A DNA stretch of 64,000 nucleotides from Limnomonas spitsbergensis (Eukaryota; Chlorophyta; Chlorophyceae; Chlamydomonadales), in assembly GCA_037349105.1 (NCBI GenBank), contig JAYJMM010000058.1:558001-622000 (forward strand). Direction: 5' to 3'. A model generated the notes under the pieces. That model ran no database searches. It had not been told where the DNA came from and worked only from the letters and a program-made list of their open reading frames with translations. Position 1 is the first letter of the stretch; every line of letters starts with the position of its first letter. Positions 1 through 64,000 of the stretch are shown here, piece after piece. Both the position numbers and the translations under genes were made by a program.

Positions 1-9
1 CTAGCCAAC

Positions 10-1345
10 ATGGACCATGTGCACCCAGATATGCGTACTTCAGTCGCAAACCTGATCGACGAATATGCCGATATCTTTTCAGAGACGCCCAGGGCTGGCA
101 AAGCCAAAATCCCGCCTCTAGAGCACACGATCGATCTGGTCGTTGGCGCTAAACCACCTTTTCGCAGGAACATTCGTCTCTCTCCAGCCGAGTCTGAAGA
201 AATCAAGAAAGAGGTTGCCGAGCTACTTGACAAAGGAATCATCACCCCTGTCAACAGTCCTTATGGAGCACCAATCTTGTTCATCAAGAAACCAAATGGA
301 GGACTTGGGTTCTGCCTTGATTACCGAGGCTTGAACGAAGTAACTGTCAAACTGCGCTACCCACTACCAAGGATCGATGATCCTCTAGATGCAGCTCGAG
401 GAGCCTCATGTTTCTCTTGTCTAGACATGGCAGGTGGCTTTCACCAACTGCACATTTCTGAGGAAGACCAGCCCAAGACAGCTTTTGCTACACCCTTCGG
501 CCATTATGCATGGCGATGCCTGCCAATGGGTCTTTCGAACGCGCCCAGTCAATACCAGAGCACTGCTAATAAAACCTTTGCTAATCTATCTAGCATTCGT
601 CCTCATTTACATTGATGACATCATGATCCTGTCCCAGAAACCCGAGCAGCACCTCCAGCATTTAAAACAAGTGTTTGACAAAATACGAGAATCAGGACTG
701 CATGTCAAATTTTCCAAGTGCAAATTTCTGCAGGCTCAAGTCAAGTACCTAGGGCACATTCTTTCGAAAGAAGGTGTGGCTGCCGACCCAGACAGAATTC
801 GAGCGCTTACCGAGTGGGAATTCCCGACCAGTGCAACAGGCGTCTTGCAATTTCTAGGCCTAGCAAATTACTTTCGCAAGTTCATTCCGAACCTCTCCAG
901 GCTGGCAGCACCCTTGTACCATTTGACCAAGAAAACAGTACAGTTCCAAGGTGGTGCAGATGCACTACATGCTTTTACAGCTATCAAGGAAGCTTTAGCT
1001 TCGCCACCTGTCCTTGCATACCCAGACCCAGATCAACAGTACGACCTCATTTCTGATGCCTCCATCACTGTATGTGGTGCTGTACTTATGCAACTTGGTC
1101 GACCTGTCGCGTACTTCTCTGCCAAGTTCTCACCTGCCGAGTGTAATTACACTACATGCGAACAAGAACTTGTAGGCATCATTAAAGCACTCAAAGAGTG
1201 GCGGTGCTATCTAGCAGGCGGCAATGGCCGTAACATTGTAACATACCATAACCCTCTGACATTTTTTTCGGAACAGCCCACACTGTCACGTAGGCAAGCA
1301 CGCTGGAGCGAATTCCTGTCACGGTTCGAGTTCACTGTGAAGTAA
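10..1345 (+). pseudogene. pol: Gypsy reverse transcriptase and RNase H, frameshifted
   Basis: The first frame (10-615) gives the RT fingers and palm: the 'KPNGG' and 'DYRGLN' blocks, 'FSCLDMAGGFHQ' and 'LPMGLSNAPSQYQ'. The catalytic YIDD box lies in another frame, beginning near 610, so a frameshift falls between the two halves of the active site. RNase H follows: the 'DAS' first aspartate is present and the family's usual T-D-H-N-P-L reads T-Y-H-N-P-L, so a conserved acidic residue is lost. Past a stop at 1343-1345 a different frame encodes the usual '..NQADLLSR' linker just before 1380, which marks a second frameshift. Confidence 0.92.
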
Positions 1346-1380
1346 CTGGCGCAACCAACCAAGCTGATTTACTTTCCAGG

Positions 1381-2454
1381 TTGCCACACCAAGGACCTGC
1401 CCAAGCAGCTATACTGTTTGCAATAATTGTAATTGTTAACGAGGCTTGCCCAGATTTCATGCAACAAGTCAAGATTGAATCAAGCATTGACCCAGAATTC
1501 AAAACCACAGGTACAAGTCGTGATTGGTCATTGCGTAATGGATACTGGTCAAGAGAAGGCCTAGTCGTTAAACCAGCAAAACTTCGAGAACAAGTTATTC
1601 GTGAGCATCATGATACCCCCCTTGCAAGTCACTTCAATTGGAAGACCACTCTAGACCACATAAAACGTCGAGTTTGGTGGCCCTCAATCCAGGCAGATGT
1701 ACAACATTATGTCTCATCATGTGCCTCATGCCAGAGGAACAAGTCTGCAAACAAGAGACCCTTTGGTCTAAACCAGCCAGTAGAAATCCCTGATTCCAGA
1801 TGGCACACTGTCACCATGGACTTTGTGTTTGACTTGCCCCAGTCTGCTAGTGGTCATGATGGCATCATGGTCATTGTGGATAAGCTTACCAAGTTTGTTT
1901 GTCTAGCCCCAGTCAGGAAATCTAGCACATCTGAGGATATTGCTCGAGTTTTCATCTCTCGTGTATTCCAGCATCACGGTTTTCCTAGAAACATTATTTC
2001 TGACAGAGATGTACGATTCACTTCGTCATTATGGAAGACCATGTGTAAACGCCTTGGTGTACAGCCCAGATTTTCAACTGCTTTTCACCCCCAGACAAAT
2101 GGTCAAACGGAGCGAATGAATCGAGTCGTCGAAGAAGTGCTGAGGCATTTCATTGATGGAAACCATGTCACTTGGGAAGAACTCCTACCAGTTGTTGCTA
2201 TGTCCATTAACAATGCCAAGACCAGTACGACCAGGCACACCCCGTTCTACCTGAACTGCGGTCGCAACCCGCATACCCCTTTGTCAATCGACATTCCAGA
2301 CAAGCAAATTCCAGCACTAGATTCTGTCTTCAGTGACCTGGATGACACACTAGTACAGGTTTTCAAGCAGGTGACCAAGTCCTTCTGTCAACAAGAAACT
2401 TCAAGTTCCAGACCGGAGTTAAGAAACTTCATCCCAAGTATATCGGCCCAGTAA
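1381..2454 (+). pseudogene. int: Gypsy integrase
   Basis: An H-H...C-x2-C zinc finger (EHHDTPLASHF ... CASCQ) comes first. The DDE core follows, with aspartates in 'TMDFVF' and 'SDRDVRF' and glutamate in 'QTNGQTERMN'. The frame breaks near 2400. The family's GPY/F-type block (K-L-H-P-K-Y-I-G-P) and the 'RIHRVFHVS' block continue in another frame to a TGA near 2549. This enzyme family inserts retrotransposon cDNA into chromosomes; this copy is broken. Confidence 0.93.
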
Positions 2455-2582
2455 CAATCCTGAGTTTTACTTCTGGTGGCAATGATGCTAAGGTGCAACT
2501 TCCAGAGAATTACACCCGTATTCACCGAGTCTTTCACGTGTCACTCTTATGACCGTTCAAGCCCAGCACAAGTTCAAATCCA

Positions 2583-2789
2583 GTGCCTGTCGAGCCTCAA
2601 GTCAGCGATGGTTTACCATTGTACCTAGTCGAGTCGCTCTTGTCGCATCGCATTCGAAGAGTAAGCAAACAACGAATCAAGCAAATCCTCATCAAATGGG
2701 TTGGCTATGACAATACTCACAATTCATGGGAGCCACTCAAGAACCTGACTCCAGAATTACTCCTTGTTGCTCAGAAACTCTTTGAGTAA
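2583..2789 (+). pseudogene. Integrase C-terminal chromodomain
   Basis: The segment YLVESLLSHR ... ILIKWVGYDNTHNSWEPLKNL is a classic chromodomain ending a chromovirus integrase, where it is known to steer insertion toward modified histones. It has the aromatic/acidic pattern Y-x-V-E, 'KWxGY' and 'SWEP'. It is separated from the integrase core by one in-frame stop and ends at a TAA at 2787-2789. Confidence 0.92.
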
Positions 2790-3649
2790 CCAGCATAACC
2801 AGCCACCAGCTTTTGAAGTCCTTACACCTAGTGTACCTAGACCGAGACCTAACTCTAAACCAGACCAGTCTGATTTTTTTTTACTCTGAACCTTGTCTTG
2901 AATTCCTTTGAGAACCGATACTGCCCAGCCTGGCAAGCTTCTCAGATCTCACTTCTCGTTAGAATTCAATCTAGAACCAGGCTTGAGTTAATTTTTTCCA
3001 GCGGACAATCCAGTACTCAAACAGATTTTTACTGAACCAGTCCCAAGATAACTTGAGCCAGATTTCATGTTTGAGATTTGATTAATTAAATACTCCAACA
3101 TTCCATGCGCAAGTGTCACCTTTCAATTTGAAACAACGAACTTGGAGAGTTTTGAGGGTTTGGGGTATTCACGGAGGGCAATGCCGCAATCCCCTGCCGC
3201 AACACATCTGCCACACAAGTCACACATCTCGCAACGGGACATGTCCGGTCACGAGATGTATGAAGCAAGTGTGGCAGCACAAGGCAGTTGACGCTAACGG
3301 GTCCGCTTGCGCTCGTCAACGCCCCCCCTTATAACACACGTTCGAACGTTTGTTCTATTTCAGTACGGTCACTCTGATGACAAGTCAGGACATTGCCTCT
3401 TCCTCAGAACATGACTCTCCAAGCCTTCTAAGCAGCAGCAAGGTCACTAAGCTGCAGCGGAAGCCTATCAGCATGTGTACAGGAGCAAGAGTTATCCCGC
3501 AGCTCGGAAATTGGCCGCCCTAAGCAAACGGGCAGCAGCTGCGACAAGAGTAGAGGAGGCAACACCAGAAATAGGCAGTAGTACACCCCTCAGTGTGGAG
3601 TCAGCGCTGTGGGACTCGCATTTCAGCATGCATGTCTGGCATGGGCATC
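2790..3649. other. Non-coding tail of the gypsy copy, possible LTR remnant with nested hairpins
   Basis: No convincing gene. Perfect inverted repeats nest here: CTGCCACAC (3208-3216) with GTGTGGCAG (3269-3277), enclosing ACATCTCG (3224-3231) with CGAGATGT (3252-3259). A further pair, GTTGACG (3287-3293) and CGTCAAC (3314-3320), follows. This could be the 3' LTR and leader of the element, but no LTR pair is available to prove it. A lysine/arginine-rich stretch near 3475-3590 is open in one frame; no function assigned. Confidence 0.4.
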
Positions 3650-4453
3650 GCCTGACCCATATACCGTATACACTGATACGCACAAGGCCCAAGCGCAACG
3701 TCCCGCCGGCATGCACAACGCCCTTCTTGCATGAGCATATCCCTCGAGTATGAACAGTGCCCCACACATATAATAGCATTTCATGGTATGCCTATTGCCG
3801 GCATGTTTGCAATGCCCTACTTGAATCCTTAGCACCCCATAATCTCGTGTGCATGTACACCGCTTGCCCGATGGGCAGTGCCACCCATATGCACAGCAAC
3901 ACTCACATTTATATGTCATGCAGATTGGTTCAGTTCCCCACCCACAGGCACCGCGCCCACCCACATCATTTATTGTGCACAGTGACCGCCCGTATTACCA
4001 TGGTATAGTGCCCACCCGCATGCACGGCACCTACCCCTATGGAATATGCCTTGCGAGTGGGTGCAGCGCTTCACCAGCATACCGCCCGTATGACATGTGC
4101 CCTACCAGTGGGTGCAGCGCAATTGCCTGAATTTCCTGTGCCCTACCAGTGCGTGAAGCGCAACTGCCTGCATATCCTGTGCCCTACCAGTGGGTGCAGC
4201 GCAACTGCCTGCATTTCCTGTGCCCTACCGGTGGGTGCAGCGCAGCCGCCTGCATTTCCTGTGCCCCACCGGTGGGTGCAGCGCAACCGCCTTCATTTCC
4301 TGTGCCCTACTGGTGGGTGCTGTGCAACCGCCTGCATTTCCTATGCCCTTCTGTGGGATTAGCGCACCTGCCAGCATTTCCTGTACCATACCACTGGGTG
4401 CAGCGCAACTGCCTGCATTTCCTGTGCCCTACCGGTGGGTGCAGCGCAACCGG
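3650..4453. repeat. 41-bp tandem repeat array (degenerate on the left)
   Basis: From about 4095 to 4453 a 41-bp unit (core TTCCTGTGCCCTACCGGTGG) repeats about nine times. Divergent relatives of the unit reach left to about 3650. Because 41 is not a multiple of 3, all forward frames stay open through it, giving spurious Cys/Pro-rich ORFs. The array abuts telomere repeats with no spacer, as a subtelomeric satellite does. Confidence 0.85.
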
Positions 4454-4507
4454 TTTAGGGTTTAGGGTTTAGGGTTTAGGGTTTAGGGTTTAGGGTTTAG
4501 GGTTTAG
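4454..4507 (+). repeat. Interstitial telomere array (TTTAGGG)n
   Basis: About seven and a half perfect TTTAGGG units, G-rich strand on +, follow the 41-bp array at 4453 and decay into 'TTTAGTTTTAG'. TTTAGGG is the telomere repeat of most land plants and many green algae. The orientation is that of a chromosome's right end, yet 59 kb of sequence follows, so this is an internal telomere-like tract. Confidence 0.95.
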
Positions 4508-6149
4508 TTTTAGTCTTTTCATTTCAACATCCTGCCTGTCTTTTTGAACGAAGCGCCGCCCTACCAAGACACGCATGCGCGCATATACGCCGCTTTCTGC
4601 TGTTTCGAACACTGTTTTATCTAACGTGCCATACACGCCTGATGCCTCAGGTGACAGCAACAACATGTTCACCCATCAGTTTTTTGCAACAACATCTTAC
4701 CGATCTGCGTCGAAGCCACGCCGCACCACTCCGATCTCCAATCTTCTTGCTTTGTCTACAGGTTGGCCACGCAGCCCTCGCCAGCTGTGCTGCCTGAGCG
4801 CAGCAAGAGGTGGCAGGAGGGCACACCCAGCGCGATTGCAGTGCATCTGATAAAGCAATCATGCAAAGCGTACCTCGCCGTTCCTACAGCTCCTCGATCA
4901 GTGTTACTACTAGATGGTGTTGCATGATGTTGAGCGAAACCTCTGGTTGATCTTGTAGACCTACACCAGGAATGCCAATCTCAACAGACGGCCATGATAC
5001 GCCTGGAGACCGAACGTCTCGACGCCACAGCCATGGGGCAACGTTCCACACTTTGTACCACCTGTCGACGATCTGGAATGCACTTCTCAGTACCACCAGT
5101 GTACCAGTCCCTTCTTGAAAGATCAACCAATTCAGGTGAGCTTGGTAGCACACGTAATGCTACGCTCTGATGGCGACCCAGCTTCATCCTGATATGCCCG
5201 ATCATGCTTTGCCACGGATTGGATCTTGTATGAAGTTCTCTGAGTAACGCGTTGTACTCATACGCAATGTAATGTATAAGCAGCATCTTCCTCATGCGTA
5301 CCGTCAGGTACCCAACACACCGGGGGCCGACATCCCCACGCATCCCCAAAGCGCCATCGTAAACGCAAGAACAAGGAAGATCGAGAAGCCCAGCAACTAC
5401 CATCCCCTGTGCACAAGACTCCATCACCTTGCTACATCAGATCAGAGTGCCACAACCACTCGACCACACGACCACTGGACTCGACCTTCCTGCTGTTTGC
5501 TGGATGAAAGGCAAGTAACAGCGTGTCCCTCCCGCATGGCCCTCCAGCATGGGCCATGTGCCCTCTAGCCTGTCCATACCCCCCCCTCCCCCTCGTGCTT
5601 ACACCCCAGGCCATCAGCCACAAGTAAATTACAGAGCAAGGTACCAGTACCTGTCCCCGTGCACACGACTCCACCTCCATGTTTTTATCAGAGCAGCGTA
5701 CAAGTACATGTCCCCATGCACAAGACTCCACCATCCTTATACATCAAGGCAAAGTAACAGAACCCCCTCCCCAAACACCTCTCCCCCTCAGCTGCCTAGC
5801 TCATGCAGTCCACATATCCCCCTTTGCTGCCTAGATCCAGCAGTCCACCTCTCCCCCTCAGCTGCCCAGGTCTTGCATGCCAAAGATCCCCCACAACTGC
5901 CCAGCAATTTAGGGTCCAGCCACTCAAAGTCCAACCAGTCAGGGTCCAGCCACATCCAATACCCCCATGTGCTCTCCTAGACTCTCCCACATACCCTCCC
6001 GTACATCCCATGCCATAAAGCATGCACCCTTTATGTCCCTTGCTACCACAGGACTAGGCTGGCTGGCCTACCATGCATCATGATCGTATGAAGGTACCCA
6101 AGCCCAGCCTCATCACCTACTGCTTCTCAACAGCCAAAGCACTCCACAT
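4508..6149. other. Non-coding spacer between telomere tract and satellite
   Basis: No ORF here shows family motifs, splice-linked partners or a coherent frame. Pyrimidine-rich sequence with short degenerate repeats ('GCACACGACTCCACC', 'CCCCTCAGCTGCC') occurs at 5640-5900. I see no gene. Confidence 0.5.
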
Positions 6150-6514
6150 GCCCAGCTCATGGCCAGACACATCCCCTCTCCCCCCATCACCTGCCCCAGC
6201 TCATGGCCAGACACATCCCCTCTCCCCCCATCACATGTCCCAGCTCATGGCCAGACACATCCCCTCTCCCCCCACCACCTGTCCCAGCTCATGGCCAGAC
6301 ACATCCCCTCTCCCCCCACCACCTGCTCCAGCTCATGGCCAGACACATCCCCTCTCCCCCCACCACCTGCTCCAGCTCCTGGCCAGACACATCCCCTCTC
6401 CCCCCACCACCTGCTCCAGCTCATGGCCAGACACATCCCCTCTCCCCCCACCACCTGCTCCAGCTCCTGGCCAGACACATCCCCTCTCCCCCCACCACCT
6501 GCTCCAGCTCCTGG
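6150..6514. repeat. 44-bp tandem array, about nine copies
   Basis: The unit CAGCTCATGGCCAGACACAT plus CCCCTCTCCCCCCACCACCTGCTC recurs every 44 bp from about 6152 (6152, 6196, 6240, 6284, 6328, 6372, 6416, 6460, 6504). A GCTCATGG/GCTCCTGG variant alternates in later copies. At 6515 'CCAGACACAT' is replaced by 'CCAGAACAGCTG', the start of the 56-bp satellite, so the two arrays probably share an ancestor or recombined there. Confidence 0.9.
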
Positions 6515-9500
6515 CCAGAACAGCTGTGGATCAGAAGTATGCCTCCTCCCTCCCACCCTTCACCCTTACCCCAGAACAACTGTGGACCAATCAGCTGCCT
6601 CCTCCCTCCCAACAGCTGTGGATCAATCAGCTGCCTCCTCCCTCCCACCCCTCACCCTCACCCCAGAACAGCTGTGGATCAGTCAGCTGCCTCCTCCCTC
6701 CTACCCCTCACCCTTACCCCATAACAGCTGTGGATCAGTAACTTGCCTCCTCCCTCCCACCCTTCACCCTTACCCCAGAACAGCTGTGCACCAGTCAGCT
6801 GCCTCCTCCCTCCCTCCCTTCACCCTAACCCCAGAACAGCTGTGGATCAGTCAGCTGCATCCTCCCTCCCACCCCTCACCCTTACCCCAGAACAGCTGTG
6901 GATCAGTCAGCTGCCTCCTCCCTCCCACCCTCCACCCTTACCCCAGAACAGCTGTGGACCAGTCAGCTGCCTCCTCCCTCCCAATCCCCACCCTTACCCC
7001 AGAACAGCTGTGGATCAGTGAGCTGCCTCCTCCCTCCCACCCTTCACCCTTACCCCAGAACATCTGTGGACCAGTCAGCTGCAACCTCCCTCCCACCCTT
7101 CACCCTTACCCCAGAACAGCTGTGGATCAGTCAGCTGCCTCCTCCCTCCCAATCCTCACCCTTACCCCAGAACAGCTGTGGACCAGTCAGCTGCCTCCTC
7201 CCTCCCAATCCCCACCCTTACCCCAGAACAGCTGTGGATCAGTGAGCTGCCTCCTCCCTCCCACCCTTCACCCTTACCCCAGAACATCTGTGGACCAGTA
7301 ACTTGCCTCCTCCCTCCCACCCTTCACCCTTACCCCAGAACAGCTGTGCACGAGTCAGCTGCCTCCTCCCTCCCACCCTTCACCCTTACCCCATAACAGC
7401 TGTGGATCAATCAGCTGCCTCCTCCCTCCCACCCCTCACCCTCACCCCAGAACAGCTGTGGATCAGTCAGCTGCCTCCTCCCTCCTACCCCTCACCCTTA
7501 CCCCAGAACAGCTGTGGATCAGTAACTTGCCTCCTCCCTCCCACCCTTCACCCTTACCCCAGAACAGCTGTGCACCAGTCAGCTGCCTCCTCCCTCCCAC
7601 CCTTCACCCTAACCCCAGAACAGCTGTGGATCAGTCAGCTGCCTCCTCCCTCCCACCCCTCACCCTTACCCCAGAACAGCTGTGGATCAGTCAGCTGCCT
7701 CCTCCCTCCCACCCTCCACCCTTACCCCAGAACAGCTGTGGACCAGTCAGCTGCCTCCTCCCTCCCAATCCCCACCCTTACCCCAGAACAGCTGTGGATC
7801 AGTGAGCTGCCTCCTCCCTCCCACCCTTCACCCTTACCCCAGAACATCTGTGGACCAGTCAGCTGCAACCTCCCTCCCACCCTTCACCCTTACCCCAGAA
7901 CAGCTGTGGATCAGTCAGCTGCCTCCTCCCTCCTACCCCTCACCCTTACCCCAGAACAGCTGTGGATCAGTCAGCTGCCTCCTCCCTCCTACCCCTCACC
8001 CTTACCCCAGAACAGCTGTGGATCAGTAACTTACCTCCTCCCTCCCACCCTTCACCCTTACCCCAGAACAGCTGTGCACCAGTCAGCTGCCTCCTCCCTC
8101 CCACCCTCCACCCTTACCCCAGAACAGCTGTGGACCAGTCAGCTGCCTCCTCCCTCCCACCCCTCACCCTTACCCCAGAACAGCTGTGGATCAGTCAGCT
8201 GCCTCCTCCCTCCCACCCTCCACCCTAACCCCAGAACAGCTGTGGACCAGTCAGCTGCCTCCTCCTTTTCAATCCCCACCCTTACCCCAGAACAGCTGTG
8301 GATCAGTGAGCTGCCTCCTCCCTCCCACCCTTCACCCTTACCCCAGAACATCTGTGGACCAGTCAGCTGCAGCCTCCCTCCCACCCTTCACCCTTACCCC
8401 AGAACAGCTGTGGATCAGTCAACTGCCTCCTCCCTCCCACCCCTCACCCTTACCCCAGAACAGCTGTGGATCAGTCAGCTGCCTCCTCCCTCCTACCCCT
8501 CACCCTTACCCCAGAACAGCTGTGGATCAGTAACTTGCCTCCTCCCTCCCACCCTTCACCCTTACCCCAGAACAGCTGTGCACCAGTCAGCTGCCTCCTC
8601 CCTCCCACCCTTCACCCTAACCCCAGAACAGCTGTGGATCAGTCAGCTGCCTCCTCCCTCCCACCCCTCACCCTTACCCCAGAACAGCTGTGGATCAGTC
8701 AGCTGCATCCTCCCTCCCACCCTCCACCCTTACCCCAGAACAGATGTGGACCAGTCAGCTGCCTCCTCCCTCCCAATCCCCACCCTTACCCCAGAACATC
8801 TGTGGACCAGTCAGCTGCAGCCGCCCTCCCACCCTTCACCCTTACCCCAGAACAGCTGTGGATCAGTCAGCTGCCTCCTCCCTCCCACCCCTCACCCTTA
8901 CCCCAGAACAGCTGTGGATCAGTCAGCTGCCTCCTCCCTCCTACCCCTCACCCTTACCCCAGAACAACTGTGGATCAGTAACTTGCCTCCTCCCTCCCAC
9001 CCTTCACCCTTACCCCAGAACAGCTGTGCACGAGTCAGCTGCCTCCTCCCTCCCACCCTTCACCCTAACCCCAGAACAGCTGTGGATCAGTCAGCTGCCT
9101 CCTCCCTCCCACCCCCCACCCTTACCCCAGAACAGCCGTGGATCAGTCAGCTGCCTCCTCCCTCCCAATCCTCACCCTTACCCCAGAACAGCTGTGGATC
9201 AGTGAGCTGCCTCCTCCCTCCCACCCTTACCATTACCCCAGAACAGCTGTGGATCAGTAACCTGCCTCCTCCCTCCTACCCCTCACCCTTACCCCAGAAC
9301 AGCTGTGGACCAGTCAGCTGCCTCCTCCCTCCTACCCCTCACCCTTACCCCAGAACAGCTGTGGATCAGTAGCATGCCTCCTCCCTCCCACCCAGAACAG
9401 CTGTGGACCAGTCAGCTGCCTCCTCCCTCCCAATCCTCACCCTTACCCCAGAACAGCTGTGGATCAGTGAGCTGCCTCCTCCCTCCCACCCTTCACCCTT

Positions 9501-12500
9501 ACCCCAGAACAGCTGTGGATCAGTCAGCTGCCTCCTCCCTCCCACCCTCCACCCTTACCCCAGAACAGCTGTGGACCAGTCAGCTGCCTCCTCCCTCCCA
9601 ATCCTCACCCTTACCCCATAACAGCTGTGGATCAGTAACCTGCCTCCTCCCTCGTACCCCTCACCCTTACCCCAGAACAGCTGTGGATCAGTAGCCTGCC
9701 TCCTCCCTCCTACCCCTCACCCTTACCCCAGAACAGCTATGGACCAGTCAGCTGCCTCCTCCCTCCCAATCCTCACCCTTACCCCAGAACAGCTGTGGAT
9801 CAGTAGCCTGCCTCCTCCCTCCCACCCCTCACCCTTACCCCAGAACAGCTGTGGATCAGTCAGCTGCCTTCTCCCTCCCACCCTCCACCCTTACCCCAGA
9901 ACAGCTGTGGACCAGTCAGCTGTCTCCTCCCTCCCAATCCTCACCCTTACCCCAGAACATCTGTGGACCAGTCAGCTGCCCCCTCCCTCCCACCCTTCAC
10001 CCTTACCCCAGAACAGCTGTGGACCAGTCAGCTGCCTCCTCCCTCCCACCCTTCACCCTAACCCCAGAACAGCTTTGGACCAGTCAGCTGCCTCCTCCCT
10101 CCCACCCTTCACCCTTACCCCAGAACAGCTGTGGATCAGTCAGCTGCCTCCTCCCTCCTACCCCTCACCCTTACCCCATAACAGCTGTGGATCAGTAACT
10201 TGCCTCCTCCCTCCCACCCTTCACCCTTACCCCAGAACAGCTGTGCACCAGTCAGCTGCCTCCTCCCTCCCTCCCTTCACCCTAACCCCAGAACAGCTGT
10301 GGATCAGTCAGCTGCCTCCTCCCTCCCACCCCTCACCCTTACCCCAGAACAGCTGTGGATCAGTCAGCTGCCTCCTCCCTCCCACCCTCCACCCTTACCC
10401 CAGAACAGCTGTGGACCAGTCAGCTGCCTCCTCCCTCCCAATCCCCACCCTTACCCCAGAACAGCTGTGGATCAGTGAGCTGCCTCCTCCCTCCCACCCT
10501 TCACCCTTACCCCAGAACATCTGTGGACCAGTCAGCTGCAACCTCCCTCCCACCCTTCACCCTTACCCCAGAACAGCTGTGGATCAGTCAGCTGCCTCCT
10601 CCCTCCCAATCCTCACCCTTACCCCAGAACAGCTGTGGACCAGTCAGCTGCCTCCTCCCTCCCAATCCCCACCCTTACCCCAGAACAGCTGTGGATCAGT
10701 GAGCTGCCTCCTCCCTCCCACCCTTCACCCTTACCCCAGAACATCTGTGGACCAGTAACTTGCCTCCTCCCTCCCACCCTTCACCCTTACCCCAGAACAG
10801 CTGTGCACCAGTCAGCTGCCTCCTCCCTCCCACCCTTCACCCTTACCCCATAACAGCTGTGGATCAATCAGCTGCCTCCTCCCTCCCACCCCTCACCCTC
10901 ACCCCAGAACAGCTGTGGATCAGTCAGCTGCCTCCTCCCTCCTACCCCTCACCCTTACCCCAGAACAGCTGTGGATCAGTAACTTGCCTCCTCCCTCCCA
11001 CCCTTCACCCTTACCCCAGAACAGCTGTGCACCAGTCAGCTGCCTCCTCCCTCCCACCCTTCACCCTAACCCCAGAACAGCTGTGGATCAGTCAGCTGCC
11101 TCCTCCCTCCCACCCCTCACCCTTACCCCAGAACAGCTGTGGATCAGTCAGCTGCCTCCTCCCTCCCACCCTCCACCCTTACCCCAGAACAGCTGTGGAC
11201 CAGTCAGCTGCCTCCTCCCTCCCAATCCCCACCCTTACCCCAGAACAGCTGTGGATCAGTGAGCTGCCTCCTCCCTCCCACCCTTCACCCTTACCCCAGA
11301 ACATCTGTGGACCAGTCAGCTGCAACCTCCCTCCCACCCTTCACCCTTACCCCAGAACAGCTGTGGATCAGTCAGCTGCCTCCTCCCTCCTACCCCTCAC
11401 CCTTACCCCAGAACAGCTGTGGATCAGTCAGCTGCCTCCTCCCTCCTACCCCTCACCCTTACCCCAGAACAGCTGTGGATCAGTAACTTGCCTCCTCCCT
11501 CCCACCCTTCACCCTTACCCCAGAACAGCTGTGCACCAGTCAGCTGCCTCCTCCCTCCCACCCTCCACCCTTACCCCAGAACAGCTGTGGACCAGTCAGC
11601 TGCCTCCTCCCTCCCACCCCTCACCCTTACCCCAGAACAGCTGTGGATCAGTCAGCTGCCTCCTCCCTCCCACCCTCCACCCTAACCCCAGAACAGCTGT
11701 GGACCAGTCAGCTGCCTCCTCCTTTTCAATCCCCACCCTTACCCCAGAACAGCTGTGGATCAGTGAGCTGCCTCCTCCCTCCCACCCTTCACCCTTACCC
11801 CAGAACATCTGTGGACCAGTCAGCTGCAGCCTCCCTCCCACCCTTCACCCTTACCCCAGAACAGCTGTGGATCAGTCAGCTGCCTCCTCCCTCCCACCCC
11901 TCACCCTTACCCCAGAACAGCTGTGGATCAGTCAGCTGCCTCCTCCCTCCTACCCCTCACCCTTACCCCAGAACAGCTGTGGATCAGTAACTTGCCTCCT
12001 CCCTCCCACCCTTCACCCTTACCCCAGAACAGCTGTGCACCAGTCAGCTGCCTCCTCCCTCCCACCCTTCACCCTAACCCCAGAACAGCTGTGGATCAGT
12101 CAGCTGCCTCCTCCCTCCCACCCCTCACCCTTACCCCAGAACAGCTGTGGATCAGTCAGCTGCATCCTCCCTCCCACCCTCCACCCTTACCCCAGAACAG
12201 ATGTGGACCAGTCAGTTGCCTCCTCCCTCCCAATCCCCACCCTTACCCCAGAACATCTGTGGACCAGTCAGCTGCAGCCGCCCTCCCACCCTTCACCCTT
12301 ACCCCAGAACAGCTGTGGATCAGTCAGCTGCCTCCTCCCTCCCACCCCTCACCCTTACCCCAGAACAGCTGTGGATCAGTCAGCTGCCTCCTCCCTCCTA
12401 CCCCTCACCCTTACCCCAGAACAGCTGTGGATCAGTAACTTGCCTCCTCCCTCCCACCCTTCACCCTTACCCCAGAACAGCTGTGCACGAGTCAGCTGCC

Positions 12501-12637
12501 TCCTCCCTCCCACCCTTCACCCTAACCCCAGAACAGCTGTGGATCAGTCAGCTGCCTCCTCCCTCCCACCCCTCACCCTTACCCCAGAACAGCCGTGGAT
12601 CAGTCAGCTGCCTCCTCCCTCCCAATCCTCACCCTTA
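6515..12637. repeat. 56-bp satellite with 3,457-bp higher-order period (left part)
   Basis: The monomer starts AGAACAGCTGTGGATCAGTC and is 56 bp, with GGATCAGT/GGACCAGT and other variants. Variant order repeats with a 3,457-bp period: 6743 matches 10200, 7458 matches 10915 and 9177 matches 12634, with only scattered substitutions. Since 56 is not a multiple of 3, the + strand reads open for up to 689 codons; these Pro/Ser/Leu-rich ORFs (period 56 aa) are by-products and have no gene structure. The array is interrupted at 12637 and resumes at 61713. Confidence 0.95.
12634..12637. other. Target site duplication CTTA (left)
   Basis: CTTA directly precedes the left terminal inverted repeat and is repeated at 61713-61716 directly after the right one. 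The satellite copy one period earlier (9177-9180) has a single CTTA followed by CCCCAGAACAG, the undisturbed target. Because neighbouring bases also match, a duplication of up to 6 bp (CCCTTA) is possible; 4 bp gives the most symmetric termini. Confidence 0.85.
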
Positions 12638-12677
12638 GGGTACATTTCCGAATGGCAGTAGGGGATCGGGCGTTTTC
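12638..12677. repeat. Left terminal inverted repeat
   Basis: It begins GGGTACATTTCCGAATGGCA, and the first 21 bases are a perfect inverse of the right end. One mismatch, AGGGG and, after an indel, CGGGCGTTTTC are also shared. Beyond about 12677 no similarity to the right end is seen. Confidence 0.9.
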
Positions 12678-15600
12678 GGAACCCGACTCAATTTCAGCAT
12701 GTAACGTCTTTATATGAAGCTTTATAAGGTTTTCGCATGGATGCAGTTCGATTATGTCCCGCAATGCTCCTACTGCAGCGCTAGCTGCTATAAAGGTGCG
12801 GACTCAGTCGAGCGAAGTACGGTACAGGGGGATTTGTGCATATGTGTCGACCGTGTAGGCTATCGGTTTTAATAAATACATTATTGCTGTCGCCCCGGAA
12901 GATTAAATCTCTAATGCTTCATGATCGGCGACGAGTCAGGACATCTATGTTGCCAAGTACCTTGCCACCCAGCTACAGGCCTTGAGTTAATTTAGTCATG
13001 TCAGAAAACCATTGGCGAATGGCGAATATGCAAACGAACAGCACATCGATACCGTCGACGAGCGACAAGTACCACGAGCTGAAATACCTGCAGAATCGTA
13101 AGTGTAGCACGATCCCGGGGCATGCATGACCGGCTTGGCGAATCTCAACCTGGATAGTGCGACTAGCTTGTTACTCACATTGCAGTTAAATGGACGGGGT
13201 CGACATGGGTCTCGGGCGGGGAATACATTTGGCATGCAAGTTGTATGTTGCAATCCAAGACACACATTTGCATACTGTGTGACAACCAACTGAACTTTCA
13301 CTCATGCAGCATGCCACGTTTATGACAGTGCGCACACGCCCCATAAAATACTCAGTTGAAAACTATGGAGTTCCTGTACACAGTCTCAAGCAACATTTGC
13401 ACCCCAAACCTGCACCCCAAACCAGCCCAGGCCTCTTACCCGCGCGTGCCGTCTGTCGACCCTTCCTCTCCCGCCCCCTAACGACTCTTTCTCTCACACC
13501 CCATCATGCCCTCCTTGACCTGCTGGGGGTCAGGGTGAAGCACCTTAGTAGCCCTGGTAAACCCTTGACCCTATCATGCCCCATGTTGACCTCCTCGAGG
13601 TTAAGGGTTGCCCTTTGTTTAGTTCAGGGTAAAGCTCAAATACTACCTGCTGATGAACTGTCTAATCGCACCATGCATTTTGTTACCTTGGAATTTTGCT
13701 CACTGGAATTTCCTCCGTCGCCCTCTCATGACAGCCTTCAGAAAACTCCTCAGTTTCTTTTCTTTCACCTCCTGATGCCTTTGACAGGAAAGAGAGGCCA
13801 TGGTGTGTGCCAGGAGCACCATGTCGTGCACATTGACATCAAGATCGCCCCCCCAGTCCTAGCAACATGCACATTCCCAGCTGGACTACCACGTGTAGTA
13901 CTACCTCAGCCAGCTGTCCTTGCCCTACTTCACACCCGTCGTCTCTCATCTCCCTGCTCACGCGCTCCAGCTCCTCCAACAGGACTGGGTGCTTTTGGCG
14001 CTCGTCAAATTCTGCATGCCAAGCTGCTTGGCAGGCACATTGTCAGCTTGGAACGCAACCAAAAACCGATGATGCTTCGCGCCGAGCCGCACGCGCCGCC
14101 ACACTCTGGGCCGAACGCTCATCTGCCCCACCGGAGGGGTCTCGGTCCCCCCACCCAGCGCTTGCTGAGCCACGGCATCAGTGGCGGCATTGGCAAGCCT
14201 CAACTGCTGCACATTAGCCGTACGGCGACAGCCCCACTTACAGAGCGGGACCGGCTTCTAGGAAGTTGGTGCGGCGGCAACAGTGGCCTCGCATACGGGT
14301 GCGGGCGCACTCGGCGACAACATCTATGCCACTGCTGCCATGGCAGCCGCCGCCACCTTCATGGCAATTGCCGTCGCAGCGGCCGTCGTCGTAGTCAGAG
14401 TCACCGCCACCACCACCACCGCTGCCACCACCGGTCGGTCGGCGGGACCGGTCGGCGCGGCCAGGTATGAGTTGTGTACCGATTTTGTCACTGCCCTGAC
14501 ATTTTTAGCATGGTTGCATGTTCATGTTATGTTTCTTAACAATGTTTCTTGGAAAAGAAATGTTGTCATGGAAGTGTGGAGGTTGCAGCACCCCATTCTC
14601 CTTGACGCCGGGGTCCTTCCCGCAACAGGGTTCTTGCCTGTTGCGGCAAGGACCCAAATGCTTGGGCCCCGGCTGGTCGGCCAGACTCAGATTTGACCCC
14701 ATCGGCCCAGTGATGGCATATTCCTGCCACCCTTGAGAAATGGTCTGGTGCAATCTACAAAACCTGATTTATGTCTCGCCCGGTGGGCATCCCCTCCAGG
14801 TATATGCTGGATAATAATTCAACCCTCAACCCTCCATCCTCAAACCTCGACACGGACCCCCCCCCCACCCCAGGTGGCTGCATGCTATCCTGGCGCCCAT
14901 CCAAGATATTGCGCTGGTGACGGCATCGGGATATCAGCCATCACCGGGGGGCAAGAGGCCACCAGCCTGCACCCATACATGCATTCACATAGGTGAGGAT
15001 GTTTCATCGAAAACCATGCACCATGCACCCATGCGCACAATATCTGGGTGGGGTGGGGTTTGAACATTTTAACCCTTAATCCTGCACCCACACATTTAAT
15101 ACCTGGGGGTAGGGTTTGGAATCTATAGCCCTGCACCGATACGCTGCACACGCAATATCTGAGGGTAGGGTGTGTAATCTGTAATCCTGATCCCTGACCC
15201 GCACACACAATACAGTCTAGGGACAGGTCACAAGATATCATTTAACCCTGAACCCATACATCCAATACCTGAGGGTAGGTTTATCTGTCATTCTGAACCC
15301 TGAACCATACATGTGAAACCTACAGGCCGGGAATTCGACAAGATTTCATGCTAAATTGGGGGGGGGGGGGTAGTTGAGGGTTGAGCAAAGATACCCACTG
15401 ATAAAGCGTCTCCTCTCATTCTGGAATTGGTTGCCCTGGCCTTTGGTACCCTGCAATTTAGCACCCTGGAATTCCATCCGTTGCCCTCTCATGACAGACT
15501 TCAGAAACCTCCACAGCTTCCTTTCTTTCAACTCCTGATGCCTTTGACAGGAAAGAGAGGCCATGGGTGTGTGCAAGGACGCCACGTTGTGCACATGCAC

Positions 15601-16454
15601 ATCGAGATGGGCCCCCAGTCCTAGCAAAATGCGCAATCCCAGCTGGACTACCACGTGTACCTATACCCGCACCTTACTTCGGCAACTCATGAAGTCCTAG
15701 AGTCCTTTTATGTGAATTAGAATGCTCCTGCTTGGCTCATGAAACATGTGCTACGTTTCTTGGCGTCCACGCGTCATGTCTCTCAGTGTGGACTCGACGC
15801 CCACGTGTATAATGCTTGATTGTCTCTTACTCGAGGGCGGTTACGGATATAGAGTGAAGGATTCAGGCCCTAAGTCTAGGGGTACAGTGCATTAGTACTT
15901 TGACGCCGGTCTCATTCCTGTTGTAGGCACTACTTGGAGGTTGACATGACTTGAACCTCAACCCCTGTACCCCCTGAATTTGGTTTCAGTGTTGCTGTAT
16001 GCGCTACTCTTCGGGCCCTTGTACTCGTCAACCCTCAAACCTTGAGGACTGTCTTCGGAATCTTCGGAATAGTTTGTATGTACGATCTCTCTAATTTAGG
16101 ACTAGACTCTGGAGGGGCTGGGGACCCTATGGACTTCCTTTCCCTTGGATTGGGGTGGGCTCTTTCCTTCTCTCCTCTACCCCTCTCCTCCTATCCTCTC
16201 ACCTCGTGCCTCATGTCTCCTTTGGGCGCCCATGCGGCCCAGCATTTTTTTAGTCTAGACATGTGACTTACTCCAACCCGACTGAGGATGAGGAATGCAT
16301 GTGGATTCGCTATTTCGGAGTGAACTAGGATTACGGCTAAGAATTAGTCGACGTCATCACGAGACAATCATTGGAATGTACCGTAGCATCAACCGATAGT
16401 CAGGGACAGAGGCAAACAAGGATTGTGAACTCATGGACCCATGACTCCAGTGCT
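12678..16454. other. Left subterminal non-coding region of the element
   Basis: About 3.8 kb with no gene I can support. A long + frame (13304-14470) has no motifs, and its C-terminal Arg/His-rich part comes from a GCC/CAC-rich tract at 14300-14460. The region contains a direct duplication (13680-13890 and 15430-15655), a degenerate repeat of roughly 60 bp with 'ATACCTGAGGGTAGGGTTT'-like cores (about 14990-15330), and a G run at 15357-15370. Confidence 0.5.
13680..15655. repeat. Dispersed direct duplication (13680-13890 / 15430-15655)
   Basis: Two copies about 1.75 kb apart share long blocks such as TTTGACAGGAAAGAGAGGCC and CCCAGCTGGACTACCACGTG, separated by small indels. On the minus strand both read partly open with 'LGAHLDVHVH..' and 'MASLSC'-like segments, slightly reminiscent of the C-terminal part of LINE reverse transcriptases. 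That assignment is weak. Confidence 0.6.
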
Positions 16455-16499
16455 TATAAATAGTGTGATGTGTCTTGACATTGTCATGTCACACTATTT
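16455..16499 (+). promoter_or_regulatory. Candidate promoter of gene A: TATA box overlapping an 11-bp inverted repeat
   Basis: TATAAATA at 16455-16462 lies 276 bp upstream of the gene A start codon. AAATAGTGTGA (16458-16468) is exactly inverted as TCACACTATTT (16489-16499), so the TATA element sits in the left arm of a potential hairpin or dimer site. The role is inferred from position only. Confidence 0.4.
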
Positions 16500-16737
16500 T
16501 GGTTGAAGTGGGACGGCGGGCTGGAAGAGGAGGGGGCATTTTGTAGAATTTTTACGCATGAGTTATTGCGGCCGTAATCCAATCTAGTCAGGGAAACGAC
16601 TACTTCGAACGTGTGATTCATGACCACAATCCTGGGTTTCACGACCTCTCTGGTGTGCTGCACGTTAGCCCCCACACACAAACTCTGTATCCAATAGACG
16701 CATTTTTTCTTCCACCCTTCCTATTATTAAATACAAA

Positions 16738-19700
16738 ATGAGCGCGATACCTTCGGTCGCCATGACCGCGGGAGGGTGGTCAATCACGTCAGACTTCCCA
16801 GCTTACGGCACACAACACCGTCAGCTGGACGTCATGTTCGACGCGTACATCTACGTCCTATTTTATCTGTTGAGGTCGGCCCACGCCCTTAGTGCAGCAG
16901 CAGCTGGGGAGCACCAGACATTTCCAGTTTCCATACTGGTGTGTGTGTGTGCGTGTGTGCAATTCAGATTTGTGCCACGCCTTTAACACCACTCGTGGCC
17001 TCACCTCGTTCGCTCTGTGTCCACGAAGGTCGGTGGAGACACGTGCACCATCCTAGTTACAAGATTGGGGAGTGTTGACATCAAGAGTCTGTTCGGCCTG
17101 CTGACACAGGTAGCACATTTTCGTTATCATGTGTGGACCGGTCTTGCTTGGAGTCATTGCATGGCCTTGCCAGAAACAGGGGGCATGGTGGGATGGGGCT
17201 GGGCAGTGTTTCGGTGCATGGAGAGTGCTTAACTTGCAAATTTGTGTGACCAGTATACAACTTCGTATATGGACCCCCCTTCCATGTAGGAGACCCAGCA
17301 AAAGGTTTGGCAAGTCCTACAATTTGAGTCAGCCGAAGAGTGCTACGGTCGCGTGAGCCGAGCCACGGCAAAGATTGTGAGGTGTAAGGTAGGTGCCATG
17401 CATCATTAACATGCCCAAACTCCGACAAACTTGCATGACTGTCCCTTCCTTTAATCCCCATAGGATGTGTTTCACCAAGCCTTGGTCAGTGAGAGGGATC
17501 GCTTGAACAGTTTGGCAAAGGTGAGGCAAGATTACACTAGAGGGTAATGCCTGTGGGGAAGAGCATAGTGCCTATGCCAGGCTTGAGGTAAGTGTCTATG
17601 GGTTGGATTGTAGTTCCCACGAGATACAGGGCAGTGCTGAGGGGTTGCAAGTAATCATGCCTCCCACATTTTGCTCAAATGCTAAATACATCCATGACTG
17701 GTCAAGGATAGTCACCTATTTTTACTCATAAACTTTGTTGTGTTCATGACAATGCCTAAGCTCTCATCACCAACATCTGCAGGATGTAACTTCCAGGGCA
17801 GAAATCTTCAGTAGTCGCCAAGTCTATGCTAGGCGAGGCACCCCTAGACCTAGTGCTGGGAGTGCCATCCACGAATGGACGATGGGAGGAGATGGTAACG
17901 ACGTCAACACGTCAGGAGACAAGCTGGTAAGTCTTTACCGTCTTCAGTCAAATCTGAGATCTCGAGTCAGTGACACGAGCCATAGTCAGAACAACGAGCC
18001 AGTGCCGCAATGCAGATGCCTTGATGTCCCAATGCTTATGCTAATTCCTGGATGCACCAGTGCTGATACATGGATGCCTGGATACCCCAGTGCTAATGCT
18101 GTTATGCTGACGCTTGGATACCCCAATGCTTATGCTGTTATGCTGACGCTTGAATACCCCAATGTTAATGCTGTCATTTTGATGCTTAGATACCCCAATG
18201 CTTATGCTGTTATGCTAATGCTTGGATACCCCAATGCTTATGCTGTTATGCCTTGATGCCCTACGGCTCTCACCGTAGCCAACAGTCTGAATGTGGTCTT
18301 GTTTATTGTAGGCATTCGTGTCATGGGCAGGCGTGGTTGTGCCGGACTTGACACAAGAGCTTTCATGGACAGGATTAGAGATCAAGCCTCTGGACCACTC
18401 TGCCCACGTGCGGCTGGTCCATTCGAGCTTGCCAGTTTTGGGCGAGGTATACCCTATCTATATTTATCGAGCTGATTTACAATTAGAGAGTCAGTTGTGA
18501 CTCCATTGCTATTTTTATATTTGTATAATACCCGCACACCTGCCCTGATCTCCCCACTGGCACATCAGCCCTGATGTCCCCATCTGAACACCCGCCCTCA
18601 TCTCCCCACCGGCACATCCTGTTGAGGTCTTGTACCGTACGTTCATCGATGCCGAGTTGCCAGCAAGCAAGATGTATGGGTGAGTTGCAGCATTTGTATG
18701 CATGGCAGTATCATGTCATTGCAATGCACTACTTCACTCGTGATGGCATGTACTACTTCACTCCCGCAACCATGATTCCATTATACAATTGTGTGTTCAT
18801 GCATGCGCATGGGTTTGTGAAAATGATGAGTGTGATTGCTTGCTTCAACACGAATTTGCTTCACCGCAACTCTTGAACTGGGCGCAATTCTTTTCTGTTA
18901 ATTTTTAGGAAAATCTCGACTCGAGGCCAAGAAACGAAGATTAAGGATATCGAGTTCCGAGCTGAGGATGTCAAGCGCACCCCCCGAGATTACCTCTACA
19001 CTCTTGAGGGCGTGCAATCAGCGATGGTGGACCATGTCGCTAGTAAGTGGGAGCACACCATTTGATCAACTTACTTTTCCCTACCCAACTTCCTGACAGC
19101 CTCGTACATACAACAGGATTGGATGGCTGATGCCTGCTCTTCATACTCATATCTCAAAGGCTATTGCACACGTCCAACTGCTATAAATAACTTTATGTTG
19201 CTGCTACTGTAGATGATGGATGTGTGTTTAATTGGATGGTTCAGCGCTGCAAGAATTCTGAGGACCTCGGCACTTATTGCAAAGACGAAGACCTCATGGA
19301 GCATCTGAAGGACAAACCTGCCACACGGTGATGAGTGTGAACTGACTAAATTTAACTCGAAGGCATGAAGCCTCGAGAACTTAAAACTACAAGCATGGCT
19401 GCAGAATCCCTGAACTATGTACACCCACGCATGCTCCAATTTCACCTGAAACCATGAATTCTCTATTTAAGAGAGTGCACCCCTGCCTGATACACAGTAC
19501 TGTTGACACCCCTACTCAATCACATGCACCTAAATCAAGGCATGCTCCTCTTTCCCTTAGTCATGTCCTCATTGTGTTTGCCGATTATCCTCTTTGTGTA
19601 CCTTCTCAAATACAGGACATCTGTGGAGACCCTGCTGTACACGCTCATGCCAGACGACATCCTCCAGTACCACATACCTGTCCTTGGCATCACCAAGACC

Positions 19701-22700
19701 AAGCCTATTACCTACGTCTTCGGATACTGTGGTGGTGTGGGCCGGCATGTGGGTAAGTTGGGGTTTTAGGTCTTCAATATTCAGGTGTCAAAATGAGGGA
19801 GCAGTTGTTGTGATAGATTGATTTGCCACTCAAGAATTTACACTGAAATACTTTGGCCGTAGAGGATGCTGGACTCCAGTTCATCAACATCGTGCTGCCA
19901 ATACCCTCCATGCTTCTGGCTCCGAATGGAGGCTTACCTAATCGTGTGGAGTGGTACATGGATGAAGACGGCTCTGTGGATTTTCTGCAGGCAAGTCGAA
20001 CTGGTCCTCTGAGAGGCGCACTGACACGATGATATATGGATTCGGTAATTTGGTGGAGTTCGAGTGATGTGTCCCCTTTCATTTGCCAATGCTACTTCAA
20101 AACACCTCAATTGTCTCGGAATTATGAAATGAGATCCACCCCTACTCTCCGATATTATAGGAAAAGGCGGGCTCCTGGGCTCCTGGGAACCAGCTGCCCC
20201 TTCACAAGGCCAACCACTCCAAGAGTGTGGTGAGTGAACTAATTTATTGTGACAAAGTTTGGGTGATGAAGTGTGAGTCAGAAAGGGTGTATGGCGGCAT
20301 AGCGGTTTAGGAGGAAGAACATGCCAGCTATTGCTACCTCCTGGGATTAACATGCATGCTATTCATACCGCCATGTTCACTCAAACCAGCTGTCACAAAC
20401 AGGTCTGCCTGACAATTATTATATGTGCAGATTCACAATGAAGGGACGCGAATTGATCAAGAGCCTGGTATTTTCGCTCAAGAAGACATTGTGGAGACCA
20501 TCCTCACGGAGCCGACGGAGGCCGAGAGGATTGCCGCTCAATGCATGTCGGACCTCCTCGGGTCATCGTTTCCTGAAGGTTCCAGCGCTGCCACTCTGGA
20601 TTGTGCAGACATCCCAACCCTGCGGTCCATGTACGGCGAAGGAGTGATGGGGCACCTGGGCCACGCAGTGTGCGTTGCAGGTGGCTGGTGCCGTATCAGT
20701 TGCAACTACATGTTGCCGTCCTTCTTCCTCGAGAGGTATGGTGCAATCATACCGTTTTGCACCAACCACGTGCTTGGCAGCTGGTCGGATCCATGATTTT
20801 CTACCTCACGCCTCTATTAACCAATCAGCTCTTACTTTACAGGATCGTCTCGTACGGAGAAGCCCTGAGGCAGGAGCGAGTGAAGGTATGGCCATCATCA
20901 TACAAGTCTCAACTTCTGAGTTATCCCCCATTTAATCCGCTGATTTGTGCAGGCTTTTCTTGGGAAGCCCCGAGGCTTTGAGTGCTCAAGCTTGAAAGAG
21001 ACTGCGAACGTGTTGCTGCATCATTGCGTGGTGAGATGTGTGGTGATTGTTGACACATGAAGCTCCCTATGATGTTGAGGCCGTATTCTTTATTTGTCCA
21101 ATATCAATAATGTGTTCCTTGATGTATACCCTCATCAGGTTCAGGCTATGCACAAAAACCCCGAGTTCCATGAGCAGTCCGAAGGCGATGCTTTTTGTAA
21201 GCTCCTGCGCTTCCTCAAGGCGCGGATTGTGATTTTGAAGGAACGGGTGCAAGCAGCCACGAAAGAGGTGGGGCATCATGGCTTACTATGGAAAGCAAGA
21301 GGTGCTGGGAGTTACTACCCGTCTCAAGATACTGCAATATTGAGTCTTTACGAAACTCTGGTATAATGTAGGAAGTGAAATTTACCCCTCCAACGGTGGC
21401 GCCCTTGACTCCAGTCAGCTACAACAACGACTTTCAAGAGTACCAGTGTGAAGTAAGGGCATGCATCGCTCGAACACTTTTGTCTCGTGGAGCGTGCTTC
21501 CATTGAATTTGTCAATTTCCAAGAGCATATCCCTCATTCATGTCAAGAGCTCGTAAATAAATAATGTATGAGATGATTGATGTCCGTATGTTGCTTGCAG
21601 GTTTGCGCTCATGACCTCACCCTGTTAGGGATTGTCTTGACGTATGGCGGTGATATGAAGGGCAGGTACGGGTTTTCCATTCTGCTCTTAGTTGTTGGGC
21701 TCTGTTCCTAAATATAGTATGACTTCTACGTTGTTAATTTGCAGGCGGCTTTGCCCACCATGCTTCCTCGAACTGCTTTGTGTGGACCACAAGTGGTTGG
21801 AAAAACCAGCAGTGGTGTCCCTCTCCTCCCATGTCCCAAACTTCGAGAATGAGGTGAATAATGCAGATTGGGACCCAACTGCGTTGCTAGACGAGGGAAC
21901 ATGGCGAGGTCGGGAAGGGAGGAGAGTGTAATGAGTGAGGCTAGGGCTACGTATCAGCACGCCCCTGATTATTTTTCTTTGGCACGGGGTTTAGGGGGCG
22001 GCACGACGCCTGATTTGTTTTCTTTGGCACAAGGTTTAGGGGGCAGCACGACGCCTGATCAGCTTTCTTTGACACGGGGTTCAGGGGGCGGCACGACGCC
22101 TGATTAGTTTTCTTTGGAACGGTCCCCGATGCACCCATAACCTGATGCCCCGATGCCCCAACACCCTAAAGCCCCAACGCCCCGATGCCCCAGTGCCCCG
22201 ATGCCCCAATGCCCCAATGCCCCGATGCCCCAAAACCCCAGTACCCCGATACCCTGATGCCCCGATGCCCCTGTGCCCTGATGCCCCGATGCCCCGATGC
22301 CCCGATGTCCTGATGCCCTGATGCACCGATGCACCCTTAATCTGATGCCCCAATGCCCCGATGCCCCGATGCCCCAATGCCCCGATGCCCTGATGCCCTG
22401 ATGCCCTGATGCCCCAATGCCCCGATGCCCCAGTGCCCTGATACCTCGATGCCCCGATGCCCCAATGCACCGATGCACCCACAACCTGATGCCCCGATGC
22501 CCCTGTGCCCCGATACCCTGATGCCCTGATGCCCCGATGCCCTGATGCCCTGATGCCCTGATGCCCTGATGCCCCGATGCCCTGATGCCCCGATGCTCCG
22601 ATGCCTTGATGCCCCAATTCCTTGATGCCTTACTGCCCTGATGCACCGATGCCCCAATGCACCGATGCACCGATGCACCCATAACCTGATGCCCCGACGC

Positions 22701-25700
22701 CCTTGTGCCCTGATGCCCTGATGACCTGATGCCCCTGTGCCCTGATGCCCGGATGCCCCGATACCCTGATGCCCTGATGCCCTGATGCCCCGATGCCCTG
22801 ATGCCCTTATGCCCCGATGCTCCAATGCCCCAATGCCCAAATCCCCCGATGCCCCACTGCCCTGACGCTCCGATGCCCTGACGCCCCGATGCCCTGATGC
22901 CCTGATGCCCCACTGCCCCGATGCTCCAATGCCCCAATGCCCAAATCCCCCGATGCACCCTTAACCTGATGCCTTGATGCCTTGATGCCTTGATGCCTTG
23001 ATGCCTCGATGCCCTACTGCCCTGATGTCCCGATGCCCCGATGCCCTGATGCCCTGCTGCCCCGATGCCCTGATGCCCCGATGCCCTGATGCCCTGATGC
23101 CCCGATGCCCTGATGCCCTGATGCCCCAATGCTCCGATGCACCGATGCACCCATAACCTGATGCCCCGATGCCCCTGTGCCCTGATGCCCTGATGCCCCG
23201 ATGCCCCGATACCCTGATGCCTTGATGCCCTGATGCCCCGATGCCCTGATGCCCTCATGCCCTGATGCCCTGATGCCCTGATGCCCTTCTGTTAATATTG
23301 TAGGTGGATTCTTACTTGGCTGGGGGGATCCACTCAGCTGACCCTGCAATGTCTGAGCTTGAGGTCGCTCAGCTAGAGGGATTTGAAGTTGCGGCCTTGT
23401 ATTGTGGCAACATAGGCGCTGTGTTCTCAACGAGCAGCGCCCGTGCCGAGGCCAAGCGCCACAAAGCAACCTCGACGCCAATATCAGCTGAGCTCGCAGT
23501 GGGACGGCCCAGCGGGCTCCTTAGAGGTAGCCGAACTCGAGCACAGGTCAAAGCTGTAGATCTGCCGGGACCGGTTGGTACCCGAGGGGACCAGAGCTCA
23601 CGCAAGAGACAATGTAGACATGTCATCCCATCACTGGAGGTCGACATGATGCCAGTGGTGACATCCTCCCACCGCTCCATGGATGCTAGTGCGCTGGACC
23701 AGATCAATTCTCTGCTCTACGCAAAGGACGACGACCTTCCTGAGGTAGGTGACAAGCTAGTCCGACTTGGTAGTCTGGAAGAGTTTGTAATTTCTCATGT
23801 GTTGTACAGCTTTGGACGTCTCCCTAAATTGACCAACACCCACACAGGGTGTGATTGTTACCGAGAGCGGCGATTTGAGGGTGGCCCGTCTCCAGAATGT
23901 TACGAGTGTGCAAGGCTTCAAGGACAGGTCCAGTCATGTGCAGCTGTTGCTGGAGAAATCGGGTCGTCCCACTGGCCATTTTCTGATACAGGCCCTTGTG
24001 CCCTCTGACGAGTGAGTGTTATAGCTCGATTGGGTAATCTATAATGCTCATGACATCTAAATATGAAATTCACTGGCGTGCAGGGTATTAGCTGGAGACC
24101 TGAAAGTCATCAGAGATCACTATATTGGGTCTTCGGAACATTCGTTTGATGTTCTGCTGGTGCGACACTCGAGCCTCAACAGCTCCAAGGAGTGGGCTAG
24201 ACTTGCCGCAGAGAACAGAGATGAGCGTTTGACCTGGATGACTGAGATAACACATGACTGCATAATCTTGGACTTCACTCCTGCCTCATCTGCCGACAGG
24301 GTGCACGTGGCAACTGTGGTGTTCAGGTGCGTGCGTTTTTCTCTCAAGCCTTAATATATATAAAATATACCGATGTGTGATAAATAGTTGTAGAGTCAGT
24401 TAATAAAAATGATAATCATAATATTAATATATACCAGTAAAAATGGAAATAATTATATTATAATGATAATATTACAATTTGTTTATCATAAATATTGATT
24501 TATTTTGATCATAAATATGCTTGGTGACCTGGAGAGGGGATCGGGTGTCTATCAGGCCTTTGGATCGTCCTTTCTCTGTCACTTGTCGTCCGACCTGATG
24601 TTGCCGTAAGGAACATGTACGGGACATATGATGCCGAATTGTTTACCATGGTTACATACCTGGTCCTGTACTTGCTCTGTGGACCTCTCTGGACACTCCA
24701 CATTATGGTAGCCAATAATCTCCTGCTATTTCTATGACAAATAGGGGGCAGGATACATCGTACGAGAGCCTGCACGCCATATACAGGACAGGCGAGGAGG
24801 CCGGTCATGTGACGGAAAACAAGGCACGAGATTGTAACATCCTGAACTTGGGATTTTCTGCCAACTGTCATAGCGTGAGTTTAGACCACCATCGTTTTGC
24901 TAATTTAATGAAAGCATGGTCTCGACTTGTCGGACCTTATTCTTGTCTTTAAGTGTCATGCCTAATAATGCAAGACGCCAACGGCTCAAAACTGAAATTG
25001 CTCTCGCTCTACATGCAATCTGATATATCTATATCTTGGACTGTTGTGTGCGTATGACTGCACCACGTGTCTCAGTGTGTCGTTTTTTTTAATTAGGGGA
25101 TACGGGCGGTCCACACTCTGCAAGTCCCGCAATATGTTAACACGACTCTTTGGTTGAGACACCCGAATGCTACTCTTTCTGTGACCGCCTTTCGACCTGG
25201 GTTTATTGACTTGCACCCCCCTCCTGCAACTATCCACTGCCACGTTCTTTGCTTTGCAGGGACAGCATCGGGAGGGAAACGTGGAGGCATACAAGGGGAG
25301 CCGGTCAGGACAGGCTGACGGGTTGGCAAGTGTCATGAACCCTGTGTTGAACGAAATGGCCCGCGTCATGCCCAACATGGTGAGACGCCATGAGGACGCT
25401 TGCTCAGGTATTGGAGAATTCCGATTGCCGAGCTTGCGTATTCCTTTCTCATCAGCGCATTTGACTCGCAATGCTTCTCTCGTTTCCCACATCGACGAGC
25501 GCGACCAAAGTGCTGGTACAATCATCATGTGGAGTGAAGATGCGCACGCCAATGGTGGATGCTTTGTCCTCGACTGCTGCATGGTGAAAATAAAGCTCTC
25601 TGGTGTCACTATCGCCAACGTCAACTCTGTTCATCATTTGCATGGTAGCACGAGCCCAACCAGGGGATCCAGGATGGGTATTGCCTTGGTGCACAATCAG

Positions 25701-25739
25701 TGCACCGTCACTAGGGCTCGCAATATGGCTAGCTCATGA
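16738..25739 (+). CDS. Gene A: 24-exon protein (1206 aa) with C-terminal TET/JBP-like dioxygenase domain
   Basis: My exons: 16738-16938, 17029-17109, 17290-17388, 17464-17520, 17783-17926, 18312-18446, 18627-18679, 18909-19042, 19213-19327, 19616-19752, 19863-19990, 20161-20229, 20431-20735, 20843-20885, 20953-21030, 21139-21267, 21372-21452, 21601-21665, 21745-21853, 23304-23744, 23848-24011, 24084-24326, 24745-24874, 25260-25739. All phases agree, giving 3,621 nt ending in TGA. The intron after 19990 is GC-AG. The last exon holds the dioxygenase signature: 'LTRNASLVSHID' with H1124 and D1126, a 'GGCFVLD' strand, 'HHLHGST' with H1175 as distal iron ligand, and 'SRMGIAL' with R1185 as likely 2-oxoglutarate contact. 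This pattern fits TET/JBP enzymes, which oxidise 5-methylcytosine or thymine in DNA. About 1,000 N-terminal residues are unrecognised. The activity is inferred; the exon model is strong. Confidence 0.8.
18030..18255. repeat. 36-bp minisatellite in a gene A intron
   Basis: About five to six copies of GATACCCCAATGCTTATGCT plus GTTATGCTGACGCTTG lie inside the intron 17927-18311. They are not part of the spliced frame. Confidence 0.85.
21950..23295. repeat. 8-bp minisatellite (T/C)GATGCCC preceded by a 45-bp repeat, in a gene A intron
   Basis: Within the intron 21854-23303, three to four copies of a 45-bp unit (core GGGGGCGGCACGACGCCTGA, 21950-22120) precede about 1.17 kb of TGATGCCC/CGATGCCC. 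Longer blocks with 'GATGCACCCATAACCTGATG' recur at 22470, 22675 and 23145, so it has a higher-order structure. Minus-strand ORFs with the period GHQGIRAS are artefacts of the 8-bp unit. Confidence 0.92.
25260..25739 (+). other. TET/JBP-like Fe(II)/2-oxoglutarate dioxygenase domain (last exon of gene A)
   Basis: The 159-residue final exon contains H-x-D at exon residues 77-79, a hydrophobic strand 'AGTIIMW', a GG turn at 99-100, the distal histidine at 128 and an Arg at 138. Order and spacing match the double-stranded beta-helix core of fungal and algal TET/JBP proteins, which are known cargo of KDZ transposons. Another 2OG oxygenase class (for example AlkB-like) is the main alternative. Confidence 0.62.
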
Positions 25740-25975
25740 GTCACGTAGTATTGATTCGAGCTAGCCACAAACGTGACAATTTGTATGAGAGAATACCATG
25801 CTCAATGGTTTGCCCTTTGATGACCATGGCTCCCCAACAACGCTCTGTCCTAGATAACGATTCGTTTTATTTTCACCTACTGGTGGACATCAATAAACTC
25901 CTTGCAGCGACACCTATGTTTCACATTTTATTACGGTCACTAGTCCAGTGCGCCGTTAGCGAGGGGAGGTAGTGG

Positions 25976-28900
25976 CCTGGATTATTTACGAGCTTCACAT
26001 TGAATGGGGTATTGAGCACAGGATGGGATACACTAGGTCAGTGAGCCATCAGCGAGGGAAAGTAGTGGCCGGGGTTCTCTAGGAGCTTGAAACTGAATGA
26101 GGTATTGAGCATAGGATGGGCTACACTAGTCCATGGAGCCATAGGCGAGGGGAGATAGTGGCCGGTGTTCTCTAGGAGCTTGAAACTGATTGAGGTATTG
26201 AGCAAAGGATGGGCTACACTAGTCCAGCGCGCCATTAGCGCGGGGAGGCATTGACCTAGGTATTCTAGGAGTTTCAAACTGAATGAGGTATTGAGAATAG
26301 GATGGGCTAAGCTAGTCCATGGAGCCATCAGCGAGGGGTGGTAGTGGCCTGGGTTCTCTATAAGCTATTAGACACTGAATGGGTTAGTGAGCATAGGATG
26401 GGCTATCCAGTCCAGTGAGCAATCAGCGAGGGGGGGTCGTGGCATGGGTCCTATACGAGCTTGAAACTGAATGGGGTATTGAGCATGAGATGGGCTACAC
26501 TAGTCCATGGAGCCATCAGCGAGGGGAGGTAGTGGCCGGGGTTCTCTATGGGCTTCAAACTGAATGAGGTATTGAGCATAGGATGGGCAACACTAGTCCA
26601 TGGGGCCATCAGTGAGGGGTGGTAGTGGCCTGGGTTCCTTTACGAGCTTGAAACTGAATGAGGTATTGAGCTTATGATGGGCTGCACTAGTCCATGGCGC
26701 CATCAGGGAGAGGAGGTAGTGGCCTGGATTATTTACGAGCTTCACATTGAATGGGGTATTGAGCACAGGATGGGATACACTAGGTCAGTGAGCCATCAGC
26801 GAGGGAAAGTAGTGGCCGGGGTTCTCTAGGAGCTTGAAACTGAATGAGGTATTGAGCATAGGATGGGCTACACTAGTCCATGGAGCCATAGGCGAGGGGA
26901 GATAGTGGCCGGGGTTCTCTAGGAGCTTGAAACTGAATGAGGTATTGAGCAAAGGATGGGCTACACTAGTCCAGCGCGCCATTAGCGCGGGGAGGCATTG
27001 ACCTAGGTATTCTAGGAGTTTCAAACTGAATGAGGTATTGAGAATAGGATGGGCTAAGCTAGTCCATGGAGCCATCAGCGAGGGGTGGTAGTGGCCTGGG
27101 TTCTCTATAAGCTATTAGACAATGAATGGGTTAGTGAGCATAGGATGGGCTATCCAGTCCAGTGAGCAATCAGCGAGGGGGGGTCGTGGCATGGGTCCTA
27201 TACGAGCTTGAAACTGAATGGGGTATTGAGCATGAGATGGGCTACACTAGTCCATGGAGCCATCAGCGAGGGGAGGTAGTGGCCGGGGTTCTCTATGGGC
27301 TTCAAACTGAATGAGGTATTGAGCATAGGATGGGCAACACTAGTCCATGGGGCCATCAGTGAGGGGTGGTAGTGGCCTGGGTTCCTTTACGAGCTTGAAA
27401 CTGAATGAGGTATTGAGCTTATGATGGGCTGCACTAGTCCATGGCGCCATCAGCGAGGGGAGGTAGTGGCCTGGATTATTTACGAGCTTCACATTGAATG
27501 GGGTATTGAGCACAGGATGGGATACACTAGGTCAGTGAGCCATCAGCGAGGGAAAGTAGTGGCCGGGGTTCTCTAGGAGCTTGAAACTGAATGAGGTATT
27601 GAGCATAGGATGGGCTACACTAGTCCATGGAGGCATAGGCGAGGGGAGATAGTGGCCGGTGTTCTCTAGGAGCTTGAAACTGAATGAGGTATTGAGCAAA
27701 GGATGGGCTACACTAGTCCAGCGCGCCATTAGCGCGGGGAGGCATTGACCTAGGTATTCTAGGAGTTTCAAACTGAATGAGGTATTGAGAATAGGATGGG
27801 CTAAGCTAGTCCATGGAGCCATCAGCGAGGGGTGGTAGTGGCCTGGGTTCTCTATAAGCTATTAGACACTGAATGGGTTAGTGAGCATAGGATGGGCTAT
27901 CCAGTCCAGTGAGCAATCAGCGAGGGGGGGTCGTGGCATGGGTCCTATACGAGCTTGAAACTGAATGGGGTATTGAGCATGAGATGGGCTACACTAGTCC
28001 ATGGAGCCATCAGCGAGGGGAGGTAGTGGCCGGGGTTCTCTATGGGCTTCAAACTGAATGAGGTATTGAGCATAGGATGGGCAACACTAGTCCATGGGGC
28101 CATCAGTGAGGGGTGGTAGTGGCCTGGGTTCCTTTACGAGCTTGAAACTGAATGAGGTATTGAGCTTATGATGGGCTGCACTAGTCCATGGCGCCATCAG
28201 GGAGAGGAGGTAGTGGCCTGGATTATTTACGAGCTTCACATTGAATGGGGTATTGAGCACAGGATGGGATACACTAGGTCAGTGAGCCATCAGCGAGGGA
28301 AAGTAGTGGCCGGGGTTCTCTAGGAGCTTGAAACTGAATGAGGTATTGAGCATAGGATGGGCTACACTAGTCCATGGAGCCATAGGCGAGGGGAGATAGT
28401 GGCCGGGGTTCTCTAGGAGCTTGAAACTGAATGAGGTATTGAGCAAAGGATGGGCTACACTAGTCCAGCGCGCCATTAGCGCGGGGAGGCATTGACCTAG
28501 GTATTCTAGGAGTTTCAAACTGAATGAGGTATTGAGAATAGGATGGGCTAAGCTAGTCCATGGAGCCATCAGCGAGGGGTGGTAGTGGCCTGGGTTCTCT
28601 ATAAGCTATTAGACAATGAATGGGTTAGTGAGCATAGGATGGGCTATCCAGTCCAGTGAGCAATCAGCGAGGGGGGGTCGTGGCATGGGTCCTATACGAG
28701 CTTGAAACTGAATGGGGTATTGAGCATGAGATGGGCTACACTAGTCCATGGAGCCATCAGCGAGGGGAGGTAGTGGCCGGGGTTCTCTATGGGCTTCAAA
28801 CTGAATGAGGTATTGAGCATAGGATGGGCAACACTAGTCCATGGGGCCATCAGTGAGGGGTGGTAGTGGCCTGGGTTCCTTTACGAGCTTGAAACTGAAT

Positions 28901-31290
28901 GAGGTATTGAGCTTATGATGGGCTGCACTAGTCCATGGCGCCATCAGCGAGGGGAGGTAGTGGCCTGGATTATTTACGAGCTTCACATTGAATGGGGTAT
29001 TGAGCACAGGATGGGATACACTAGGTCAGTGAGCCATCAGCGAGGGAAAGTAGTGGCCGGGGTTCTCTAGGAGCTTGAAACTGAATGAGGTATTGAGCAT
29101 AGGATGGGCTACACTAGTCCATGGAGGCATAGGCGAGGGGATATAGTGGCCGGTGTTCTCTAGGAGCTTGAAACTGAATGAGGTATTGAGCAAAGGATGG
29201 GCTACACTAGTCCAGCGCGCCATTAGCGCGGGGAGGCATTGACCTAGGTATTCTAGGAGTTTCAAACTGAATGAGGTATTGAGAATAGGATGGGCTAAGC
29301 TAGTCCATGGAGCCATCAGCGAGGGGTGGTAGTGGCCTGGGTTCTCTATAAGCTATTAGACACTGAATGGGTTAGTGAGCATAGGATGGGCTATCCAGTC
29401 CAGTGAGCAATCAGCGAGGGGGGGTCGTGGCATGGGTCCTATACGAGCTTGAAACTGAATGGGGTATTGAGCATGAGATGGGCTACACTAGTCCATGGAG
29501 CCATCAGCGAGGGGAGGTAGTGGCCGGGGTTCTCTATGGGCTTCAAACTGAATGAGGTATTGAGCATAGGATGGGCAACACTAGTCCATGGGGCCATCAG
29601 TGAGGGGTGGTAGTGGCCTGGGTTCCTTTACGAGCTTGAAACTGAATGAGGTATTGAGCTTATGATGGGCTGCACTAGTCCATGGCGCCATCAGCGAGGG
29701 GAGGTAGTGGCCTGGATTATTTACGAGCTTCACATTGAATGGGGTATTGAGCACAGGATGGGATACACTAGGTCAGTGAGCCATCAGCGAGGGAAAGTAG
29801 TGGCCGGGGTTCTCTAGGAGCTTGAAACTGAATGAGGTATTGAGCATAGGATGGGCTACACTAGTCCATGGAGCCATAGGCGAGGGGAGATAGTGGCCGG
29901 GGTTCTCTAGGAGCTTGAAACTGAATGAGGTATTGAGCATAGGATGGGCTACACTAGTCCAGCGCGCCATTAGCGCGGGGAGGCATTGACCTAGGTATTC
30001 TAGGAGCTTCAAACTGAATGAGGTATTGAGAATAGATTGGGCTAAGCTAGTCCATGGAGCCATCAGCGAGGGGTGGTAGTGGCCTGGGTTCTCTATGAGC
30101 TATTAGACACTGAATGGGTTAGTGAGCATAGGATGGGCTATCCAGTCCAGTGAGCAATCAGCGAGGGGGGGTCGTGGCATGGGTCCTATACGAGCTTGAA
30201 ACTGAATGGGGTATTGAGCATGAGATGGGCTACACTAGTCCATGGAGCCATCAGCGAGGGGGGGTAGTGGCCGGGGTTCTCTATGGGCTTCAAACTGAAT
30301 GAGGTATTGAGCATAGGATGGGCAACACTAGTCCATGGGGCCATCAGTGAGGGGTGGTAGTGGCCTGGGTTCCTTTACGAGCTTGAAACTGAATGAGGTA
30401 TTGAGCTTATGATGGGCTGCACTAGTCCATGGCGCCATCAGCGAGGGGAGGTAGTGGCCTGGGTTCTCTAGGGGGGTGAAACTGAATAAGGTAGTGAGCA
30501 TAGGATGGGCTACACTAGTCCAGTGAGCCATCGACGCGGGGAGGTAGTGACCTAGGTACTCCTGGAGCTTCAAACCGAATGGGGAATTGAGAAAAGGATG
30601 GGCTAAACGTGTCCATGGAGCCATCAGCGAGGGTTGGTAGTGGCCTGGGTTCCTTTACGAGCTTGAAACTCAATGGGGTATTGAGCATAGGATGGGCTAC
30701 ACTAGTCCATGGGGTCATTAGCGAGAGAAAGTTGTGGCCTGGGTTCTCTAGGGGCTTGAAATTGCATGAGGTATTGAGCATAGGATGGGCTACACTAGTG
30801 TATGGAGCCATACGCGAGGGGAGGTCGTGGCCTGGGTTCATTAACGAGCTTGAAACTGAATGGGGTATTGAGCATAGGATGGGCTACACTAGTCTAGTGA
30901 TCCATCAGAGAGGGGGGGGGAGTCGTGGCATGGGTTCCCATTAGTGCTCTAAACTGAATGGGTTATTGAGCATGGAATGGGCGTCGCTAGTCCATGGGGC
31001 CATCAGCGAGAGAAAGGGGTTACCTGGGATCTCTCTAGGGGCTTGAAACTAAATGGGGTATTGAGCATAGGATGGGCTACACTAGTCCATGGAGCCACCA
31101 GCGAGGGGAGGCAGTGGCCTGGGTTTTCTAGGGGCTTGAAACTATTGGGGTATTGAGCATAAGATGGGCTACACTAGTCCAGTGAGCTATCAGCGAGGGG
31201 AGGTAGTGACCTAGGTATCTAGGAGCTTGAAACTTAATGGGGTATTGAGAATAGGATGGGCAACAATAGTCCATGGAGCCATCCATTTAT
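25976..31290. repeat. 93-bp satellite with 747-bp higher-order unit
   Basis: The monomer, about 93 bp, contains CTTGAAACTGAATGAGGTAT and GGATGGGCTACACTAGTCCA. Eight monomers form a 747-bp unit: identical landmarks recur at 26038, 26785, 27532, 28279, 29026 and 29773, with an A/B alternation between successive units (for example 'GGAGCCATAGG' against 'GGAGGCATAGG'). Beyond about 30450 the copies are more divergent. The 96-codon minus-strand ORFs recur because 93 and 747 are multiples of 3. The array separates gene A from gene B, which converge on it. Confidence 0.95.
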
Positions 31291-31299
31291 GAATGTTAA

Positions 31300-31775
31300 C
31301 AATTTATTGTAACATAGGGACCCAATATTTCCCTCTTTCCAGCCATGTAGGATGAAAATAAGTCAATGCCATAGCAACTCCAGGCCTTGCACAAAAAGGG
31401 TTAGCCGCGTGGGCGTCCAACTGTCCCATTGGAAGAGTAGAAAAGAAACTGAAGGTAAGTGGGAAAGGAGGAGAAGGACACACAGGAGAAAAACATACTG
31501 CCCCAAAAGGAAAAGGCAGCACGAAGTATCCTTGCCCCTCACAGCCTATTTCCCAAGAGGCAAAGGAGAGCAACAAAAACTAGGCCTCAACAAAGCGTAA
31601 AACGTCAGAGCCTCCCATCCAAGCCTGCCCCGATACAACTGTTGAAAGTCTGTGGCGCCCTCTGGGTGGCCTGCCCAACCTCTCTCCCTAAGTCTCTCGT
31701 TCACGCTAGGGCACTGGAAGCAGACATGCAGCGCATCCTCCACATGCTCGCCATCTACCCTCAGATGAAAATAAG
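31300..31775 (-). pseudogene. Non-LTR retrotransposon 3' fragment (copy 1)
   Basis: On the minus strand 'DGEHVEDALHVCFQCPSVNERLRERGW' style residues (H-x2-D-x3-H-x4-C) followed by 'DFQQLYRGRLGW' resemble the zinc-finger tail after the reverse transcriptase domain of plant-type LINEs. A+G-rich sequence follows toward its 3' side (31420-31560). A related fragment lies at 59990-60300. It is only a remnant. Confidence 0.45.
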
Positions 31776-31872
31776 AATGGGCATGATATCAAAAAGAATT
31801 TTGCACCGTGCTTGTTAAAATCTAGATGCATGGCCAGACGTTTTGTGGCGCGTCAATGCACATGTCTTGCAC

Positions 31873-34800
31873 TCATTGCATGTCATCATCTTCACCCTCA
31901 GGCCCACCGTCCTCGCTAACAATCTCTGCAGTCTCATCATTTCCACCAACGTTATATGCGTCAGCATCGTCACCACTGGCGTCGCCTACCAATCGCTGTT
32001 GGATCCGCTCGTGCTCCTCGAGTGTGAGCATGTATTGTCCTTTGTCAGCTTTGGATCTCGATGTGTCCTTGGCCAGGATGACATTGATTGCGATGACGGA
32101 GTGCGCTTGAACAACAACTTTATTGGCATGGAGTAGGCGTAGAACCAGGCCATCATAGTTGCTCGAGGGCCCAGCTCCACTGCTGTCAAGGGGGGGGGTG
32201 ATTTTTTCGAAGTAGTAACCGACGAGAACAAGGGATCCACGGCGAAATGAGTTGACACCATCTTCAATAGCTGCCTGGATCCCGCCCTTGTTGCTGTGAT
32301 TCTCAGTCACTTTCATCAAGTAGTATGGGTAGTCGGCAAACTCAGGGTCGGCATGCCTACACCAAAATGAGGGTTGAGAGTTGAGGGTTTAGGATAGGCA
32401 GGGTGAGGTGCCAATAGTGCAGATTACCCTACCATGATCATGGCCATTCGAGACACAATATTTAATATATTGCCTGTCCAGAGCCAAGGAGGCACATGAG
32501 ATTTGTGCAGTGAAAACAAGGCCTTGCCATCCCCACATGTATCAAGACATTCACCGAGCTAGCAATCACTCAAAGAAGTGGTTGGCATAACTCTCAATCC
32601 TCTCACCTTAGGGCGACTATGCGCTCAGTGCCTGAGGAGAGACGACCCAATCCACGAGAAAGGAAAACGCCGGTCTCGTTGGCGGTGCGCTCCCTGCCAT
32701 TCTTCTCCTGAACACACTCTGCCGTGCGCTCCATCCATGTGCCAAGAAAGCTGTGGTTAGGGCATGAGTGTGTCGTGTCTACGTAGCTGTCACCAAGACC
32801 CCGGCAAGTTGGGCAAAAACAACTGCGATACCTCATCTGCATGACGCCATGGGGCAGAAACTTGAAGGAGTACGCTGTCGATGAACCTTTTATGTGGGTC
32901 ACCTCCAATCCAGCATTTTTTCGAGCCTCTTTCAGCTCGCTCACAGTAATGAGGTAGAAGACGCGCTGAGTTATCTGAAGTCATCAAACAAAATATGGCG
33001 TCACGTTTTTACGAGAGATCTTTCATTAACTATTACAAATGCAGCCTATCATAATCCTCACACATTTTCATCACCCTTATGTCTCCCCAATTGACTATAC
33101 CTTCTTATCCTTCACCACGGCTGTGGTCTGAAGTTCCCTCTGACAGTATTCCACTAATTCCTGAACATGGGCATTGAGGATATAAAAATCATGAAGTGTA
33201 GGATTGTAATTCAATCAGTTTAGGGATAAAGTGTCTCGACTGGCGCAGAGATGGGGCAATGGTCTAGTGCAGGGTTCAGGGACAAAGTTGGGGCATGGCC
33301 CCACTGGTTTGGGGCAAATTTCGGGGTCTAGGCCAAGCAAGGGTCAGGCTTGGGCTTGGGCTTGGGCCGGGCATGGGCTTGGGCCATGGGTAGTATACTA
33401 AATCTTCATAAAATTACCTCCGCAGTTGTTAGGTGGCTTCCGTTCTCTTTCACGAGCTCCTTTGCAGCAGAGGCCTTGATCACGCCGCCCTCCCCATCCC
33501 ACGTGCCCTTGCCATGGCCGGGAGCTCCCATATGTTGCTCCAAATCCACCTGCATGCTGTCGTACTTGGTTCTCAGATAGAAGCCTTCTTTGTTTTTGAA
33601 CTGGTTGCAACAGTTGTCTGACCACTGAAACCACTTCAAGACTCCTTCCTTAGCTTCAGGGAACCTGCGTCCAGGAAAAGGTGCAAATAATGAGTTACAA
33701 GCGGCCCAAATTCACTCGTACACACGATATTAACAGCTGTCCTCTTGGATGACTTTGTGTCGTAGCCCTTAAGCTCACTACGTAGCATGACACTTGCCTG
33801 TCTCGCAAGTTCGCTAGAAGCTTTCTGTAGGCAACGTCTACGAAGTAGTTGTCTTGATCCTTGTCCTCGCTCCAGAAAGCATGGGTCTCCATGATTGTGT
33901 GTCTGCTGCCGGCGACCCAATCTTTGGGGATGCAGACAATGACTATGAAGAGAGTTGCAGACTTGGTCGTGAAGTACATACTCTGGACTTCGTAGTCATA
34001 CTACGATCACATGAAAACAAGCATACGAGAGAGTTACGCCATGGGACATGTCTGCCTATGTATCCATGATACCACTCAAATCCGACTCATCAGCACCAAT
34101 GGTGCTAAGCTGTGTAACATTGCCTTCATCCATTGTCACACTCACTTGGTACTGGAACTTTTCAGCAAAGTCAGCAATCGTGCATATCTCGTTTTTGCCC
34201 AGGGTTGTTATGCTGGAGGCTTGCTGTGCCTTCTGCCACCTCTTGTGGAAGTCGTGTTGAACCCAGTCACCCCAGCCACAACGAATCAACTCGGTGACTT
34301 CCGATAGTGTGCTCGTCACCACGTGAAGGTCAATCTTGGTTTGTGGACCTCCAGCGGTTACTACACCCTCCTTATGGAACGACTTGTATTTCACCTGCGC
34401 ATCCCAGGAATAGCATTAGAGCCTGGAATAGGCATGACATGGCATGGTCAGGTCAGGTCAGAGGCAGACAGGGCATTGCAGGGTAGGCATGGCATGGCAT
34501 GGCATGAGAGGGGGCAGGGCAGACAGGGGGCAGGGCTGGGCAGGGCGGGGCGGGGCAGGCAGGGCAGGGTAGGGCAGGGCTGGGGAGGGCGGGGCAGGGC
34601 AGGGCAGGGCAGGGCAGGGCAGGCAGGGCATGCAGTGCATGCAGGGCATGCAAGGTGGGCAGAGCGGGCCAGTTTGAGTCAGGTTCAGGGTGGGGCGGGG
34701 CGGGGCGGGGAAGGTCGGGGCAGGGCATTGCATTGCATTGCATTGCATTGCATTGCATTGCATTGCATTGCATTGCAGGGCAGGGCAGGGCAGGGCAGGG

Positions 34801-37800
34801 CAGGGCAGGGCAGGGCAGGGCAGGGTAGACAGGGCATGCAGGGCACGCAAGGTAGGCAGGATGGGCCAGTTTGGTTCAGGTTGAGGGCGGGGCGGGGCGG
34901 GGCGGGGAAGGGCGGGGCAGGGCAGGGTGGGGCGGGGCAGGGCAGGGCAGGGGCGGGGCGGGGCGGGGCGGGGCGGGGCGGGGCATGGCATGGCATGGCA
35001 GGCATGGCATGGCATGGCATGGCATGGCAGGGCAGGGCAGGGCAGGGCAGGGCAGGGCAGGGCAGGGCAGGGCAGGGCAGGGCAGGGCAGGGCAGAGCAG
35101 GGCAGGGCAGGGCAGGGCAGGGCAGGGCAGGGCAGGGCAGGGCTGGGCAGGGCAGAGTAGGGGAGGCGACTCAAAACAAACCTGCTCGTTGTATTCCGAG
35201 CCCTCTTTTAACTGCCAAGGCAATGCTGAATCAATTCCGCATTTGTCGCAACCACCAGTTAAGCAATTGATGTCGTGGAATAGTGATGCGATGTCATCCA
35301 TACCCGATTGCCTGTTGCAACCGGATGGTTTGGCACATAAGCATGCTGTCTTTATGTTGTACATGGAGACGCTCGCTGTTTTGCCACTGGATGGTGTGGT
35401 GTTGAAGCATTTGTCTGAGGCACCCACTGCCAGTAGTCGGTCTTTGAGCGCCGCTTTGAAGTCCACTGCAAAGGCGTCGAGGTTCGAGCACAACAACTTG
35501 ACCTTGAACTCCATATTGACACACTTGACGCACGTGCACGTTGTGCGGCCACCCTCCTAAGGATAGAAGTGAGTGGCAGGCTTCATTAAGATGTGAAGCA
35601 ATGATCGGAGATGAGAGGATTCAAGTAAAGAACACATGAAGGCATTGACGAGAGCCCTTGGAGAATGCGGGGCACGATGTGTGAGAACTGAGGAGCGAGA
35701 GATATCAAACACAGGGAAGTGTGTGCAAGGCAGCAAATGTAGTGCAAAAGGAATGGGGGCAGCGAGTGCACTAAGATGGACTTGGGCAGTGGGTGTCAGA
35801 TGGTGGCAACGAGAGCATGTATCAGGCGAGGCACACTAGTTTACATACCGTGAGTGTCTTGACATAGTTCGGGCGTTGAGTGTTGAACAGTTTGATACCC
35901 ATCTTCACGTCACCTGCAGATTCTGATTTAAACCTCTCGTAGAGTTCAGCTGTGCTCTCCTTGACCACATGCAGGGCCAATTTCTCCTTAATGACCAGCT
36001 TTGTAACTGGGTCAACCGTTCGCACGGTCCTCGTGTCAAACATATTTGGAGACGGAGATGAGTTGTTCACCCAGAAATTCTTTGCTAAGTCCAGATGGGC
36101 ACCAGGTATTTTGTTCTTGTTCTCCTATGCATACATGCCATCAAATTAGCGAGCAGAAGTCATGAAGTATGATCCTAGTGCATATCCTCCCCAGATCGAG
36201 TGTGATTCCCATAATGATTTGTAACCTCGATCTCCAAATATATATATTTCACTACACAGTTGTGTCCCCCTCCATTAAATATATCGACAATGATTCCACC
36301 CCCCCGGGTCCATTAGCACAAGTGAGTTACATTCACGTGTCCCCTAATGGATGTCAGGTAGGGTACATGAACGAGGGGCCTATCAGCAATCTTTAACAAA
36401 ATTAAGAGAGTAATGACAGTCAATAAGTCGAGCGGATGTTAAGCGGATGAAAGTGTAACGGCAGTCAATCAGTCAAGCGGATGCTAGTGACACTCATGAC
36501 TCATTAGTATGGGAGGAGGAGTGGTACATCTGAGAGAAAGAGAAGGCAAGGCTATCCCCACTTAACCTATCACCACACTCACTTTGTTGCGATAGGGTAC
36601 GAAGAAATCATCTGCAATGCCCATCCTGACCCTCTCATTTTCGACAGAAGCTTTATCCACTGCACGCCACGAGACTCCCAGTAAAGCAGCCGCTTTCGTC
36701 TTAAGTTTTTCTGTTGTCACCCACGGGCCTGGAGAAAATTGAGACAACCGACAAAAGTATCAGTCATCATTCTCATGCATGGAAATAAGAACCCAACAAG
36801 AGTGTTCAGTGTTAAGTTTGCTCAAGTATGGTTTACATAGATTGGAGACATCAGTAGAGGTATTCCTTCACGGTGAGTTTCCATTTATTTCTGCCGCCAC
36901 AAATTTAGGGTTGAGGGTTAATTTAAAGAAGAATAAATCATGCATCACGTGCCTCGATCTCTCCTGTAGAGTTATAGGTTTAGGGTTCACTCTTTAGGGT
37001 TCGGAGATATTTGGGTCTTACAGGCTCAAGAGCTCACCCATAATCATCGAAAGTGCAGCCATTCTGGAGCGTTTGACGCCTACGTGTTGCCCACCGCCTG
37101 AGGATTTCACTCCATGGCCCAAACTCTCTCTCAAGGAGCTAATCATGTGGGCTGCTAACTCGGTATCACTCGGAGACACAAGATGAGGAAGGAGACCATC
37201 TCTATGCATGCGTTGGTGAAGTCTGGTTGCGAGCTGCTGTCTCTCCGGGAGGGGTCTCAGACCTTTACGCTTGGTGGAAAACAGGACATCGTATGCTGAC
37301 GAGACGACTGCATTAGCTTGCCGCTTCTTTAAAGGCTTTCCGCCCTCGCCATCACTGTTCTCATCATCACCATCGTCCTCATCACCACTGCCGTCATGGC
37401 CATTGTCGCCATCACCGTGTTCAAAGCCCATGTCCAGGAGAGAGGCTTCTGCGGCCGTGGTTGCAAGGTAGGTGCTTGCAATGGTGCCATCAATGTTCTC
37501 AACAACTGCAGATGGGTAGGTGGAAGTACAAAATACGTTGGTCATGCCATATACGAGTCTGTCCCACCCAAGAGGAATCTAGTGTAGGCTCAAGCAGTAT
37601 GACACTACCGGTACCAAGTTATGGGAGCCTTCCCTCTATTGGATTACCTCATGGCATATTATTGCATGATATGTCGATATGACAGCATGAAATTGGATAG
37701 GCAAGGCATGGCGTATCATTGGCTTTGCCAGATTGGCACACGACATTACGTTGCCAATAAATGCAATGCCCTCACCAAGAATAAGTGTACGGTATCAAAG

Positions 37801-38061
37801 CAAGCAACACTCACCATCGTCGATGATAAAAGTTTGACGAGCAGCATGAGGTGTTTCATTATGGATAATGGGCTGAGGACCAATACCCCGACTGTCGATG
37901 GGACCTAGCTCTGGATCTGAGTGGCTGCCATCACAAAGTTCATCACGCCCATGCCTGGGGCTGAGATTGCTGGTTGTGACAGTGAGTAGCACAGTGGTCA
38001 AGAGAAAGAGAAGGACGAGGATTGACCAGAGGATGTGATGCATTGGTTTATCTCGAGCCAT
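31873..38061 (-). CDS. Gene B: Cys-rich DDE-like transposase, 11 exons, 1040 aa
   Basis: My exons, 5' to 3': 38061-37815, 37505-37038, 36728-36583, 36124-35849, 35556-35182, 34394-34146, 34000-33798, 33664-33418, 33160-33101, 32974-32607, 32356-31873. Phases agree throughout (3,123 nt, stop TGA); the intron after 33798 is GC-AG. Features: hydrophobic segment at residues 8-31; acidic stretch near 110-140; Cys cluster C386/C388/C391, then C451/C453/C459 and H473-x3-C477-x4-C482-x2-C485; 'ADFAEKF' with D579; 'WSDNCCNQFKNK' with D671; 'GHGKGTWDGEGG' at 704-715 with D711/E713; 'YRSCFCPTC'; acidic tail. The DFAE / SDG..QFKN / HGKG.xDG.GG series is typical of a transposase-like family scattered in algae and animals that I cannot name. 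D579, D671 and E713 are candidate catalytic acids. It is the likely mobiliser of the 49-kb element. Confidence 0.82.
34440..35165. repeat. GGGCA pentanucleotide repeat with TTGCA and TGGCA blocks, inside a gene B intron
   Basis: The intron 35181-34395 of gene B is almost entirely 5-bp repeat on +: GGGCA/GGGCG runs, a block of CATTG (34727-34777), GGCAT blocks, then pure CAGGG (35020-35140). ORFs of up to 315 codons through it are by-products. The same pentamer family appears in opposite orientation at 58180-58350. Confidence 0.95.
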
Positions 38062-38276
38062 GCAGAGGAGCGACCAAAGTTCGATAATTGATGACTCGTA
38101 TTTACTATTTCCCTGGCAAACGAAATTAAGATGACGCTAAAAGCGTGTACAGATCGGCCGAAGGATTCTGTCCTTTACCGTCTGGGGAACCACGAAGCGG
38201 CCCAGTCAGCCAGTGCCGCACAGATCTCCGCACGAACAGACTCATGTTATGCACGCACGAACATAATGTTTCGAAA

Positions 38277-38345
38277 CAGAATTCTGTTTCGAAACAGAAT
38301 TCTGTACCGAACAGAGACATATGTTTGGAGCCAAGCAGAATTCTG
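38277..38345. promoter_or_regulatory. Cluster of three CAGAATTCTG palindromes
   Basis: CAGAATTCTG occurs at 38277-38286, 38295-38304 and 38336-38345; the first two are embedded in larger TTTCGAAA-flanked palindromes. The cluster lies about 220 bp upstream of the gene B start codon. Probable protein-binding sites by analogy with the array at 39061. Confidence 0.55.
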
Positions 38346-38403
38346 CTCCGTGGCTAAGCACTACGTGCGGATCAATCAGATGGGCAGCATAACGAGGCTG
38401 CTG

Positions 38404-38870
38404 GATCAAAGCAACCAGTGGTAAGATTGCCCCACTTTGAGTCGGTCGAACGTAAGCTGCAACGCAACGACTAGAGCACGGCAGCACGCTGTCGGCTGGT
38501 CCATGCGCTGTGACAATGTGCGCAGCTGGCAACGATTCTTATAATTTCTGCAGCTTCAGGCACCGAGTAGGTCTAGTAGATCAAAGCAGCCTGGGGTTTT
38601 AACACACACGATTGTCCCATTTCGATTTGGTCGCGCAAGCTGCAACGCAAGTACACAACGACTAGAGCTCGCTGTCAGCTGGTCCATGTGCAGTAGCATT
38701 TGATTCTGCGCAGCTGGCAAAGCCTTTTGTCATTTTTGCAGCTTAACCGAGTAGATCAAAGCAGCCTGTTGCTTTAGCATGTAAGATGGCTCCACTTCGA
38801 TTCGGTCACCCATGCTGCAAAGCAACGACGGAAACACTCTTGATCTTACTCTCAGCCAGCGATTTGAATC
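38404..38870. repeat. 175-bp direct repeats, two full copies and one partial
   Basis: GATCAAAGCA marks the copies at 38404, 38579 and 38754, spaced exactly 175 bp. Shared blocks include CAACGACTAGAGC, GTCGGCTGGTCCATG/GTCAGCTGGTCCATG and GCGCAGCTGGCAA. Copies are about 70-80% alike by eye. Confidence 0.85.
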
Positions 38871-39032
38871 TGGCAGTCATTGCTCCACACACTATATTTC
38901 TTTCTCTCTCATAGCGACGTCATCATTAAGGACGGCAATTCTGTACGCACGGACTCCCGTCTGTGCATAATTCTGTCAGGAACTCGTGCAAAACAGAATA
39001 ATGTTTAGCACCTACGGACGTGTGTGAACATA

Positions 39033-39364
39033 ATTCTGTTTTCAACACAATCCGGTAAAACAGAATTCTGTTTTCAACACAATCCGGTAAAACAGAATTC
39101 TGTTTTCAACACAATCCGGTAAAACAGAATTCTGTTTTCAACACAATCCGGTAAAACAGAATTCTGTTTTCAACACAATCCGGTAAAACAGAATTCTGTT
39201 TTCAACACAATCCGGTAAAACAGAATTCTGTTTTCAACACAATCCGGTAAAACAGAATTCTGTTTTCAACACAATCTGGTAAGACAGAATTCTGTTTTCA
39301 ACACAATCCGGTAAAACAGAATTCTGTTTTCAACACAATCAGGGAAAACAGAATTCTGTTTTCA
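39033..39364. repeat. 32-bp tandem array, each unit with palindrome AAAACAGAATTCTGTTTT
   Basis: CAGAATTCTG starts at 39061 and recurs every 32 bp to 39349, ten perfect copies, within AAAACAGAATTCTGTTTT. The 14-bp linker is CAACACAATCCGGT with rare changes. Half-site variants (CATAATTCTG, CAGAATAATG, CAGAATTATG) lie at about 38968, 38993, 39029 and 39365. Not a CRISPR array: there are no variable spacers. Confidence 0.95.
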
Positions 39365-39477
39365 CTAACAGAATTATGTTCGTGGAGCAGAAGCTTTGAC
39401 GCTCCGCCTCCCCACAAGATTAGCTTCTCCGAGCCAAAGATCTCTGCACGTTATACGTCGGTTCGTCAACTCCCCTC

Positions 39478-39485
39478 TATAAAAA
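39478..39485 (+). promoter_or_regulatory. TATA box of gene C
   Basis: TATAAAAA lies 153 bp upstream of the ATG at 39638. A short upstream ORF (39494-39517) sits between them. The position and the palindromic array just upstream support promoter function. Confidence 0.55.
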
Positions 39486-39637
39486 GGATTTCGATGGTCA
39501 CTGTCAGTATGCGATGAACGCGATCGACGCCCACGTTGAATGCTAAGAAAAAACTTGACGCCATCACCACTCGTCCATTCTGTTCTATTGCGGACGGGAA
39601 GGGGATGACATACCAGTTGTCGTCGGGCATACACGCT

Positions 39638-42600
39638 ATGCCTGGCCTTGTCTCACGTGGTGTGTCAGGTCGAGTTGTGAGGGCAGAGTGCAAAGCCAGT
39701 TTCGCCTGTCGGTGAGTTGTTCATGATATTTGCTCATCAATGATGCGGGAGAAACATCTGATTCCGTGGTGTGCAGGCACAACGGATGCTTTCTCAACTC
39801 TCATGATTCAGTGGATGGCAGCGGCATTGCTACTACGGGGCTAGCAAGCTTGGTATACCACGAAATGTCCCATCACCTCCCATTGCAAGGGCATCCAGAT
39901 GAGGCCGATGTCAGACTATCTGATTTGGTGAGTGTGTAGGCTGTTTCACGGACCAGAATATAGTGGGCATTCATATGCCGCGTATAACGGCGTGATTATA
40001 TGTCTTTCTTCATGAATAACTGACTTCAATAAACAAACTTGCACTACACGAGCACATCCCAGTCCGCCCTCAGACCCCTGTCGAGTCTGGACCCCCCTGC
40101 TCCTTTAATTGCACTGATGTAATCACCATGCCCCATTATCTGCCCCCATCGCTCTCCCCCATTACCTCAGTACCCTCATGTCAGCTCATGCCAGATCGTA
40201 ATTTCATAATAGCTGCACCCTCATCAGACTACAACACCCTTTCCCTACTTCATGCTGTGACGCAGCTGACCCTAGCAGGCACGGTGAAAAATGATGTGAT
40301 CCCTGAGATCACACTGACAAACGAAGACGGGACGACACACTTTGTGCTAGCCGACCCGGAGTCGCATGGTATTAAAAGATTCGCTGTTTCAGCAGCGAAT
40401 GTCCAGGGGGTCAAACGGTATCTGATGCCTCGGGGCGAGGGTACCGGTAAACAGTATGACTCCTCCGGTGTGTGCTCGGTCTGCTTCGCTCTTTATCTCA
40501 CGATGACAGCACACCCAGGCCTTGACTACGGACGCCTGCAACTTCCGGAGCTACGATTCCATATTGATGGTAGGGACACAAGCAGATACCTATACAGAGT
40601 TTTCCTGGCCATTAGCACGAATACAGCGGGTCTCATGGCTGTTCATTCACATGACTAAAGCTCCAGCCCCTTAGACTACTCGCCTGCGCTTTTCTCAAAT
40701 CCCTCATGTATGCTGCCATGAAATGCCTCAATGGTTACATTCTCTGTAACCCTGCAGGTGCTCCCTCTCAAATCAATCATTGTGTTCAGCATGGACAGCA
40801 GGCAGATGCTGCCAAGGAGCTCAATACCTTGCTGTTGGCGGTTAAGAAGACACCGATGCCGGCATCTCAGAAATGTCTTCCAAAACCGTTCCGCGACTCG
40901 TATGACAGATTCAGTCCCAACAAAGCACCGATAAAAGGCTGTGGCCTTGTGTCACCTCAAAAGGTTGCGGAGTTCCTGGACGAGGTGAGGCAGGACTGAT
41001 TTAGGGATGTTGAGACCTCACTTGTTTCAGTTTCCAACTGTCCGCAATCCCATAGGTCTATGCAAATTGTAACAAATTGCTTTGGCAAAGGCTCTATCCC
41101 GCTTTACCTGGCACTAAACACTCAGAAATACAGCCTTAACCTACATTTTGCCACATATAGCTCCATACTTCTCAGTTTTTTTTCGAACTGATGATTGTAT
41201 TGTGTTCCCACCCACTCTCGCTAATTTTCCAGATGGTCCTGGCAGGCGAAGTGGTCTTCGTCTTCCAGAATCCGGGGAAGGGATCAGGGAGGACAGGAAC
41301 AGGGAGGACGAGCGGGGCTGCGCAGTCTGAAGTCGGAACTGCGCTCGCATGTTCCCAACGAGATGAAGGAGGAGGAGAAGGTGTGTAACACCAAGAGTAC
41401 CTAAAGTAGTGGTGGGAATGTCCCATGTACATCTGAGTAGACTTGTGTGTAGTTTGAAAGGGCTTCGCTGAGCAAGAAAAGACACGTGTATAACTATTTA
41501 TCTCTTTACTTAAACTGATGCGTCGCCGTGACGGGATGTGCCTGCGAAATCTTGAATGCGCAGTGGTACAACGACAACACGAAGGCCTCATGCAGTCGAA
41601 GGGAGTCTCCGAGCCCACCCAGAGTGCACACGAGGCAGTGTCCCAGGCCGGCCCCTCAGTAAGCGTTATTTGAATGAAATAAGCTCGTAACTATGTACCG
41701 CTCCTGCAAGCTTGTCACTGCTCCACATTTGTGTAAATAAATGTATGTTGCTCTATTTCTTTCAGAGGAGGGTGGAAGATAATGGAGTTGTATCTGCTTG
41801 TCAGCAAGAGCAGCTCAGCGGGAAGGTGCAACAGGTGTGACCAATCTTTGATATAATCGCTTTAGGGCCCTCTCCCCCTCTGCCTGCCCCCCCATGCCCC
41901 TCTCCTCCCCACCCTCTGTACACATCCCTCCCTGCTCCTGCCCCCCTCCACCTCCCTCCCCCCCCCCCCCCCCCCCCCCCCTCTCTGCCCCTCCCTCCCC
42001 TGCCCCCCCCCTGTTACAAATTGACCCCCCCCCCCCCCCCAGCTTCACAATTAAGTGGGCAACATGTGTTTTGTTCCTCTCCACCTCTCCACGTCTAAAC
42101 CTGCCCACCCAATGCCCCCCAATGCCCCCCGCCCCCCCCTTGTCCCTCTCAGCAGCTCAGCGGGAGGGCGCAACAGGTGCGTAGAATCTTAAATATAATC
42201 GCTATATGGCCCTCTCCCCCTCTGCCTTACCCCCCCTGCCCCTCACCTCCCCCCCTCCCCTCCCCCTCCTTGCCCCTGTCTCCCCTGTCTCCCCCCCCGT
42301 TATGAAACGCCCCCCCGCCCCCCCCCCCCCCTATCCTCCCCCCCCAGCTTCACAATTAAGTGGGCAACATTTGTTTTGTTCCGCTCCACCTCTCCACGTC
42401 TTAACCCGCCCATAGGGTCCTCTACTAGTAAGCCCCAAGCCCCCCCCCTTGTCCCTCTTTCCTCCTTCCCCTCTCCCCCTGCCCCCCCACCCCTCCTGTT
42501 ATTACCCCTCCTTCTCCCCATTGTCCCCCTCTACCTCCCCTTCTGCCCCCCTTGTCCTCCCTTCCCCTCCCTTTCTGTCCCTCTCCCACATCCCCCCCCC

Positions 42601-45600
42601 CCCCCCCCTTGATACACCAGCAGTTGGGCGGCTCGAGGGATGCAATCGCCTCTAGCAAGGAACCCCGTCTCAGTTTCGAAACCGGACCGTCCAGAGCCAG
42701 GATCGAGCTGCTGCAGGTTTGTGACTAAAAAGAAACATTACAGCGTTGCAATTGTTATTACAGCGTCGCAATCCCATCACCCACTGTTTGCCTCTCAAAC
42801 CTATCCATACCATCCAATGTCCCTCTCATACGCTGTCCATGTTATGGGCTCAGTGTAACAACGGTGATTTCCCTCGCCACTATCATGCACACCTTCCACT
42901 CTATACCACCTCATCTTCACAGCCACTCTCGCCCACAACCCAATTACAAAAGCAACACTTTTTTAAGCAACCGTATTGTGCCCCACCTTCACCTCCCCAC
43001 CTGTTCCCCTTGTCACTCCCCCCCCCCCACCTGTCCCCATCCAATGTACCTCCTCCCAGTCTTCTACACCCCTTGCCCTTTCTTTCCTCTTGCCCCCTAA
43101 CGCTCCCCACCCTAGTCAATCTTGCCCTTGTCCCCTCCCCCCATCTTTCAGGGGAGCAGGCCGGACAATGTGCCGGATGGGAGTCAGCAGTTGCACGCGG
43201 AGAGGTCGTCAAAACAGCAGGAGGACTTCAACTTGATGGCATTAAAACAACCCCTAGCTCACAAGGTGAAATCAAGTAACCCCCTCTCCTCCCCCCCCTC
43301 CCCCTCCCCTCCTGCCTTTGTCCATCCTTGATGCCCCTAGAGGGTTCTGTTTGCCTCCAACAAGCAACTCCACTTCCACAATCTTCTCCCCCCTGCCCCC
43401 CCCACCCCTCCCCATCTTCCTGTCCCTCTCCCTTTCTGTCCCACTCCCACAGTGTCCTTCTGCCACAGTGTCCTTCTCCCACAGTGTCCTTCTCCCCCCT
43501 GTGCCTTACCTTTCCCTCCCCCCTTCCCTTTCCCTCCCCCCCTCCCCCCTGTATACCCCCCCTTGCCCTCTGCCCCCCTCCGTCCTCTGAGCCCCTCTCC
43601 CCTCTTGTCCCTCTACCCCACCATGCCTCTCCCCTCTTGTCCCTCTACCCCACCATGCCTCTCCCTTCCCCGTCCCTCACCCCACCATGCCTCTCCCTTT
43701 CTGTCCCTCCACCCCGCCATGCCTATCCCTTTCTGTCCCTCTCCAACAGCGCTCCTCTCCTTCAGAGACATTGGACCACCGGCAGCCCCGGCGCGTCGAG
43801 AACAACACATTTCAACGGGAGGGGGAAAACCTATCGGACCCGAAGTCGCAGAGACTAGAGGTGAGATGTTTACCCCTCCTCCTCCCCATTGTCCCCCTCT
43901 GCCTCCCCTCCTGCCCCCCTTGTCCTCCCTTCCCCTACCTTTCTGTCCCTCTCCCACATTTCCCCCCCCCCCCCCCCTTGATACACCAGCAGTTGGGCGG
44001 CTCGAGGGATGCAATCGCCTCTAGCAAGCAACCCCGTCTCGGTTTCGAAACCGGACCGTCCAGAGCCAGGATCGAGCTGCTGCAGGTTTGTGACTAAAAA
44101 AATATATTACAACGTTGCAATTGTTATTACAGCGTCGCAATCCCATCACCCACTGTTTGCCTCTCAAACCTATCCATACCATCCAATGTCCCTCTCATAC
44201 GCTGTCCATGTTATGGGCTCAGTGAAACAACGGTGATTTCCCTCGCCACTATCATGCACACCTTCCACTCTATACCACCTCATCTTCACAGCCACTCTCA
44301 CCCACAACCCCATTGCGATAACATAAATTGTTTGAGCTACAGTATCGTGCCCCACCTTCACCTCCCCACCTGTCCCCCTTGTCACTCCCCCCCCCCACCT
44401 GTCCCCATCCAATGTACCTCCCCCCCAGTCTTCTCCATCCCTTGACCATTCTGTCCTCTCGCCCCCTATCGCTCCCCACCCTAGTCAATCTTGCCCTTGT
44501 CCCCCCCCTCCCATCTGTCAGGGGAGCATGCCGGACTATGTGCCGGATGGGAGTCAGCAGTTGCACGTGGAGAGGTCGTCAAAACAACAGGAGGACTACA
44601 ATTTGATGGCGCCACCAAGGTCCCGAGCTCACCAGGTGAAATAAAGTTACCCCCCCTCCCCCCCTCCTCCCCCCATCTCACTGATACCTGTAAGTTTCAT
44701 TATTTATCTTCATATGTAAATGTGCATGTGGCTTGTTCATGGCTAAACGGGCATGAACCTGGTCACTTCATTACTCTACTTACCCTACCTACAACCCCTC
44801 AAGCACAACGTGCCATCTTTTTTGTATTGGAACTGTACACCCAACTGTGACAACTCATCCACTCACCAGGGAAATGATGACTACGCAACAGCCTCCTCGC
44901 CCGATCCGATCAGAGGTGGCCGCATGCGAGCACAGTACCAGGGTGGCGGCATACCATACGATCATCAAGAGACACCAGAGCAGGTAAGATATTTGTTCTG
45001 AAAAATAATACCTTCTTACTGCGCATGGCATTTTTACCAAACAAAATAACTGATTACGGTACTGCAACATGACAAATGATGAGCCACAAATTCCTTAATC
45101 AATGCAGTTACTGCAAGCCCATGTCAAGCGGATTACAACTGATCTACACTCCTTCCCTGGAGGGGGCCAAGTGTTGGCCGACCAGGTCTTACAGCTCCTG
45201 GATAAGAGTCTGGATGGTTTGATCATTTTTCTGTCCAAGGAGAAGAATGGGCTGAACCCTGACGCTGACCGGGCAGATTTTCGACCTCTTCTCGACGAAG
45301 CCGTCGGCCGCGTGACCAAACTTCTACAAGAGTGGGTCCAGCTTTGCATTAACTCTGATGTACATACATGTAGTCAATGTTGATGGACTGCTTTAACACT
45401 TCCATTGTCTTCGTAAATATATTTTTTGCGCAACTGCCAATGCCTTTTGTAGGACATTCAGAGAGACGGGAGAGAACCATTGGGTCGAGGAACATCTGAA
45501 GCAACTTCAGTCTACACATTATCTCCAGAACCTGCTGGAGACTGCTGCTCATGTCCGGGACACGCTTGTTCAGTTCACAGAGGTTTTGAGTGAGGACGTG

Positions 45601-48600
45601 GAGGTAAGCTAAACATTTGAGTGAGATGGAATGCAACACTTCAAAATTATATGTCATGAAGTAGGCAGATGAATGGATAATGAGCTGTTTGCTTTTTGCT
45701 AGGGTTTTGTTTGCTGATCACCATACCGGTATGTAAGAATTGCATTTAACATATGTCCCATTCATGTAGGAACGCCTCATCATGATTGACTCGTGTAAGA
45801 CATACATGCAGAACACGCCGAACTACATGATCGACGCCGTCGCAGCATTGGGTGTTTACTATACACATCCTTCACGCCGCCCACTAGCTTCCTTCCAGGA
45901 TGCTTGCACGACTCCGAACAAATCACTGTTGAAGCCTGATGATGCGTATTTTGGTGACATCCTGGCGAAATTTGAAACGGCCATCACATCTGTTACACAG
46001 ATGTCGCAATCTTGCAAGGTGGGGAATTAGTTCTACACTATTAAACATCTCGTGGAAAGATTAGCATTGCATTCATGTGTCGAACATAAATGTATCCTCT
46101 TGCCTAATTTAAAAATGTAGGTAGATAATGTTTTCATTCAAATAATGTTGAGCCATATGGTGGCATGCTGAAGCGTCCTCACTTGGCTCATTTGTCAGGT
46201 TCGTATGGCTGGCGCGTCCCCAGCCTCAGATGTCCCAGTGACAGGTTTGCAAGCAGAACTGGAAGCAGTGTATCGCAAGCATGGCAAAGTAAGTACCAGT
46301 GTTGTAAGTTTCAAATCAACCTTTGTCGCTTCGGCATGAGACTTGCTGCACCAACACTTAGAAGGGTTGTAAATTACTTGTCATGGGTCTATACCAAAAT
46401 ATTGTCTAGGGCAGGTGGGGAGATCAGGGCGGGTGTACAAATGGGAGGGATGTAATACTGAAATGACTTATCTTGGGTATGCCCCAAAGTTTTGTTCACC
46501 ACTACAAATAGGTCGCACCGTGGACTGCCTCAGCTGATGGCAGGGCTGACATCAGCAGGCAGAGGTTTAACCTCTGGCATAACACGGCAGCACCGGGCGC
46601 TGAGGCTACCCCGGGCGCCCAGGCAGCACCAGGCGTTGAGGCTACCCCGGGCGCTCAGGCAACACTGGCCGCCCAGGAAGCTCTGGGGGATAAGGCAGCG
46701 GGCGATGACGGAGGACAGGTGGGTTTGGTGCCTCCTCTAGGACTTGGGTCTCGTTTCATTACGTGCCGTGACATAAGGCTCTGAACTTATTTATTAATGG
46801 CAGTATTGGAACCTCGTTCTATGCGCGCTATGTTTAGAACACATGTTTGGAACGGCAATCTGATTTCTAACATTTATCGACAAAGTTTGAAGCAACATTA
46901 CATTTGTTTATGGCATGGATTGCCACACATCTACATGTGCAAATTCAAATCCATTTAGTGGTCATCCAAACAAAAAAACTTCATGGTACCGTACCTTTTT
47001 TATATTATGGAATATGCCGGCCATGATAGTTACTCTTGTAATTACCAATGCAGGAAGATGCTCGTGCGGCACCTGGCGCTCAGGCAGCATTGGGCGCTAG
47101 GACAACACCGGGTGCTGAGGCTGCACCAGGCGCTGTGGCGACCACGGGCGCCCAGGCAGCACTGGGCGCTCAGGCAACCCCGGGCGCCCAGGTAGCATCA
47201 GGCGCCCAGGCAGCTCCGGGCGATAAGGCAGCGGGCGATGACGGAGGACAGGTGGGTTTGGTGCCTCCTCTAGGACTTGGGTCTCGTTTCATTACGTGCC
47301 GTGACATAAGGCTCTGAGCTTAGTTTATTTATGGCAGTAGTGGGCCCTTGCTACATACGTGTTATTTTTAGTACTTGTGTTTGGAACGGCAATCTAATCT
47401 CTAACATAACTCGATGTCAAAAGTGTAAAGCAACATTATATTTGTTTAACATGGCATGGATTGTCGCACACCTGCATGTGCAAAGTCAAATCCATTTAGT
47501 GGTCATTGTCTACAAACCAAAACATCATGGCAACTTAATTATATTATAAAATATGCCGGCCATGATACTTACACGTGTTATATCCAATGCAGGAAAATGC
47601 TCGTGTAGCACCGGGTGCTCAGGTAGCATCAGGCGCTAGGGCACCACCGGGCGCTGAGGCTTGCCCGGACGCTGAGGTTACCCTGGGCATTGTGACAACA
47701 TCGGGCGCCCAGGCAGCATTGGGCGCCCAGGCAACACCCGGCGATGAGGCAGCGGGCAGTGATCGAGGACAAGTGGGTTTGGTGTTTCCTTTAGTATTCG
47801 GGGTCTCATTTCATTACGTGCCATGTAACATAACGCACTGAGCTTAGTTTATGTATGGCAGATTTGGGACCTCGTTGTATGCGCGTTATTTTGTGTACTC
47901 ATGTCTGGAACGGTAATCTGATCTCAGACATTATACGGCATGAAAGGTTGAAAGCAACATTATATCTATTTATGGCATGAATTGTCACACACTTGCATGT
48001 GCAAAATCATTGAGCGGTCATTGTCTACAATTAAAACTTCAGGATACCTTATTTATATTATAAAATATGCTGGCCATGATAGTTACTCGTGTAATTACCA
48101 ATGCAGGAAGATGCTCGTGCGGCACCTGGCGCTCAGGCAGCATTGGGCGCTAGGACAACACCGGGTGCTGAGGCTGCACCAGGCGCTGTGGCGACCACGG
48201 GCGCCCAGGCAGCACTGGGCGCTCAGGCAACCCCGGGCGCCCAGGTAGCATCAGGCGCCCAGGCAGCTCCGGGCGATAAGGCAGCGGGCGATGACGGAGG
48301 ACAGGTGGGTTTGGTGCCTCCTCTAGGACTTGGGTCTCGTTTCATTACGAGCCGTGACATAAGGCCCTGAGCTTAGTTTATTTATGGCAGTAGTGGGCCC
48401 TTGCTACATACGTGTTATTTTTAGTACTTGTGTTTGGAACGGCAATCTAATCTCTAACATAACTCGATGTCAAAAGTGTAAAGCAACATTATATTTGTTT
48501 AACATGGCATGGATTGTCGCACACCTGCATGTGCAAAGTCAAATCCATTTAGTGGTCATTGTCTACAAACCAAAACATCATGGCAACTTATTTATATTAT

Positions 48601-51600
48601 AAAATATGCCGGCCATGATACTTACACGTGTTATATCCAATGCAGGAAAATGCTCGTGTAGCACCGGGTGCTCAGGTAGCATCAGGCGCTAGGGCACCAC
48701 CGGGCGCTGAGGTTACCCCGGGCATTGTGACAACAATGGGTGCCCAGGCTGCATCGGGCGCCCAGGCAGCTAAGGGTGCCCAGGCTACATCGAGCGCCCA
48801 GGCAGCTAAGGGCGCCCAGGCTGCATCGAGCGCCCAGGCAGCTAAGGGCGCTCAGGCTGCATCGAGCGCCCAGGCTGCAACGAGCGCCCAGGCAGCTAAG
48901 GGCGCCCAAGCTGCATCGAGCGCCCAGGCAGCTAAGGGCGCCCAGGCTGCATCGAGCGCCCAGGCTGCAACGCGCGCCCAGGCTGCATCAGGCGCCCAGG
49001 CAACACCCGGCGATGAGGCAGCGGGCAGTGATCGAGGACAGGTGGGTTTGGTGTTTTCTTAAGTATTCGGGATCTCGTTTCATTACGTGCCATGTAACAT
49101 AAGGCCCTGAGCTTAGTTTATGTGTGGCAGATTTGGGACCTCGTTGTATGCGCGTTATTTGTGTACTCATGTATGGAACGGTAATCTGATCTCAGACATT
49201 TTACGGCATGAAAGGTTGAAAGCAACATTATATCTATTTATGGCATGAATTGTCACACACTTGCATGTGCAAAGTCATTGAGCGGTCATTGTCTACAAAT
49301 TAAAACTTCAGGGTACCTTATTTATATTATGGAATATGCCGGCCATGATAGTTACTCTTGTAATTACCAATGCAGGAAGATGCTCGTGCGGCACCTGGCG
49401 CTCAGGCAGCATTGGGCGCTAGGACAACACCGGGTGCTGAGGCTGCACCAGGCGCTGTGGCGACCACGGGCGCCCAGGCAGCACTGGGCGCTCAGGCAAC
49501 CCCGGGCGCCCAGGTAGCATCAGGCGCCCAGGCAGCTCCGGGCGATAAGGCAGCGGGCGATGATGGAGGACAGGTGGGTTTGGTGCCTCCTCTAGGACTT
49601 GGGTCTCGTTTCATTACGTGCCGTGACATAAGGCCCTGAGCTTAGTTTATTTATGGCAGTAGTGGGCCCTTGCTACATACGTGTTATTTTTAGTACTTGT
49701 GTTTGGAACGGCAATCTAATCTCTAACATAACTCGATGTCAAAAGTGTAAAGCAACATTATATTTGTTTAATCATGGCATGGATTGTCGCACACCTGCAT
49801 GTGCAAAGTCAAATCCATTTAGTGGTCGTTGTCTACAAACCAAAACATCATGGCAACTTATTTATATTATAAAATATGCCGGCCATGATACTTACACGTG
49901 TTATATCCAATGCAGGAAAATGCTCGTGTAGCACCGGGTGCTCAGGTAGCATCAGGCGCTAGGGCACCACCGGGCGCTGAGGTTACCCCGGGCATTGTGA
50001 CAACAATGGGTGCCCAGGCTGCATCGAGCGCCCAGGCAGCTAAGGGTGCCCAGGCTGCATCGAGCGCCCAGGCAGCTAAGGGCGCTCAGGCTGCATCGAG
50101 CGCCCAGGCAGCTAAGGGCTCCCAGGCTGCATCGAGCGCCCAGGCTGCAACGAGCGCCCAGGCAGCTAAGGGCGCCCAGGCTGCATCGAGCGCCCAGGCA
50201 GCTAAGGGCGCCCAGGCCGCATCGAGCGCCCAGGCTGCAACGCGCGCCCAGGCTGCATCAGGCGCCCAGGCAACACCCGGCGATGAGGCAACGGGCAGTG
50301 ATCGAGGACAGGTGGGTTTGGTGTTTTCTTAAGTATTCGGGGTCTCGTTTCATTACGTGCCATGTAACATAAGGCCCTGAGCTTAGTTTATGTGTGGCAG
50401 ATTTGGGACCTCGTTGTATGCGCGTTATTTGTGTACTCATGTATGGAACGGTAATTTGATCTCAGACATTTTACGGCATGAAAGGTTGAAAGCAACATTA
50501 TATCTATTTATGGCATGAATTGTCACACACTTGCATGTGCAAAGTCATTGAGCGGTCATTGTCTACAAATTAAAACTTCAGGGTACCTTATTTATATTAT
50601 GGAATATGCCGGCCATGATAGTTACTCTTGTAATTACCAATGCAGGAAGATGCTCGTGCGGCACCTGGCGCTCAGGCAGCATTGGGCGCTAGGACAACAC
50701 CGGGTGCTGAGGCTGCACCAGGCGCTGTGGCGACCACGGGCGCCCAGGCAGCACTGGGCGCTCAGGCAACCCCGGGCGCCCAGGTAGCATCAGGCGCCCA
50801 GGCAGCTCCGGGCGATAAGGCAGCGGGCGATGATGGAGGACAGGTGGGTTTGGTGCCTCCTCTAGGACTTGGGTCTCGTTTCATTACGTGCCGTGACATA
50901 AGGCCCTGAGCTTAGTTTATTTATGGCAGTAGTGGGCCCTTGCTACATACGTGTTATTTTTAGTACTTGTGTTTGGAACGGCAATCTAATCTCTAACATA
51001 ACTCGATGTCAAAAGTGTAAAGCAACATTATATTTGTTTAATCATGGCATGGATTGTCGCACACCTGCATGTGCAAAGTCAAATCCATTTAGTGGTCGTT
51101 GTCTACAAACCAAAACATCATGGCAACTTATTTATATTATAAAATATGCCGGCCATGATACTTACACGTGTTATATCCAATGCAGGAAAATGCTCGTGTA
51201 GCACCGGGTGCTCAGGTAGCATCAGGCGCTAGGGCACCACCGGGCGCTGAGGTTACCCCGGGCATTGTGACAACAATGGGTGCCCAGGCTGCATCGAGCG
51301 CCCAGGCAGCTAAGGGTGCCCAGGCTGCATCGAGCGCCCAGGCAGCTAAGGGCGCTCAGGCTGCATCGAGCGCCCAGGCAGCTAAGGGCTCCCAGGCTGC
51401 ATCGAGCGCCCAGGCTGCAACGAGCGCCCAGGCAGCTAAGGGCGCCCAGGCTGCATCGAGCGCCCAGGCAGCTAAGGGCGCCCAGGCCGCATCGAGCGCC
51501 CAGGCTGCAACGCGCGCCCAGGCTGCATCAGGCGCCCAGGCAACACCCGGCGATGAGGCAGCGGGCAGTGATCGAGGACAGGTGGGTTTGGTGTTTTCTT

Positions 51601-52646
51601 AAGTATTCGGGGTCTCGTTTCATTACGTGCCATGTAACATAAGGCCCTGAGCTTAGTTTATGTGTGGCAGATTTGGGACCTCGTTGTATGCGCGTTATTT
51701 GTGTACTCATGTATGGAACGGTAATTTGATCTCAGACATTTTACGGCATGAAAGGTTGAAAGCAACATTATATCTATTTATGGCATGAATTGTCACACAC
51801 TTGCATGTGCAAAGTCATTGAGCGGTCATTGTCTACAAATTAAAACTTCAGGGTACCTTATTTATATTATGGAATATGCCGGCCATGATAGTTACTCTTG
51901 TAATTACCAATGCAGGAAGATGCTCGTGCGGCACCTGGCGCTCAGGCAGCATTGGGCGCTAGGACAACACCGGGTGCTGAGGCTGCACCAAGCGCTGTGG
52001 CGACCACGGGCGCCCAGGCAGCACTGGGCGCTCAGACAACCCCGGGCGCCCAGGTAGCATCAGGCGCCCAGGCAGCTCCGGGCGATAAGGCAGCGGGCGA
52101 TGATGGAGGACAGGTGGGTTTGGTGCCTCCTCTAGGACTTGGGTCTCGTTTCATTACGTGCCGTGACATAAGGCCCTGAGCTTAGTTTATTTATGGCAGT
52201 AGTGGGCCCTTGCTACATACGTGTTATTTTTAGTACTTGTGTTTGAAACGGCAATCTAATCTCTAACATAACTCGATGTCAAAAGTGTAAAGCAACATTA
52301 TATTTGTTTAACATGGCATGGATTGTCGCACACCTGCATGTGCAAAGTCAAATCCATTTAGTGGTCGTTGTCTACAAACCAAAACATCATAACAACTTAT
52401 TTATATTATAAAATATGCCGGCCATGATACTTACACGTGTTATATCCAATGCAGGAAAATGCTCGTGTAGCACCGGATGCTCAGGTAGCATCAGGCGCTA
52501 GGGCACCACCGGGCGCTGAGGTTACCCCGGGCATTGTGACAACAATGGGTGCCCAGGCTGCATCGGGCGCCCAGGCAGCTAAGGGTGCCCAGGCTGCATC
52601 GAGCGTCCAGGCAGCTAAGGGCGCCCAGGCTGCATCGATAAAAAAA
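39638..52646 (+). CDS. Gene C: multi-exon protein with amplified Ala/Gly/Gln-rich repeat exons
   Basis: Exons: 39638-39711, 39777-39927, 40185-40629, 40758-40984, 41233-41380, 41564-41658, 41766-41834, 42153-42176, 42621-42716, 43152-43265, 43750-43860, 43990-44085, 44522-44635, 44870-44983, 45108-45331, 45453-45603, 45770-46018, 46199-46288, 46512-46718, then repeat exons 47054-47251, 47593-47772, 48107-48304, 48646-49041, 49376-49573, 49916-50311, 50646-50843, 51186-51581, 51916-52113, 52455-52646. The first 18 exons encode 864 aa in frame, Gln/Ser/Glu-rich and partly coiled-coil-like (45108-45603); no known domain was recognised. From 46512 the product is runs of G-A-Q-A-A with 'GDKAAGDDGGQ' exon ends. 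The donor after 40629 is weak. The 3' end is unresolved: it could stop near 52647 or, since phases allow, splice into the methyltransferase exons at 52998. Confidence 0.65.
42605..44690. repeat. 1.37-kb tandem duplication including two gene C exons
   Basis: 42606-43300 and 43975-44670 are near-copies with an offset of about 1,369 bp. Exon 42621-42716 equals 43990-44085 (two or three residue changes), and exon 43152-43265 equals 44522-44635. The short exon 42153-42176 (Q-L-S-G-R-A-Q-Q) also copies the end of exon 41766-41834. Introns here are extremely C-rich on +, with poly-C runs. Confidence 0.9.
47041..52646. repeat. Tandem exon-intron amplification, 1,053-1,270-bp units
   Basis: Each unit has a 198-nt exon (starts GAAGATGCTCGTGCGGCACC), a 342-bp intron, a 180- or 396-nt exon (starts GAAAATGCTCGTGTAGCACC) and a second intron. 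Unit starts are 47054, 48107, 49376, 50646 and 51916; the last spacings are exactly 1,270 bp and those copies are almost identical. All exons begin and end in phase 0, so any copy number keeps the frame. One exon end (47770-47772) has CAA for CAG before the donor. Confidence 0.95.
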
Positions 52647-52670
52647 TAAAAAAATAAAAAAATATGTCAG
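52636..52670. other. A-rich junction ending the exon array
   Basis: The fifth long exon is cut at GCATCG, followed by three ATAAAAAA units and ATATGTCAGG. The coding frame closes at TAA a few codons later. This may be a breakpoint, the poly(A)-like tail of an insertion, or an assembly collapse of a longer array. Confidence 0.6.
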
Positions 52671-52997
52671 GAGCGGTAACCTTGAGATGGCAAAGCAACT
52701 GACTGCAAAACCGTCGGTTGAAAGTGTTCTCGTACATCCCGCTGCCAGGCATCAGTCGGCACCCTTTAGGTCTGCGTCCATGATTCATGCGGCAAAATTG
52801 TCCGAGAAAAAGAGGGCGGAGATAAATGCGTTACCGACATGCTAGATACCGTTAGTATGAACGTTCTAGTCTTTCACCTGCGAATACATTATTTCCTTGC
52901 ATTTATTTTTCAAGATTGAACATGGAAATTCTGCTTTGTGCCCATAGATATATATTGACATGGTGTTTAAATCTTTGATGTACACACCTTTTATGAG
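52671..52997. other. Unassigned sequence between exon array and methyltransferase
   Basis: A frame from about 52671 to 52846 is open and codes a plausible Lys/Ala-rich peptide (..LEMAKQLTAKPSVESVLVHP..) ending in TAG. It lacks a clear acceptor and donor. It may be a damaged exon linking gene C to the next exons. Confidence 0.3.
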
Positions 52998-54101
52998 GTG
53001 TCTGTGAAGGCACTTCAGAGGAATGAAGTTCTTGTAAATGAAAGGCGCAAGCAAGTAAAGCTACTGGAAACTGGCTACAACAAAATAGTGATTATGATAC
53101 AGACTGATTGTGATTATGAAGACCAATCATCACAAAAAGTAGTTATGCTATATTGCTTAGGATGTGCACACTGTGTTTATAGTTTAGGGTATCTGAGTTG
53201 ACATACACCGTCTGAGTTCTTTAAATTGTGGTCCTTGCATGTGTTAAGCATTGATCTCTCATGACAAACACATGTTAATTTCTGTGCGTAGAAAAGTGCA
53301 CTTCAATCTACACTATTCAACAACATGAGTGTCTGTGAAGACTTACTCGGTGGTGGCAATGGGTCTGGCGGAACCTACGGCACCCTGACCCTAGCCGGGA
53401 CTACAGACATTTTAATGCTATGGACTCGTCTCACCATGTTTGACACCGACAGCACAGTATTAGACATCGGGTCTGGCTTGAGCCGGTTTCTGATGCATGC
53501 AATAGGCGAAGGTGCCAAAGCTGCATACGGCGTCGAGTATGATGTTCTGAAGTGCCAAAAGGCTGAGTCTTTGATCAGTATGACCATGAGAAAGATGCGA
53601 GAGGCAAAGAAGGTTGACGTAATCGAGGCTTTTCTACCAGAAAGGAAGCTGCCTATCACCATTTGTGAAAGTGTCAGCAACATCTCCAGCATTGAGCCGG
53701 CGACGCACATCCTTGCGTGTTAGCAAGGTTTCAACGGTGTTGACGAGCGAGCTGTTGGCGACGTCTTCCAAAAGTCGAGGACAGCGAGGATTGTAACCAT
53801 CGTCCAGCATTTTCGCTGGGTAGATGTCAATAGTTCTGCACCTTTGAGTGAGCAGATGGAAGCTGCTATGGCGGCCCGGAGCTTTGGCTTTGTTCGCATG
53901 GTGGGCTCGCCCATTACGGTCAAGATGTCAGGGGGGCGCAACGAGAGGCTTCAGGCTTACACTTTCGCTAAACCCTACCCCCTCCCTCTGTGTTCTACAA
54001 AGGTCTTGGAATTGTCATCCTTGCCTGTCTTCAACAGCAAAGATGTCAAGTCCATATTGAAGGAGCAAAAGTTTCAGGCTGACAAATTTAGGCACCATTG
54101 A
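52998..54101 (+). pseudogene. DOT1-like SAM methyltransferase with an in-frame TAG
   Basis: Exon 52998-53054 (VSVKALQRNEVL..) joins 53292 in phase 0. The second exon reads 'TVLDIGSGLSRFLMHAIGEG' (motif I glycine loop, SAM binding) and 'AAYGVEYDVLKCQKA' (motif II acidic residue), as in class I methyltransferases and most like DOT1-type enzymes, which methylate histone H3 on the nucleosome core. TAG at 53721-53723 interrupts the 'THILAC' strand, but the same frame continues with protein-like sequence for another 125 codons (QGFNGVDERAV.. to TGA at 54101), including 'RTARIVTIVQHF'. So it is a recent nonsense mutation, a readthrough stop or a sequence error. It could be part of a larger transcript with gene C. 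Confidence 0.65.
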
Positions 54102-54181
54102 ACATGTTAAGGCTGGTCCTCTGATTTGATATTTTAATAATAGTGGACCACAAGTTGTGATGCGTGTCTCGCCCTCCTTAG

Positions 54182-56260
54182 CTTCACTTGTCACATCTCA
54201 TGTGGATGCTGACTTCAAGGTGACAAGATCCCTAGTTGTTGTTTATCTCGATCACAATTTCTGCTGACATATATATCCTGAGACATATGAGAAATGACTA
54301 ATCTGAATTCACAATGTATTCAACATATGAGTGGTGCTGTTATGTGATGTAGGATGTGTTCATTACCGGTCATTTCCTTGGTGATAATACTGGGAGCCCA
54401 CGAGCGGGATGTCACCCCTGGTCAAGAGTCGAGATTCCTGACAGCCCGATTGTGGGAAATCAGCAGGTATTACATATCATCCACACGTGATGTTATATTT
54501 CTAACTGTGTTTTGATGGTATGTGAGGATTTAGGGTCGCGACGAGATGTTAAACTTGACCAAGTATGGCCCCCATGAGCTGGCTAACCCTTAGCACCACC
54601 AGTCTAATTCTAAACGTGCATGATGAGATAATAAAGGGAACAGGTCAAACATGCACTCTCTGAAACACTCTCTCAGCCCGAGCGCCCATTGTGTTTCCAC
54701 AGGGAACAGCGGAAATGTTCATCACACAATGTCTCGAGAAACAAGACTTGACCCCATCGGAGATTTTGACGGAAGTCATCCAGCGGTATCCTAAGCTACT
54801 CAGCGATGCAGCACGCTTAATTCTTAGTGCCGATGTGGGCCCTGAGACGATTTGTGGTGCCATCGAAGACTGGGTGTTCCGCAGCGACGAAAATCTATCT
54901 GAGGAAGCAAAGAAAACATTTCTAGCAGAGAAAGCAATATGCTATAAGAACTATGACATCACCAGAAAATCCCTGCAGAGGCTTCAAGAGGTCCCAGCCT
55001 CGCCACCTTGGGACGATCTGGACAATTCGAGGTGTCAGCTCAATGACGAGATCATGAATTTATATGCCCTGCTCCTGGAGGTAAGTTATTTTGTGTCTTG
55101 AATGATTGGTCCAGCTGTCCTTGATTATAACCATTACTCTTACAGGACAGGCAACAACTCAGCGATGTGGGGTTCAACACCTTTTTCTTCAACACTTTTT
55201 TCTTCTCAAGCCTCTCTCCCAATCATCTTGCCACTCCGAAGGGCTACGCTTACGTCTACGCAAATGTAAAAAAATGGACCCTGCCCGAGAGGCTTCGTGC
55301 GGCTGGCAAGGTAGGTGCATCGCCTCTGGGCTTTCATGTTCCTAGTCAGTTATCATGGTATGCATACACGGATGCTTAAAACAAGTTGTAGCACAACAGT
55401 CTCGTGAAAATCATGCGTCATGACTACATGATTGAATGTAACTGATGTCTTCAGGAGGAAACAAACATTCTGAAGGTTGAGAAGCTCGTTTTCATCATCA
55501 ACAACTCCAATAGCCACTGGACACTGGCAGAGATAGACCAGAAGAAAAAACAGTTATCCTTGTACAACTCCATGGATGTGAGTATCACCAAGTATCACCC
55601 TCTGGTTTACGACATGTCTAGGTCACTTCCACCCTAATGCACAGGACTGACACAAATATGTACTCATCCTGAAATTATAATGTTTGGTTACTTGAACGGG
55701 TTATAAACATCGTCACTGGAAGCATTTAAGTGTGTTGCATGATTTGTACATAACAGTTCGGCAAGCCTCCGTCTCAGCGAGACAAGAATGTTTTGGAATG
55801 CTTGGCAACATGGATGAAAGAAGAATACAAGTCAAAAGGTCGTGAGGAGGTTGACATGTCAAACTGGCAACGAATCTTCCCGAAGGTCCCACAACAAACC
55901 AATACAGTGGATTGCGGGGTCTTCTGCTTGAAGTGAGTTGTCTCGGACTGTTGCTTATTGTTTACACTAACTGGGCTTGGTCCGGCCCTTTGGAGTGAAG
56001 GGAGCATGGCCTAGAGGGGGCATGTCATAAGCTCAGAGGCCCATGGTCATGAGAGGTCAGATTATGCGGAGGGGGCAATTCAAGTTGTGTCGATATTGAA
56101 AATTATGACCATATTGAAACATTTGTGTGTTTGTACCCTTTATAGGTTTGCTGATCTGCTTGGCAAGGGCGCAGCCACCTTCGACTTCGGCATGAGTGAT
56201 ATTAACAAGATTCGACAGGAAATTCTGACGCAACTAGTGTGCTGCAAGATTCCTCTGTAA
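54182..56260 (+). CDS. Ulp1/SENP-like cysteine protease (C48 family)
   Basis: Exons: possible 54182-54219, then 54353-54466, 54703-55080, 55146-55310, 55455-55577, 55757-55932 and 56146-56260 (stop TAA). The splice phases agree. 'LNDEIMNLYALLLEDRQQLS' is the family's substrate-groove start. Catalytic residues: His in 'SNSHWTLAEID' (55515-55517), Asp in 'YNSMD' (55575-55577), Gln in 'VPQQTNTVDCG' and Cys in 'TVDCGVFCLKFAD' (55913-55915), so the triad is intact. Family members cleave SUMO-like modifiers, and Ulp1-like genes are known cargo of plant Mutator-like (Kaonashi) and CACTA elements. The true 5' end is not settled; it may begin with the methyltransferase or gene C. The upstream 150 residues (FITGHFLGDN.., ..GAIEDWVF) are unrecognised. 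Confidence 0.85.
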
Positions 56261-56569
56261 GACTCAGTTGTGTTGATGTCAGCCGAGGGATATTTCAAAT
56301 CCTTTGGAATTCATATTGCCAGGGATTTTCCAATGTCTTCGGCAGTAACGGATATTTTGGCTATTGTTGTCTGATTTGTAACTAGATTTGCATGAAATCA
56401 TAACTCAACCGATGTTTCTTAGACTATTTAACCTTAGCATTCAAGCACGCATTGAATATTTTGCATATATGTATACTGTTTTCATCGCAAGATACGAATT
56501 ACGGTGTGCACATTTTTTGAGGGTATCTTGGTTCCCAGCCAGCAACCAACATCAACGATCATTCCATCA

Positions 56570-57050
56570 TGACTGGGACTAAGCGCGGTACATGGCCACA
56601 TACCTCTGCTCCGCTGGGTGATCCCCGGGGTTCCTCTGCCAGCTTCATGCTACATAAGCGAAGGGTGAAGTGGGTCAGGCATGCACTGAAATGCTGCATT
56701 ATGAGTGAAGGGAATTGTGAGGCAGGTGCGCGCAAACGCCTATTCCATGAGCCAATATAATTACACGTCAATATAATTACACCTCATGGCACTACACAAG
56801 AAATGGGCGCCCAAAAGTCAGTTGGCAGTACGAAACTTATGCCAGAAGGGGAAAAGAAAAGGGAGAGGGACAAAATGACGCCAAGTAACCATCCCTCAAA
56901 AGGAAGAGCAGTGTGAAGGTTCCCCTCAGTTTATATTATAGCCTGACCGAAAGCAAAAAAAGGAAAACAACTCCTCAAATAAAAAGCATACTTTTAATTC
57001 CCCAGATCCTCCCAGAGAAGGCAGTTCTCGACAACAGGGATATGTTTGTA
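56570..57050 (-). pseudogene. Possible LINE-related 3' fragment (copy 2)
   Basis: The block around 56570-56900 (TCCTCTGCCAGCTTCATGCT, 'GGCGCCCAAAAGTCAGTTGG', then A+G-rich) parallels 59820-60060 ('TCCTCTGCCAGTTGCATGCT', 'GGGCGCCTAATTGA', A+G-rich) and partly 31400-31570. No RT motif is seen in this copy. Confidence 0.35.
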
Positions 57051-57417
57051 CAACGTCATATCTACGACTTAAGGCTCTACTTTAAACGAGCAAGGCACAT
57101 CCAAGTCTTGAGGCAAATTTCTGTTCTGAAGTCTTCGGCCCGACCATGGCACACAGCAGCCATAATGCACACACACACACATCCCTTCCCATGATCCATG
57201 ACATGGCTCACACTCTCATCATGCAGCTCGACCCTTACACCTCAGCTATGCGTTTTTTTAGAGGGACCTGGTCCGCAGAGCCACCCGCCTCTGGGCCGAC
57301 AAAATCGGCCTTTCTCGCTCCATGAAGGGGAAGATCAGGGCTGATGTGCAGAGGGTATGCAGGCCGGGACCGACTGGGCGAAAGGGGTAGGAATCGTTCA
57401 TGCGCAGGGAGAGGCGG

Positions 57418-57600
57418 GCTGCACTACAAAGGGGAACTGTATAAGGAGAGGGGATGGCACAGGGCTGCACTACAAAGGGGAACTGTATAAGGAGAGGGGA
57501 TGGCACAGGGCTGCACTACAAAGGGGAACTGTATGAGGAGAGGGGATGGCACAGGGCTGCACTACGAAGAGGAACTGCATGAGGAGAGGGGATGGCGTAG
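57418..57600. repeat. 46-bp tandem repeat, four copies
   Basis: The unit GGCTGCACTACAAAGGGGAA plus CTGTATAAGGAGAGGGGATGGCACAG repeats four times, with small changes (GTATGAGG, GCATGAGG, CTACGAAG) in the last copies. Confidence 0.9.
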
Positions 57601-57829
57601 GACAATGATGTGCCGAGAGGGAAGGAGTGAAACACAAAATCGTGTGAAGAGCAGGGAGGCGAGGGAGTGCGCCAGCCTTGCTCTGCCCATATCTCTCGCC
57701 TTGATGCAAATGCAATGAGTACTCTGAATTAGTTAATAAAGGAAGCCAAGCGTCTGGCCTGGTTAGGCTCAAAGTTACAAACACACACAAACTAGTCACG
57801 ATATGCGTCCTCCCCCCCCCAAGTGCATG

Positions 57830-58010
57830 CACCTGCAGCAAGGCCTCAAGCTCGGGCACCCTGCACCCCATGACTGCCCCGGCCTCGGCGTCCACCGCGC
57901 TGGCACCTTCCCTACCAGTGAGGGCGCTGTACTGCAGCTCCTCCCACAGCCCACCCATCTCCTCGTGCAGCCTCTGCAATTGCTGAGGCTTGTTTGGCAA
58001 AGGTGACAGA
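57830..58010 (-). pseudogene. Exon-like coiled-coil fragment of unknown origin
   Basis: On the minus strand a Leu/Glu-rich frame (QQLQRLHEEMGGLWEELQY .. VPELEALLQ) ends at a possible donor CAG|GTGCAT. It is more GC-rich than its neighbours and could be a captured host-gene exon. No partner exons were found. Confidence 0.25.
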
Positions 58011-58179
58011 CAGGCTGTCCAACTGTCACTGTTTTGGGTCCACCCATGGTAGCCCCTAAGTGCAACGCTGTGCCCATGAGCATGGGGTTCCGGGATTAAG
58101 GTTCAGGGTTTTGAAACCCATTTTCCTAAACAGTATAACAACGCAACATGCGCCCCCCTGGTCCGCTGTCAGAGGACAG

Positions 58180-58355
58180 CGTCTGCCCTGCCCTGCCCTA
58201 CCCAGCACAGCCCTGCCCAGCCCTGCCCTGCCCTGCCCTACCCTGCCCAGCCCAGCCCTGCCCAGCCCAGCCCTGTCCTGCCCTGTCCTGCCCAGCCCTG
58301 CCCTGCCCTGCCTTGCCCTGTCCTGCCCTGCCCTACCCTGCCCTCCCACGTACCT
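58180..58355. repeat. CCCTG/CCCAG pentanucleotide repeat
   Basis: About 35 pentamers of CCCTG, CCCAG and CCCTA. It is the reverse complement of the GGGCA family in the gene B intron, and it is flanked on the right by GTACCTAGCCTGCCCATGG. Confidence 0.92.
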
Positions 58356-59989
58356 AGCCTGCCCATGGCTGCTGGCAGATCCAATCTGACGAGAACGAAG
58401 AGTTTGCCTGCCATTTATGACGCCCTCTGGGGGCATCAGGTCATCCCACAGCAGGGTCGTCGTCTCGACCTGACGCGGATTTGCCGAGGCGTCGCTGAGT
58501 CACTCCTTTTGGCGACGAGGTAGGTAGATTCAACCACCCCGGAGTGATGGCGCACTTTGCAGGATAGCGGCATGTATGTAAATGCCTGTATCACACAGTA
58601 CCGAATAAGGCCACCGATTCATCTGATAGAGGAGACGTCACAATGTGTTCTGGTTACGGAATAAGAGACAAAACCCCGAACCCACCCCAGTCATACAAAT
58701 CGCACTTGGCAGTCTGCTGCGCGAGTCTGCTGGCTTCCAAGGTGCATGGCTGGCAGTTCTCATCAGCACCATGGGGGGGGGCATGATTGGCTCCACCTGA
58801 TTGGCCCTATTCCTTCATCAGTCCGCTCGTGATGCCTCAAACACTTCTGGATCACTGGTCCCTCGTGACAAAATTGCAGCCGTGGTCCGTTTCTTTACCC
58901 CAGGACTCTCGAACCGATCCCTTCTGGCCATTTCCTGATCCCGCGGATTTTATCAGCAGCTCGACACATACCGGTACCGTGCTTGCCTATCTGTCCCAGG
59001 GAACCCCAGGAGCAGGGGTCTCAATTCAATCAGAATCATGTCTGATCGGGACGTGCTGTTTTGGATTTGGCCCTTAGAGGTTACACCAGCATATTTTGGC
59101 ATTTAAATACATCCAGATCACCAGAAAATCACGGGTCCTCAACAACTAGAGCATAGTCATGCCTTTTTCACACGAAGGCCTGAAGGAATGCAAATTTAGT
59201 GTCAAGATCTGACCTGGCATTGGGGCCGTCCATGACTAAAATCCGGGTGAATCCATTCCCTCTAAACGGCTCATGTCCCCAACCAGTTAATGACGTGACA
59301 CCTGTGGGACCTGCTTAAATAAAATTCGGCCACACGGCAGACAAAAAGCCAGGTAGGAAAATCCAAGGGAGAAGTCAGTCCTGAGGAAAGAGAGGAAAGA
59401 AATTTGACCTGCCAAATTTGACATGCCAAGTCGAACAACAGCAAAGAGGTCAGGCAAACCGTGACCCCTGCCCTGAAGAGACTAGCCTTCAACAAGCTCA
59501 ACTACATGTTCCACAAAAGCCAGGGCCTCCCGTGCCTGCCACCCCTGCCTGGGACCCCTGCCTGCGACCCCGGTAAAGCTGGTGGCAGTCTATAGCACTG
59601 ATCTGGGGACCAGCACACCCCGCTCAGTAAGTAACGCCTTGATGTTGGGGCAATGATCATTGCGCCATCCTCTAGTGTCGGCTGTGCTCACCGCGCCAGC
59701 CAGTCAAAATGCCACCTAAAGGATAGAAGGGGGTGAAATCCAGCACAAAAATTCAGGTAAAGCATGCAGATGAGCAGCCAGAATGCATGGCAATTTATAA
59801 GGGGACACCAGTGCTCAGTTTGGTGGTGACCGGATCTCCTCTGCCAGTTGCATGCTGCAATATGAGTGAAGGGTTAAGTGGGACAAGTACACGTAAGTGC
59901 TGCATGCAGTGCACACTTACGGGCAAAAACGTTACACATATGGGCCCTGCATAAAATGACTCGGCCGAGTGGGCGCCTAATTGAGGGGT

Positions 59990-60300
59990 TGAAACAAAAA
60001 AGGCAGAAAAAAGGAAGAGTGGGAAATAAAGTTTAGGGACAAAAAAAAGGTTGGAAAAGAAACAGTAAGCTCCAGCCTCTGAAAACGCCTACGCCTCAAC
60101 AATATCTACCACGTCGTCCACCCCAGTCCTGCCCCGGTACAACTTGAAGAATCTCTAGCACCACTCGGGGAACCTGCCCATCCCTGCTCTTGCACGTTGG
60201 ATGCAATACTTCCTCCATGTGAAGGAAGCGTTGTGACATGCAATGCTTCCTCCACATGCTCGCCGTCTCCCCTAGCCCAACATCGCAAGCAGTCTCAACG
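59990..60300 (-). pseudogene. Non-LTR retrotransposon 3' fragment (copy 3)
   Basis: On the minus strand 'DGEHVEEALHV' and 'QGWAGSPSGARD..' align with 'DGEHVEDALHV' and 'RGWAGHPEGATD..' of the fragment at 31546-31765, including the same tail ('GLGW' / 'GRLGW'). The zinc-finger Cys pair is lost here, and an A+G-rich stretch lies on its 3' side at 59985-60065. Confidence 0.45.
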
Positions 60301-61661
60301 TCTGTCACGCTGCTGACCGCTGTGCCATCCTCTAGTGTCAGTCGTGCTGACGGCGCCGAGCCGCAGCCTCAAGTTCGTGCGCACGCTGCAAGCTGAAGGT
60401 GAATGGCTGAATCAACTAGCGCTAGCACCTGTGTGACAGGTAGCGGCTACAGGTCAGTCGCTGTCTGACGCAGTTTGCCAGGGATGGCTGATCCCAGCTC
60501 TAGCTCCTCTGACAAGGCAGCTAGCAATTCACTGTACCAATTGGGGCCTCCGGTGCCCTCCCTGACTGCGAGTTGCATGTCGGCCGCCATGGTTGCCGCC
60601 ATGAGTGAGCTGTCTTGCTGTGCTGCTGGTGCGACCGCTGCATTGCATAGAAGCGAAGTCGTACGTACGCTGCCACCAACCTAGCTGTAACGGCTGGATC
60701 TGCTCCCTCATGCCCCCCCAGCTTAAAGCGTACGCAAGTAGCCATGCAGCTTGGCGCAGATGTTGAAGGAAGCTGGACTGCATTCTGCTCTTGAGGCAAT
60801 GCCGCGGCCTGACGTGATTGGTGGCCCACACCACATCACGGTAGTTGGCTGCATGCGTTGCACACCTTGAAGGCCATGCGGCGGACACGCTGCAACGCGG
60901 CAGCCAAAGGCACCTCTCTACCTTGCATAGCCTAGGTCATGCTGCCGCTCTCGTGCTGCATGATGCTACAGGTTGGAGGGATTTGTGGGGCTGGTGCACT
61001 ATTACAACATTACATGCTGCATGAGTGCAATGAAACGCTGCAAATTGCATTCTGAGAGGAGAGATTGTGGGGCAGGTGTGACACCAATACACAATTGAAA
61101 TGCTGCATTAAGTGCGTTTGGGGAGAGATATCCAAGGCATCTGCACAATGGAAACTCTGAAAATTGCATGGGTGGAGGGATCTGCGGTGGCACACTGAAT
61201 GATGGACTTCGCGTCCATCGTGCCTTCAATTTCAGACTAGAAATCATGCCCCCCTTGCCAGTTGCAGATGGTAACGTTTGTGAGACTCGGTGACGGTGTC
61301 TAAGAAATACCTTCTTGTCTTCATATTCTCCCTTCGCTTAGGACATTAAGTAATGTCCACCCAGTTTAAGCTTCGAAGCTGGACAGCCACAGGCCCGAGC
61401 TGGCGGGAGGCTAGAACCTTACAGTCGCTGCGGTCTTAAGAAATGAAGGGCCGCAAGCTTGTGACAAAAGTATGTATTGCAATTGATGATGTGGATTGCC
61501 AATACGGTCGACTCGCAATCCGCAGAAATGTGCACGGCGATGTCCACAATGCCAACACCGCGCAAGGAGAGGCACAGGAACACACAATTGACTTGCGCAC
61601 GTTCGAAAACCCATTAATGCGTCTAGAAGAGACGTGGAATGGTGCCACAGTGTGTCGGTAT

Positions 61662-61712
61662 GAAAACGCCCGGTTCCCCCCACACCCCCTGCTGCCATTC
61701 GGAAATGTACCC
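61662..61712. repeat. Right terminal inverted repeat
   Basis: It ends TGCCATTCGGAAATGTACCC, the inverse of the left end, with an inner block GAAAACGCCCG. It is about 11 bp longer than the left repeat because of a G/C-rich indel (61675-61690). Confidence 0.9.
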
Positions 61713-61716
61713 CTTA
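61713..61716. other. Target site duplication CTTA (right)
   Basis: This is the partner of 12634-12637. From here the sequence equals 9177 onward, including the short variant monomer 'CCCACCCTTACCATTACCCC'. Confidence 0.85.
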
Positions 61717-63704
61717 CCCCAGAACAGCTGTGGATCAGTGAGCTGCCTCCTCCCTCCCACCCTTACCATTACCCCAGAACAGCTGTGGATCAGTAACCTG
61801 CCTCCTCCCTCCTACCCCTCACCCTTACCCCAGAACAGCTGTGGACCAGTCAGCTGCCTCCTCCCTCCTACCCCTCACCCTTACCCCAGAACAGCTGTGG
61901 ATCAGTAGCATGCCTCCTCCCTCCCACCCAGAACAGCTGTGGACCAGTCAGCTGCCTCCTCCCTCCCAATCCTCACCCTTACCCCAGAACGGCTGTGGAT
62001 CAGTGAGCTGCCTCCTCCCTCCCACCCTTCACCCTTACCCCAGAACAGCTGTGGATCAGTCAGCTGCCTCCTCCCTCCCACCCTCCACCCTTACCCCAGA
62101 ACAGCTGTGGACCAGTCAGCTGCCTCCTCCCTCCCAATCCTCACCCTTACCCCATAACAGCTGTGGATCAGTAACCTGCCTCCTCCCTCGTACCCCTCAC
62201 CCTTACCCCAGAACAGCTGTGGATCAGTAGCCTGACTCCTCCCTCCCACCCTTCACCCTTACCCCAGAACAGCTATGGACCAGTCAGCTGCCTCCTCCCT
62301 CCCAATCCTCACCCTTACCCCAGAACAGCTGTGGATCAGTAGCCTGCCTCCTCCCTCCCACCCCTCACCCTTACCCCAGAACAGCTGTGGATCAGTCAGC
62401 AGCCTTCTCCCTCCCACCCTCCACCCTTACCCCAGAACAGCTGTGAACCAGTCAGCTGTCTCCTCCCTCCCAATCCTCACCCTTACCCCAGAACATCTAT
62501 GGACCAGTCAGCTGCCCCCTCCCTCCCACCCTTCACCCTTACCCCAGAACAGCTGTGGACCAGTCAGCTGCCTCCTCCCTCCCACCCTTCACCCTAACCC
62601 CAGAACAGCTTTGGACCAGTCAGCTGCCTCCTCCCTCCCACCCTTCACCCTTACCCCAGAACAGCTGTGGATCAGTCAGCTGCCTCCTCCCTCCTACCCC
62701 TCACCCTTACCCCAGAACAGCTGTGGATCAGTAGCATGCCTCCTCCCTCCCACCCAAAACAGCTGTGGACCAGTCAGCTGCCTCCTCCCTCCCAATCCTC
62801 ACCCTTACCCCAGAACAGCTGTGGATCAGTGAGCTGCCTCCTCCCTCCCACCCTTCACCCTTACCCCAGAACAACTGTGGATCAGTCAGCTGCTCCTCCC
62901 TCCCACCCTCCACCCTTACCCCAGAACAGCTGTGGACCAGTCAGCTGCCTCCTCCCTCCCAATCCTCACCCTTACCCCATAACAGCTGTGGATCAGTAAC
63001 CTGCCTCCTCCCTCGTACCCCTCACCCTTACCCCATAACAGCTGTGGATCAGTAGCCTGACTCCTCCCTCCCACCCTTCACCCTTACCCCAGAACAGCTA
63101 TGGACCAGTCAGCTGCCTCCTCCCTCCCAATCCTCACCCTTACCCCAGAACAGCTGTGGATCAGTAGCCTGCCTCCTCCCTCCCACCCCTCACCCTTACC
63201 CCAGAACAGCTGTGGATCAGTCAGCTGCCTTCTCCCTCCCACCCTCCACCCTTACCCCAGAACAGCTGTGGACCAGTCAGCTGTCTCCTCTCTCCCAATC
63301 CTCACCCTTACCCCAGAACATCTGTGGACCAGTCAGCTGCCCCCTCCCTCCCACCCGTCACCCTTACCCCAGAACAGCTGTGGACAAGTCAGCTGCCTCC
63401 TCCCTCCCACCCTTCACCCTAACCCCAGAACAGCTTTGGACCAGTCAGCTGCCTCCTCCCTCCCACCCTTCACCCTTACCCCAGAACAGCTGTGGATCAG
63501 TCAGCTGCCTCCTCCCTCCCACCCTTCACCCTAACCCCAGAACAGCTGTGGACCAGTCAGCTGCCTCCTCCCTCCTACCCCCCACCCTTACCCCAGAACA
63601 GCTGTGGATCAGTCAGCTGCCTTCTCCCTCCCACCCTTCACCCTTACCCCAGAACAGCTGTGGACCTGTCAGCTGCCTCCTCCCTCCCAATCCTCACCCT
63701 TACT
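61717..63704. repeat. 56-bp satellite, right continuation
   Basis: It matches 9181-10170 monomer for monomer up to about 62710 and then shows a rearranged order (shortened monomers near 62750 and 62890). It ends at 63704 where the telomere repeats begin. This is the same strand and phase as the left block. Confidence 0.95.
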
Positions 63705-63924
63705 GGGTTTAGGGTTTAGGGTTTAGGGTTTAGGGTTTAGGGTTTAGGGTTTAGGGTTTAGGGTTTAGGGTTTAGGGTTTAGGGTTTAGGGTTTAGGGTT
63801 TAGGGTTTAGGGTTTAGGGTTTAGGGTTTAGGGTTTAGGGTTTAGGGTTTAGGGTTTAGGGTTTAGGGTTTAGGGTTTAGGGTTTTAGGGTTTTAGGGTT
63901 TTAGGGTTTAGGGTTTAGGGTTTA
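63705..63924 (+). repeat. Telomere array (TTTAGGG)n, about 31 units
   Basis: The array joins the satellite at CACCCTTACT|GGGTTTAGGG. Nearly all units are TTTAGGG; three consecutive units near 63880-63900 are TTTTAGGG, the Chlamydomonas-type variant. The G strand runs left to right, as at a right chromosome end. Confidence 0.97.
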
Positions 63925-64000
63925 TATGGGTATCTCGCCACTCGCCAGCCCCCCTAAGGTTAACAGAATGACCTAAAAATTTGGGGATGTATCAATCATG
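63925..64000. other. Non-telomeric 76 bp beyond the telomere array
   Basis: The sequence after the last TTTAGGG (TATGGGTATCTCGCCACTCG..) is not a telomere or satellite unit seen elsewhere in the window. Either the telomere tract is internal or the assembly was joined here. Confidence 0.6.

Follow-up and report, generated by a model that had tools for sequence, protein, structure and literature searches.

The DNA between positions 12638 and 61712 of the window (the whole stretch analysed, 64 kb, i.e., 558,001–622,000 of contig JAYJMM010000058.1 in the 260-Mb Limnomonas spitsbergensis assembly GCA_037349105.1) is best explained as one insertion, one of several copies with the same ends, which likely moved by cut-and-paste through its own predicted DDE-type transposase (probability about 0.85). 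The features that delimit this element, referred to below as copy F, are the following.

12638–61712, no strand: the whole inserted element, 49,075 bp, defined by its terminal inverted repeats (TIRs), target-site duplication, empty site and further copies
12634–12637, no strand: CTTA target-site duplication, left
61713–61716, no strand: CTTA target-site duplication, right
9177–9180, no strand: empty site, the identical target within an intact monomer of the array
12638–12658, plus strand: left TIR, perfect over 21 bp and weaker to ~28 bp
61692–61712, minus strand: right TIR
12667–12677, plus strand: subterminal motif CGGGCGTTTTC at the left end, a putative transposase-binding site
61662–61672, minus strand: CGGGCGTTTTC at the right end, common to both ends

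The original prediction of 21-bp perfect inverted ends flanked by CTTA was borne out at these positions. The ends of F begin with GGGTAC, the TIRs are identical at 26 of their 28 outermost positions, and CGGGCGTTTTC sits 11 bp deeper inside at the right end than at the left. The satellite around the element does have the proposed period of 3,457 bp, since positions 6701–9180 match the sequence 3,457 bp downstream at 2,473 of 2,480 positions. As also predicted, this array contains the empty site: when the two flanks were joined minus one CTTA and compared with the array at 9180, 793 of 796 positions were identical without gaps (399 of 400 immediately at the junction), and identity was 96.9% across a gapped alignment of 4,685 columns. 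The constant register claimed between flanks and array holds near the junction but not throughout, ungapped identity falling to 2,700/3,000 on the left and 1,236/1,700 on the right. The best gapped alignments reach 98.4% (2,686 columns, left) and 94.8% (1,999 columns, right), indicating that small indels separate the arrays. The satellite provides an exact before-and-after view of one 49-kb insertion, an empty site being demonstrated for the window copy F only.

A genome-wide search for the same termini did find other copies, which favours this reading. The TIR 21-mer gave 96 matches (53 + 43) with up to three mismatches in the assembly, versus 2 + 0 for the same 21-mer read backward. Pairing the ends yielded 16 elements of 6.8 to 52.2 kb, eight of the F end type and eight of a sister type that carries a GGGTGG end; ends without a partner nearby were excluded, as were the pairs C97:1123714-1216113 (92 kb) and C99:1150308-1209482 (59 kb, unlike ends). 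Identical 4-bp flanks were found in 12 of the 16, with 12 different words (chance expectation 1 in 256 per pair), the flanks of B, E, C22 and C112 being unmatched. A seventeenth element, H (C36:6179519-6181411, 1,893 bp), was detected with a 12-mer and is bordered by TATC at both sides, but was kept out of the 16 because just 13 bp of its left TIR are left. Besides F, two further copies are of this size, C116 at 50.0 kb and C39 at 52.2 kb. The single insertion of ~49 kb that had been proposed is therefore supported both by the empty site in the window and by other copies that have the same ends and their own, differing 4-bp duplications. Three features of the TIR (cut-and-paste) class are present: TIRs common to several copies, a duplication of fixed length (4 bp) and varying sequence, and an empty site. 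That an assembly artefact or a chance inverted repeat inside the satellite produced this picture is scarcely credible: tandem satellite flanks are error-prone for assemblers, but the same ends are found elsewhere in unrelated flanks with their own duplications, and the backward control gave only two matches.

Copies A (29,726 bp), D (30,602 bp) and E (30,680 bp) share their ends with F, as well as its main unique blocks (95.5–99.7% identity), the repeated units being less similar; D has no counterpart of F at ~38.5–46.6 kb. F covers 99.8–100% of B, C and G and 99.6% of A. Three of the seven fully read copies are internal-deletion derivatives contained in the F sequence.

The best candidate for the transposase is a predicted multi-exon gene on the minus strand, at 36.7–31.9 kb, that is conserved in sister elements and contains the motifs DFAEKF, WSDNCC and GHGKG...DG. 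Its predicted parts are listed here.

36583–36728, minus strand: exon T1, open in A, D and F
35849–36124, minus strand: exon T2, open in A, D and F
35182–35556, minus strand: exon T3, cysteine-rich and open in A, D and F; 46% identity in C36 and C66, both sister loci
34146–34394, minus strand: exon T4, whose DFAEKFQYQ is a candidate for the first catalytic Asp
33779–33982, minus strand: exon T5, open in A, D and F, with an uncertain 3' boundary
33418–33666, minus strand: exon T6, containing WSDNCC and GHGKGTWDGEGG as candidates for further acidic residues
31876–32388, minus strand: stop-to-stop frame with the likely C-terminal exon

T1 to T6 have no gaps or stops in F, A and D, while E has an N gap there. 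When T3, T4, T6 and the C-terminal frame were searched individually, T4 was found open in C36, C66 and C112 with 62% identity across 82 of its 83 residues, and T6 (the model starts at 33624, the homology at 33666) had 73% identity in C36 and C112 and 62–67% in C66. All four are collinear in the sister element C36 (20.0 kb), at 46, 62, 73 and 46% identity, respectively. The C-terminal frame has 32 matches in the genome, including one in each of the eight sister-type pairs, where it lies 2.0–3.5 kb away from the GGGTGG end. The original prediction of several intron-bearing genes stands as far as predictions go: the predicted exons are open and can be linked through GT-AG sites, and four of them are kept in diverged relatives. 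DFAEKF, WSDNCC and GHGKGTWDGEGG may hold the acidic residues of the candidate enzyme. The search for a DDE/D signature gave a conserved gene with candidate acidic motifs and no family match for the predicted product: the spliced 485-aa model had no match in Pfam, PDB sequences, a 5.8-billion protein set or IMG/VR, so that this conserved minus-strand gene is a candidate enzyme named by none of the libraries searched. A 1,076-aa frame at C83, considered as a long relative of the transposase, was rejected as it appears by eye to be a Ty3/gypsy pol ending with the C-terminal domain.

If F does move by its own enzyme, the predicted transposase would pair both ends through the TIRs and the shared CGGGCGTTTTC and cut with a stagger of 4 bp; gap filling would then generate the 4-bp duplication, and interrupted gap repair could produce the deleted copies. 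The least certain step is the contribution of two cargo genes, whose methyltransferase-fold and Ulp1-like products might act on chromatin or SUMO, leading to easier transposition or escape from silencing. Should cut-and-paste hold for copies of 20–52 kb, one would have to ask how ends so far apart meet, and by what means a large element with unrelated cargo evades silencing. That this genome contains long copies alongside short and deleted ones offers ready material for testing the end requirements.

The enzyme might instead come from other elements, F being a passenger in which the minus-strand gene is merely conserved cargo, which we consider unlikely. Several copies would fit such dependence. 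The gene is missing from B, C and G, yet both TIRs are kept, the flanks of C and G being matched, and H still has TATC at both sides with 13 bp of left TIR, a loss that may postdate insertion. C39 (52,171 bp) has matching TTTT flanks and, among the best candidates, no match to T3, T4, T6 or the C-terminal frame, so that it may be non-autonomous. In F itself a premature stop interrupts a different gene, that of the methyltransferase fold. Against this stand the open modelled exons in F, A and D and the match to the C-terminal frame in all eight sister-type pairs, as expected for an enzyme gene.

Descent from a virus that uses TIRs, Polinton-like or Teratorn-like, is very improbable indeed. Size, several genes and a C48-type protease would agree with it, but neither Pfam (114 frames of F and 124 others, 121 of the 181 listed in D plus three of E) nor PHROGs (the 114 F frames) gave a capsid, polymerase, packaging or, likewise, rve match, with the limit that exon-sized frames may hide weak matches, and the methyltransferase and the transposase model have no IMG/VR relative. 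Membership of the KDZ superfamily is highly unlikely: the spliced 485-aa model has no match to PF18758, which we take to be the KDZ transposase domain. Giant KDZ elements of ~30 kb are known from Ectocarpus and Chlamydomonas (PMC12477816, in the part available), but the duplications here are 4 bp long, versus 8 bp in Zisupton and 7 bp in Kyakuja according to the accessible text of PMC12730594.

Among known systems, the 4-bp duplication fits Sola2, for which the portion of PMC3627910 at hand describes 4-bp target duplications, TIRs of 12–13 or 21 bp and amoebozoan Sola2-Fanzor elements with captured genes. The likeness to this description lies in 4-bp duplications, short TIRs and captured extra genes; by contrast, the duplications here are not AT-only, the cargo is methyltransferase-fold and Ulp1 rather than Fanzor, and the copies reach ~50 kb. 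Ginger1 shares 4-bp duplications and, in some members, a Ulp1 domain, and is described in the available part of PMC2836005 as having TGTNR ends, CCGG or CCGT/ACGG targets, a length of 2.6–7 kb and a Gypsy-integrase-like transposase. It was discarded: the 5' end here is GGGTAC and not TGTNR, CCGG, CCGT and ACGG are absent from the 12 matching duplications, and Pfam found no rve in the scanned element frames and spliced model. Teratorn, a piggyBac-herpesvirus fusion of 41–182 kb with 18-bp TIRs and herpesvirus genes (PMC6431247, as far as available), is likewise a giant TIR element, whereas viral genes were not found in the scanned frames here.

The sections of PMC12477816 available report giant Ectocarpus KDZ, EnSpm and Sola-1 families with maxima of 15.2 to 30.3 kb, a Chlamydomonas KDZ of 31.7 kb and a 21.5-kb Sola1 family with a DNA-methyltransferase-domain gene. 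F resembles them as a giant algal DNA transposon with accessory genes, but differs in size (49 kb, with the two others at ~50 and 52 kb), and its transposase type was not matched. As giant algal DNA transposons up to ~32 kb are already published, F is a larger example of a known sort, and it is larger than the similar non-viral elements in the parts of the literature searched. Only tentatively, and with more doubt than confidence, could these copies be proposed as an undescribed giant (20–52 kb) superfamily with a DFAEKF / WSDNCC / GHGKG-DG transposase and its own chromatin toolkit against silencing, the largest known non-viral cut-and-paste family. The toolkit so envisaged comprises a methyltransferase-fold enzyme, a SUMO protease and perhaps an oxygenase.

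The cargo and repeats are as follows.

53325–54098, plus strand: methyltransferase-fold gene, broken in F
54664–56257, plus strand: region of a Ulp1-like (Peptidase_C48) gene, with its catalytic exons at about 55446–55571 and 55754–55933
25329–25736, plus strand: ORF, oxygenase-like by eye only (HID...HLHG...R)
40020–40655, plus strand: 212-aa ORF within a stretch absent from A and E
25938–31283, no strand: 93-bp tandem array, 57 copies

The methyltransferase-fold gene has TAG at 53721–53723 in F, where D and E have TGG. In the Ulp1-like region, the frames 54664–55098, 55446–55571 and 55754–55933 are open in F, PF02902 was detected on the corresponding exons of copy E (E-values 6.1e-9 and 1e-4), and the exon order is the same in C68. 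The frame enclosing the oxygenase-like ORF has seven genome matches. The ORF had no Pfam match, an AlphaFold model of 25185–25736 was unusable (mean pLDDT 30), and a Tet_JBP search of the organism's own genome found no match, the control genomes being equally without one, so that this negative carries no weight.

Pfam at an E-value of 0.05 gave five weak families, none convincing (the best NinX, 0.0024), over the 114 frames scanned of the 129 listed in F with at least 90 aa, and PHROGs two weak families over the same 114. NCBIfam gave five weak families, one of Ulp1 type, over 124 frames. A protein search with the 395-aa frame at 13283–14467 found no match, and we therefore treat it as probably non-coding. 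Rfam gave no match and a tRNA search under bacterial settings detected none. The 212-aa ORF has two other matches at 95–99% identity, in C94 and at C41:3953189. The 93-bp array is longer in F than in A, D and E, and tandem arrays make up ~9.2 kb of F's 49 kb (added up from the rows of Tandem Repeats Finder that fall within the element).

The insertion of a giant transposon in the window (copy F, 12638-61712) is real and well supported. At the left junction the flank terminates in ...CACCCTTA and the element starts with GGGTACATTTCCGAATGGCAG, while at the right junction the element terminates in ...CTGCCATTCGGAAATGTACCC and is followed by the flank CTTACCCC. The terminal inverted repeats are perfect over 21 bp, 26 of the first 28 positions are identical, and an 11-bp motif, CGGGCGTTTTC, is present inside both ends at unequal distances from them. 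The satellite monomer that carries the target CTTA at 9177-9180 has no interruption. When the two flanks were joined, less one CTTA, they matched this monomer ungapped at 793 of 796 positions (399/400 at the junction; 96.9% over 4,685 gapped columns). The original prediction of one insertion with inverted ends, a 4-bp duplication and an empty site within the window was thus confirmed. It had also described the satellite register as constant for many monomers. The period held, with 2,473 of 2,480 positions identical in a self-comparison at an offset of 3,457 bp, but small indels break the register in places (ungapped, 2,700/3,000 positions at the left and 1,236/1,700 at the right). Near the window start, pieces of a Ty3/gypsy pol (reverse transcriptase, RNase H, integrase zinc finger and rve) lie on the plus strand in two overlapping frames (425-2451). 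Near the other edge an interstitial telomere-like repeat (GGGTTTA x31, 63705-63924) abuts the satellite and gives way to other sequence, and two further short runs of TTTAGGG type follow before the contig ends. Judged by this GGGTTTA-type repeat, the host is probably a green alga.

The same termini had been expected elsewhere in the genome, and we found them, with 4-bp duplications of their own. Throughout the assembly (260 Mb, 124 contigs) the 21-mer end, allowing up to 3 mismatches, gave 53 forward and 43 reverse matches, against 2 and 0 for the same 21-mer read backward. Pairing facing ends by position and orientation gave 16 elements, eight of them of a sister type with ends GGGCAG or GGGTGG. 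Sister pairs were picked ahead of reading their flanks, except for the C41 left flank, which was already known. The 4-bp flanks were identical in 12 of the 16.

Paired elements and a short derivative (contig, length, 4-bp flanks)
Window end type:
A, C6:29935-59660, 29,726 bp, TATA
B, C25, 13,555 bp, not identical
C, C27, 10,631 bp, ATCG
D, C41:9060622-9091223, 30,602 bp, TAGA
E, C41:10535036-10565715, 30,680 bp including a 5-kb N run, not identical
F, window copy, 49,075 bp, CTTA
G, C109, 6,775 bp, AATA
C39:735588-787758, 52,171 bp, TTTT
Sister type:
C4, 29,117 bp, ACAT
C22, 10,778 bp, not identical
C36, 19,971 bp, AAAA
C41:868586-895998, 27,413 bp, TTGT
C92, 28,140 bp, CGAT
C97, 25,653 bp, GGGT
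C112, 23,803 bp, not identical
C116, 49,998 bp, ATCC
Seventeenth copy, found with a 12-mer:
H, C36:6179519-6181411, 1,893 bp, TATC on both sides

In copy H, 13 bp of the left end are fused to sequence from ~59830 onward; it may have transposed with a 13-bp end, or the end may have been shortened afterwards. The two other elements of about 50 kb are known from their ends and frame matches: a window frame finds one match in the C39 element, at 96%, and the C-terminal transposase frame finds a match in the C116 element, at 39%. On a single strand of C29 (1437610-1496868), GGGTACATTTCC has nine exact matches, spaced ~7.3 kb (one gap of 8.2 kb), as a long tandem unit that is not among the 21-mer matches.

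A, D and E have in common the two ends and the principal unique blocks at 95.5-99.7% identity, with lower values in repeated units. Window sequence covers 99.6% of A, 100% of B and C, 99.8% of G, 81.9% of D and 83.1% of E; the uncovered block is mostly a 42-bp tandem array in D and the N run in E. Since coverage of B, C and G reaches 99.8-100%, their sequences mark them as internal-deletion derivatives, and by the same figures none of the seven fully read copies is as inclusive as that of the window. Roughly 38.5-46.6 kb of the window has no counterpart in D, 18188-24538 is absent from A, D and E, and 39532-42752 from A and E. These last two segments do not look private to the window copy, because B keeps part of the former and a frame from the latter recurs at C94 and C41:3953189. 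Tandem arrays make up ~9.2 kb of the window copy, foremost a 93-bp array (25938-31283). Repeated units of ~1.05-1.27 kb with Ala/Gln-rich frames (46586-52638) vary in number among copies.

The candidate transposase gene lies on the minus strand. Its C-terminal frame (31876-32388) has 32 genome matches. Five of these are 99-100% identical; the other 27 share 39-49%, and among them is one within a retrotransposon frame. All eight sister-type pairs hold one match, 2.0-3.5 kb off the GGGTGG end, as do A, D, E and F among window-type copies; none of the matches listed in the genome search falls in B, C, G or the C39 element. Six open exons upstream (T1-T6), joined at GT-AG sites, give a predicted 485-aa model with no gaps or stops in F, A and D. 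Searched with single exons, the genome yielded 6 matches in total for T3, with C36 and C66 at 46%; 9 matches for T4, with C36, C66 and C112 at 62%; and 8 rows for T6, with C36 and C112 at 73% and C66 at 62-67%. In C36 the exons follow in order (T3 5835280, T4 5835939, T6 5836988, C-terminal 5839173). Homology of T6 begins before the modelled exon start (33666 against 33624), and therefore the T5/T6 boundary is provisional; additional exons are likely ahead of T1 or in the interval from T6 to the C-terminal frame. Read by eye, the motifs DFAEKF (T4), WSDNCC and GHGKG...DG (T6) resemble an acidic set of the RNase H type. Two DFAEKF exons in opposite orientation (C102:3572004-3589404; 84%, 15 kb apart, one TAA each) adjoin a match to the 25185-25736 frame, also at 84%, and may represent a third subfamily or else two inverted copies. 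At C83:1579900-1583400 a 1,076-aa frame, by eye a Ty3/gypsy pol, continues into a domain like the C-terminal one (43% identity).

Searches of Pfam, PDB sequences, a large protein set and IMG/VR found no relatives of the transposase model, and the family has no name in the libraries searched. In the excerpts compared, Sola2 shares the 4-bp duplication (PMC3627910), whereas the duplication length of KDZ conflicts with it (PMC12730594). Ginger1 was rejected, as ends and target do not fit (excerpts of PMC2836005). Giant algal DNA transposons are already known, with maxima of 30.3 kb for Ectocarpus and 31.7 kb for Chlamydomonas (according to parts of PMC12477816), and the window element is a larger example. 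Teratorn, with a herpesvirus aboard, reaches 182 kb (PMC6431247, in part). The literature searched, which also took in parts of PMC8226300, PMC4455052 and PMC10294476 and lay mostly outside subscription papers and bioRxiv, held no non-viral cut-and-paste element of ~50 kb.

Discrete ends, 4-bp duplications, one empty site and internally deleted copies with both ends were all observed. The minus-strand gene would encode a DDE-type enzyme that moves the element by cut-and-paste with a 4-bp stagger, interrupted gap repair would yield the deleted copies, and the cargo might act against silencing.

Part of that cargo is a protein of predicted methyltransferase fold (269-aa frame in copy E), with two metagenome relatives (58 and 47% identity), no match in Pfam, and 20 matches in the genome, of which the last four are weak. 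The four-row AlphaFold model of one relative, P0002 (pTM 0.59, mean pLDDT 53.5), matches class I methyltransferases, by E-value FAM86A (1.2e-5) and then Dot1L (2.9e-5), both with TM-scores below 0.5. In the window copy this gene is broken by a TAG where D and E read TGG. Ulp1-like exons of copy E match PF02902 (6.1e-9 and 1e-4), and all three frames tested in this region are open in F. The 25185-25736 frame looks oxygenase-like by eye, with no support from Pfam or AlphaFold. At C68:110020-132665 three methyltransferase genes lie on one strand, 10-12 kb apart and 80-81% identical to that of copy E, with Ulp1 exons downstream of both that were read.
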